Part shown: piece by piece, positions 1 to 45,443 of the stretch
Numbering within the stretch: the stretch's first letter is position 1
Layout: every line of letters begins with the position of its first letter
NCBI GenBank assembly: GCA_001508005.1
Contig: LGEZ01000018.1
Coordinates: 1 to 45,443 of the forward strand
Source of the DNA: Clostridia bacterium 41_269
Lineage (GTDB): Bacteria; Bacillota; DTU086
Direction of reading: 5' to 3'
Length of the DNA stretch: 45,443 bases
Translations under genes and position numbers: made by a program
Notes under the pieces: generated by a model
What the model was told of the DNA's origin: nothing
What the model saw: the letters and a program-made list of their open reading frames with translations, nothing else
The model's database searches: none

Positions 1-145
1 CCCCAAATTCGACGTCCTGTCTCAGTTGGGGCTGGCGCTCACATCCTATTCGCGCCTCCCGGTTTTGCCTTACGCTTCGCTAAGAGCTGTTAACCAGTGC
101 TCGTTAAATCGTTTCGCAAACCGCAGCAGAGACCTACTAAGATTT
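1..145 (+). repeat. Interspersed hairpin element, copy 1 (left part outside window, right end missing)
   Basis: This stretch aligns with the right half of the element seen complete at 1767-2032, 12662-12926 and 25871-26138. It keeps the inner GGCGC...GCGCC hairpin with the loop TCACATCCTATTC, the CCGGTTTTGCC arm and the CGCAGCAGAGACC inner inverted repeat. It then stops at GATTT (145), about 26 bp short of the right terminus present in the other copies, and runs straight into a terminator hairpin. The left half lies outside the window. No reading frame is conserved between copies, so it is treated as non-coding. Confidence 0.8.
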
Positions 146-180
146 GGAATGGTGTGAACCCATTCCTTTTTTATTTTTTT
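146..180 (+). terminator. Rho-independent terminator next to element copy 1
   Basis: A 7-bp stem GGAATGG/CCATTCC with a 7-nt loop is followed by a long T-tract. It directly abuts the truncated right edge of element copy 1. It should end transcription arriving from upstream, outside the window, before the sigG promoter. Confidence 0.8.
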
Positions 181-219
181 AATTTCTGCTGCTGTTTTTT
201 TATTTTTAGTTCCTTAGAT

Positions 220-249
220 ATGTGAAGCAGTATAAAAACTACTTCACAT
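220..249. repeat. Inverted repeat overlapping the sigG promoter
   Basis: Two 12-nt arms, ATGTGAAGCAGT and ACTACTTCACAT, are separated by ATAAAA; 11 of 12 positions pair. The repeat covers the -35 element and spacer of the proposed sigma-F promoter, so it could be an operator. It could also form a hairpin in read-through RNA. No known regulator is assigned. Confidence 0.55.
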
Positions 250-259
250 GGCAACAATT
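230..259 (+). promoter_or_regulatory. Probable sigma-F promoter of sigG-spoIIR
   Basis: GTATA at 230-234 and GGCAACAATT at 250-259 fit the sigma-F consensus described in Bacillus subtilis (GYWTA and GGNRANANTW) at every defined position. The 15-nt spacer is one short of the usual 16. sigG is a sigma-F target in B. subtilis, which supports the call. Confidence 0.65.
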
Positions 260-293
260 AAAATAGCGGCACGTAATTTAAGGAGGTTTCTAA

Positions 294-1064
294 ATGGCCA
301 ACAAGGTTGAGCTCTGCGGCGTAGATACTTCAAAGCTGCCGGTACTTACCAACGAAGAAATGAGAGAACTTTTTAAACAGATTAAAGAAGGTAATGAAGA
401 GGCTCGGCAAAAGCTGGTACAGGGAAACCTCCGGTTGGTTTTAAGTGTTATACAGCGTTTTACCAATAGAGGGGAATATGTAGATGATCTTTTCCAGGTG
501 GGCTGTATTGGCCTTATGAAAGCAGTAGATAATTTTGATCTTTCCCAGAATGTTAAATTTTCCACTTATGCTGTTCCCATGATTATAGGTGAGATACGAA
601 GGTACCTTCGGGATAACAACTCCATAAGGGTAAGCCGCTCTTTACGGGATATGGCATACAAAGCTCTGCAGATAAGAGATTCCCTGGTTAATAAATATTC
701 CCGGGAACCCACCATTACAGAGATTGCCCGGGAGCTGAAAATACCCAGAGAAGAAGTTATTTTTGCTCTGGACGCAATTCAGGAGCCCGTATCCCTTTTT
801 GAACCCATTTATCACGACGGCGGTGACCCCATATTTGTTATGGATCAAATTGGAGACGAAAAAAATTCCGATACAAACTGGCTGGAAAATATTGCTGTAA
901 AAGAGGCGCTTAATAAGCTGAGCGAGCGGGAAAAGCTTATATTGACAATGCGTTTTTTTGAGGGAAAAACTCAGATGGAGGTGGCTGAAGAAATAGGTAT
1001 TTCCCAGGCTCAGGTTTCAAGGCTTGAGAAAGCTGCCTTAAATCATATGAGAAGATATATGTGA
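294..1064 (+). CDS. sigG: RNA polymerase sporulation sigma factor SigG
   Basis: Sigma-G directs late forespore transcription after engulfment. The 256-residue product matches the known protein almost end to end: the N-terminal KVELCGVDTSKLP motif, region 2 with NLRLVLSVIQRF and FSTYAVPMIIGEIRRYLRD, and region 4 with KTQMEVAEEIGISQAQVSRLEKAA. Length is normal. ATG 294 follows AAGGAGG at 280-286. The gene lies behind a sigma-F-like promoter and only 10 bp before spoIIR, so the two probably form one forespore operon. In B. subtilis sigG follows spoIIGA-sigE; here a repeat copy and a terminator lie immediately upstream. Identification is very secure. Confidence 0.98.
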   Translation: MANKVELCGVDTSKLPVLTNEEMRELFKQIKEGNEEARQKLVQGNLRLVLSVIQRFTNRGEYVDDLFQVGCIGLMKAVDNFDLSQNVKFSTYAVPMIIGEIRRYLRDNNSIRVSRSLRDMAYKALQIRDSLVNKYSREPTITEIARELKIPREEVIFALDAIQEPVSLFEPIYHDGGDPIFVMDQIGDEKNSDTNWLENIAVKEALNKLSEREKLILTMRFFEGKTQMEVAEEIGISQAQVSRLEKAALNHMRRYM

Positions 1065-1074
1065 GGGAGGCATT

Positions 1075-1737
1075 ATGAGAAAAAAAATTATTTTATGTGT
1101 GTGTCTTTTTTCTGTTTTTCTTTTTGGTTATCTTATCTGCTTAGGTTTTAAACCTGCATTGGGGGGTTCACAAGATTTAAGCCGAGATCTGATCCGCTTC
1201 CATGTAATAGCAAACAGCGATCTGCCTGAAGACCAGCATCTTAAAAGGGAAGTTAGGGATGCTGTTGTGGAGAAAATAAGCAGCGATTTTAGAAATGCTG
1301 AAAGCATAGAAAAAGCACGGATTATAATAAAGGAAAAATTAAAAGTTATTGAGGAAACAGCTAAAAAAGAAATTTATGAACACGGAAAAAGATATTCTGT
1401 GAAGGTTGAATTTGGATATTTTACTTTTCCAGCCAAAACCTACGGTTCCTTTTCTCTGCCTGAGGGAAAGTATGAAGCTCTTAGAGTCGTTATAGGTGAA
1501 GGTAAAGGAGAGAACTGGTGGTGTGTTCTTTTTCCTCCTCTGTGCTTTGTGGACATTTCAAGCAGTGCGGCTGCAGAACACGATCTCACGGAAAGTGAGG
1601 ATGAAAATGTTCAGCAGGTTTATAAAGAAGAAAATTTAAAACCCAGGGTGGAAGTGAAGTTTAAACTGCTGGAAATGTTTAATAGGACGAAGAATTTCAT
1701 AGTTGAGCACAGAATAAAAAGGGAAAAATCTCTATAA
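1075..1737 (+). CDS. spoIIR: Stage II sporulation protein R
   Basis: SpoIIR is the forespore-secreted signal that activates SpoIIGA to process pro-sigma-E in the mother cell. The 220-residue protein has an N-terminal membrane or signal segment (about residues 5-25), then family hallmarks: LIRFHVIANSD, LKREVRDAVV, YSVKVEFGYFTFPAKTYG and GKGENWWCVLFPPLCFVD. The C-terminal tail is charged. The start ATG 1075 follows GGGAGG. It is 10 bp after sigG, so both would be made under sigma-F. In B. subtilis spoIIR is a separate sigma-F gene, so this pairing puts two forespore outputs in one transcript. Confidence 0.95.
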   Translation: MRKKIILCVCLFSVFLFGYLICLGFKPALGGSQDLSRDLIRFHVIANSDLPEDQHLKREVRDAVVEKISSDFRNAESIEKARIIIKEKLKVIEETAKKEIYEHGKRYSVKVEFGYFTFPAKTYGSFSLPEGKYEALRVVIGEGKGENWWCVLFPPLCFVDISSSAAAEHDLTESEDENVQQVYKEENLKPRVEVKFKLLEMFNRTKNFIVEHRIKREKSL

Positions 1738-1748
1738 TTTAAAGCGAA

Positions 1749-1766
1749 AGCAGGTTGTATACATGC
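1749..1766 (+). repeat. Left copy of duplicated palindrome flanking element copy 2
   Basis: The 18-bp sequence beginning AGCAGGTTG matches the 18-bp sequence at 2033-2050 at 16 of 18 positions. The right copy is a clean terminator stem; this left copy is a decayed stem without a T-tract. It is read as a target-site duplication. Confidence 0.65.
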
Positions 1767-2032
1767 TCAGCTTGTTGATAGAGGGTCTCTGCTGCAGTTT
1801 TCTTATTCCTGAACTCGCACTGGACATCTCTAAGCAAAGCTTAAAGATAAAACCGGACCGTCCCAAATTCGACATCCTATGAAAGTATAGGGCTGGCGCT
1901 CACATCCTATTCGCGCCTCCCGGTTTTGCCTTGCGCTTTGCTAAGAGCTGTTAGCCAGCTCTCGTTAAGTCGTTTTGCAAACTGCAGCAGAGAACCATTA
2001 AAATTTAATAAGAAGGTTTGTCGATAGTTTGG
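1767..2032 (+). mobile_element. Interspersed hairpin element, copy 2 (MITE-like)
   Basis: This non-coding element of 266 bp fills most of the 387-bp gap between spoIIR and ylmC. It starts TCAGCTTG. The inner inverted repeat is GTCTCTGCTGCAGTTT (1785-1800) against AAACTGCAGCAGAGA (1979-1993). Further in, GCAAAGC...AAAACCGG pairs with CCGGTTTTG...GCTTTGC, and GGCGC...GCGCC closes a conserved apical loop. The whole unit can fold into one imperfect hairpin as DNA or RNA. No transposase is visible. The outermost end is more decayed here than in copies 3 and 4. Confidence 0.75.
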
Positions 2033-2060
2033 AGCAGGTTTTATACCTGCTTTTTTATTG
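2033..2060 (+). terminator. Rho-independent terminator (right copy of duplicated palindrome)
   Basis: AGCAGGT/ACCTGCT stem with a TTTA-type loop, followed by TTTTTTATT. It abuts the right end of element copy 2 and is the intact partner of the decayed stem at 1749-1766. It probably serves sigG-spoIIR. Confidence 0.85.
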
Positions 2061-2124
2061 TTAAAAATGCGTCACAAGATCTTAAGAATTATCATAGAAT
2101 TATTTAAAGGGAAATCCGGGGGAG

Positions 2125-2409
2125 GTGCCGGCCATAATACGGATTTCAGAACTGAAAACCAGAGATGTGATCAACATTGATGACGGACGAAGGCTGGGCT
2201 TGATCAGGGATATTGACTTGGATGTAGTTGAAGGCAGAGTTAAAGCAATTATTCTTCCCGGAACACCCAGATTTTTGGGTTTTTTCGGAAGAAGGGATGA
2301 TTTGATAATCCCCTGGGAAAAAATCAAAAAAATCGGGGTTGATGTTATATTGGTAGATTTAGAAGGAGCTGTGGACTTAAAAGGAGTGAAAATAATTAAA
2401 AACTATTAA
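2125..2409 (+). CDS. ylmC: YlmC/YmxH family sporulation protein (PRC-barrel)
   Basis: The 94-residue product is a single PRC-barrel-like domain, with RISELKTRDVINIDDGRRLG near the start and IPWEKIKKIGVDVILV in the second half. This is the small YlmC/YmxH family found near sigG and the ylm cluster in spore-formers. Its biochemical role is not established. The start is awkward: GTG 2125 overlaps the Shine-Dalgarno GGGGGAGG (2118-2125). An ATA codon at 2134 would have ideal spacing and give the usual short N-terminus MIRISEL. A terminator follows at 2420, so it is probably monocistronic. Confidence 0.85.
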   Translation: MPAIIRISELKTRDVINIDDGRRLGLIRDIDLDVVEGRVKAIILPGTPRFLGFFGRRDDLIIPWEKIKKIGVDVILVDLEGAVDLKGVKIIKNY

Positions 2410-2419
2410 AAAGTTATGG

Positions 2420-2452
2420 AAGTTTCGGTTTAATGCCGAAACTTTTTCGTTT
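2420..2452 (+). terminator. Rho-independent terminator after ylmC
   Basis: AAGTTTCGG pairs with CCGAAACTT around a 7-nt loop and is followed by TTTTCGTTTT. It separates ylmC from the nrd operon. Confidence 0.85.
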
Positions 2453-2469
2453 TAAGGGCAGACTGTTCT

Positions 2470-2498
2470 TTGACACACTAAATGTTGTGTAGTAGTAT
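2470..2498 (+). promoter_or_regulatory. Promoter of the nrdR-nrdD-nrdG operon
   Basis: TTGACA at 2470-2475 is a perfect -35 element. A 17-bp spacer leads to TAGTAT at 2493-2498 (4 of 6 matches to TATAAT). NrdR box 1 lies exactly between the two elements and box 2 lies at the expected transcription start. Confidence 0.7.
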
Positions 2499-2521
2499 AT
2501 GGAGGACACTAAATATAGATT
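2475..2521. promoter_or_regulatory. Tandem NrdR boxes
   Basis: Box 1 (2475-2490, ACACTAAATGTTGTGT) matches the published NrdR consensus acaCwAtATaTwgtgt at 14 of 16 positions. Box 2 (2506-2521, ACACTAAATATAGATT) matches at 13 of 16. The 15-bp gap puts the centres 31 bp apart, about three helical turns, the spacing known for NrdR. They imply repression by the first gene product of the operon. Confidence 0.8.
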
Positions 2522-2556
2522 TGGTTTGTGCCATACCAATTAAAAGGGTGATGCCA

Positions 2557-3012
2557 TTGCGGTGTCCTTACTGCGGAAACACCAGCTCTAAAGTTCTTGA
2601 ATCGAGACAGACTGAAGAGGGGAGATGTATTCGCAGAAGAAGGGAATGCATCTCCTGCAGTGAAAGGTTTACAACTTATGAAAGAATCGAAAAGATTCCC
2701 ATCTATGTTATTAAAAAAGATGGACGCAGGGAGCCCTTTGATCCTGAAAAGATACTGAAAGGACTTTTAAAAGCCTGCGAAAAGAGGCCCATTTCTGTGG
2801 AAAAGCTTAGGGAAATTGTGGATGAAATAGAGGCTGAGATTGTTAATAGAATGGAGACAGAGGTGCCCACTACAGTAATTGGCGAGATGGTTATGGACAA
2901 GCTCAAAAAGGTTGATGATGTGGCCTATGTCCGCTTTGCTTCTGTTTACAGAGAATTTAAAGATTTAAAAATGTTTCTAGAGGAGCTGGAAAATCTTTTA
3001 ACCTCAAAGTAA
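2557..3012 (+). CDS. nrdR: Transcriptional repressor NrdR
   Basis: NrdR senses ATP/dATP and represses ribonucleotide reductase genes. The product has an N-terminal zinc ribbon (CPYC and CISC, with [18 protein letters not shown] between and after them) followed by an ATP-cone (about residues 48-138, starting [15 protein letters not shown]). Length is normal at about 151 residues. TTG 2557 is chosen because it gives the standard MRCPYCG start and is preceded by AAGGGTGAT. ATG 2551 is possible but too close to its ribosome site. Any start further upstream would lie in the operator. nrdD follows after 30 bp. Confidence 0.92.
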
Positions 3013-3042
3013 TAAAAGCAAACTTTAGGGGGGAGGCTTAAA

Positions 3043-5055
3043 ATGTTCACCCAGATCAAGAAACGAGATGGAAGAGTGGTTGACTTTGATGCAACAAAGA
3101 TTACTGACGCAATTTTTGCTGCTGCAAGAGCTGTAGGGGGAGAAGATAGGGAAACTGCCAAAAGGCTTACCTACAAGGTTCTTGATTATCTGCATGAGAA
3201 GTTTGGTGATTCCCTTTTTACTGTGGAAGATGTTCAGGATGCTGTTGAAAAAATATTGATAGAAAACGGACATGCAAGGACTGCTAAGGCATATATTCTC
3301 TACCGTGATTGGAGGACAAGAATCCGCGAGGCTAAATCTGATCTGATGGATGCTGTTGAAGAAGTATTAAAGGAAACAAACCGAGAAAATGCTAATGTAA
3401 GCAATTCTCCATCTGCCAAAATGCTGCAGATAGCCAGCGCTGCAAGCAAACAGTACTATTTGAGCCGCTTAATTCCCGAGGAGTTTTCCTATGCCCACAG
3501 GAACGGCATTATTCACATACATGATCTTGATTTTTACGGCAAAACCCTTAACTGCCTGCAGATTCCTTTGGGAGAGCTGTTGAGAAATGGATTTAACAAC
3601 GGTCATGGATACATAAGACCTCCTAAAAGGCCTTCTTCGGCAACTGCTCTGGCGGCCATTATACTTCAGAGCTGTCAAAACGATATGCACGGAGGACAGT
3701 CCTTTGCTTTCTTTGATCGGGATATAGCACCTTATGTGGAAAATGCCAGTGAGGACGAAGCCTTTCAGGCAATGGAAGCCCTGGTTTACAACTTAAACAG
3801 CATGCACAGCAGGGCAGGAAGTCAGGTGCCTTTCAGTACCATCAACCTGGGTACCGATACATCTGAAGCAGGGCGCAGGGTTACCAGAAATCTCCTGTTG
3901 GCTTATGAAAGGGGTTTGGGCAGGGGTGAAAACCCCATTTTTCCGAATATTGTTTTTAGAATTAAAGAAGGCATTAACTGGGAGCCTGGAGATCCCAATT
4001 ATGATCTTCTTCTGCTCGCCATGAGAGTAGCAGCAAAGCGCATGAACCCCACATTCAGCTTCATGGATTCCTCTTTTAATAAGCGCTATGGCTGTGAAGT
4101 AAGTTATATGGGATGCAGGACCAGGGTCATAGCCAATGTTCGGGGTCCTGAAGTGTCTGAAAAAAGGGGAAATCTTTCCTTTACCAGCATTAATCTTCCC
4201 AGAATTGCATTAAAGAATAAAGGGAATGTGGATGCCTTCTTTAATGAGCTGGACAAGGTTATGGATCTGGCTATCAGGCAGCTTTATCACAGATTCCAGG
4301 TTCAAAGTAAGCTGAGGGTTAAGGATATGCCCTTCCTCATGGGGCAGCACCTGTACCTTGATTCCGACAATTTAGAAGAAGACGACATTATTGAACCTGC
4401 CATTGTTCACGGTACTCTGTCGGTGGGCTTTATAGGACTGGCGGAAACCCTTAAAGTGCTTACAGGAAAGCACCATGGGGAATCCGAAGAAGCCCAGAAG
4501 CTGGGCCTTGAAATAGTAAAGCACATGAGGGAACTGGTGGATAAAGCAGTGGCTGATTACAACTTAAACTATACTTTTTTAGCTACCCCAGCTGAGGGAT
4601 TATCTGGACGTTTTATTTCCATTGATAGGGAGGAATTTGGCGTTATTCGTGGAATTACGGATAAAGAATATTATACCAATTCTTTTCATGTTCCCGTTTC
4701 ATATCCCATAAGCTGTTATGAAAAAATTGAAATCGAGGGGCCATACCACAAATGTACCAATGCCGGCCACATCAGCTATGTGGAGTTTGCGTCTCCTCCT
4801 CAGAACAATGTGGCAGCGGTATATGATATCCTGAAGCATATGAAGAAACATGACATGGGTTATGTGGGTATTAATTTCCCCATTGATTTCTGCAATTCAT
4901 GCGCTTATTTAGGAGTTATATCAGAAGACAGCTGCCCTCGCTGCGGAAGCATTAACATCAGCAGAGTGCGCAGGATAACGGGGTATTTGAGTACGGTAGA
5001 CAGGTTTAATGATGCTAAGGTTGCAGAATTGAATGACCGAGTGGCGCATTTTTAA
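3043..5055 (+). CDS. nrdD: Anaerobic (class III) ribonucleoside-triphosphate reductase
   Basis: This oxygen-sensitive glycyl-radical enzyme makes dNTPs from NTPs under anaerobiosis. Residues 1-95 form an ATP-cone (IKKRDGRVVDFDATKI). The barrel follows, and the C-terminal part carries a zinc site (CNSC and CPRC) before the radical loop RITGYLS. The radical glycine is residue 647 of 670 (codon at 4981). The usual FNxGK after the loop reads FNDAK here. ATG 3043 follows GGGGGGAGG. It sits between nrdR and its activase nrdG, and the NrdR boxes upstream should control all three. Confidence 0.97.
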   Translation: MFTQIKKRDGRVVDFDATKITDAIFAAARAVGGEDRETAKRLTYKVLDYLHEKFGDSLFTVEDVQDAVEKILIENGHARTAKAYILYRDWRTRIREAKSDLMDAVEEVLKETNRENANVSNSPSAKMLQIASAASKQYYLSRLIPEEFSYAHRNGIIHIHDLDFYGKTLNCLQIPLGELLRNGFNNGHGYIRPPKRPSSATALAAIILQSCQNDMHGGQSFAFFDRDIAPYVENASEDEAFQAMEALVYNLNSMHSRAGSQVPFSTINLGTDTSEAGRRVTRNLLLAYERGLGRGENPIFPNIVFRIKEGINWEPGDPNYDLLLLAMRVAAKRMNPTFSFMDSSFNKRYGCEVSYMGCRTRVIANVRGPEVSEKRGNLSFTSINLPRIALKNKGNVDAFFNELDKVMDLAIRQLYHRFQVQSKLRVKDMPFLMGQHLYLDSDNLEEDDIIEPAIVHGTLSVGFIGLAETLKVLTGKHHGESEEAQKLGLEIVKHMRELVDKAVADYNLNYTFLATPAEGLSGRFISIDREEFGVIRGITDKEYYTNSFHVPVSYPISCYEKIEIEGPYHKCTNAGHISYVEFASPPQNNVAAVYDILKHMKKHDMGYVGINFPIDFCNSCAYLGVISEDSCPRCGSINISRVRRITGYLSTVDRFNDAKVAELNDRVAHF

Positions 5056-5071
5056 ATTTTAAGGAGGAGAA

Positions 5072-5596
5072 ATGATGAAAATTAGGCTTGCCGGCATTGA
5101 ACGGGAAAGTGTGGTTGATGGGCCCGGTATACGCTTTGTAATTTTCGGCCAGGGGTGCCCTCACAGGTGCCCCGGCTGTCATAATAAACATACGTGGGAT
5201 CCAAAAGGCGGATATTTAATGGACGCCGATGAAATAATAAAAGAGGTTCTCCAGTCACGGATCGTCAGGGGTGTTACCTTTTCTGGAGGAGAGCCTTTTT
5301 ATCAGGCTTCTGCTTTTTCCTATATAGGCAGAGAGGTTAAAAAACATGGTTTTGATGTTGTTACTTATTCTGGATACGTTTTTGAAGATCTTTTAGAATT
5401 GGCTGAAAGCAGGGAGGGTTTTTGGGAACTTCTTTACTGTACTGACTATCTCATTGATGGCCCCTTTATCTTGGCCCAAAAGGATCTGTCCCTTCCTTTC
5501 AGGGGATCTCGAAATCAGAGAATCATTGATGTAAAGAAATCTCTTGAAAAGGGCAGAGCTGTTCTGATGAGTGATTGGGACATCCTTGTGGTATAA
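5072..5596 (+). CDS. nrdG: Anaerobic ribonucleotide reductase activating protein (radical SAM)
   Basis: NrdG uses a [4Fe-4S] cluster and S-adenosylmethionine to generate the glycyl radical on NrdD. The cluster motif CPHRCPGC places cysteines at residues 29, 33 and 36, and TFSGGEP is the SAM-binding GGE motif. The product has 174 residues, normal for the family. The gene starts 17 bp after nrdD with AAGGAGG and tandem ATG codons at 5072 and 5075; either could be used. Confidence 0.95.
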   Translation: MMKIRLAGIERESVVDGPGIRFVIFGQGCPHRCPGCHNKHTWDPKGGYLMDADEIIKEVLQSRIVRGVTFSGGEPFYQASAFSYIGREVKKHGFDVVTYSGYVFEDLLELAESREGFWELLYCTDYLIDGPFILAQKDLSLPFRGSRNQRIIDVKKSLEKGRAVLMSDWDILVV

Positions 5597-5631
5597 AAGT
5601 GGTATAAAATGAGAATTGAGAAGGTTGGTTT

Positions 5632-6453
5632 ATGGACAGTGTATTTTGCCTTAAACACAGGGGAAGCCTGGAGTATTTTGAAATTGAATTTCCCTGCCCA
5701 GGTATAGCTCGAGGAATATTTACTACAAGAAAGGGCGGAGTAAGCTTACCTCCTTTCAACAGTTTAAATATGGCCTTCCATGTGGGAGATGAAAAAGAGA
5801 AAGTCCTTTTAAATAGAAAAATTGCAGCAGATGCTCTGGGCATTCCTTTAGAAGAATTTACTTCCGGAGAACAGGTTCACGGCGATAAAGTGGTGTTAGT
5901 TGAAGAGGAGCAGCGGGGGCGGGGTGCTTTTGATCTAAAAGATGTTATCCCTGGAGCCGATGCATTAATTACAGGAAAAAAAAATGTGGCACTAACGGCT
6001 TTTTTTGCCGACTGCGTGCCCATATATATTCTCTGTCCCCATGATAGAAAAATCGGCATTGCTCATGCGGGATGGAAGGGAACGGCTTTAGGGATTGCTG
6101 GAAAAACAGTGAAAGCCATGAAGGCCGCTTTTGGAGTAAAAGAAAGAGACTGTATGGCATTTATTGGTCCTTCCATTGGACCATGCTGCTATACTGTTGG
6201 TGAAAATGTATATATGCAGTTTTCTGACCATTTTGAAAATAAAAGGGATGACTTTTTTAAGAAACTGTCCCATGAAAAATGGAGTTTGGATCTGTGGACT
6301 GCAAATAAATATGATTTAATTTTTTCAGGAATTGAACCAAAAAATATTTTTGTCAGCGGACTCTGTACCTGCTGCAATGAAAATCTCTTTTTTTCATATA
6401 GAAGGGAAAATGGTAAGACAGGAAGAATGGCAGCTGTTTTTAAGCTTATATAA
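5632..6453 (+). CDS. pgeF: PgeF/YlmD family purine nucleoside phosphorylase (laccase domain)
   Basis: Members of this family (YfiH/YlmD, formerly called polyphenol oxidase) act on purine nucleosides and have been linked to peptidoglycan editing. The 273-residue protein has the family zinc-site motifs: EQVHGD, FFADCVPIYI and HAGWKGTALG, then GPSIGPCCYTVGE and CTCCNENLFFSYRR near the end. ATG 5632 follows GAGAAGG. It opens the ylm cluster (ylmD-ylmE-ylmF), 35 bp after nrdG with no visible terminator, so it may receive nrd read-through. Confidence 0.92.
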   Translation: MDSVFCLKHRGSLEYFEIEFPCPGIARGIFTTRKGGVSLPPFNSLNMAFHVGDEKEKVLLNRKIAADALGIPLEEFTSGEQVHGDKVVLVEEEQRGRGAFDLKDVIPGADALITGKKNVALTAFFADCVPIYILCPHDRKIGIAHAGWKGTALGIAGKTVKAMKAAFGVKERDCMAFIGPSIGPCCYTVGENVYMQFSDHFENKRDDFFKKLSHEKWSLDLWTANKYDLIFSGIEPKNIFVSGLCTCCNENLFFSYRRENGKTGRMAAVFKLI

Positions 6454-6535
6454 AAGTAAAAGTAAGATCAGGAACCAGCTGCGAGGGTACCGCTGCTGTA
6501 AAATTCAGATGAATCATTAGAGGGGGGACGGCACA

Positions 6536-7228
6536 GTGAACACCATAGCACAAAACCTGGAACGAACTTTGGAGCGCATTAAGAATGCTGCCCTTAAAGC
6601 AGGAAGGGACCCCAGCGGGATAAAGCTGGTGGCGGTATCCAAAGGGATTGATGTGGATAGGATAAAAATGGCTTTGGAAGCAGGAGTTAAATGTCTGGGC
6701 GAAAACAGGGTACAGGAATTTATTGATAAGTATGAGGTTATTGGTGAAGATGTGGAGTGGCATTTTATAGGGCACCTGCAGAGAAATAAAGTTAAATACA
6801 TTATAGGAAAGATGGCTTTAATACATTCCCTAGACCGACTGAGCCTTGCAGAGGAGTTGAATAAAAGGGCAGGAAGGAAATCTATAAAGGTTGATGTTTT
6901 GGTTCAGGTTAATGTTTCTGGAGAAGAGACAAAACATGGAGTAAGTTTGGAAAAAGCTATTCCTTTTGTTACAACAGTTGCAGAAAAGTATCCCAATATA
7001 AACATTAAAGGCTTGATGACCATAGCTCCCATAGCTGATGATCCGGAAAAAGTAAGGCCCTATTTTAGAAAGCTCAGGCTGCTTTCCCAATCCATTGAGG
7101 AAAGGAAAATACCTGGAGTAAAAATGGAATGGCTGTCCATGGGCATGACTGATGATTTTGAAGTGGCTGTAGAAGAAGGGGCGAATATGGTTAGGATAGG
7201 ACGGGCAATTTTTGGGCCAAGAGGTTAA
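6536..7228 (+). CDS. yggS: YggS/YlmE family pyridoxal phosphate homeostasis protein
   Basis: This is a small PLP-binding protein with an alanine-racemase-like barrel, involved in vitamin B6 and amino-acid homeostasis. The PLP lysine lies in LVAVSKG; CLGENRVQEF, WHFIGHLQRNK, GLMTIAP and MGMTDDFEVAVEEGANMVRIGRAIFG in parts are further family motifs. The length of 230 residues is normal. GTG 6536 follows GAGGGGGG. sepF starts about 17 bp downstream, as in other ylm clusters. Confidence 0.93.
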   Translation: MNTIAQNLERTLERIKNAALKAGRDPSGIKLVAVSKGIDVDRIKMALEAGVKCLGENRVQEFIDKYEVIGEDVEWHFIGHLQRNKVKYIIGKMALIHSLDRLSLAEELNKRAGRKSIKVDVLVQVNVSGEETKHGVSLEKAIPFVTTVAEKYPNINIKGLMTIAPIADDPEKVRPYFRKLRLLSQSIEERKIPGVKMEWLSMGMTDDFEVAVEEGANMVRIGRAIFGPRG

Positions 7229-7244
7229 AAGGGGGTGCTTTTTG

Positions 7245-7675
7245 GTGAGCAAAAAGCTAAGTGATAAGATTTTAAGTTTTTTTGGGCTGGAAATTGATGA
7301 AGACGATGAAATAATGCAGGATGGAGAGCAGAAATGGGACAGGCAGGTAATTCCTGGAATTCAAAAAAAAAAGGTAGCAATGTTATCAGCCTTCATGCTG
7401 TTAAAAATATGAAGATAATTGTCATGCGGCCCACAAGTTTTGAGAAGGTTATGAACTATGCTGCGGACTTAAAAAACCGCCACCCTGTGGTTTTAAATTT
7501 TGAAGGAACCGACGGGGAAACTGCAAGACGCATAATTGATTTTATGAGCGGAGTTACCTATGCTTTAGGGGGAACTGTGGAAAAAATAAGTTCTTCCATA
7601 TTTGCTTTTCTGCCCAACAATGTGGAAATTATAGGAGATATTGAGGATTATATACATATCAAAAATAAAGTCTGA
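7245..7675 (+). CDS. sepF: Cell division protein SepF (frameshifted in this sequence)
   Basis: SepF binds membrane and FtsZ and aligns the division ring. The N-terminal part (from GTG 7245, VSKKLSDKILSFFGLE, an amphipathic membrane-targeting helix) is in one frame. The conserved SepF domain (VISLHAVKNMKIIVMRPTSF onward, ending EIIGDIEDY) is in the -1 frame. The switch falls at a run of ten A at 7363-7372. Adding one A gives 144 codons, the normal family length. Either the sequence lacks one A, or polymerase or ribosome slippage on A10 makes the full protein. It lies in the usual place after yggS. Confidence 0.88.
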
Positions 7676-7690
7676 AGGGAATGGTAATGT

Positions 7691-8488
7691 GTGAATATAG
7701 GTTTTATTGGGTCAGGCGCCATGGCAGAGGCGCTTATAAGGGGGCTTTTATCATCAAAAAAGTATCTGCCCGAAAATATTAACTGCAGTGATATATTACC
7801 TGATCGTTTGGAGTATATTGAAAAGAATTACGGGGTTAAAGGTTATAAAAGCAATACAGATGTTGTAAAGTTTAGTGAAATAATTATTTTGGCAGTGAAA
7901 CCTAATAATATAAAGGAAGTAGTAGAAGAAATAGGAGATGCTTTATCTGCGGAAAAAACTTTAGTATCTATTGCTGCGGGCATCTCCACTGTTTTTATTG
8001 AGGAACTGCTTAAAAAGGAGATTCCTGTAGTCAGAGCTATGCCCAATACCCCCTGCCTTATTGGAGAAGGTATTACAGCACTGTGTCCTGGCAGGTATGC
8101 GGAGAAAAGGCATTTGGAAACAGCTTCGGAATTATTCGGAACCGCCGGCAGGGTAGTGGAACTTCCTGAAAAACTTATGAATGCAGCAACAGCTTTGAGT
8201 GGAAGCGGACCGGCATATATTTATTTAATTATCGAGGCACTGGTGGATGCTGGGGTAACCATAGGACTTCCGAGGGATACAGCATCTGAACTTGTTGTGC
8301 AGACCGTCATAGGTGCGGCCAAAATGGTTTCCTTATCAGGAGAACACCCTGCTGTTTTAAAGGCAAAGGTTATGTCTCCCGGTGGAACTACTGCTGCAGC
8401 CCTAAAAAAATTAGAAGATGGTGAGATAAGGGCTGTTCTTATGAAAGCTGTGGAAGCTGCTAGGGAAAAGGCTGATAAAATGAATTAG
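7691..8488 (+). CDS. proC: Pyrroline-5-carboxylate reductase
   Basis: ProC catalyses the last step of proline synthesis, reducing pyrroline-5-carboxylate with NAD(P)H. The Rossmann motif GFIGSGAMAEALIRG is at residues 3-17. The family signature MPNTPCLIGEG and the C-terminal helix motif ALSGSGPAYIYLIIEAL are both present, and the length of 265 residues is standard. GTG 7691 has only a weak site (GAAGGGAATGG). Its place between sepF and yggT also occurs in other Firmicute ylm clusters. Confidence 0.95.
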   Translation: MNIGFIGSGAMAEALIRGLLSSKKYLPENINCSDILPDRLEYIEKNYGVKGYKSNTDVVKFSEIIILAVKPNNIKEVVEEIGDALSAEKTLVSIAAGISTVFIEELLKKEIPVVRAMPNTPCLIGEGITALCPGRYAEKRHLETASELFGTAGRVVELPEKLMNAATALSGSGPAYIYLIIEALVDAGVTIGLPRDTASELVVQTVIGAAKMVSLSGEHPAVLKAKVMSPGGTTAAALKKLEDGEIRAVLMKAVEAAREKADKMN

Positions 8489-8540
8489 TGAATAAGAAAA
8501 TTAGAGAATAAAATGTAAAGAGCGGATTAAATTAAATGGG

Positions 8541-8819
8541 GTGTCTGTTTTGTATATTTTATACCAGGTGATAAGAATTTCTTTTTCCATTCTTCAGTGG
8601 CTGATTATTGCCAGAGTGGTTCTTTCTTGGGTAAATGTTGATTATAATAATCCCTTGGTTAGATTTATATATGAATTTACAGAGCCCATACTTGCTCCCT
8701 TCCGCCGCCTCATACCCAGGGGTTCTGTTCCCTTGGATTTTTCACCTCTGTTTGCCCTTATATTTCTTCAGCTGCTGGAAAATTTTATCTTAAGAATAAT
8801 TTTGGGGACATTTTTTTAG
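8541..8819 (+). CDS. ylmG: YggT family membrane protein (YlmG)
   Basis: This is a 92-residue integral membrane protein with two hydrophobic segments (about residues 3-24 and 64-88). Between them are the family motifs ARVVLSWVNVDYNNP and FTEPILAPFRRLIP. The family is linked to division and membrane-protein distribution, but its molecular role is unsettled. GTG 8541 is the first plausible start. It sits in the standard slot between sepF/proC and divIVA. Confidence 0.88.
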   Translation: MSVLYILYQVIRISFSILQWLIIARVVLSWVNVDYNNPLVRFIYEFTEPILAPFRRLIPRGSVPLDFSPLFALIFLQLLENFILRIILGTFF

Positions 8820-8899
8820 AATTATCTGCCAAAACGCAGGCTTTTTTAATTAATTAAAGAAGTAATTGTTAAACCATTCTGGAGGTGAAAATTGTTGTG

Positions 8900-9424
8900 A
8901 TGCTGACGCCGGTGGAAATAGAATCCCGAGAATTTTCCAAAAGCCTGCGTGGTTATAATGTGGAAGAAGTGGACAGCTTTTTAAGCAAAATATCCAAAGA
9001 GTATGAGAGGCTTTACCGCAAAAATCAAGAATATGTGGAAAGTATAAGAAAATTGGAAAAGGAATTGGAAAAATACAGCCAACTGGAAAAAACCCTCAAT
9101 GAGACCCTGGTGCTTGCGCAGAAAACTGCAGAAGACACTAAAAAAAATGCATTGAAAGAAGCGGAATTAATAATTGAAGAAGCGCGTAAAGAAGCACAGA
9201 AAATGATTTCCCAGGCTGAAGAGGAAGTAAAAAAACAGCAGGCGCTGCTGGAAGAAATAAAAAAGGATCAGCAGGTTTTTGCTGTGGAGTTTAGGACTCT
9301 CCTTAAAACATATCTTGAGCTCCTTGATAAAAAGTTGGGTATTAATGATGAAGAGGAAAAACCTGACGAAGAAGAAGGAGAAATTGAAGAAAGGGAAAGG
9401 GATTTCGAGGTGGAAGAGGTTTAG
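8900..9424 (+). CDS. divIVA: DivIVA domain cell-division/polarity protein
   Basis: DivIVA binds negatively curved membrane and positions division or polar proteins. The N-terminal membrane-binding domain reads MLTPVEIESREFSKSLRGYN, followed by VEEVDSFLSKISKEYE. A long coiled coil spans about residues 40-140, and the C-terminal 25 residues are extremely acidic. The start is set at ATG 8900 because DivIVA proteins begin MLTP; GTG 8897 and 8885 are in frame, and GTG 8885 overlaps the ribosome site GGAGGTG (8881-8887). It is the last gene of the ylm cluster. Confidence 0.93.
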   Translation: MLTPVEIESREFSKSLRGYNVEEVDSFLSKISKEYERLYRKNQEYVESIRKLEKELEKYSQLEKTLNETLVLAQKTAEDTKKNALKEAELIIEEARKEAQKMISQAEEEVKKQQALLEEIKKDQQVFAVEFRTLLKTYLELLDKKLGINDEEEKPDEEEGEIEERERDFEVEEV

Positions 9425-9457
9425 AAAAGAAAGAATAGGGTATTTTTTATGCTGAAT

Positions 9458-9486
9458 TTGACATTATAATGACTTATATTTATAAT
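9458..9486 (+). promoter_or_regulatory. Consensus sigma-A promoter of ileS
   Basis: TTGACA (9458-9463) and TATAAT (9481-9486) are both perfect, with an exact 17-bp spacer. It lies about 45 bp before the T-box leader. A full-consensus promoter fits a gene controlled mainly by transcript attenuation. Confidence 0.88.
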
Positions 9487-9529
9487 ATTATTCAATCTAT
9501 AGAAAGAAGATTAACAAATAGAAGATGAA

Positions 9530-9788
9530 CAAAAAAATAAAGACAAAGGCATTGACGGGGAGGAGTAAGCTGTTTTTTCTGGAAACAGCGAGACCGGGAA
9601 GGTGGAAGCCGGTCCCAGATGGCAGCCGAAGATCGCCCCTGAGCAGCGCTCTGAAATTCGTAAAGAAAAGTAGGAGCTGCCGTGAGCTACGCGTTATGTG
9701 CTTTGAGTGAACCGCTTAATCCAGCGGTTTACTAAGGTGGTACCGCGGGTAGAAGCCTCTCGTCCTTAGGGATGGAGGCTTTTTTAAT
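9530..9788 (+). promoter_or_regulatory. T-box riboswitch (isoleucine) upstream of ileS
   Basis: This leader senses uncharged tRNA-Ile and switches between termination and read-through. Stem I begins around GGGGAGGAGTAAG, and the distal part has GGTGGAAGCC. The probable specifier is ATC at 9632-9634 in GAAGATCGCCCCTGAGC. The antiterminator signature AAGGTGGTACCGCGG is at 9734-9748. The competing terminator (9754-9785, AGCCTC/GAGGCT arms plus T-tract) follows. The Ile codon agrees with the downstream gene. Confidence 0.93.
9754..9785 (+). terminator. T-box regulatory terminator
   Basis: AGCCTCTCGTCC pairs with GGATGGAGGCT around TTAG and is followed by a T-tract. It is the conditional terminator of the ileS T-box. 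Confidence 0.85.
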
Positions 9789-9842
9789 GATGGTCGATAA
9801 TTGATAATGGCTAAAACATCATGGAAGTATGAGGTGAGAGCA

Positions 9843-12629
9843 GTGAGCTACAATGATACCCTTAATCTGCCCAAAACGGATTTTCCCATGAGGGCCAATC
9901 TTCCTAAAAGAGAACCGGAAATTCTTAAGTTTTGGGAAGAAATCGATATCTACAGGAAAGTGCAGGAAAAAAACAAAGGCAGAAAAAAGTTTATTCTTCA
10001 TGATGGTCCCCCCTATGCCAATGGGAACATCCATTTAGGAACAACCCTTAATAAAATTCTTAAGGACATCGTTGTCAAATACCATTCTATGGTGGGTTAT
10101 GATGCTCCCTTTGTTCCGGGCTGGGATACCCATGGGCTTCCCATTGAAACCCAAGCCATAAAGAATCTGGGAATAAACCGCGGTGAAATAAGCGTTCATG
10201 AATTCAGACAGAAGTGCAAAGAGTATGCTTTGAATTACGTTAATATTCAAAGGGAGCAGTTTAAACGCCTTGGGGTAAGGGGAGATTGGGATAATCCCTA
10301 TTTAACCCTTCATCCAGAGTTTGAAGCGGCTCAAATAGGCGTTTTTGGCGAGATGGCAAGAAAAGGATATATCTACAAAGGACTTAAGCCTGTTTATTGG
10401 TGTGCTGACTGCCAGACTGCTTTGGCAGAAGCCGAGGTGGAATATCATGATGCCAGGTCTCCTTCTATTTATGTAAAGTTTCCTGTGGTAGATGGTAAAG
10501 GAAAGCTTCCAGAAGAAAACTGCTATGTGGTAATTTGGACAACCACTCCATGGACCTTACCGGCAAACGTTGCCATTACCCTGCATCCAAGATATGTATA
10601 TGTTTTATTGGAGAAGGACGGAGAATATTTTGTAATGGCTAAAGAACTGTACAAAAAGGCTCTTGAAGATATGGACATCACAGAAGAATTTAAAGTTGTT
10701 AAAGAATTTCAGGGTAAGGAACTGGAAGGTGTAGTCTGCAGGAACCCCCTAGTGGATAGGGATTCTCTCGTTATCCTTGGGGAGCACGTTACTCTGGAAC
10801 AGGGTACAGGATGTGTTCATACTGCACCGGGCCACGGTATTGAAGACTATGAGGTGGGACAGCGGTATGGTCTTCCCATCATTTCTCCTTTGGATTCTGA
10901 GGGTAAGTTTACCAGTGAAATAAAAGATCTTGAAGGACTTCCCTATTTCGAAGCCAACAAAGTCATTACCGGCAGATTAGAAGAAAACGGCAGCCTTATG
11001 CATCTCAGCTTTATCAATCACCAGTATCCCCACTGCTGGCGCTGCAAGCATCCTGTTATTTTTAGAGCAACGGAGCAGTGGTTTGCTTCCATAGGAAATT
11101 TCCGCAAGGAGCTCCTTGAGGAAATAGATAGGGTTAAATGGATTCCTTCTTGGGGTAGGGAAAGAATGCATAATATGATAGCAGAAAGGGGAGACTGGTG
11201 CATTTCCAGGCAGAGGACTTGGGGTGTACCCATTCCTGCTTTTTACTGCAGGTCCTGTGGAGAAATTATAATAACGGAAGAAACCATTTCCCATATACAG
11301 AAACTTTTTAAAGAACATGGTTCAGACATATGGTTTATTAAAGAAGCCCATGAATTGATTCCCGAAGGCCTGAAATGCCATGCCTGCGGCGGCGGGGAAT
11401 TTGAAAAAGAAACTGACATTATGGATGTTTGGTTTGATTCCGGTTCTAGCCACATTGGAGTCCTTTTGGAAAGGGAAGAGCTGGAGTGGCCTGCTGATCT
11501 CTATCTAGAGGGAAGCGACCAGTACCGCGGCTGGTTTAATTCTTCACTGTCAACAGGTGTTGCTGTTAAAGGAAAGGCACCATATAAGGCTGTTCTGACT
11601 CACGGCTTTTTGGTGGACGAGCAGGGCAGAAAGATGTCCAAGTCTTTAGGAAATGTTATTGATCCCATGGATGTAATAAAATCCTTAGGGGCAGATATTT
11701 TAAGGCTGTGGGTTTCTTCAGCAGATTATCATAAGGACATTGCTGTTTCCGACAATATTATGAAGCAGATAGCAGAAGCTTACCGCAAAATTAGAAATAC
11801 CTGCCGCTTTCTTATAGGAAATCTATACGATTTTACCCCAGGAAGAGATGAGGTAGCATATGACGATCTCTTAGAGCTGGATAAATGGGCACTCCTTAAG
11901 CTCCACAAACTTATCAAACAGGTTACAGAAGCATATTCTAAGTACGATTTCCACCGGGTATATTATGATATCCATAATTTCTGCGTTACTGATATGAGCG
12001 CTTTTTATCTTAATATCTTAAAGGACAGGCTGTATACTTTTAAAGCAGACAGTGTTGAAAGGCGTGCTGCCCAGACGGTTATGTATCAGATATTAGAGGT
12101 GCTGGTGGTGCTTCTGGCTCCCATTTTGGCTTTCACTACGGAAGAAATATGGAGATATATGCCGAAGAAAGAAGGTGCTCCCGAAAGCGTTCAGCTTGCC
12201 GATTGGCCTAAAGTAAATGAGAAATATCTTGATGCCGATCTTGAGAAAAGATGGGACATGTTAATTGAAGTTAGAGAACAAGTAGTTGATGCCCTGGAAA
12301 TTGCAAGAAATGATGGTCTTATAAGAGATTCATTAGAGGCAAAGGTGGAGCTTTATCCCAGCAGAGAATTATACGATTTTCTTAAAGAATATGAAAAAGA
12401 TCTTGCTACTCTGTTTATTGTTTCCCAGGTGAAACTGAATGACCCAGAAAAGGAACTTCCCCATGAAGTGACGAGGTACTGGGAAGAACAGAAGCTGGGA
12501 ATAAAAATAGATAGGGCAAAAGGGGAAAAATGCGAACGGTGCTGGATTTACAGCGAGACTGTTGGGCAGGCTGAAAAGCATCCCACCATCTGCAGCAGAT
12601 GCGTTGAGGTGGTGGAAAGCTTGAAATAA
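9843..12629 (+). CDS. ileS: Isoleucine-tRNA ligase
   Basis: IleRS charges tRNA-Ile and edits valine. The class I catalytic motifs are GNIHLG (HIGH) in PPYANGNIHLG and KMSKS in GRKMSKSLGN. The connective editing domain (WTTTPWTLPANVA region) lies between them, and a C-terminal zinc finger (CERC...CSRC) is the bacterial type. GTG 9843 is preferred: it follows GAGGTGAG (9831-9838) and gives VSYNDTLNLPKTDFPMRA, the normal start. An ATG-type start at 9801 would lie too close to the T-box terminator. At 928 residues the length is normal. Confidence 0.96.
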   Translation: MSYNDTLNLPKTDFPMRANLPKREPEILKFWEEIDIYRKVQEKNKGRKKFILHDGPPYANGNIHLGTTLNKILKDIVVKYHSMVGYDAPFVPGWDTHGLPIETQAIKNLGINRGEISVHEFRQKCKEYALNYVNIQREQFKRLGVRGDWDNPYLTLHPEFEAAQIGVFGEMARKGYIYKGLKPVYWCADCQTALAEAEVEYHDARSPSIYVKFPVVDGKGKLPEENCYVVIWTTTPWTLPANVAITLHPRYVYVLLEKDGEYFVMAKELYKKALEDMDITEEFKVVKEFQGKELEGVVCRNPLVDRDSLVILGEHVTLEQGTGCVHTAPGHGIEDYEVGQRYGLPIISPLDSEGKFTSEIKDLEGLPYFEANKVITGRLEENGSLMHLSFINHQYPHCWRCKHPVIFRATEQWFASIGNFRKELLEEIDRVKWIPSWGRERMHNMIAERGDWCISRQRTWGVPIPAFYCRSCGEIIITEETISHIQKLFKEHGSDIWFIKEAHELIPEGLKCHACGGGEFEKETDIMDVWFDSGSSHIGVLLEREELEWPADLYLEGSDQYRGWFNSSLSTGVAVKGKAPYKAVLTHGFLVDEQGRKMSKSLGNVIDPMDVIKSLGADILRLWVSSADYHKDIAVSDNIMKQIAEAYRKIRNTCRFLIGNLYDFTPGRDEVAYDDLLELDKWALLKLHKLIKQVTEAYSKYDFHRVYYDIHNFCVTDMSAFYLNILKDRLYTFKADSVERRAAQTVMYQILEVLVVLLAPILAFTTEEIWRYMPKKEGAPESVQLADWPKVNEKYLDADLEKRWDMLIEVREQVVDALEIARNDGLIRDSLEAKVELYPSRELYDFLKEYEKDLATLFIVSQVKLNDPEKELPHEVTRYWEEQKLGIKIDRAKGEKCERCWIYSETVGQAEKHPTICSRCVEVVESLK

Positions 12630-12636
12630 AAGCAGT

Positions 12637-12661
12637 AAAGTTCCCCAAAGGGGGAACCTCT
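12637..12661 (+). repeat. Left copy of duplicated terminator stem flanking element copy 3
   Basis: AAAGTTCCCC and GGGGAACCTCT enclose AAAG. The sequence matches the right-hand copy at 12927-12950 except for one loop base and one extra C. It still forms a strong 7-bp stem but has no T-tract, because the element follows at once. Confidence 0.75.
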
Positions 12662-12926
12662 TCAGCTTGTTGACAAAAAGTCTCTGCTGCAGTTTTCTTA
12701 CTCCTGAACTCGCACAGGGCATCTCTACGCAAAGCTTAAAGACAAAACCGGACCGCCCCAAATTCGACGTCCTGTCTCAGGTTGAGGCTGGCGCTCACAT
12801 CCTATTCGCGCCTCCCGGTTTTGCCTTACGCTTTGCCAAGAGCTGTCAGCCAGTGCTCGTTAAGTCGTTTCGCAAACCGCAGCGGAGACCTACTGAGATT
12901 TAATATGAGGGCTTGTCTGCAATCTG
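12662..12926 (+). mobile_element. Interspersed hairpin element, copy 3 (best preserved)
   Basis: This 265-bp non-coding element fills most of the 400-bp gap between ileS and the ACT gene. Its left end TCAGCTTGTTGACAA is inverted at the right end (reverse complement TCAGATTGCAGACAA). The inner inverted repeat is GTCTCTGCTGCAGTTT (12680-12695) against AAACCGCAGCGGAGAC (12874-12889). Then GCAAAGC...AAAACCGG pairs with CCGGTTTTG...GCTTTGC, and GGCGC/GCGCC closes the apical loop. Reading frames cross it but are not shared with the other copies. Confidence 0.78.
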
Positions 12927-12955
12927 AAAGTTCCCCAAAAGGGGAACTCTATTTT
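12927..12955 (+). terminator. Rho-independent terminator of ileS (right copy of duplicated stem)
   Basis: GTTCCCC/GGGGAAC around AAAA (12930-12947), followed by TCTATTTTT. It is the near-identical partner of the stem at 12640-12657 on the other side of the element. Confidence 0.85.
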
Positions 12956-12971
12956 TGGTGGGTTTTGATTA

Positions 12972-12998
12972 TTGGCTGTTTTATTTTGTTGGTATAAT
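12972..12998 (+). promoter_or_regulatory. Probable promoter of the ACT/UPF0210 operon
   Basis: A perfect TATAAT at 12993-12998 lies 33 bp before the start codon. The -35 is weak (TTGGCT at 12972, spacer 15). Confidence 0.5.
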
Positions 12999-13030
12999 AG
13001 TCTTGATAAAGATTGTGGAGGGCGATAGAT

Positions 13031-13309
13031 GTGAAAAGTAACCGCATTGTTATCACCGTTGTGGGGAAAGACAAGGTTGGAATAATAGCAGGGGTTGCAA
13101 ATGTCCTAGCAAAGTATAACGCAAATATTGTGGACATAAGCCAGACCATTATGCAGGAGTTTTTTACTATGATAATGATTGTGGACATTTCCAAATGCAC
13201 TGTGGATTTCAGTACATTAAAGCAGCTTTTGGACCAATGTGCTCAAGAGCTTCAGGTAAAAATAACTGCCCAGCATGAAGATGTATTCCATTACATGCAC
13301 CGAATATAG
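13031..13309 (+). CDS. ACT domain protein (GcvR/UPF0237-like)
   Basis: This small protein of 92 residues is a single ACT domain, the fold used by many amino-acid-sensing regulators. The pattern is clear: RIVITVVGKDKVGIIAGVAN, then ANIVDISQTIMQEFFTMIMIVD. It resembles UPF0237/GcvR-like proteins, which are commonly encoded just upstream of a UPF0210 gene, as here (18-bp gap). Ligand and target are unknown. GTG 13031 follows GGAGGG with good spacing, so the six codons upstream are probably not translated. Confidence 0.9.
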   Translation: MKSNRIVITVVGKDKVGIIAGVANVLAKYNANIVDISQTIMQEFFTMIMIVDISKCTVDFSTLKQLLDQCAQELQVKITAQHEDVFHYMHRI

Positions 13310-13327
13310 TGTCAAGGGGGTTAACCA

Positions 13328-14695
13328 ATGCCTGTTACCTTTGGAGCAGATGAAATACTGGAAACCATTAGGATGATAGAAGCAGAACATCTGGATATTA
13401 GAACCATAACCCTTGGTATAAGCTTAAATGACTGCAGCGGAAGTGATGCTGATGCCATTATTAAGAAAATTTACAGTAAGATAATAAAATACGGAGAAAA
13501 CCTGGTACCCGTTGCTGAAGAGATTGAAAGGGATTATGGTATTCCCATTATTAATAAAAGAGTATCCGTAACACCCCTATCCTTCATAGCAGCGTTAAAG
13601 GATGAAGAAGAATACATTAAATGTGCCCATGCTATGGATAGGGCAGCTAAGGAAATAGGAGTGGATTTTATAGGGGGTTTTTCTGCCCTTGTGCACAAAG
13701 GTTTTACCAAACAGGATCGACTGCTTATAAATGCAATTCCCGCTGCCCTTTCTGGAACAGAAAGAGTCTGTTCTTCCGTGAATGTGGCCAGCACCAAAGC
13801 AGGAATAAATATGGATGCCGTTTATTTAATGGGTCAAAAAATAAAAGAAACTGCCCGCTTAACAGCTGATAGAGAAAGCATCGGCTGTGCAAAGCTTGTT
13901 GTTTTCTGCAACGCTCCTGAGGACAATCCTTTCATGGCAGGTGCTTTTCACGGTGTAGGCGAGCCCGAGGCTGCTGTAAATGTTGGCGTCAGCGGACCTG
14001 GCGTTGTATTAAAAGCTATTGAACAGCATCCTGATGCAGATTTGGGTACCATTGCTGAAGTAGTAAAGAAAACTGCATTTAAGGTTACCAGAATGGGAGA
14101 ACTGGTGGGAAGAGCCGCATCGGAACGCCTTAAAGTTCCCTTTGGAATTGTAGATCTTTCCCTTGCTCCGACACCGGCTGTAGGAGACAGCGTGGCATCC
14201 ATTTTAGAAGCAATGGGATTGGAGCGCTGCGGAGGTCCCGGTACAACAGCTGCTTTAGCGATGCTGAATGATGCTGTAAAGAAGGGAGGAGCCATGGCAT
14301 CTTCTTATGTAGGAGGACTAAGCGGAGCTTTTATTCCGGTAAGTGAGGATGCAGGAATGGTTGAAGCTGTGGAAACTGGGTCTTTATCCCTTGAGAAGCT
14401 GGAAGCTATGACCAGCGTATGCTCCGTTGGATTGGATATGGTCGCCCTTCCAGGAGATATATCTGCGGAAACCATTGCTGCTGTAATTGCTGATGAAGCT
14501 GCCATAGGAATGATAAACAACAAAACCACTGCTGTAAGGGTTATCCCTGTGGAGGGTAAGAAAGCTGGTGATAGAGTAGAATTCGGGGGACTTTTAGGTT
14601 CAGCAGTCATAATGGATTATAAGAAAATTGATGCTTCTAAATTTGTTGTGCGGGGAGGAAGAATTCCAGCGCCAATACAGGCTTTAAATAATTAA
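13328..14695 (+). CDS. UPF0210 (PFL-like, DUF711) family protein
   Basis: The 455-residue product belongs to the UPF0210/DUF711 family, which has a fold distantly like pyruvate-formate lyase but no demonstrated reaction. Characteristic stretches are [13 protein letters not shown] near residue 20, [15 protein letters not shown] near 110, a glycine-rich [20 protein letters not shown] near 210 and [17 protein letters not shown] near 280. I see no glycyl-radical loop at the C-terminus. Pairing with the ACT protein is widely conserved and suggests a ligand-gated pair, but that is inference. Confidence 0.9.
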
Positions 14696-14759
14696 TTAAT
14701 TTTTTATTAAATCCCCTTGATTTTGGGCAACTTAATAATGCTTAATAGGAGGATTAATC

Positions 14760-15083
14760 ATGCACAAGGGGATTAATGAAATAAGCAGCAGTGAAGAAAA
14801 GAAATGGGACGGTTTGGAAGAAGAGGCAAGGAACTTATTGAAAACAATAAATGGGGTTTATTTTGGAGAATATCTTGAAATTATAAGCGATATTAAAAAA
14901 TTATTTGTTTTGAACTTTCTTCTGGGACTCACCCGCGGAGTGGGAATGGCTCTTGGCTTTACCATATTGGGCACCATTGTGTTCCATATACTGAAGAAGA
15001 TTATTATTTTAAATTTACCCGGTATAAGCAGTTTTATAGCAGAAATTGTACGCCTTGTACAGCTAAAAAATCAGTTTCCTTAA
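14760..15083 (+). CDS. DUF5665 domain small membrane protein
   Basis: This is a hypothetical protein of 107 residues. The N-terminal 40 residues are charged and probably cytoplasmic. The segment KKLFVLNFLLGLTRGVGMAL, followed by GFTILGTIVFHILK, is a membrane segment with the glycine-rich pattern of DUF5665. A weakly hydrophobic amphipathic tail follows. Function is unknown. ATG 14760 follows AGGAGG. It lies 64 bp after the UPF0210 gene and 22 bp before the nitroreductase gene, so it is probably cotranscribed. Confidence 0.75.
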   Translation: MHKGINEISSSEEKKWDGLEEEARNLLKTINGVYFGEYLEIISDIKKLFVLNFLLGLTRGVGMALGFTILGTIVFHILKKIIILNLPGISSFIAEIVRLVQLKNQFP

Positions 15084-15105
15084 GGGAAAGGGGGGAGGAT
15101 TTTAA

Positions 15106-15636
15106 ATGACCAATGATGTTTTTGAAGTTATTAGGGAAAGAAGAAGCATTCGTGCTTTTAAACCCCAGAATATACCCGATGAAATTGTGGCAAAGCTTTT
15201 GGAAGCTGCATGCCGAGCGCCCTCAGCAGGGAATCTTCAGCCGTGGAAATTTTATGTGGTAAAAAACGAAGAAATTAAGAAGAAGCTTTCTGCTGCAGCT
15301 TTCAATCAGAGTTTTGTTGCTCAGGCACCTGTGGTAATAGTGGTCTGTGCACTGCCGGAAGAAAGTGCTTCAAGGTATGGGGAGCGCGGCAGAAGCCTTT
15401 ACTGCATCCAAGATACTGCTGCAGCTGTTCAGAATCTGCTCCTTGCTGCTTGGGCTCTTGGGATAGGTTCCTGCTGGGTGGGAGCCTTTGATGAGCAGAT
15501 GGCAGCATCAGTTTTGGGACTTTCAAAAAAGGAACGACCTGTTGCCATTATTTCTTTAGGTTATCCCAGAAAAGATAGTAATTTATGGGAAACATCCAGA
15601 AAACCTGTGGAAACAGTGGCTGAATTTATAGAATAG
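15106..15636 (+). CDS. Nitroreductase family FMN oxidoreductase
   Basis: The 176-residue product is a nitroreductase-fold flavoprotein, expected to be an FMN-binding homodimer that uses NAD(P)H; the substrate is unknown. The N-terminal FMN phosphate motif RERRSIRAFKPQNIP, the APSAGNLQPWKFYVV motif and the C-terminal GIGSCWVGAF segment are all present. The length fits the short single-domain class without ferredoxin or F420 additions. ATG 15106 follows GGGGGGAGG. There is a 100-bp gap to thiD with no clear terminator. Confidence 0.88.
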   Translation: MTNDVFEVIRERRSIRAFKPQNIPDEIVAKLLEAACRAPSAGNLQPWKFYVVKNEEIKKKLSAAAFNQSFVAQAPVVIVVCALPEESASRYGERGRSLYCIQDTAAAVQNLLLAAWALGIGSCWVGAFDEQMAASVLGLSKKERPVAIISLGYPRKDSNLWETSRKPVETVAEFIE

Positions 15637-15736
15637 ATATTGAAGCTGTTAATGTTCAATGGTTTACTTTTCCTTTTTTCAGTGTTAGGATTAAATCGAA
15701 AGCTTATTTAAATTTAAAATTGAGGGGAGAAGTGTA

Positions 15737-16534
15737 ATGAAAAAAGTCCTTTCAATTGCCGGTTCAGATTCTGGTGGAGGTGCCGGCATTCAAGCTGATT
15801 TAAAAACCTTTGCAGCCTTTAGGGTTTACGGAACCACAGCCATAACTTCTGTTACAGCTCAAAATACCGTAGGCGTAGAAGGAGTTTATGATCTGCCGCC
15901 GGATTTTGTTGCCCTGCAGATTGATGCTGTTATGAAGGATATAGGAGCCGATGCGGTAAAAACAGGTATGCTTTCCAATGTTGAAATAGTGGAAGCTGTC
16001 TGCAGTAAGCTAAAAGAGTATGATGTCCAAAACCTAGTTGTGGATCCCGTTATGGTTGCCAAGAGTGGGGATACTTTATTAAGGGAAGATGCTATAAATG
16101 TGATAAAGGAAAAGCTGTTCCCCCTGGCTAAGGTTATAACCCCTAATCTGGATGAAGCCAAAGTATTAACGGGATTAAAGGAAATAAATGATGAAGAAGG
16201 AATGAAGGAAGCTGCAAAGCTCTTAAAGGAAATGGGCCCCCAATATGTCCTGGTTAAAGGGGGACACCTAACGGATGATGCGGTGGATCTCCTTTATGAT
16301 GGAACAAAATTCTATCGCTATCCGGCGGAAAGGATAATTACAAGAAATACCCATGGCACTGGATGCACCTATTCTGCAGCCATTGCTGCCTGTCTGGCAT
16401 TGGGACTGAGTGTTCCAGAAGCAGTGGAAAGAAGTAAAAAGTTCATAACTACGGCTATAAAGTATGGGCTCCAAATTGGAAAAGGTCATGGGCCTACCCA
16501 TCATTTTGCAGAATTATACGGTGACGCTGAATAA
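15737..16534 (+). CDS. thiD: Hydroxymethylpyrimidine/phosphomethylpyrimidine kinase
   Basis: ThiD phosphorylates HMP and HMP-P in thiamine diphosphate synthesis. The 265-residue ribokinase-type protein starts with LSIAGSDSGGGAGIQADLKTF in two parts, has TPNLDEAKVLTG in the middle and the catalytic anion-hole motif NTHGTGCTYSAAIAA near residue 210. ATG 15737 follows GGGGAGA. No TPP riboswitch is evident upstream and no other thiamine genes are near. It is the first gene of the thiD-lspA-rluD run. Confidence 0.94.
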   Translation: MKKVLSIAGSDSGGGAGIQADLKTFAAFRVYGTTAITSVTAQNTVGVEGVYDLPPDFVALQIDAVMKDIGADAVKTGMLSNVEIVEAVCSKLKEYDVQNLVVDPVMVAKSGDTLLREDAINVIKEKLFPLAKVITPNLDEAKVLTGLKEINDEEGMKEAAKLLKEMGPQYVLVKGGHLTDDAVDLLYDGTKFYRYPAERIITRNTHGTGCTYSAAIAACLALGLSVPEAVERSKKFITTAIKYGLQIGKGHGPTHHFAELYGDAE

Positions 16535-16545
16535 AGGATAATTTT

Positions 16546-17046
16546 ATGCAGGGGAGAGGAGCCATATTGCACTTTTTTACGTGGGCGGCGGTTGTGCTTA
16601 TTTTGGATCAACTGAGCAAACATCTTATTCAGCGTATTATCGCAGAAGGGGAATCCATACCTATACTGCCGGGCGTATTTCATTTAACTTTGTATAAGAA
16701 CCCTGGAGCTGCTTTTGGAATTTTTGCATATAAAACCAATTTATTTATAACGGTTACCATTATTGTTATGATAATTATCATATTCTTTTACCTTAAGCTT
16801 CCAAAATCTATGGGGCTTGCGAAAATTTCCCTTGCACTACAGTTTGGAGGAGCTGCAGGAAACTTTATTGATCGAATTTTACATGGATATGTAGTGGATT
16901 TTATTGATTTTCGTGTATGGCCGGTTTTCAATATTGCGGACAGCGCAATAGTTATTGGAGTAATTCTGCTGTGCTGGGATTTCTTTATACAGAGGGAAAA
17001 AGAGGGTTGTGATGAAGGGGATAAGAACGGCTGTGTCGGAAAGTGA
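16546..17046 (+). CDS. lspA: Lipoprotein signal peptidase
   Basis: LspA cleaves the signal peptide of prolipoproteins in the membrane. The 166-residue product has four hydrophobic segments. Both catalytic aspartates are in their motifs: GNFIDRILHGYVVDFIDF and VFNIADSAIVIG. KNPGAAFGI is the third conserved block. ATG 16546 is 11 bp after thiD. The C-terminal tail is charged and overlaps rluD by about 35 bp. The pair lspA-rluD is the usual neighbour of ileS in the Firmicute ylm region. Confidence 0.95.
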   Translation: MQGRGAILHFFTWAAVVLILDQLSKHLIQRIIAEGESIPILPGVFHLTLYKNPGAAFGIFAYKTNLFITVTIIVMIIIIFFYLKLPKSMGLAKISLALQFGGAAGNFIDRILHGYVVDFIDFRVWPVFNIADSAIVIGVILLCWDFFIQREKEGCDEGDKNGCVGK

Positions 17047-17962
17047 ATGCAGGGTTGTTGTGGGAGAAGACGAGGCTGGGCAGAGAATTGACGCCTTCCT
17101 TGCCGCACAGAATCCTGATCTTTCCCGCAGTCAGGTGCAGAAGATTATAGAAGATGGTGGGGTTAAAGTAAATGGCACTGCCGTTAAAAAGAACTATAAG
17201 CTGAAGCCTGGTGATATCGTAATCTTCAGAATACCGGAACCGGAAAAAATATCCCTTGAACCCCAAAATATACCCATTAATATAGTTTATGAAGATGAAG
17301 ATATAGTTGTGATTGATAAGCCCCGGGGCATGGTTGTTCATCCAGCTCCGGGGAATTATTCAGGTACTTTGGTAAATGCCCTCTTATATCACTGCAGGGA
17401 TCTGTCGGGAATAAACGGAATGCTGAGACCAGGTATTGTTCACAGGCTGGATAAAGATACTTCAGGATTGATTGTTGCAGCTAAAAACGATTTCGCTCAC
17501 CGCAGATTGGCTGAGCAGATTAAGAAGCATGATTTTAAAAGGATATATGCGGCACTGGTTCACGGGGTTGTGGTGCAGGATAGGGGCATAATTGATGCCC
17601 CTATTGGGCGGGATCCAAAAGACCGCAAAAAAATGGCAGTGGTGTTCAAGAACAGTAAACCTGCTGTTACCTGCTTTAGGGTTTTGGAGAGATTTAAAGA
17701 GTATACCCTTTTGGAGCTGGAATTAAAGACCGGAAGGACGCATCAGATCCGCGTCCACATGTCTTATCTTAAGCATCCCGTTGTGGGGGACACTAAGTAC
17801 GGCAGAAGAAAAAATGAATTCGGTATAGAGGGGCAGGTTCTGCATGCAAAAACCCTGGGTATTACCCATCCCCGTACAGGGGAATATATGGAGTTTAATA
17901 CAGAGCTGCCGGAGTATTTTAAAGAAATTCTAAGGCAGATCAGGGATAAAGAGGGGAAATAA
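17012..17962 (+). CDS. rluD: RluA-family pseudouridine synthase (RluD-like)
   Basis: This enzyme isomerises uridines in 23S rRNA. An N-terminal S4 RNA-binding domain (about residues 15-75, DAFLAAQNPDLSRSQVQKII) precedes the catalytic domain, with the nucleophilic aspartate in GIVHRLDKDTSGLIV. LKTGRTHQIRVHMSYLKHPV and GDTKYG follow as expected. The length of about 316 residues is normal. The start is either GTG 17009, ATG 17012 or GTG 17033; ATG 17012 overlaps the end of lspA. The exact rRNA target (RluD or another RluA member) cannot be read from sequence alone. Confidence 0.92.
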   Translation: MKGIRTAVSESECRVVVGEDEAGQRIDAFLAAQNPDLSRSQVQKIIEDGGVKVNGTAVKKNYKLKPGDIVIFRIPEPEKISLEPQNIPINIVYEDEDIVVIDKPRGMVVHPAPGNYSGTLVNALLYHCRDLSGINGMLRPGIVHRLDKDTSGLIVAAKNDFAHRRLAEQIKKHDFKRIYAALVHGVVVQDRGIIDAPIGRDPKDRKKMAVVFKNSKPAVTCFRVLERFKEYTLLELELKTGRTHQIRVHMSYLKHPVVGDTKYGRRKNEFGIEGQVLHAKTLGITHPRTGEYMEFNTELPEYFKEILRQIRDKEGK

Positions 17963-17965
17963 ATT

Positions 17966-18211
17966 TTGGAAAAGAGCTGGGTAAAACTTGTTACTCTGCC
18001 GAATATGATGGAGGCAGAGATCCTTAAGGGATACCTTGAAAGCAGTTCCATTGAAGTGATGGTCAAAAGTGAAGCCATAGGGCAGATTCATGGATTGACG
18101 GCAGGTCCCCTGGCGGAAGTAGAAATATGGGTTCCTGCCGAAAAATATGAAGAGGCGGAGAAACTGCTGAAGGGCTTTGAGGAAAATGGGAGTGAAGGTA
18201 ATACCTATTGA
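17966..18211 (+). CDS. DUF2007 domain protein
   Basis: This small protein of 81 residues has the DUF2007 fold (ferredoxin-like, sometimes called putative signal-transducing protein). WVKLVTLPNMMEAEILKGYL and the end motif VWVPAEKYEEAEKLL-like (here EIWVPAEKYEEAEKLLKGF) are typical. Function is unknown. TTG 17966 is used, with GAGGGG spaced correctly in the end of rluD. It overlaps the next gene by about 25 bp, so translation is probably coupled. Confidence 0.8.
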   Translation: MEKSWVKLVTLPNMMEAEILKGYLESSSIEVMVKSEAIGQIHGLTAGPLAEVEIWVPAEKYEEAEKLLKGFEENGSEGNTY

Positions 18212-18875
18212 ATTTAAAAATGGAAAAGGATACGATATTAAAATATCTAATCCCGAGGCAGCGGTGCAGGATTATCTCAATGCTTTAAACAGAGCAGTTG
18301 AGGAATATGATTTAGTGCGCCTTTGGGATTCAAGAAAAAAGTGCTTGGGCTGCGATAAATGCTGCAGGGAAAGGATACCCTTAACGCTGGCAGATGTCAG
18401 CATTCTCGCTGAACATCTGCTGCCAAGGGAAAAGGCAGAAAAGGATAAGGCTTTGGCGGAGGTTATCAGGAGATACTGCCGCATTTTTGTTTATGGAGAT
18501 ATTGTTGATATACATTTACGCCTGACCGAAAATGGAGCCTGCCCTTTTCTTAATGAAGAGGAAGGCATGTGCAGAATTTATCCCTACCGGCCTTTGGTGT
18601 GTCAGACTTTTATCTGCTGTCCCATGACCAAAAAGGCAGAGCAGCTGAGGGAAGCTGTGGTGAACAGAGGAGAGGATGATCTGGTTCGCTGGTGGATGAA
18701 ATATGCTTATGAAAACAGCATTGCTGTCTGGTTTGACGAAGGGGATAATCCCCAGATTGATTTAGAAGATTTTGAATTTGAATCCGATCCTTTTATTTTC
18801 ATTTCTGGATATTCAAAGGTTAAAATAAGGGATGTTGTTTCTCCCAATCTTTGGAAGCTTCTGAGTGATAAGTGA
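18186..18875 (+). CDS. YkgJ family cysteine-cluster protein
   Basis: The family is annotated as putative zinc- or iron-chelating. The cysteine clusters are CLGCDKCCRERIPL near residue 54 and CRIYPYRPLVCQTFICCP near residue 125. The product is about 229 residues. ATG 18186 follows TTGAGGAAA inside the end of the DUF2007 gene; GTG 18192 is an alternative. It closes the thiD operon, directly before a strong terminator. No substrate or partner is evident. Confidence 0.82.
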   Translation: MGVKVIPIEFKNGKGYDIKISNPEAAVQDYLNALNRAVEEYDLVRLWDSRKKCLGCDKCCRERIPLTLADVSILAEHLLPREKAEKDKALAEVIRRYCRIFVYGDIVDIHLRLTENGACPFLNEEEGMCRIYPYRPLVCQTFICCPMTKKAEQLREAVVNRGEDDLVRWWMKYAYENSIAVWFDEGDNPQIDLEDFEFESDPFIFISGYSKVKIRDVVSPNLWKLLSDK

Positions 18876-18882
18876 TTAAAAG

Positions 18883-18918
18883 AAAAAAGCTGAAACCTTC
18901 GGGTTTTCAGCTTTTTTT
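18883..18918. terminator. Rho-independent terminator with UUCG tetraloop
   Basis: A long stem AAAAAAGCTGAAACC/GGTTTTCAGCTTTTTT is closed by TTCG. The A- and T-tracts make it functional on both strands. It ends the thiD-YkgJ operon. Confidence 0.92.
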
Positions 18919-18968
18919 GTTATTAACGGTTCTTATTGGGAAAAATATGTTCAAGGAGGTACAAAGCA

Positions 18969-19961
18969 ATGGTACGTCATCTGTTTTCAACCATATCAAT
19001 AAGAAACGTTGAATTACCCAATAGAATTGTAATGCCCCCCATGGCAACCAGTCTTGCAGCTGAAGACGGAAAGGTAACTCCACAACTCATTAAGCATTAT
19101 ACTTTAAGAGCCCAGGCTTCAGTGGGATTAATAATAATTGAACATGCTTACGTATCGCTCCAGGGGAGGGTCAGCAGAAGGCAGCTGGGCATACACAGTG
19201 ATGAAGTGATACCCGGCATGAAAGAACTAACCCAAAGCATTCATTCTGCCGGTGGGAAAGTCTGCCTTCAGATTTCCCATGGAGGGTCAATTTGTTCTAA
19301 AGATTTGATAAAGGCGCAGCCATTGGGTCCCTCTTCCATAAAACACCCCGCAGGAAGAGATATTCCTAAGGAAATGAGCAGAGAGGAAATTAAAGGGGTT
19401 GTATCGGAATTTTGTAAAGCTGCAGAACGGGCAAAAGAAGCAGGATTTGATATGATTGAAATTCATGGGGCACATGGATTTCTTTTAAATCAGTTTTTTT
19501 CACCCCTTACAAACCGGCGCAGCGATGAATATGGAGGCAGCAGAAGCAGCAGGCTCCGCTTATCCATTGAAATTATAGAGGGAATAAGAAGTGCTGTGGA
19601 CGAAGACTTCCCAGTGCTTTTCCGGCTGGGAGGGGATGACAGAATGTACGGGGGATTGACGGTGGATGATGCGCACTGGGCTGCTTTGAGATTGGTGCGC
19701 TGTGGTGTTGATGTGATTGATTTATCTGGGGGCCTTGGGGGCTATGACGGCCAGGGTCAGGGTTATTTTGTCTACCTTGCTGAAGCTGTAAAGCCGGTGG
19801 TTGATATTCCTGTTATGATCAGCGGCGGCATAAGGGATCCCCATTTTGCCAACAGCCTTATAGAAGAGGGTAAAGCCGATCTTGTTGGAATAGGAAGGGC
19901 ACTGCTGGAAGATCCTCAATGGGCTGAAAAAGCCAAGGCAGAACTGGCTATTTTACAATAA
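18969..19961 (+). CDS. NADH:flavin oxidoreductase (old yellow enzyme family)
   Basis: This is an FMN TIM-barrel ene-reductase-like protein of 330 residues. Motifs are NRIVMPPMATSLA near residue 20, LQISHGGSI near 95, IHGAHGFLLNQFFSP and NRRSDEYGGSRS near 170-190, and LVGIGRALLEDPQWA at the end. It has only the barrel: the 4Fe-4S and FAD/NAD domains of 2-enoate reductases are absent. ATG 18969 follows AAGGAGG. The substrate is unknown. It stands alone between a terminator and a convergent gene whose end it overlaps by 14 bp. Confidence 0.88.
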   Translation: MVRHLFSTISIRNVELPNRIVMPPMATSLAAEDGKVTPQLIKHYTLRAQASVGLIIIEHAYVSLQGRVSRRQLGIHSDEVIPGMKELTQSIHSAGGKVCLQISHGGSICSKDLIKAQPLGPSSIKHPAGRDIPKEMSREEIKGVVSEFCKAAERAKEAGFDMIEIHGAHGFLLNQFFSPLTNRRSDEYGGSRSSRLRLSIEIIEGIRSAVDEDFPVLFRLGGDDRMYGGLTVDDAHWAALRLVRCGVDVIDLSGGLGGYDGQGQGYFVYLAEAVKPVVDIPVMISGGIRDPHFANSLIEEGKADLVGIGRALLEDPQWAEKAKAELAILQ

Positions 19962-21003
19962 GAGAGGCCTTTTCCCACTGCAGCAGCCGTTTTAAATTTC
20001 TGGCAATATTTTCGTAGCACTGGGAAGCTGGACTGTGGGGATATTTCAGCACACAGGGGCACAGCCTTTTTACCGATTTAAAAACATTGGGGTCTTCCAT
20101 CACAAAACCCAGTTCTATTATATCCAGTGAAAGAAACCTCTGGGCTGCTTTTACTATACGGTGGGAAACATCATAAGCTTCGTAGCGGCTGAAAACCCTG
20201 TTTACTATGAGCCCTATCTTGGAATGGATTTTTTTGTCTTTGAGAACTTTTAAAGCGGCATAAGCATCTGTGACTGCATGGGGCTCAGGTGTGGTGAGGA
20301 TAATTACTGAATCAGCGAATTTGTTGAAGAGCATTGTATTGCTCAGCACCCCAGGGGATGTGTCCACCAGAATTACATCCACATACCTTTCCAGCAGCCC
20401 TAAATTATTTATTATCTTTTGAACCTCAGCTTCTGTTATGAAATCTGGATTCTGAAAACCAGAGGTTCCAGGAACTATTATGATTCCGCAGGGACCTTCC
20501 ATAATTATCTGAAAAATATTTTTATTTCCCCTTATCAGATCCTGGAGGGAAGCCTTAGCATTAAGATTCAGCAGAACATCTATATTTGCCGTTCCCAAAT
20601 CTGCATCAACGATGCATACCCTCATTCCCTGCTGGCTTAAGGCCACAGCAGTATTTATAAGCAGGGTGCTTTTCCCAACCCCTCCCTTACCGCTGGTTAC
20701 AGTAATTATTTGGGGGGCATGTTTTTTTCCTGCCTTTGTAATCTGATAGGGAATTGTTAATTCGAAGCATGATTCGCCCTTAAGGAATGTTTTATTTACA
20801 ATTTCCGAAAGAAAAGACCTGCCTTCAGGTATTTCCACCTTGACCATAGTTCCTGAAGGAAGAAGTACGATTTTACCCCTATGGTGGGGTATTTTTATTT
20901 TAAAGGTATTTAAAGATTTATTGATTACTTCGCATTTAAATGCCTTTCCTTTATAAATACCTGTTAAAGGCTCCACATAAATTACCATCCCAGGCGAAAT
21001 CAA
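19948..21003 (-). CDS. FlhG/MinD-like ATPase with N-terminal YcgR-type domain
   Basis: The 351-residue protein has two parts. Residues 1-88 resemble the N-terminal domain of the flagellar brake YcgR: PGMVIYVE start, IKIPHHRGKIVLLPSGTMVKV, then FELTIP. The second part is a deviant-Walker P-loop ATPase, SGKGGVGKST at 104-113 and VDADLGTANIDVLL from 132, the latter typical of FlhG (MinD2), which regulates flagellar number and placement. The C-terminal PilZ domain that binds c-di-GMP in YcgR is not seen. No flagellar genes are nearby. The role is inferred only. Confidence 0.75.
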   Translation of the reverse strand: MISPGMVIYVEPLTGIYKGKAFKCEVINKSLNTFKIKIPHHRGKIVLLPSGTMVKVEIPEGRSFLSEIVNKTFLKGESCFELTIPYQITKAGKKHAPQIITVTSGKGGVGKSTLLINTAVALSQQGMRVCIVDADLGTANIDVLLNLNAKASLQDLIRGNKNIFQIIMEGPCGIIIVPGTSGFQNPDFITEAEVQKIINNLGLLERYVDVILVDTSPGVLSNTMLFNKFADSVIILTTPEPHAVTDAYAALKVLKDKKIHSKIGLIVNRVFSRYEAYDVSHRIVKAAQRFLSLDIIELGFVMEDPNVFKSVKRLCPCVLKYPHSPASQCYENIARNLKRLLQWEKASLIVK

Positions 21004-21213
21004 GGTTCTCCTGCTCCTTTGCTCCCACAGTGTTTAAGCCAAAATTTCTCCTTTTTAAATTTTTTATCCTTCGGGAATTACATCTACTTTTGTCGTTTTT
21101 TGAGATAATTGTAAAAAATTTTGTTAGTTAGAGATGACACAATCATATACTCCAAAGTCTAAGGAGCAGCCTTCCAATAGAATTGAAACAAGCACTAAAA
21201 AATTTCTAAAACC

Positions 21214-21253
21214 TTAAGATTAATATGATTATGCGTATAATTATATGTATAAT
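21214..21253 (+). promoter_or_regulatory. Probable promoter/operator of the toxin-antitoxin pair
   Basis: TTAAGA (21214) and TATAAT (21236-21241) have a 16-bp spacer, and a second TATAAT lies at 21248-21253. The two halves repeat an ATG(CG)TATAAT unit, which could be a tandem operator for the antitoxin. Confidence 0.45.
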
Positions 21254-21302
21254 ATATTTGCAAAGAGAGCATATTATTATCAGTAGAAAGGAGTGTAAAA
21301 AG

Positions 21303-21677
21303 GTGAGTAAAATAATGAGCAATGATTTTGACATTTCTGATGACCCGGTGTTATTAACACCCAGTCAGTTGGTTTCTTCTTCTAAATTGGTCAGAAGCTT
21401 CAGCTCCTATTTAAATAAGGCTAAAAAAAGACCTCTTTTTATAACGAGGGAACAAGAGATAGAAGCTGTTTTAATTAGTATAGATGAGTACAGAAGATTG
21501 TTGGAAGAAAAACTCAGAATCGAAGAACTTTACGACGCAGCTGCTGCTCTTAGGCGTTTGGTCGAAGCCGCAGAAAAAGAGCAGGAATTGTTGAGCCTTG
21601 ATGATGTTCTGAAGGAACTTGATTTGACCAGAGAGGAACTGGTGGCCCAAAGTGAAGGCGGAGGAATGGACGGTTAA
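21303..21677 (+). CDS. Type II antitoxin, Phd/YefM-like
   Basis: The product of 124 residues neutralises the toxin encoded next to it and probably represses the pair. The core resembles Phd/YefM N-domains (SSSKLVRSFSSYLNKAKKRP followed by LFITREQEIEAVLISIDEYR). A helical, acidic C-terminus, rich in E and L, would wrap the toxin. GTG 21303 with AAAGGAG eight bases before is preferred over the longer upstream reading. It overlaps the toxin gene by 26 bp, the usual arrangement. Confidence 0.8.
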   Translation: MSKIMSNDFDISDDPVLLTPSQLVSSSKLVRSFSSYLNKAKKRPLFITREQEIEAVLISIDEYRRLLEEKLRIEELYDAAAALRRLVEAAEKEQELLSLDDVLKELDLTREELVAQSEGGGMDG

Positions 21678-21993
21678 ATTTCTTCCAGAAGCTTTGAATG
21701 ACCTTCTAAAATTGGATCGAAGCGCACAGAAACGCATATTAGCAGCGGTACTGAAACTGAAAAAGGACCCCATTGGTTATGGCAAAAATTTGGGAAATAA
21801 ATTGGGTTTAAACCTTTCTAAATTATATAAAATTACACTCCTTTCTGGTTATCGCATTGTTTATTCAGTTGAAGAAACAGAAGTACTTGTCTGCATCATT
21901 GCTGTTGGAAAAAGGGAAAAAGAAAGGGTTTATAAGAATGCTGCTAAAAGAATTGAAGAATTTCGAAAAAAAAACCATTGCAGAACTAAATAA
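21652..21993 (+). CDS. Type II toxin, RelE/ParE family
   Basis: This is a basic protein of 113 residues with the RelE/ParE pattern: FLPEALNDLLKLDRSAQKRI at the start, a central KLYKITLLSGYRIVYSVEE and the C-terminal IAVGKREKERVYKNA. RelE-type members cut mRNA on the ribosome and ParE-type members poison gyrase; the sequence alone leaves this open, though the YRIVY...VGKRE pattern leans to RelE. GTG 21652 lies in the end of the antitoxin gene. Confidence 0.83.
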   Translation: MKAEEWTVKFLPEALNDLLKLDRSAQKRILAAVLKLKKDPIGYGKNLGNKLGLNLSKLYKITLLSGYRIVYSVEETEVLVCIIAVGKREKERVYKNAAKRIEEFRKKNHCRTK

Positions 21994-22016
21994 GATTGAA
22001 TCGTTGTTGGGCAGAA

Positions 22017-22050
22017 AATAAAAGCAGCCTCTCCAGAAAAGGAAAGGCTG
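22017..22050 (-). terminator. Terminator of the GH13 gene (minus strand)
   Basis: Read on the minus strand, CAGCCTTTCC pairs with GGAGAGGCTG around six bases and is followed by CTTTTATTTT. It lies 33 bp beyond the GH13 stop codon. Confidence 0.75.
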
Positions 22051-22082
22051 AAAACTTCACATCCTGGGGTTTTTGGTTTTTT

Positions 22083-23882
22083 TTACAGATTTCCTGTCAA
22101 AAGTATCAGTCCGCTGTGTTCTTCAAGGGAGGGGATATGGATTTTCCCCTTTTTTAAACGGTAGGTTTTTTGGGTTAGGGCTTCGTAAAATTCTGTTCCT
22201 TCTTTTAGGGGAAGTTCATCCGTTGGGATGAAAAGTTCCCTTTCCTTTGAGCCGGCGTTTATGGCTGTTACGGCAGTAGTATTTTCCAGTTTTCTGGCAA
22301 AGCAGTATATCCTGCCCTCATCCTCGGCTAAAAGGGGTATAAAGCTGCCTGAGGTGAGGACGGGATTTTTTTTTCTCATTTTGATCAGCTTTTTATAGAA
22401 TTCCTTAAGTTCCAGGTCCTGTTCCTTTTCATCCCAGATCATTGTTCTGCGGCAGCCGGGGTCCGGTCCCCCCAGCATACCTATTTCATCGCCGTAGTAT
22501 ATCATCGGAGCCCCTGGATAGGTCATTTGGAATATTACCGCCGGGCGCATTCTTTTCTTCACCTCATTGATGTTTAAAGGGGCTGATAGAGCCGGCATTT
22601 CTTCTTTAAATACTGTAAGCACCCTGGGAGTATCATGGCTGCCCAAAAGGTTCAGCAGGGAGAGGTTGACCTGCTGATGGTACATGAGCCGCAGGATGCC
22701 CATTTTGCTGTCAAAATCAGAGGCTCCCATTTTTCTTCGGGCAAAGAAGTCCAGCACGTTGTCCCTGAAGAGATAATTCATCACCGCATCAAATTCGTCC
22801 CCCTGAAGCCAAGGTCTGCCGTCGTCCCAAATTTCCCCAACGATATAGCAGTCAGGGTTTATGCTTTTTACAACTTTTCTAAATTCCTTCCAAAAGTCAT
22901 GATCAATTTCATTGGGAACATCCAGACGCCAGCCGTCGATGTTGAATTCCTGCGTCCAATAGGCAGCGGTATCCAGAAGATATTTTTTAACTTCAGGATT
23001 TTTTACGTTCAGCTTTGGAAGTTCCGGTACGTCCCACCAGCATTCATAGGTGGGGCGGGGATGTATCCTTACTGGAAACTCGTAAATGTAGTGCCAGTCC
23101 TTATATCGGGAGGAGGAGCCCTTTTCAAGTATATCCTGAAAAGCCCAGAATTTTGTGCCCGTATGATTGAACACACCATCAAGTATAATTTTGATGCCAT
23201 TTTGATGCAGTTTATCCACAAGGCTTTTTAGGGTTTCTTTGTCCCCGAAATGGGGGTCGATTGCGCGATAGTCGTAAGTATTGTATTTATGGTTGGATTC
23301 TGCGGCAAAAATGGGATTGAGCCAAATTGCATTTATTCCTAGATTAACAAGATATGGAATTTTCTTCTCTATTCCTTCCAGATCGCCGCCGAAAAAGTTT
23401 TCCCTGGTAGGTTCGCCGCCCCATTCTTCGGTATGAGGCGGGTCGTTATGGGGGTTCCCGTTGTAGAAGCGCTCCGGAAAAATTTGATAGAAAATTGAAT
23501 TCTTAACCCAAGAAGGAGTTTCAAAAATTTCCTCAGGGAACAATTCATATTTAAAGTAGTGCACGCTGTCTTTGTTTTCTGTGCCCAGATTGCTGATATT
23601 TTCTCCCAAAAAAATATTTTTGCCCTGATAATTTACTTCAAAATAGTATTCTATGGTTTTATTTTCCCGGACTTTGACTTCTGCTTCATAATATTTTGAG
23701 TTTCGGGTGCGCACCGAAGGGAGCATAGAAATGCTGTCCCATGAATCTTTATTCTTGTAGTGAAGGGTGCATCTCACCGGTCTTTCTTTTTCTGCCAAAT
23801 ATATTCTCAGCCTGATGATCAATGTCTCCGCATCCGCAGGATGTATATATCTTACCGACTGCCTGTGGTTAATTCTTATCAA
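22083..23882 (-). CDS. GH13 alpha-glycosidase (neopullulanase/cyclomaltodextrinase type)
   Basis: This enzyme should hydrolyse alpha-1,4 (and possibly alpha-1,6) links in maltodextrins. The 599-residue protein has an N-terminal CBM34-like beta domain (1-115). The TIM barrel starts at WVKNSIFYQIFPERF. Conserved regions are DGVFNH (235-240), DGWRLDVPNE with nucleophile Asp321, GEIWD with acid Glu350 and LLGSHDTPR with Asp417. A C-terminal beta domain ends it. There is no signal peptide, so it is probably cytoplasmic. Its start overlaps the GH15 gene end by 14 bp, so the two are translationally coupled. Confidence 0.93.
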   Translation of the reverse strand: MIRINHRQSVRYIHPADAETLIIRLRIYLAEKERPVRCTLHYKNKDSWDSISMLPSVRTRNSKYYEAEVKVRENKTIEYYFEVNYQGKNIFLGENISNLGTENKDSVHYFKYELFPEEIFETPSWVKNSIFYQIFPERFYNGNPHNDPPHTEEWGGEPTRENFFGGDLEGIEKKIPYLVNLGINAIWLNPIFAAESNHKYNTYDYRAIDPHFGDKETLKSLVDKLHQNGIKIILDGVFNHTGTKFWAFQDILEKGSSSRYKDWHYIYEFPVRIHPRPTYECWWDVPELPKLNVKNPEVKKYLLDTAAYWTQEFNIDGWRLDVPNEIDHDFWKEFRKVVKSINPDCYIVGEIWDDGRPWLQGDEFDAVMNYLFRDNVLDFFARRKMGASDFDSKMGILRLMYHQQVNLSLLNLLGSHDTPRVLTVFKEEMPALSAPLNINEVKKRMRPAVIFQMTYPGAPMIYYGDEIGMLGGPDPGCRRTMIWDEKEQDLELKEFYKKLIKMRKKNPVLTSGSFIPLLAEDEGRIYCFARKLENTTAVTAINAGSKERELFIPTDELPLKEGTEFYEALTQKTYRLKKGKIHIPSLEEHSGLILLTGNL

Positions 23883-25770
23883 TTAAATTCTCTCCTTCCA
23901 TAAGAAGTACTGCAAGAATAAACATTACATGGGACCAGGCCAGGGGCAGAGCCCAGGCGGGCCGCCCTGAAAGCTTATCTATCTGCTCCGCAAAAAGATC
24001 AAGGTGATTTCTGTGCTTTACCGACCACATGAAATATTTTTTAGCTTTGTTTCTGCTGCCAGTAAGAAAATAGCAGATGGAAAGCCAGAGAGTAATAAGG
24101 ATCCACGGATTGCCCTTTATGTATTCATCTCCTTGGTATCTTTTAATTCCTCCGGTAATTTCACATGTAAGATGTTTTTCCACTGCATGGATAATCTTTT
24201 GAGCCTTTTCGTCTTCATAATCAATGATTTTAAAGGGAAAGATCAATCCTAAAGTTGAAGAATCAACCGTTTTATCCGGTAAGCCGTTGATAAGTCCCCT
24301 TATATAATATTCTTCTGTTTTGTTCCACATAAAATTATCTAAAGCCATCCTTATGCTGCGGCAAAGTTTCTCCAGATCTTCTGCCCTGGTAGTAATCAGC
24401 TTTTCTTCCTTTAATTCCACTGCGGTATTTAGGGCGGCTTTTAATCCTGCAATCACAGCTGCCGTGGTATAGGTGCTTATGCCATAGAAATCTTCCCAAA
24501 TATCAAAGCTGGGCTGGGGAAGAAATGTCCTGCTGTCAATTTTTCCTTTGAGGGCTTCAGCGGCTTTTTTCACAGTATCCCACATTTTTAAAAGAAAATT
24601 GTAATTTCCGGTAGTAAGGTAGTGCTGCCTTATGCCCCAAAGCATAATTCCTGTTTCATCAAGCTGGTCGCCCCAGCAGGGAGCTGTGGTGCCGGCGGCA
24701 TAGTACCGCTGGCTCCATAATCCGTCTTTTCTTTGAACCTGTGCTCCAAAATAATAAAAATTTTCCGCTGTGCTTTCGTGGCCTGCTAAAGATAAAGCCC
24801 AGGCTGTGAAAACGGAATCTCTGGGCCAGCAATACCCATATCCGCCGGACTGCTCGTAGTAAGGGTCAAACTCCGGTGAAGCGATAAAGGCTCCGCTGTC
24901 TTTATCATTGAGAAGTCTAAGCATAAGAAGGGATCGTTTGAACAGCTTATTTATGAGACCATCCTGTAAGTATAAGCTTCTGCCCGCTTTGAGGTAGTTT
25001 TCCCAGTGCTGTAAAGCTTCACTGCGGAGCTCCTTTATATCTCTGCTTTTTATTTTTTCAAAGATTTCTTCTGCTTTTTCTTGGGTTTCCCCTGCGGCTA
25101 AAAATAGGGTAATATTTTCTGTCCAGTTTTCAGAAATATAACCCAGATCCCAAAGGGCAGCGGATGCGGAAATTCCGTTGGAGTATTTCCTGCCCGCAGG
25201 AAGGCCTTTTTTTAGAAAAATTAGGGGGCTGTCCTTGCCTTTGGGGCTGCCGCACTGAAAGCCCATGGGGTTTCTGCTGCTGCCGAGCATGAAATAAATG
25301 TTGTTGAAATAATGGAGAAAGGAATCCGTTTCTTTTAGGTATAAAACGGTATTGTAGCGTTCCATATCATTTACCTTCATGTGGTTGTAGCAGGCAAAGG
25401 AACCGAAGAATTTTTTACAGTTTAAATTCTCTATATTAAAGTTTCTTATGAGCACATCATATTGGGGATGAACAAAATCTTCCTGGGTTACTTTAAGACC
25501 CAGCTCAGGGCTGTAGTGGGTAGTGACCAGTATGTTTGAATTTTCTAGATATGTTTGGGAGTGCTGCCATATATCTTCATGAAACCATAAAAGTTCAGGA
25601 TCGGCGCAGGGATGCTGAATTAATATACCCGCATGGATTTGAGCAGCATTTTGGGGGAAATCAATATGGGGCCAAAAGAGTCTTATGAGCTCCCCCTGGG
25701 GAGAAACCGCTGCCAGCATTCTGGAATTTCCAATTACTCCACCTGGAAGCTTGGTTTTATTCTTATCCAT
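23869..25770 (-). CDS. GH15-family glycoside hydrolase (glucoamylase-like)
   Basis: GH15 enzymes release glucose from alpha-glucans or hydrolyse related disaccharides with inversion. The protein (633 residues) has an N-terminal beta-sandwich and a C-terminal (alpha/alpha)6 barrel. The barrel motifs are GGYGYCWPRDSVFTAWALSL, the probable acid in DIWEDFYG and the probable base in LDLFAEQID. No signal peptide is seen, so it acts inside the cell. ATG 25770 follows GGGAGG on the minus strand; the in-frame TTG 25782 lies before this site. With the GH13 gene it forms a two-gene maltodextrin operon. Confidence 0.88.
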   Translation of the reverse strand: MDKNKTKLPGGVIGNSRMLAAVSPQGELIRLFWPHIDFPQNAAQIHAGILIQHPCADPELLWFHEDIWQHSQTYLENSNILVTTHYSPELGLKVTQEDFVHPQYDVLIRNFNIENLNCKKFFGSFACYNHMKVNDMERYNTVLYLKETDSFLHYFNNIYFMLGSSRNPMGFQCGSPKGKDSPLIFLKKGLPAGRKYSNGISASAALWDLGYISENWTENITLFLAAGETQEKAEEIFEKIKSRDIKELRSEALQHWENYLKAGRSLYLQDGLINKLFKRSLLMLRLLNDKDSGAFIASPEFDPYYEQSGGYGYCWPRDSVFTAWALSLAGHESTAENFYYFGAQVQRKDGLWSQRYYAAGTTAPCWGDQLDETGIMLWGIRQHYLTTGNYNFLLKMWDTVKKAAEALKGKIDSRTFLPQPSFDIWEDFYGISTYTTAAVIAGLKAALNTAVELKEEKLITTRAEDLEKLCRSIRMALDNFMWNKTEEYYIRGLINGLPDKTVDSSTLGLIFPFKIIDYEDEKAQKIIHAVEKHLTCEITGGIKRYQGDEYIKGNPWILITLWLSICYFLTGSRNKAKKYFMWSVKHRNHLDLFAEQIDKLSGRPAWALPLAWSHVMFILAVLLMEGENLIDKN

Positions 25771-25799
25771 TTTTCCTCCCAATTAAAAACGTATATGTA

Positions 25800-25828
25800 G
25801 GTATATTTGTATTATGCGAACTCTTCAA
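25800..25828 (-). promoter_or_regulatory. Possible promoter of the GH15-GH13 operon
   Basis: On the minus strand TTGAAG (25823-25828) and TATACC (25800-25805) are 17 bp apart and lie about 30 bp before the GH15 start. Both hexamers are imperfect, so this is tentative. Confidence 0.35.
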
Positions 25829-25840
25829 TTTAAATATGTT

Positions 25841-25868
25841 AAAAATAAAAAATCCGGCTTAAAGCCGG
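25841..25868 (-). terminator. Terminator (minus strand), distal copy of palindrome duplicated around element copy 4
   Basis: The perfect palindrome CCGGCTT-A-AAGCCGG is followed on the minus strand by ATTTTTTATTTTT. It terminates transcription coming from the HD-domain gene through the element. A decayed partner lies at 26140-26155. Confidence 0.88.
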
Positions 25869-25870
25869 TA

Positions 25871-26138
25871 CAAGACTGTATACAAAGGATCTCTGCTGCA
25901 GTTTTCTTACTCGTGAACTCATGCTGAACATCTCTAAGCAAAGCTTAAGGGCAAAACCGGACCGCCCCAAATTTGACGTCCTGTCTCAGTTGGGGGCTGG
26001 CGCTCACCTCCTATTCGCGCGCTTTAAGGTTTTTCCCTACGCTTTGCCAAGAGCTGTTAGCCAGCGTTCATTAAGTTGTTTCGCAAACTGCAGCAGAGAC
26101 CTACTAAGATTAACTCAGAGGGTTTTTCTACAGTCTGA
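25871..26138 (+). mobile_element. Interspersed hairpin element, copy 4
   Basis: This 268-bp non-coding element fills the 373-bp gap between the HD gene and the GH15 gene. Its outer ends CAAGACTGTATACAAA and (inverted from the right) TCAGACTGTAGAAAAA form an imperfect terminal repeat. The inner inverted repeat is ATCTCTGCTGCAGTTT against AAACTGCAGCAGAGAC (26085-26100). The middle has diverged (CGCGCGCTTTAAGGTTTTTCCC in place of the CCGG arm). It is inserted in the opposite sense relative to the terminator compared with copies 2 and 3. Confidence 0.75.
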
Positions 26139-26139
26139 A

Positions 26140-26155
26140 AAGCTTAAAGCCAGTA
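26140..26155. repeat. Gene-proximal, decayed copy of duplicated palindrome at element copy 4
   Basis: AAGCTTAAAGCCAGTA shares GCTTAAAGCC and the following G-T-A with the intact palindrome region at 25854-25870. It contains the stop codon of the HD gene (26144-26146). Confidence 0.55.
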
Positions 26156-26632
26156 GTTAAGATTAAGTTCCTCTAAAGTATTTTTAAGCCTTCTTTTGTA
26201 CTCTTCTTTATCCCTGATTTTACCTGAAAAATAATTATCCAGGACGTCTACATCCTTGATCAGCTCATCGTAGGGTTTTTGTACTTTTTCTTTACTGCTG
26301 TGATTGGCTACAGCTTCAACTATTGTATTTATTTCTATTTCAGAAAAGAGACCCGTTTCTTTTAGAAATTTTAAAAGGGGTTCAGCTCCTTTTTCTGCAT
26401 GGCTTTCCTTTTCTCCAGTTATTATTCTTCCGTAATCATGAACGGTTCCTATGATGCCCCCTATTTCTGTATCGAGATTTCTCTTTGCTGCTAAAACCTG
26501 TGCAAGGCGGCAGCATCCTATGCTGTGTATTAATTCTTCTTCAAGGCTCATGCTGCGGTTTTTGGTGGTGTTTTTCATTTCCTTTAAAATAACCTCGATC
26601 AGCCAGTTCTGAATAAATTTCAGCCTGTCCAA
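26144..26632 (-). CDS. HD-domain protein
   Basis: The 162-residue product has the metal-binding HD-superfamily pattern: His36 (LIHSIGCCR), His65-Asp66 (GTVHDYGR), a later His in EAVANHSSK and Asp in IKDVDVLDNY. HD proteins are phosphohydrolases or phosphodiesterases; the substrate cannot be read here. TTG 26632 is used as start, with GGAGGGGG about ten bases before it on the minus strand. It is a single-gene unit. Its stop codon lies inside the palindrome duplicated by the adjacent hairpin element. Confidence 0.82.
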   Translation of the reverse strand: MDRLKFIQNWLIEVILKEMKNTTKNRSMSLEEELIHSIGCCRLAQVLAAKRNLDTEIGGIIGTVHDYGRIITGEKESHAEKGAEPLLKFLKETGLFSEIEINTIVEAVANHSSKEKVQKPYDELIKDVDVLDNYFSGKIRDKEEYKRRLKNTLEELNLNYWL

Positions 26633-27081
26633 TATTAATTTCCCCCTCCAAAAATATTTTTGTTCAGCTTAATTCCCCCCCTATATTTTATTAATACTTT
26701 TAGATTTTGTTAAGTTGTGTAAAAAATCTCAATAATAAATATTTTTTTCAATACTTTATTATATATTCAAATATTGATTTTGGCTTTTTACCCGCTTATT
26801 TTTTCCGATTAAGGTTTAATTCAGCATTTTAAAAAAATTTCTCTTTGAGGCGGGGTAAAAGGCTGGTATACCGTTTACCGACATATATATACCGTTCACC
26901 GCTTTATTTATGCATTTTAAGGATAAATTTAATTTTCAGATGCTGTTATGTGATAAAATCATATTGCCTTTAGTGTGCTGTTTTGGGATATTTAATTTTT
27001 TACCTAAGGAATACATACTCAGCTGCAAAAATGGTGAAATTTTATTGAGAAACTGTCATGCAGAGTGGAGGGAAAAAGAAA
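26633..27081. other. Long AT-rich intergenic region upstream of pta
   Basis: This 449-bp divergent gap is very AT-rich. I see no gene in it: the short frame at 26910-27095 has no ribosome site and no recognisable protein. The only clear structure is the pair of direct repeats at 26867-26901. A pta promoter should lie here but no convincing -35/-10 pair was found. Confidence 0.6.
26867..26901. promoter_or_regulatory. Direct repeats upstream of pta-ackA, possible operator
   Basis: TATACCGTTTACCG (26867-26880) is repeated as TATACCGTTCACCG (26888-26901), 13 of 14 bases, with starts 21 bp apart, that is two helical turns. Such phased repeats suit a regulator binding one face of DNA. The protein is unknown. 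Confidence 0.5.
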
Positions 27082-28122
27082 ATGTCAGTGATTGAGCCTA
27101 AACATCCCATAATGGAACGCATCTGGGAAAAGGCTAGGGAAGCTCAAAAAAGAATTGTGCTTCCAGAAACTGAAGATGAGAGGGTACTCAAAGCTGCAGA
27201 AATGATAAAGAAAGCCCGATTGGCCCAGGTAATTTTGATTGGAAATGAAGATGAAGTACACAAAAAAGCAGAAGAAGCTGAGGTAGATTTCGATGATTTT
27301 GAAATCATAGATCCCAAGTCTTCTGATAAAGTTGATGATTATGCCCAAAAGGTTTATGAGCTTAGAAAGGGTAAGATTTCTTCCCTTGATGAGGCACGCA
27401 GTCTTTTGGAAAATGATTACCTTTATTACGGTGCGGCGATGGTAAAGTTTGAAGATGCAGATGGGATGGTAGCAGGTGCCAGTCATACCACAGCAGATGT
27501 TTTGAGACCTGCATTTCAAATAGTAAAAACGGCACCGGGAATATCCATAGCTTCAGCATATTTTGCGATGATTGTTCCTGACTGTCCCTATGGAGAAGAT
27601 GGCTTTTTCCTTTATGCAGACAGCGGTGGTGTGCCAAATCCCAGTGCAGAGGAGCTTGCTGACATTGCCATAACAACATGTTTAACAATGAAAAACATAT
27701 ATGGAATTGAACCTTATTGTGCCATGCTGTCTTTTTCCACTAAAGGAAGTGCAAGCCATCCCATAGTGGATAAGGTAATAGAAGCTACAAAGATTGCCAA
27801 TGAAAAACGTCCTGATCTCAACATTGATGGTGAACTTCAGGGGGATGCTGCACTTGTTCCGGAAATAGGTAAAAAGAAGGCTCCAGGCAGCCCAGTTGCA
27901 GGAAGAGCTAATGTACTTATATTTCCTGATCTTAATAGTGGAAATATTGCTTATAAACTTACGGAGCGTTTGGCTAAGGCTGAAGCTTATGGTCCGCTGA
28001 TTCAGGGTTTAAGCAAGCCCGTTAATGATTTATCAAGGGGATGCAAGCCGGAGGATATTGTAAATGTTGCAGCTGTAGTTGCAGTTAAGGCTCAGGTTTC
28101 TTATGATAAAGTGATTGCATAA
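27082..28122 (+). CDS. pta: Phosphate acetyltransferase
   Basis: Pta interconverts acetyl-CoA and acetyl phosphate. The protein of 346 residues has the single-domain form: IVLPETEDERVLKAA near the start, DGMVAGASHTTADVLRPAFQ in two parts, FFLYADSGGVPNPSAEELADIA and C-terminal ANVLIFPDLNSGNIAYKL. There is no N-terminal regulatory P-loop domain. ATG 27082 follows GTGGAGGGA. It pairs with ackA 60 bp downstream to make ATP and acetate, or to activate acetate if run in reverse. Confidence 0.95.
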   Translation: MSVIEPKHPIMERIWEKAREAQKRIVLPETEDERVLKAAEMIKKARLAQVILIGNEDEVHKKAEEAEVDFDDFEIIDPKSSDKVDDYAQKVYELRKGKISSLDEARSLLENDYLYYGAAMVKFEDADGMVAGASHTTADVLRPAFQIVKTAPGISIASAYFAMIVPDCPYGEDGFFLYADSGGVPNPSAEELADIAITTCLTMKNIYGIEPYCAMLSFSTKGSASHPIVDKVIEATKIANEKRPDLNIDGELQGDAALVPEIGKKKAPGSPVAGRANVLIFPDLNSGNIAYKLTERLAKAEAYGPLIQGLSKPVNDLSRGCKPEDIVNVAAVVAVKAQVSYDKVIA

Positions 28123-28182
28123 TAAGGAGTTGTTTGGGATAACGGAGAGGTTGGTTTTTAAGGAGGAATGGGGGGTCGGAGA

Positions 28183-29562
28183 ATGAAGATTCTAACTTTA
28201 AACTGTGGAAGTTCATCGGTCAAATATATGGTATATGATTGGGATAAAAAATACATAATGTGCAAAGGAATCGTAGAGAAAATAGGGAGCAGCGAGAAGT
28301 GTACCCTTCAGCATGATGTGTTGGGAAGGGATTCCCTTAAAAAGGAGTTCAGCTGCCCAACTCATCAGGAAGCTATTCAGAGTGTTTTTGATATCCTCGT
28401 GGATCCCGTACATGGTGTGCTGAAGAGCATAAAAGAGATAGATGCTGTGGGACACCGTGTTGTCCACGGAGGAGAGAAGTTTACAAAATCGGTTATAGTG
28501 GATGATGAGGTTATAAATTCAATTATGGAAATACAGGAGCTGGCACCACTCCACAATCCCTATCACATAATGGGAATAAAAGCTGTGCAGAAGCTGATTC
28601 CAGGGGTTATAAATGTTGTGGTTGTGGATACAGCCTTCCATCAAACCATGAAGCCGCCTCAGTATTTATACGCTTTGCCCTATGAATGGTACGAAAAGCA
28701 CAAAATACGCCGTTATGGTTTCCACGGCACTTCGCATCTGTATGTATCCAGAAGGGCGGCGGTGCTTTTAGGAAAGGATCCTTCTGAGGTCAACGTGATA
28801 ACTCTTCATGTGGGACACGGAGTAAGCATCACTGCCGTTAAAAATGGTGTCTGCTTTGATACCAGTATGGGATTAACGCCATTGGAAGGGCTTATTATGG
28901 GAACAAGGGCTGGAGATCATGATACGGCAATTGCTCTTTATATGATGAAAGAAGAAAAGCTGTCCCCAAGGGAGATTTATGATATTTTAAACAAGAAGAG
29001 CGGTATTTTAGGTATAACAGGGAAGTACACTGATCGTCGTGATGTGCTGAAGGGAATGGAAGAAGGAGATGAAAGATGCAGGTTGGCAGTAGAAATGGAA
29101 GCATATAGGATTAAAAAATACATTGGTTCCTATGTAGCTGCATTGGGAAGAGTGGATGCCATTGTATGGACAGCTGGAGTTGGAGAAATGTCTCCCGTTA
29201 TTCGTGCAAAGGCAATGGAAGGCTTGGAGTGTATGGGGATAATCTTTGATCCTGAAAAGAATGAGCTTGCAAGGAGCAGAAATGCTGAATTTGATATAAC
29301 TGGACCGGGCTCCAAGGTCAAAATTTTTGCCATTCCCACTGATGAAGAGCTGGTTCTGGTGGAAGATGTTGTTGCTCTTTGTGAAAATCGCTATGATGTT
29401 TACACAAATTTTAAGTACTCTTTCCAGGATCCCAATTACCGCAATGAAATGAGGTATGAAGAGTTCCAGAAGGAGCTTCAGAAGAATCCTAAGATGGCAA
29501 AAGCTTTGGCGAAGATTCCTGGACAGGGAGAAGAAGAAACTGCCATAGGAGCAGCCTATTAA
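28183..29562 (+). CDS. ackA: Acetate kinase, divergent, with C-terminal extension
   Basis: AckA converts acetyl phosphate and ADP into acetate and ATP. Family motifs are LNCGSSSVKY at the start, VVVDTAFHQTM with the catalytic Asp near 149, RRYGFHGTSH and MGTRAGD with Arg242, and TDEELVLVED near the end. Two sites differ from the norm: the nucleotide-binding HLGNG loop reads HVGHG (His212 for Asn), and SGDxDP reads AGDHDT. About 58 charged residues follow the usual C-terminus, making 459 residues against about 400. ATG 28183 gives the standard MKILTLN start; ATG 28168 is too close to AAGGAGG. A related short-chain acid kinase specificity is possible. Confidence 0.88.
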   Translation: MKILTLNCGSSSVKYMVYDWDKKYIMCKGIVEKIGSSEKCTLQHDVLGRDSLKKEFSCPTHQEAIQSVFDILVDPVHGVLKSIKEIDAVGHRVVHGGEKFTKSVIVDDEVINSIMEIQELAPLHNPYHIMGIKAVQKLIPGVINVVVVDTAFHQTMKPPQYLYALPYEWYEKHKIRRYGFHGTSHLYVSRRAAVLLGKDPSEVNVITLHVGHGVSITAVKNGVCFDTSMGLTPLEGLIMGTRAGDHDTAIALYMMKEEKLSPREIYDILNKKSGILGITGKYTDRRDVLKGMEEGDERCRLAVEMEAYRIKKYIGSYVAALGRVDAIVWTAGVGEMSPVIRAKAMEGLECMGIIFDPEKNELARSRNAEFDITGPGSKVKIFAIPTDEELVLVEDVVALCENRYDVYTNFKYSFQDPNYRNEMRYEEFQKELQKNPKMAKALAKIPGQGEEETAIGAAY

Positions 29563-29589
29563 AAAAATGTGTAAAAAACGAAAAAGTTG

Positions 29590-29617
29590 TTGACAGAATA
29601 AGAGTAAATGTTATATT
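29590..29617 (+). promoter_or_regulatory. Sigma-A promoter of the pyr operon
   Basis: TTGACA (29590-29595) is perfect, with a 16-bp spacer and TATATT (29612-29617, 5 of 6). It lies 50 bp before the first PyrR attenuator. Confidence 0.8.
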
Positions 29618-29654
29618 CTTTTCAGAGAACTTTGGAGAACTAACTTAAGAGGAA

Positions 29655-29800
29655 ACCTTTAAGCTGGTCCAGCGAGGCCGCAAGGAGCAGGGTTTTAAAG
29701 CTATTAATATTCAGTGTCGTATGTTTATATTATAAAAGTTTTAGGTTAGATGCAAAGCTGTTTACAAAACCGCCTGCTGGGCAAGCAGGCGGTTTTTTTG
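29655..29800 (+). promoter_or_regulatory. PyrR attenuator 1, upstream of pyrR
   Basis: The PyrR-binding loop TCCAGCGAGGCC (29668-29679) fits the known ARUCCNGNGAGGYU pattern except for the first base. It lies in a hairpin that acts as anti-antiterminator. The terminator is ACCGCCTGCT/AGCAGGCGGT plus T7 (29769-29799). With UMP bound, PyrR would favour termination. Confidence 0.88.
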
Positions 29801-29822
29801 TGCCTCAGCGGAGGTGAGATTG

Positions 29823-30374
29823 TTGGCATTAAAAGAAAAGGCTAAAATAATGACGGCAGAGAAGATGGCAAGGACCCTTAGGCGCATTGCTCATGAGATA
29901 GTAGAAAAGAACTCTGATATAGAGAATTTGGTTTTGGTTGGCATAAGAAGGCGTGGAGTTCCCCTTGCAGAAAGGCTAGCAGAACATATTAGGCTGATCG
30001 AGGGTGTTCAGATACCTTTAGGAATGCTTGATATTACTATGTATCGTGATGATCTGGAAACTAAAAGCTGCAATCCAGAAATAAACAAAAGCGAAATTAA
30101 TTTTTCCATTGAAGGTAAGCGGGTAGTTTTGGTGGATGATGTCTTATATACGGGAAGAACAGTGAGGGCGGCTTTGGATGCACTTATAGATTTTGGAAGG
30201 CCCAGCGCTGTACAGCTGGCGGTGCTTATTGATAGGGGGCACCGGGAAATTCCCATTAGGGCTGATTATGTGGGAAAAAATGTACCCACTTCAAGGAATG
30301 AAGTGATTTCTGTTAAAGTTAAGGAAATTGATGGTGTTGATGAGGTAATAATAAAAGAGAAAATCCCTGACTGA
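29823..30374 (+). CDS. pyrR: PyrR bifunctional regulator/uracil phosphoribosyltransferase
   Basis: PyrR binds pyr mRNA when UMP is high and also makes UMP from uracil and PRPP. Motifs are [31 protein letters not shown] and the PRPP loop [19 protein letters not shown], ending in [19 protein letters not shown] and PTSRNE. The length of 183 residues is normal. TTG 29823 has the right spacing from GAGGTGA (29811-29817); GTG 29814 overlaps that site. It is the first gene of pyrR-pyrB-pyrC-carA-carB. Confidence 0.95.
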
Positions 30375-30384
30375 GCCCTAAAGC

Positions 30385-30488
30385 CCTTTAAATCGGTCCA
30401 GAGAGGCTGATAAGGGAATGGTTATAAGGGGTTTTTATGGATTTACAGCCTCCCTTATTGGCCTTAAATAGGGGAGGTTTTATTTTGG
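30385..30488 (+). promoter_or_regulatory. PyrR attenuator 2, between pyrR and pyrB
   Basis: TCCAGAGAGGCT (30397-30408) is an exact PyrR-loop consensus. A terminator, CCTCCC/GGGGAGG around a loop with TTTTATTTT tail (30448-30486), precedes pyrB. The reading frame that starts at 30437 runs through this leader and is not the pyrB start. Confidence 0.88.
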
Positions 30489-30511
30489 CTATTTCACACA
30501 AGGAAAAGGGG

Positions 30512-31459
30512 ATGAGTTATGTGCTTTCATCTAAAGATCTTTTAGGACTAAAGGATATTTCCAAAGAAGAAATTGAGCTTATACTCAGCACTGCTGAAGC
30601 AATGAAAGAAATACTTTTTCGCGATATTAAAAAAGTTCCCACCCTAAGGGGAAAATCGATGGTGTGCCTTTTTTATGAACCCAGCACCAGGACCAGAACT
30701 TCCTTTGAGCTGGCGGGTAAATATTTGAGTGCAGATACCGTTAACATATCAACCAGCACCAGCAGTGTTGTTAAAGGAGAAAGCCTTAGGGATACGGGTA
30801 GGACCATTGAAGCTATGGGTATTGATCTTGTGGTTATAAGGCACAGCTGTGCAGGGGCTCCGCATATGCTTGCTCAAGAAATATCTGCATCTGTTATCAA
30901 TGCTGGAGATGGAATGCATGAACATCCTACCCAAGCACTTTTGGATATGTTTACCATTAAGGAAAAAAAGGGAAGAATTGAAGGTTTAGAAGTAGCAATT
31001 ATTGGGGATATTCTCCACAGCCGTGTGGCCCGCTCAAACATATGGGGCCTTAAAAAAATGGGGGCAAACATAAGGATATGCGGTCCCATGCCCTTAATTC
31101 CGCCGAATATCTCTGATTTGGGAGTTCGGGTCTGCTCTTCAGTGGAAGAAGCGGTGGAAGGTGCTGATGTGGTTAATGTTCTTCGAATACAAAGAGAAAG
31201 GCAGGATAAAGGCTTTTTCCCTTCACTGAGGGAATATGCAAAAATTTATGGTATTGACAAGGAAAAGCTGAAAGGTGCAAAGGAAGACGTACTTGTAATT
31301 CATCCTGGTCCTGTTAACAGAGGGGTAGAGATTACTTCGGAAGTAATTGAAAGCAGCTGCGCTGCCATAGAAGAGCAGGTTACCAACGGTGTGGCTGTCC
31401 GCATGGCCCTAATGTATCTGCTGCTGCAGGGAGGTGCTAAAAATGAAGCTGCTGATTAA
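30512..31459 (+). CDS. pyrB: Aspartate carbamoyltransferase catalytic subunit
   Basis: PyrB joins carbamoyl phosphate and aspartate. The protein of 315 residues has the carbamoyl phosphate motif STRTRTSFE near residue 52, the [10 protein letters not shown] motif near 135 and [11 protein letters not shown] near 265. ATG 30512 follows AGGAAAAGGGG and gives [15 protein letters not shown]; longer readings enter the attenuator. No regulatory subunit pyrI is present, as in Bacillus. It overlaps pyrC by 17 bp. Confidence 0.96.
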
Positions 31460-32726
31460 AAAAGGGAGAATCATTGATCCCATAAATGATTTGGATATGG
31501 TGGGAGATATTTTAATTGAGGACGGCAGAATAAAGGAAGTTGGAGAAAATATTGAAGAACTTCAGACAAAAGTTATCCGAGCTGAAGGGTATATTGTGTC
31601 GCCGGGATTATTAGATATGCATGTGCATTTGAGGGAACCGGGGTATGAAGCCCAGGAAGATATTGAAAGCGGCACTGCTGCAGCAGCCTGCGGTGGTTTT
31701 ACAAAAGTGGCGTGTATGCCCAATACTGACCCCGTAGTAGACAACGCAGCTGTGGTTAGAGCCATACTGAGCAGAGCTCAGCAGGTGGGAAGCTGCCGCG
31801 TCCTGCCAATTGGCTGTATATCGAAGGGACAGATGGGAAAAGAACTTGCTGAAATAGGGGATATGGTGGAAGCAGGAATTGTAGCTGTTTCTGATGACGG
31901 AAAGCCCGTTGCTGATTCAGGTTTGATGCGAAAAGCTATGCAGTATGTAAAAGCTTTTGATATTCCTGTAATTTCCCACTGTGAAGATCCTTATCTCAGT
32001 TCAGGGGGTGTTGTTAATGAGGGTTTGATGTCCACAAAGTTGGGTTTAAAAGGCATACCCAATGCGGCAGAGGAAATTATGGTGGCCAGGGATATAATTC
32101 TTGCTGAATTAACTGGGACAAGGCTTCATATTGCCCATGTAAGCACAGCAGGCAGCGTTCGCTTAATAAGGGAGGCAAAAAAGCGAGGGGTTAAAGTTAC
32201 CTGTGAAGCAGCACCTCATCATTTTACTCTTACTGATGATTATATAAAAGATTATGATACCAACACTAAAGTCAACCCTCCCCTTAGGACAATTAAAGAT
32301 GTTGAGGCAGTAATTGAAGGACTTGTGGACGGTACCATAGATGTTATAGCCTCTGATCATGCACCCCACACAGTGGAGGCAAAGAGTTTGGAATATGATC
32401 ACGCTCCCTTTGGTATCTCTGGATTGGAAACCATGGTTCCTCTTGTTGTCAGCAATTTGATTGATAAAGGCATTCTGTCTTGGATGGAAGCTTTAAGAAA
32501 GCTTACTAAAGCTCCAGCAGATATACTTAAAGTACCCCTTTCAGGTATTGCTGAAGGCAGTCCAGCAGACATTACGGTTATTGATCCCAATAACAGCAGA
32601 ATTGTGGATCCTGCGAGCTTTAAGTCCAAGGGGAAAAATACACCCTTTAAAGGTATGGAGCTTAAAGGATGGCCTGTTTTAACTATCTGCGGGGGGAAAA
32701 TAACCCACAGCAGTCTGGATGTGTGA
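31443..32726 (+). CDS. pyrC: Dihydroorotase
   Basis: PyrC cyclises carbamoyl aspartate to dihydroorotate. The 427-residue protein is of the type I (Bacillus-like) class. The zinc motif [11 protein letters not shown] is near residue 58, SHCEDPYLS near 180, [17 protein letters not shown] near 230, and [14 protein letters not shown] near 300 carries the catalytic Asp. ATG 31443 follows GAGGTG, inside the end of pyrB, so translation is coupled. Its last codons are followed at once by carA. Confidence 0.95.
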
Positions 32727-32739
32727 GGTGAATATTATT

Positions 32740-33797
32740 GTGAAGGGATATTTAGTGCTGGAAGATGGGAGTTGTTTTGAAGGCATTTCCTTTGGTGTTG
32801 AGGGTAAAAGATTGGGAGAAGTGGTGTTCAACACAGGAATGACGGGTTATCAGGAAATAATCACTGATCCTTCTTATTACGGACAAATTGTTTGTTTAAC
32901 TTATCCCCTTATAGGGAACTGCGGAATAAATAACGAGGATTTTCAGTCCCATGAGCCCAAGGTGTGGGGATTGGTGGTTAAGGAGAACTGCAGAAATCCA
33001 AATAATTGGCGGATGAAGTATACTCTTGAGGAGTATTTAAAGGAACATGGTGTTATTGCTTTAGAGGGAATTGATACCCGAAGCCTAACCCAAAAAATCC
33101 GCAGCAAAGGAACTATGCTGGGTATAATTGCAGCAGGCGATTGGGATGTAGAGGAGCTTTTTTTGAAAATTGAAAAAGGAAAAATTGAGGGGAAAAAACT
33201 GGTTCCGGAGGTAACTGTTAGGGAACCAGTTTTTTAGGCAGTGAAGGACCGAGAATTGTAATATTGGATTTTGGAATTAAAAGAAACATAGTAAATTCTT
33301 TGGCTGCTTTAGGGTGCAGCCTGATAATTGTTCCAGCGGATACTCCTCCTCAGGAAATATTGGATTTTAAACCAAACGGGGTTCTTTTATCCAACGGTCC
33401 TGGAGATCCCAAGGATGCGCTGTATGGAGCAGAGACGGCTTCAGCTTTGATTGGGAAGGTTCCCCTTTTCGGTATATGTTTGGGGCATCAGCTTTTGGCT
33501 TCTGCATTTGGCGGGGATACCTTTAAGCTGCCCTTCGGGCATAGGGGAAGCAATCATCCGGTCAAAGACATGGAAAAGGGCAGAGTATATATAACTTCTC
33601 AGAATCACGGCTATGCAGTTAAAGCTGAAAGCCTGCCCAAGGAGCTTAAAATTACCCACTGCAGTTTAAATGATGGAACCATAGAAGGTTTAAGGCATGT
33701 TAAGCTTCCTGTTTTTTCAGTTCAATATCATCCTGAATTTTCCCCTGGTCCTGCAGATTCCTTTTATCTGTTTAATGAATTTTTAGCCATGCTTTAA
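32740..33797 (+). CDS. carA: Carbamoyl-phosphate synthase small subunit (frameshifted in this sequence)
   Basis: CarA provides ammonia from glutamine to CarB. The N-terminal domain ([29 protein letters not shown]) is in one frame up to a TAG at 33235. The glutaminase half is in the -1 frame: [13 protein letters not shown], the nucleophile Cys in [12 protein letters not shown] and the His-Glu pair in [10 protein letters not shown]. The switch lies at a T6 run (33230-33235). Restoring one T reads [20 protein letters not shown] and gives 352 residues, the normal length. A sequencing omission is likelier than a pseudogene because the rest is intact. Confidence 0.9.
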
Positions 33798-33829
33798 ACA
33801 GATGGCAGAAAAGAGGAGGGGGATTTTTT

Positions 33830-36800
33830 ATGTCTGATTTAAAGAAAGTTTTGGTCATCGGATCGGGTCCCATAATCATAGGTCAGGCTGCTGAATTTGA
33901 TTATGCAGGAACCCAAGCCTGCAGAGCTCTTAGAGAAGAAGGAATAGAAGTGGTTCTGGTAAACAGCAACCCAGCTACAATAATGACTGATACCAACATA
34001 GCCCACAGGATTTACATTGAACCCTTAAAAGCGGAGTATATTGCTAAAATCATACGTAAGGAAAAGCCTAACGGCCTTCTGCCTACGCTGGGGGTCAGGT
34101 GGGTTTAAATTTGGCCTGCGAACTGGCGGAAATGGGGGTTCTTGAGAAAGAAGGAGTAAGGCTGTTGGGTACATCTTTAAACTCCATACAAATGGCAGAG
34201 GACAGGGAAAAATTTAAAATAATGCTTAAAAGCATAGGGGAGCCTGTTCTTGAAAGTGAAATAGTTTCAACAGTGGAAGATGCTGTTAAATGTGCAGAGG
34301 AAATAGGCTACCCAGTTATTGTGCGACCTGCCTATACCCTTGGGGGTACAGGGGGAGGTATGGCTAAAAATGAAGAAGACTTAAGAACAGTGGCTGCAAA
34401 AGGACTGAAGTACAGTTTAATCGGCCAGATTCTTGTGGAAAAATCCGTTGTGGGTTGGAAGGAGATAGAATTTGAAGTTATGCGGGATTCTGCTGATAAC
34501 TGTATTACCATCTGCAGTATGGAAAACATTGATCCCATGGGGATTCACACGGGAGACAGTATAGTTGTGGCACCTGTTCAGACTTTAACCGATAGAGAAT
34601 ATCTGAGACTCCGCAGTGCTTCCTTAAAAATCATTCGAGCATTGAAAATTGAGGGAGGCTGTAACATCCAGTTTGCTGTTGACCCCAATAGCTTTGATTA
34701 CTATGTCATTGAAGTTAATCCCAGGGTGAGCAGGTCCAGTGCTTTGGCTTCAAAAGCTACAGGATACCCCATAGCTAAAGTGGCTACAAAAATTGCCATA
34801 GGTAAAACCCTTGATCAAATAAAAAATGAAGTTACGGGTAAAACCTTTGCCTGTTTTGAACCGGCAGTGGATTATGTGGTGGTTAAAATCCCCCGTTTTC
34901 CCTTTGATAAGTTTGAAACAGCTGACAGAAAACTTGGTACCCAGATGAAGGCGACGGGAGAAGTTATGGCAATTGATAGGACCTTTGAAGGGGCACTAAA
35001 TAAAGCGGTTCGGTCTCTGGAGATTAATACCTTCGGTTTATATCAGCCGGAATTTATGAACTACTCACGGGAAGAGCTGTTGAAAATGATAAAGGAGGCT
35101 ACCGACCAAAGGCTGTTTTATATAGCCTCTGCTTTAAGAAAGGGTGTTTCTGTTGAAGAAATATCAAAAGTGTCGGGCATTGATGCTTTCTTTGTCGGTA
35201 AGATAAATAATATTGTCAATATGAGGAAGAGGTTAGAAGAGGTTGCCCATTATAAAGAAAAAGAGCTTCCAAAGAAATTGATTGAAGAAGCTAAAAGAAT
35301 GGGCTTTTCGGATTATGAACTGGCTCAAATTTTTAATACCAGTGAGACCGAAATTAGGCGTTTAAGGAAGCAGTGGAAAATTGAGCCTGTTTATAAGATG
35401 GTTGATACTTGCGCTGCGGAGTTCGAGGCTGAAACTCCTTATTACTATTCCACCTATGAAAAAGAAAATGAGGTTTCTTCCATAAAAGGAAGGAAAATAG
35501 CAGTTATAGGCTCGGGACCCATAAGGATTGGTCAGGGAATTGAATTCGATTACTGTTCTGTTCATTGTGTCTGGACTTTAAAGGAAGAAGGAATAAATGC
35601 AGTGATTATAAATAATAATCCGGAAACGGTAAGTACCGACTTTGATACTGCAGATAGGCTTTACTTTGAGCCGTTGGTTCTGGAAGATGTCTTAAATGTG
35701 CTGGAAGAAGAAAAGCCTGAAGGAGTAATTGTTCAGTTTGGAGGTCAGACCCCCATTAACTTATCTGGGGAGCTTCAAAGGCATGGAATACCCATACTGG
35801 GGACCTCCGTTGAGAATATTGACAGAGCTGAAGATAGGGAGAAATTTGATCGGCTGCTTAAAAAGCTGGATATTCCCAGGCCCCCTGGGGGTACTGCTTT
35901 TACAGTGGAAGAAGCATTAGAAATTGCAGAAAAATTGGGCTATCCGGTGCTTGTGAGACCCTCTTATGTTCTCGGAGGAAGGGCAATGGAAATAGTTTAT
36001 AGCAAAGAGGAACTGTACAAATATATGACCACTGCAGTAAAGGTTTCCCCAAAGCATCCTGTTCTGGTAGATAAGTATATTGAAGGAAAAGAAGTAGAAG
36101 TGGACGCTATTGCTGACGGCAGGGATGTACTCATACCTGGAATAATGGAGCATATTGAGAGGGCTGGCATTCATTCTGGAGACAGTATTGCGGTGTTTCC
36201 TCCTTATTCTCTGGATCAAAAAACTGAACAAAAAATAGTGGATTATACAAAAAAACTTGCTATATCCCTAAAGGTAAAGGGACTTATAAACATACAGTTT
36301 GTTGTAAAGGATGATGTGGCCTATGTGCTGGAAGTAAACCCCAGGGCAAGCCGTACAGTGCCCTTTATGAGCAAAGTTACGGGTATTCCTATGATAAAAA
36401 TTGCCACCAAAGCAATTTTGGGGAAAACCATCAGGGAACAGGGGTTTCTTCCCGGTCTCTATCATGGGAAAAATAAAACAGCTGCTGTGAAGGTCCCAGT
36501 TTTCTCTTTTGCTAAACTTGCAGAAGTTGATACCGGTCTGGGTCCAGAAATGAAATCAACGGGAGAAGTTATGGGAATTGATAGAAATTTTGAAAATGCT
36601 CTATATAAAGGTCTTATTTCTGCAGGAATAGAAATTCCTTCCCACTGCAGCATTTTGGTTACAGTTGCCGATAAGGATAAAGAGGATTGTGTGGAAGTGG
36701 TGAAAGGGTATGCTGAACTGGGATACAGCATTTATGCCACAGAAGGTACGGCAAAAGCTTTGATGAAGCATGGGCTAAAGGTGAAAAAAGTCAACAAAAT

Positions 36801-37044
36801 TAGAGATAAAAGTCCCAATATATTAGATCTTATCAGGCAGGGGGATATACAATTTGTTTTTAATACTCTAACAAAGGGGAAGGAGCCGGAAAGAGATGGA
36901 TTTAAAATTAGAAGGGTTGCCGTGGAGCATGGGGTGCCGTGCATTACTTCTCTGGATACATTTAAAATGCTTTTAAAGATTTTAAAAACAAAGGCAGGGG
37001 GAGAAAATACGAGCATCATGTCCCTTCAGGACTATTTTTCATAA
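33830..37044 (+). CDS. carB: Carbamoyl-phosphate synthase large subunit (frameshifted in this sequence)
   Basis: CarB makes carbamoyl phosphate for pyrimidines (and arginine). The first 87 or so residues ([20 protein letters not shown]) and the remainder are in different frames. The switch is at G5 (34090-34094), where LLPTLGGQ-GLNLA is expected. One more G restores it and gives 1071 residues, the normal length. Both ATP-grasp halves are complete ([11 protein letters not shown]; second half from [17 protein letters not shown] with [12 protein letters not shown]), and the C-terminal MGS-like allosteric domain is present. A terminator follows. The operon lacks pyrK, pyrD, pyrF and pyrE here. 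Confidence 0.92.
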
Positions 37045-37078
37045 AAGTAAAACACCTTAGTTTATAAAATAAATAATC

Positions 37079-37119
37079 TGTGCCGGGGATATTCTATATT
37101 GTTTTATATCCTCGGCACA
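37079..37119. terminator. Bidirectional terminator between carB and rqcH
   Basis: TGTGCCGGGGATAT pairs with ATATCCTCGGCACA around 13 bases. T-rich tracts flank both sides, so it can serve the convergent carB and rqcH genes. Confidence 0.75.
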
Positions 37120-37137
37120 TTAATTTTAGCGGCTTGA

Positions 37138-38907
37138 TTAAGCTTTTTGAAGGTGCTTTATTTTTTCCGGATCTGGAGTAACGCTGATGGTTTTATGGCT
37201 CTCATAAATAACCATTCCAGGTCTGGCTCCCTTAGGCTTTCGTACGTATTTTTTATAGGTATAATCAACGGGAACATTAGCAGAATTTTTACCTCGGCTG
37301 TAAAAAGCAGCAAGTATAGCTGCTTCAGCGATTGTCTGAGGAGGTATTTCACGATTATCATTTCTTTTTATAATTACATGGGCGCCTGGTATTTCTTTTG
37401 TATGAAGCCATAAATCATCATCTTTGGCTACTTTAAAGGTAAGATAATCATTCTGCCTGTTGTTTTTCCCCACAAGGATATCAAAACCGTCGGAAGAGCG
37501 GAAAGTAAGGAATTCTGGCGTGGTTTTTTTTCTGTCCTGCTGTGCTGGAGAAGGGGGAATATATTTTTGTCTGGACAGCTCTTCCATAATCTCTTCCAGT
37601 TCTTCTAATTTTTCTGCCTGTTCAATGGAAGCCATTACACTTTCAAAATATTTAAGCTCCTGGCGGGTTATATCAAGCTGTTCTGTAATTTTTTGTTTTT
37701 TTACCTGGGCTTTGCGGTACTTTTTAAAATATTTTTGAGCATTTTGTGAAGGAGACAACTGGGGATCCAGGGTTATTTCTATTTCTTTTCCCTCAGGATC
37801 AAAAAAATTTTGAGCTCTAAGAATCTTATCTCCTTTAGAAATTCTAAATATATTTGCTGTTATAATTTCACCAGCGGTTTTGTATTTTTCTGCATCTTCT
37901 GCTTCTTTCAATTCCAGTTCAAGCTCACCTATTTTATTTTCGCATCTTTTTATTTCCCTTCGAGTTATTTTTAAAAGTCTGTTTTCAAGTTCTTTAAATT
38001 TCTGCCGGTATTTTTTAGATTCGTAGAAAATTTCCAATGCTTCATTCAAAGTTTTAAAGAAGCTTTTATGACTTTCTGGATGCTGTTTTAGATCAAAGGG
38101 TGCAAAAGATGTATATTTACTGTCTGAGAAGTCATGTACAAGGGTGGGCTTAAGGTTTCCGGTTTTTACATCATGAAAGATCTTATTCATCTGCTGCCAA
38201 ATTCTATTTAGTTCATATTCCCCGCATTCATTTAGGGTGGTTTCTGCTGTAAGTCCTGCTCTGATTACTATTTCTCTGCAGGTTTGGGGGCTTAAGCCCA
38301 TTATTTTTTTAAGTATGATGTCAGGTAATTTATCATTAATATCTGCTTCAAACATCAGCTGATAAAATTTTTCTTCGCTAAGGCTTTCAGGATTAATTTT
38401 TCCCTGATCCGGGGGAGTTATATAGGGTTTTCCCGGCAGCACTTCCCTATGGGAGCTTACTGCGTGGGAGTATTTAACAGCTGCATCAATTATGGTGTTA
38501 TCACTGTTAAGCAGGATAATATTGCTGTGTTTACCCATGATTTCACAGATCAGCAGCTTTTCTTCAGGTAATCCTCCTTCGCTTAATCCCCTGAAGTGGA
38601 AAACTAAAATCCTTTCCCATTTAGGCTGGTTTATCTCTTTAAGCTGTTTGCTTTCTAAATGTTTTCTTAAAGACATACAGAAAGGCGGAGGCTGAGAAGG
38701 ATTAGGGATTTTGGATTTTATAAGATGAATTCTTGCAGCATCTGCTTCTGCAGATATAAGAAGGCTGTAAATTTTCGATTTTTCTTTTCCAAAGTTTAAT
38801 ACTATGGTTTTTTTCTCCGGCTGGTAGACTTTATAAACTCTGCTTCCTAAAAGAAGTTCTTCCAGCTTTTTTTTTACTGCTGTAAGCATTAGACCGTCAA
38901 AGGACAT
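37138..38907 (-). CDS. rqcH: RqcH (Rqc2/NFACT family) ribosome quality-control factor
   Basis: RqcH binds stalled 50S subunits and adds alanine tails that mark nascent chains for degradation. The 589-residue protein has the NFACT-N domain (MSFDGLMLTAVKKKLEE; SLRKHLESKQLKEI), a coiled coil around 300-430 and the NFACT-R domain (DDLWLHTKEIPGAHVIIKR). The conserved Asp-Arg after the RKHLE helix reads Glu98-Arg99 here, a conservative change. Older names are FbpA or fibronectin-binding protein and yloA. It is divergent from the Ca-ATPase gene, whereas B. subtilis yloA-yloB-yloC run close together. Confidence 0.92.
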   Translation of the reverse strand: MSFDGLMLTAVKKKLEELLLGSRVYKVYQPEKKTIVLNFGKEKSKIYSLLISAEADAARIHLIKSKIPNPSQPPPFCMSLRKHLESKQLKEINQPKWERILVFHFRGLSEGGLPEEKLLICEIMGKHSNIILLNSDNTIIDAAVKYSHAVSSHREVLPGKPYITPPDQGKINPESLSEEKFYQLMFEADINDKLPDIILKKIMGLSPQTCREIVIRAGLTAETTLNECGEYELNRIWQQMNKIFHDVKTGNLKPTLVHDFSDSKYTSFAPFDLKQHPESHKSFFKTLNEALEIFYESKKYRQKFKELENRLLKITRREIKRCENKIGELELELKEAEDAEKYKTAGEIITANIFRISKGDKILRAQNFFDPEGKEIEITLDPQLSPSQNAQKYFKKYRKAQVKKQKITEQLDITRQELKYFESVMASIEQAEKLEELEEIMEELSRQKYIPPSPAQQDRKKTTPEFLTFRSSDGFDILVGKNNRQNDYLTFKVAKDDDLWLHTKEIPGAHVIIKRNDNREIPPQTIAEAAILAAFYSRGKNSANVPVDYTYKKYVRKPKGARPGMVIYESHKTISVTPDPEKIKHLQKA

Positions 38908-39056
38908 GGTTTCATCACCTTATGTTTAAGTTATCATGTTCTTTTAGCAAGTATAACATGGGTATGGAAAAGCATTCAAATAAAACAGCTTGGTCATTTT
39001 TGGTCTTTAAGATGAATATTTTTTATGTAAGTCCCAAAGGGAAAGGAGCGCATAAT
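38908..39056. other. Divergent intergenic region rqcH/Ca-ATPase
   Basis: This gap holds the start regions of two divergent genes. An open frame from 38922 joins the ATPase in frame, but AAAGGAG before ATG 39057 marks the better start. No convincing promoter pair was found. Confidence 0.5.
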
Positions 39057-41806
39057 ATGTCCAGCTGTACTGCAAAGTGGGCAGCCTTAAGAATTCAAGA
39101 AGTAATTAAATATTTCCACAGCGATTCCACATTTGGCTTGACTCATAAAGAAGCAAAGAAAAGGCTTAATATGTACGGATTCAATAAGCTGGTGGACAGT
39201 ACTAGGGTCTCACCCATAAAGATTTTTCTATCTCAGTTTCAAGATGTTATGGTGATTATCCTTATAGGTGCCGCATTGCTTTCCGGTATGCTGGGAGAAT
39301 ATGCTGATGCCTTGACTATTTTTGCCATAATAATCTTAAATGCTTTTTTGGGGCTCATACAGGAATATAGAGCTGAAAAAACTATTGAAGCTCTGAAAAA
39401 AATAACATCCCCCACAGCCAGTGTTATACGGGAAGGAGAAGAAATAAAAATTTCAGCTGAAGAACTGGTGCCTGGTGATGTGGTTCTGCTTAAAGCAGGG
39501 GACCGGGTGCCAGCGGACATACGTTTGATTAAGTCAATGCATCTGGAAGTTGAAGAATCTGCTTTAACTGGAGAATCTGTGCCTGTTAGAAAAGATGCTC
39601 AATGGGCAGCGGATGGCAAAAAAGAAAAGCTAGCCTATCCTAGAAACATGGTTTTTATGGGAACCCTTGTAACCAGAGGTAAGGGGAGAGGAATAGTAGT
39701 AAGTACAGGCATGGAAACGGAAGTGGGCAGAATTGCTGAGCTGATACAGGAAGCTGAGGAAACAGAAACGCCCCTTCAAAAGAGGTTAGCAGCTGTAGGG
39801 AAACGCTTGGTAGTTTTATGTCTTGTTATCTGTTTCTTTGTGACTGCAGCAGGCATAATTCAGGGAATACCCGCTTACCGCATGTTTTTAGCAGGTGTCA
39901 GTTTAGCGGTTGCTGCAGTGCCTGAAGGTATGCCTGCAGTGGTAACTATAGCCTTGGCCATAGGAGTTCAAAAAATGCTTAGTAGGCGGGCTTTGGTAAG
40001 GAAACTTCCTGCAGTTGAGACATTAGGCTGTGCCACTGTTATATGTTCTGATAAAACTGGAACTTTGACAAAAAACGAGATGACTGTTAGGGAAATATGG
40101 GTTGACGGGAGAACTGTTTCGGTTACAGGGGAAGGTTATTCTCCAAGGGGAAAATTTTTCTTATTAGGAAAAGAAATTAGTGTTAGTGAAATTCCCGCGT
40201 TAAAAATGCTGCTTAAAATTGCTGTACTGTGCAATAATTCTAAATTATTAAGGAATGGTATAAATGTAAACGGTTTGCTGAGGCAGAAGGAAAAATCTTG
40301 GAAAATACAAGGTGATCCAACAGAAGGAGCTTTATTGGTAGCTGCTGCGAAAGCAGGAATATGGAGGGAATACATCGAAGAAGAAGAGGAGCGTTTGGGC
40401 GAAATACCATTTGATTCTGACAGAAAATGTATGTCTGTTGTTTATAATCACAGAGGAAGAAAGTTTATCTATGTAAAAGCGCTGTAGACGTTGTTTTGGA
40501 GCGTTCTTCGTCCTATATAGATGAAGGGGTAGTTAAACCTTTAACAAGAGATGGGAAGCAAAAAATTCTTTCACAGAACAGCCGAATGGCTGGCAGAGCG
40601 ATGCGGGTTTTAGCTTTTGCATACCGTGAAATATCACACACTGCAGAATATGATGAAAATTTAGAAAATGATTTGGTTTTTGTGGGACTAACAGCTATGA
40701 TTGATCCGCCAAGACCCGAAGCAAAAAGAGCAGTTCAAAAATGCATTGAAGCAGGAATTCGCGTGATTATGATAACAGGGGATCATCCAGACACTGCTCT
40801 AGCAGTGGCAAAAGAAATAGGAATGGTGGGCTTAGAAAAGGGAGTTATTACTGGACCTCAGCTGGATCAGTTATCTGACAGGGAATTCCTGAGTACTGTT
40901 GAACAGGTATCTGTTTTTGCTAGGGTTTCCCCAAAACATAAGCTCAAAATTGTTCGTGCTTTAGAAACAAAGGGAAATATTGTTGCAATGACCGGAGATG
41001 GTGTTAATGACGCTCCGGCTCTTAAAGAAGCTGATATAGGTATTGCCATGGGAATAACAGGGACTGATGTTACCAAGGAAGCTTCGTCAGTGATTTTAGC
41101 TGATGATAATTTTGCAACCATTGTTGCGGCTGTTGAAGAGGGTAGGATTATATATGACAATATACGCAAGTTTATACGCTATATGCTGGCATGCAATATA
41201 GGGGAAGCTGCTGCAATGCTGATTGCTGTGATGATGGGTCTGCCCCTTCCCCTATTACCTATTCAAATTTTATTTGTCAATTTGGTTACGGATGGTCTTC
41301 CGGCTATAGTCCTTGGACTTGAAAAGGGTGAGGCTGATGTTATGAAAAGGCCTCCCCGTTCTCCAAACGAAAGTATTTTTTCAGGGAGACTTTTTAAAAA
41401 AATTCTTTACCGTGGTTTGTTTATTGCTGCAGGGACGATTTTAGTTTTTACCCTTGGATTGTACTTAGGAGAGGGAGAATTAAATACTTCAAGAACAATG
41501 GCTTTCTGCGCCCTGGTATTTTTTCAGTTGTTTTACGTTTTTGAATGCAGAGCAGATAGAACTTCTTTGGTTCAATTGGGTTTATTTTCCAATCCCATTC
41601 TAATTTTAGCTGTTTTGTCTTCTGCTTTTATGCAGCTTGGGGTTGTATATCTACCCTTTTTGCAGAAGATTTTTAAAACAGTTCCTCTGAACAGTTTTCA
41701 TTGGTGTGTGGTTCTTTTGGCAACGGGGCTGATAACTATTCTAAATATTTTTTGTCAATTTGCGTTTAAACCCTTAGCAAGAAGGGTTATTTCAGTGAGA
41801 ATGTAA
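39057..41806 (+). CDS. Calcium-transporting P-type ATPase (frameshifted in this sequence)
   Basis: This is a type IIA (SERCA-like) pump that exports Ca2+, related to B. subtilis YloB. The phosphorylated Asp is in CSDKTGTLTKNEM, the hinge in MTGDGVNDAPALKEADIG, and Ca-binding residues in VAAVPEGMPAVVTIALAIG and FVNLVTDGLPAIVLGLE. The two frames meet near 40478-40485: the text AAAAGCGCTG should be AAAAGGCGCTG, giving YVKGAVDVVLERSSS. With one G restored the protein has 916 residues, as expected. ATG 39057 follows AAAGGAG. It heads a run to dapF. Confidence 0.9.
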
Positions 41807-41850
41807 AGTTTTATTAAATTTCAAATATTAAAAAGGTTGGTGCGTGAGAA

Positions 41851-42690
41851 ATGAATTTTACTAAAATGCATGGACTGGGCAATGATTTTATTTTAATAGA
41901 AGAAGATGAAATACCCTTGGACCTGAATCTTTCAGATCTTGCCAAAAAGCTGTGCGACCGACATTTTGGTATAGGTGCTAATGGATTGGTTATCGCAGCA
42001 CCTTCAAAAAAGGCTGATGCTAAAATGCGTATTTTTAATCCTGATGGTTCTGAGGCAGAAATGTGCGGCAATGCAATACGGTGTTTTGCAAAGTATTTAT
42101 ACGAAAGGGGAAAAGTAAAAGAGACAAAAATGTCGGTGGAAACACTGGCAGGACTGGTGCATCCTGAATTGAAGCTAGAGAACAGCCAAGTCGCGGCGGT
42201 ATGTGTGGATATGGGAGAGCCTCGGTTCAATCCCAGAGATATTCCTGTTAATCTTGAAGGGCAGAGAATTGTATCCCATCCTTTAAGAATAGAAAATAAG
42301 GAGTTTTTAATTACCTGTGTTTCAATGGGAAATCCCCACTGTGTAATTTTCACAGATAATGTTAAAGATGAGGATTTAGAGAAATGGGGACCCATTATAT
42401 CTGAGCATCCCATTTTTCCACAAAAAACCAATGTTGAATTTATTCAGATTATAGAGCCTGGGCATATAAGGATGAGAGTTTGGGAGCGGGGTGTTGGGGA
42501 GACGCTTGCCTGCGGAACTGGAGCGTGTGCTGCTGCTGTAGCTGGAGCAGTTAATAGGAAATGCAAAAGAGAAGTTGAGGTTTCGCTTTTGGGAGGAAAT
42601 CTTTTTATACAGTGGAATGAAAAAAATAATCATGTTTATATGACTGGACCTGCTGAGGAGGTTTTTACGGGAAAGCTGCGAAGTTTATAA
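41851..42690 (+). CDS. dapF: Diaminopimelate epimerase
   Basis: DapF converts LL- to meso-diaminopimelate for lysine and peptidoglycan. The 279-residue protein has the two catalytic cysteine motifs AEMCGNAIRCFAKYL near residue 75 and ETLACGTGACAAAVAG near 225, and starts with MNFTKMHGLGNDFILI. ATG 41851 has only a weak upstream site. It is followed by dapL, which makes its substrate, so the pair completes the aminotransferase route to meso-DAP. Confidence 0.96.
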   Translation: MNFTKMHGLGNDFILIEEDEIPLDLNLSDLAKKLCDRHFGIGANGLVIAAPSKKADAKMRIFNPDGSEAEMCGNAIRCFAKYLYERGKVKETKMSVETLAGLVHPELKLENSQVAAVCVDMGEPRFNPRDIPVNLEGQRIVSHPLRIENKEFLITCVSMGNPHCVIFTDNVKDEDLEKWGPIISEHPIFPQKTNVEFIQIIEPGHIRMRVWERGVGETLACGTGACAAAVAGAVNRKCKREVEVSLLGGNLFIQWNEKNNHVYMTGPAEEVFTGKLRSL

Positions 42691-42741
42691 AAAATTATAT
42701 TTGTTGGAAATTAGATATTAAAGTGGGAGGTTTTTAATAAT

Positions 42742-43899
42742 ATGCAGGAAGCTCAAAGACTTCAAAAGTTACCACCTTACTTATTTGCTCGTATTGAGAA
42801 GAAAATTGAAGAGTGCAAAGCCCGGGGAGTGGATTTGATCAGCCTAGGTATTGGGGATCCTGACAAGCCTACTCCCAGTTTGGTAATTGAGGAACTTTAT
42901 AAGCATGCCCTTGATCCAGAAAATCACAAGTATCCCACTTCTGCAGGTATGATTGAATTTAGAAAAGCTGTAGCAGATTGGTATAAAAAAAGATTTGGCG
43001 TTGAGCTTGATCCAAAGGATCAAATAGTAACCCTTATAGGTTCCAAAGAGGGTATTGCTCACATTTCTTTTTGCTATGTCGATTCCGGTGATGTAAACCT
43101 TGTCCCCGATCCAGGTTACCCTGTTTATGGAATAGGTACCATTTTAGCTGGGGGAGAACCCTATCTAATGGAGCTTTCTGAGGATAATGGCTTTCTACCT
43201 GACTTTGATGCTGTGCCCGAAGAGATAGCGAGGCGCGCAAAATTAATGTTTTTAAATTATCCCAATAATCCCACAGGTGCTGTTGCCGATATCGAGTTTT
43301 TCAAAAAAGCTGTGGATTTTGCTAAAGAATACGATATAATTATCTGCCATGATGCAGCATACAGCGAAATTTATTTTGAAGATAAAAAGCCTCCAAGCAT
43401 CCTCGAAGTTGATGGGGCTATGGATGTGGCCATTGAATTCAATTCCCTTTCCAAACCGTACAATATGACAGGTTGGCGCATTGGTTGGGCGGCAGGCTGC
43501 AGTAAAGTTATTGAAAGCTTGACCAGGTTAAAATCCAACTTAGATTCAGGAGTATTTCAAGCTATTCAATTGGCGGGGGCAGCAGCTCTTAAGGAGGCAG
43601 AGGAAACAGTAGAAGAAATGCGGCAGATTTACAAGGAGAGAAGGGATTTAGTAGTTGATAGTCTAAATAAAATAGGTTGGAGTATTAAAAAGCCTGAAGC
43701 AACCTTCTATGTGTGGGCGCCGGTACCTGAAGGATATACTTCAGAATCTTTTGCAGAGTATATTTTAGAGAAAGCAGCGGTTGTTCTGACACCAGGAAAC
43801 GGTTACGGGAAGCACGGGGAAGGATATTTTAGAATTGCTTTAACCGTTGAAAAGGATAAATTGGAAGAGGCTATGGAAAGGATACGGAAAGCTTTATAA
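42742..43899 (+). CDS. dapL: LL-diaminopimelate aminotransferase
   Basis: DapL makes LL-DAP from tetrahydrodipicolinate in one step, bypassing succinyl or acetyl intermediates. The protein of 385 residues is a fold-type I PLP enzyme: [13 protein letters not shown] near residue 36, the [12 protein letters not shown] motif near 173, and the PLP lysine in [21 protein letters not shown] near 233. The close genetic link to dapF supports DapL over other class I/II aminotransferases. ATG 42742 follows GGGAGG. Confidence 0.92.
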
Positions 43900-43926
43900 A
43901 AAATTCTTAAAAGGATGGTTATTATA

Positions 43927-44807
43927 ATGCTGCGAAGCATGACCGGCTATGGGAGAGCTCAGTATGACAGCGCAGAATATAAAATAACGGTTGAAATGAA
44001 AACCGTAAACAGCCGCTATTTAGAAATTAATGTAAGGCTTCCCAAGAAGTACTCATTCCTGGAAAAAAATTTTAAAGAAGTGGTTCAGGGAAAAATTCAT
44101 AGGGGTCGAGTTGATGTATGGATTGGAATAGAAGAAATGAACAGATCCGGCTATAATGTTAAGGTTGACAAGGAATTAGCAATGGATTATTATAATTCCT
44201 TGAAAGAATTAGCGAATTTTCTAGATATTTCACCTCAAATTAGTATATATGAGCTTTGTAGGCTCGAGGGAGTTATAATCTTGGAAGAACCGGAACCAGA
44301 TCAGGAAAAAATTTGGAAAAATGTGCTAATTCCCCTAGAGGAAGCGCTGGATCAGTTAATTGAAATGCGCGAAAGGGAAGGAGCTAATCTTAAAGCTGAT
44401 CTTGAGAAAAGAAATGAGAATATTCTCCATATGATAGAAGAAATTGAAAAAAACATCCAAAAATAATAGAATCTTATAAGGACAAACTATCTCAAAGGAT
44501 AAAGGAAATTGCTGGCAGTCAAATTGAAGTTGAGGAAAATCGACTGCTCACTGAGGTGGCGATTTTTGCTGAAAAAATTGATATTAGTGAAGAAATAACT
44601 AGGCTGAAAAGCCATGTGGATCAGATAAAAGAAAACTTAAATAAGATAGAACCGGTGGGAAGAAAACTGGACTTTATTCTTCAGGAAATGTATCGAGAAA
44701 TTAATACCATAGCGTCAAAAAGCTCAGATGCTGCAATTTCCTATTTAGTGGTGGAGGTGAAGAGCGAAATAGAAAAAATGCGTGAGCAGGTTCAGAATGT
44801 GGAATAA
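43927..44807 (+). CDS. yicC: YicC family endoribonuclease-like protein (frameshifted in this sequence)
   Basis: YicC/YloC proteins act in RNA turnover, and E. coli YicC has been shown to have endoribonuclease activity. The N-terminal half starts LRSMTGYGRAQ and has VEMKTVNSRYLEINVRLPKK. The C-terminal half ends with ENRLLTEVAIFAEKIDISEE and TRLKSHVDQ. They are split by a TAA at 44464 after an A5 run (44459-44463). One more A reads IQKIIESYKDKLSQRIKEI and gives 293 residues, the normal length. ATG 43927 is used. The order yicC-remA-gmk matches yloC-ylzA-gmk. Confidence 0.88.
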
Positions 44808-44868
44808 AGTACTGCTTTTTTAAAATTTTAAAACATAAATAAAAAATAAAGAATTAGGAGGGTTAATT

Positions 44869-45147
44869 TTGGACATTAAGCTTATTAATATTGGGTTTGG
44901 AAACATTGTATCTGCAAATAGGATTGTGGCCATTGTTAGCCCTGAGTCAGCACCCATAAAAAGAATTATCCAGGAAGCAAGGGATCAAGGAATGCTAATT
45001 GATGCTACTTATGGAAGAAGAACCCGTGCTGTGGTTATAATGGACAGTGATCATATAATTTTATCAGCGGTGCAGCCTGAAACTGTTGCACATCGTTTGG
45101 CCACCAAGGAAAATACCCAAAGCTCATCTGAAGAGAGTGCAAATTAG
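44869..45147 (+). CDS. remA: RemA/DUF370 family DNA-binding regulator
   Basis: RemA activates extracellular-matrix genes in B. subtilis; related DUF370 proteins are widespread in Clostridia, where targets are mostly unknown. The product of 92 residues is typical: [40 protein letters not shown] and [20 protein letters not shown]. The C-terminal serine/glutamate tail is variable. TTG 44869 follows AGGAGG. The location directly before gmk is the conserved one. Confidence 0.92.
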
Positions 45148-45162
45148 TAGGGGAAAGGGTTT

Positions 45163-45443
45163 ATGGATTTTGATGGGATTTTATTGGTTATTTCAGGTCC
45201 CTCTGGGGTTGGAAAGGGGACCCTATGTAAGGCTCTCCTGGAAGAGGTAAAAGATCTGCAAATATCCATATCAATGACCACCAGAAAGCCCAGGCAGGGA
45301 GAAATTGATGGAAAAGATTATTTTTTTGTCAGCGAAGAAGAGTTTTTAGAGAGAATAAAAAGGGATGAATTTGTGGAGTGGGCTAAAGTATATGGTCATT
45401 ATTATGGTACCCCTTGGGAGGAAGTAAAAAGTGCATTGGAAAA
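45163..45443 (+). CDS. gmk: Guanylate kinase (5' part, cut by window end)
   Basis: Gmk phosphorylates GMP to GDP. About 93 codons are visible. The P-loop ISGPSGVGKGTL is near residue 10, and the GMP-binding residues follow in SMTTRKPRQGEIDGKDYFF and EWAKVYGHYYGTP. ATG 45163 follows GGGAAAGGG, 15 bp after remA. The gene runs off the window; nothing looks broken in the part seen. Confidence 0.95.
   Translation, partial: MDFDGILLVISGPSGVGKGTLCKALLEEVKDLQISISMTTRKPRQGEIDGKDYFFVSEEEFLERIKRDEFVEWAKVYGHYYGTPWEEVKSALE

Follow-up and report, generated by a model that had tools for sequence, protein, structure and literature searches.

The 45,443-nucleotide stretch of DNA analysed here (hereafter referred to as the window), from Clostridia bacterium 41_269, carries a short repeated element whose full copies are each bordered by two hairpins that resemble one another within a locus and differ between loci. 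This raises the question whether the hairpins form part of the element or represent the target into which it was inserted and, in the latter case, how an insertion comes to lie between two copies of a complete hairpin. The reading favoured here, to which we assign a probability of roughly 88%, is that the element is a miniature inverted-repeat element (MITE), moved in trans by a DDE transposase of the IS1182 family that duplicates a whole hairpin at its feet.

Three full copies and one partial copy are present in the window, all in the plus orientation, at the places given in a preliminary description of this DNA, and the flanking hairpins reported there were likewise confirmed. The partial copy is here called copy 1 and the full ones, in order, copies 2-4. 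Pairwise identity is 72-93% for full and partial copies together (ungapped, 121 nt) and 86-87% for the three full copies (ungapped, 144 nt). The element has the termini CAG...CTG (terminal sequences CAGCTTGTTGACAAA and CAGACTGTAGACAAA), measures 264-266 bp in most copies and is devoid of a transposase gene. The ends had been described as TCAG...CTGA; the CAG...CTG core of that proposal holds, while the outer T and A were not upheld as parts of the element and usually belong to the duplicated target, whose closing A-T pair they form.

Copy 1 (positions 1-145) has its left half beyond the contig edge and a truncated right end; it shows 94% identity to the copy at 12663 over 146 nt and is followed at 146-166 by a hairpin and a T-tract (GGAATGGTGTGAACCCATTCC). 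Contig C27 ends in the same hairpin followed by CAG (...GGAATGGGGTAAACCCATTCCTT|CAG), and this contig end is probably the left half of copy 1. Copy 2 (1768-2031) lies between spoIIR (1075-1737) and ylmC/ymxH (2125-2409). Its left hairpin (1749-1767, AGCAGGTTGTATACATGCT), recognised by sequence and by comparison of the locus, is degenerate and lacks a T-tract; the right one (2033-2051, AGCAGGTTTTATACCTGCT) has a T-tract (AGCAGGTTTTATACCTGCTTTTTTATT) and is predicted to be a working terminator. Copy 3 (12663-12926) lies between a left hairpin directly 3' of ileS (12638-12660, with AAGTTCCCCAAAGGGGGAAC at 12638-12657) and a right hairpin with a T-tract (12927-12950, AAAGTTCCCCAAAAGGGGAAC, AAAGTTCCCCAAAAGGGGAACTCTATTTTT). 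The neighbouring genes are ileS itself (9801-12629), preceded by a T-box leader at 9543-9770, and a gene for an ACT-domain protein; a search for sigma-70 promoters near this copy found none. Copy 4 (25871-26137; 84% identity over 256 nt) has its T-tract on the left, since it is reversed relative to its gene, which lies on the minus strand at 26144-26632: the left hairpin (25851-25870, with TCCGGCTTAAAGCCGG at 25853-25868 and a minus-strand T-tract, AAAAATCCGGCTTAAAGCCGGTA) is the terminator of that gene, and the right hairpin (26139-26153, AAAGCTTAAAGCCAG) is decayed.

The whole genome (1.67 Mb in 30 contigs) yielded 32 BLAST matches to the element, corresponding to more than 20 copies, and the flanks of every match were inspected. 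Matched and mismatched loci were compared for the copies that stand in place, and in 13 of 13 the best match for the left flank was the opposite flank of its own locus, with a median alignment score of 19 as against 6 for flanks of other loci (n=156 mismatched pairs, maximum 13). The locus-specific matching proposed for the window is thus general in this genome and far beyond chance. Several more copies are cut by contig ends, and the two contig ends concerned then share a hairpin, as C6 and C15 do with AATCGGCTTATTTAAGCCGATT. The hairpin distant from the T-tract is decayed in several copies; two loci (L014 and L018) are counter-examples, so that no general trend can be claimed. The element is short, has terminal inverted repeats, encodes no transposase, occurs in many copies and is flanked by a target duplication, as is characteristic of MITEs.

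As judged from the compared sequences, sites that have one hairpin and no element settle the direction of events, and such empty sites, whose existence the preliminary description had suggested checking, were found. In a genome of the same genus (G001), the site of the copy at 12663 holds a single hairpin (GTCCCCCGAAAGGGGGAC), with the neighbour genes in place, and the site of another copy (L019) likewise holds a single hairpin without the element; at the spoIIR site of that genome the MITE is present in the opposite orientation. The same holds for related insertion sequences (IS). The joined flanks of an IS on an Enterococcus faecium plasmid, with one hairpin retained, match other plasmids at 202/202, and the empty site of an E. 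faecalis IS matches in one piece at 98.9-99.1%. An empty site was also searched for in the case of an E. casseliflavus plasmid IS and was not found.

A search of the window's own genome with the 15-bp end CAGnnTGTnGACAAA (15-16 bp are common to MITE and IS) revealed additional sites at contig ends, inside which lie both termini of a longer element distinct from the MITE; the assembly breaks there because of the repeats. These IS ends (CAGACTGTCGACAAA) are accompanied by hairpin duplications, one break being spanned by an exact palindromic duplication of 27 bp (AAAAGCCCGTCATTGAGACGGGCTTTT) and the other by one of 26 bp (GCTTTTTTGAATAAATTCAAAAAAGT). The 26-bp duplication has no T-tract and lies within an open reading frame that continues on either side (FFEFIQKS). 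What is targeted is therefore a palindrome and not a terminator as such, so that of the terminator targeting proposed earlier the hairpin is retained as target and the terminator is given up. No IS1182 transposase gene was seen in the assembly of this genome, in which the IS is visible by its ends at the contig breaks C21/C10 and C3/C26.

Full-length, transposase-bearing relatives with the same ends, as had been anticipated, were found elsewhere, and the end pattern is also present in other families of the phylum. A closed Bacillota genome (G039) contains about 34 copies of an IS of 1592-1596 bp marked by this pattern, whose transposase belongs to IS1182 (model NF033551, 468.7 bits, cut-off 270). 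Of the 29 copies with both ends readable, 28 are flanked by perfect direct repeats that each comprise a complete hairpin and range from 19 bp (for instance AGGCTGCCGCAGGCAGCCT) to 35 bp (AAGCGCAGGAGTAGTTTTTACTACTTCCTGCGCTT); in the remaining copy the left and right hairpins differ. Named genomes were scanned with an alignment of three transposase sequences, which yielded 80 relatives; the 58 with flanks on both sides were tested. Perfect palindromic repeats of 19-42 bp adjoin the CAG (or CAA) ends in 34 of these, which include members from Bacillus, Sporosarcina, Cytobacillus, Exiguobacterium, Romboutsia, Butyrivibrio, Anaerostipes, Streptococcus ictaluri and others. Five more have a hairpin for which the script picked another, ambiguous register; eight are flanked by two unlike hairpins; one from Butyrivibrio (L270) shows no clear hairpin duplication; and at ten the script could not place the IS ends. 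Recombination between copies is the most likely explanation for the differing hairpins at the single G039 copy and at these eight IS.

The relatives have the size and the inverted terminal repeats (CAGnnTGTnGACAAA ends) of IS1182 elements, which measure about 1.3-2 kb; lengths outside G039 are mostly 1.5-1.85 kb. Palindromic repeats of 19-30 bp were also observed in five of six additional plasmid-borne IS1182 members, and one Rhizobium member has a palindromic repeat as well. In the phylogenetic tree the members that duplicate hairpins fall into one clade separate from six more distant IS1182 members; since the sequences were chosen for their similarity and the distant members served as the root, the tree shows coherence of the group and not a single origin. 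The IS showed no bias in orientation with respect to the T-tract (10 versus 10 in G039; 9 versus 13 in the wider set). MITE and autonomous IS clade share the same ends (for a Thermoflavimicrobium IS, CAGCTTGTCGACAAAG and CAGACTGTAGAAAAAC) and the same target, and the MITE may well be mobilised in trans by a transposase of this clade.

The length and register of the duplications were examined in a pooled set of 66 (28 from G039, 34 from the named genomes, three from genome G024 and one from genome G008); the 34 were selected by a minimum repeat length of 17 bp, and palindromy was not a criterion. Lengths range from 17 to 42 bp. In 64 of the 66, the outermost six positions form five or more Watson-Crick pairs, as compared with 0.8% of shuffled sequences, and the mean number of outer pairs falls from 5.7 in register to 1.9 after a slide of one base; in 55 of 66 an A-T pair closes the duplication. 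As the pairing is flush and is lost on a one-base shift, the cuts are placed at the feet of the hairpin, independent of its length. The proposal that the stem was duplicated as a long target site is thereby supported and made more precise: the duplication takes in the complete hairpin and ends exactly at its two feet.

These observations bear directly on other explanations of the flanking palindromes. Their presence at both ends of nearly all copies would be expected of a composite repeat to which they belong as terminator-like ends; however, they vary between loci, with agreement confined to the two flanks of one locus, and the retention of one palindrome at element-free sites refutes this explanation, which is left with a negligible probability. 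A conventional IS whose long stagger is fixed, with a mere preference for terminator regions, has a precedent in the IS1202 long-duplication group, with duplications of 16-28 bp and no known target (PMC10132070). It is nevertheless very unlikely here, as the duplications span 17-42 bp and end at both hairpin feet, where a shift of one base ruins the pairing. The IS1202 family, considered for its long duplications, was itself dropped, the transposase being IS1182 and far below the cut-off of the ISNCY model (NF033593, 80 bits, cut-off 325). Replacement of the stem-loop, with flanking hairpins of some other origin, would be in line with the behaviour of IS1272 and TnSha1, which belong to the same transposase family and target stem-loops, mainly terminators (PMC5678879, PMC4923244). 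For the present clade it is contradicted by two hairpins in filled sites and one in empty sites, with nothing lost, and its probability is minimal.

A different possibility is that the element is a structured regulatory RNA, TwoAYGGAY (RF01731), spread as a 3'-UTR element with mobility a secondary matter. The interior of copy 3 scores 48.8 bits on the minus strand (12705-12863), above the gathering threshold of 43; RF01731 matches occur at nine places in the genome, five of them above the cut-off, and the minus strand of the MITE folds with z = -7.0. Nevertheless, the match lies antisense to ileS, the gene upstream; MITEs are in any case expected to form a long imperfect hairpin; and of the 29 RF01731 loci compared from other genomes, only one (L190) has a clearly duplicated flanking hairpin, most having none within 160 bp. 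Motif and mobility are thus not generally coupled, and TwoAYGGAY as a general MITE is unsupported. We regard the explanation by RNA as improbable, somewhat less so than those above, and the connection of TwoAYGGAY with the MITE as a lead only: the MITE interior is like the motif in exceeding the gathering score of Rfam, and differs in that no record was found tying the Rfam motif to transposition (PMC2864571).

We therefore return to hairpin duplication by an IS1182-type transposase. DDE transposases ordinarily produce a short fixed stagger. In the mechanism that appears most likely, the target hairpin would be extruded as a cruciform, whose feet come together at a four-way junction whatever the length of the arms; the 3' ends of the element would be joined at the two 5' feet, and gap filling would then duplicate one entire hairpin and leave the element flush between two hairpins. 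Both the recognition of a cruciform and this geometry of strand transfer are put forward as a model. On balance we lean towards the view that this is a clade of DDE transposases without a fixed stagger, in which the cruciform four-way junction sets strand transfer and the duplication equals the hairpin arm, 17-42 bp long and of any sequence. If so, IS1182 transposases would differ by the foot attacked, the 5' foot giving duplication (here), the 3' foot replacement (IS1272), and perhaps also the loop. The long duplications of this clade are explained by the present data, the duplication being the hairpin, and the clade points to a DDE transposase whose stagger is set by DNA structure instead of by a fixed distance. 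The insertions lie behind genes, with one hairpin carrying a T-tract, because most strong intergenic hairpins here are intrinsic terminators. Transcription termination would probably be retained after insertion, and the element would thus exemplify the spread of a mobile element with little harm to genes or to termination.

Insertion into palindromes is known from other systems. IS1397 and ISPpu10 insert into palindromic units (REP sequences), that is, one conserved repeated palindrome, whereas the present element accepts a hairpin of any sequence; the preliminary description named IS1397 as an example of palindrome targeting, and the family found here, IS1182, is not one related to it. The IS1202 long-duplication group is similar in its long duplications and in IS of 1.3-1.7 kb, and differs in its transposase family and in that no palindromic target is reported (PMC10132070). 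Within the IS1182 family, some members target palindromes according to the review of Siguier et al., as cited in PMC5678879 and PMC4923244, and ISfinder lists duplications of 2-60 bp, a range remarked upon as extreme (PMC7335449). ISCbo5 and ISBma2, whose sites are hairpin-forming inverted repeats at gene ends, resemble the present clade in their IS1182 transposase and terminator sites; the passages on them in PMC3098183 mention no duplication of a whole hairpin that follows its length. The literature searched yielded no description of the whole-hairpin rule or of a MITE exploiting it; an earlier account is possible, for example in the 2006 C. novyi genome paper or the Siguier reviews. The preference of IS1182 elements for terminators and palindromes is thus known, and what is added here is a duplication that takes in the whole hairpin and adapts to its length, the consistency of this behaviour across the clade, and this MITE. 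The closest comparison is with IS1272 and TnSha1, which recognise stem-loops, mostly terminators, by structure and leave no duplication (PMC5678879, PMC4923244): IS1272 removes its target stem-loop, whereas the present clade keeps and doubles it, and so corresponds to the hairpin duplication that Wan et al., while reporting stem-loop replacement by IS1272, drew as the hypothetical pathway b (Fig. 13 of PMC5678879).

Among the full-length IS1182-family relatives of the MITE, several copies (the loci L250, L254, L256, L263, L273, L285 and others) are situated between two unrelated hairpins, one of which lies flush with each end of the IS, and such unlike pairs suggest frequent recombination among the IS copies. 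Another IS, that of Butyrivibrio hungatei (L270), carries perfect 16-bp ends; a clear hairpin was not found in its flanks, which hold a 6-bp repeat only.

The MITE occupies the spoIIR terminator in two species of the genus, and the opposite orientations of the two copies (1768-2031 in the window versus L087 in the other species) result either from an inversion or from two insertions that took place independently. A further MITE copy (L013; contig C13, 62272-62536) is placed in a hairpin directly behind the apparent 3' end of a 5S rRNA gene. The interior of the MITE (window 12705-12863, minus strand) is matched by the orphan RNA family TwoAYGGAY (RF01731). Of 300 genomes from the phylum, 44 contain this family, frequently in multiple copies, and one of its loci (L190) is situated within an element whose hairpin is duplicated.

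A Priestia megaterium plasmid (L323) carries a more distant IS1182 element whose ends are GAGACCTCCGAAAAAA; this element appears to have entered CCCCTTGAGGGG at the loop, giving a duplication of 4-5 bp, as though only the loop had been duplicated.
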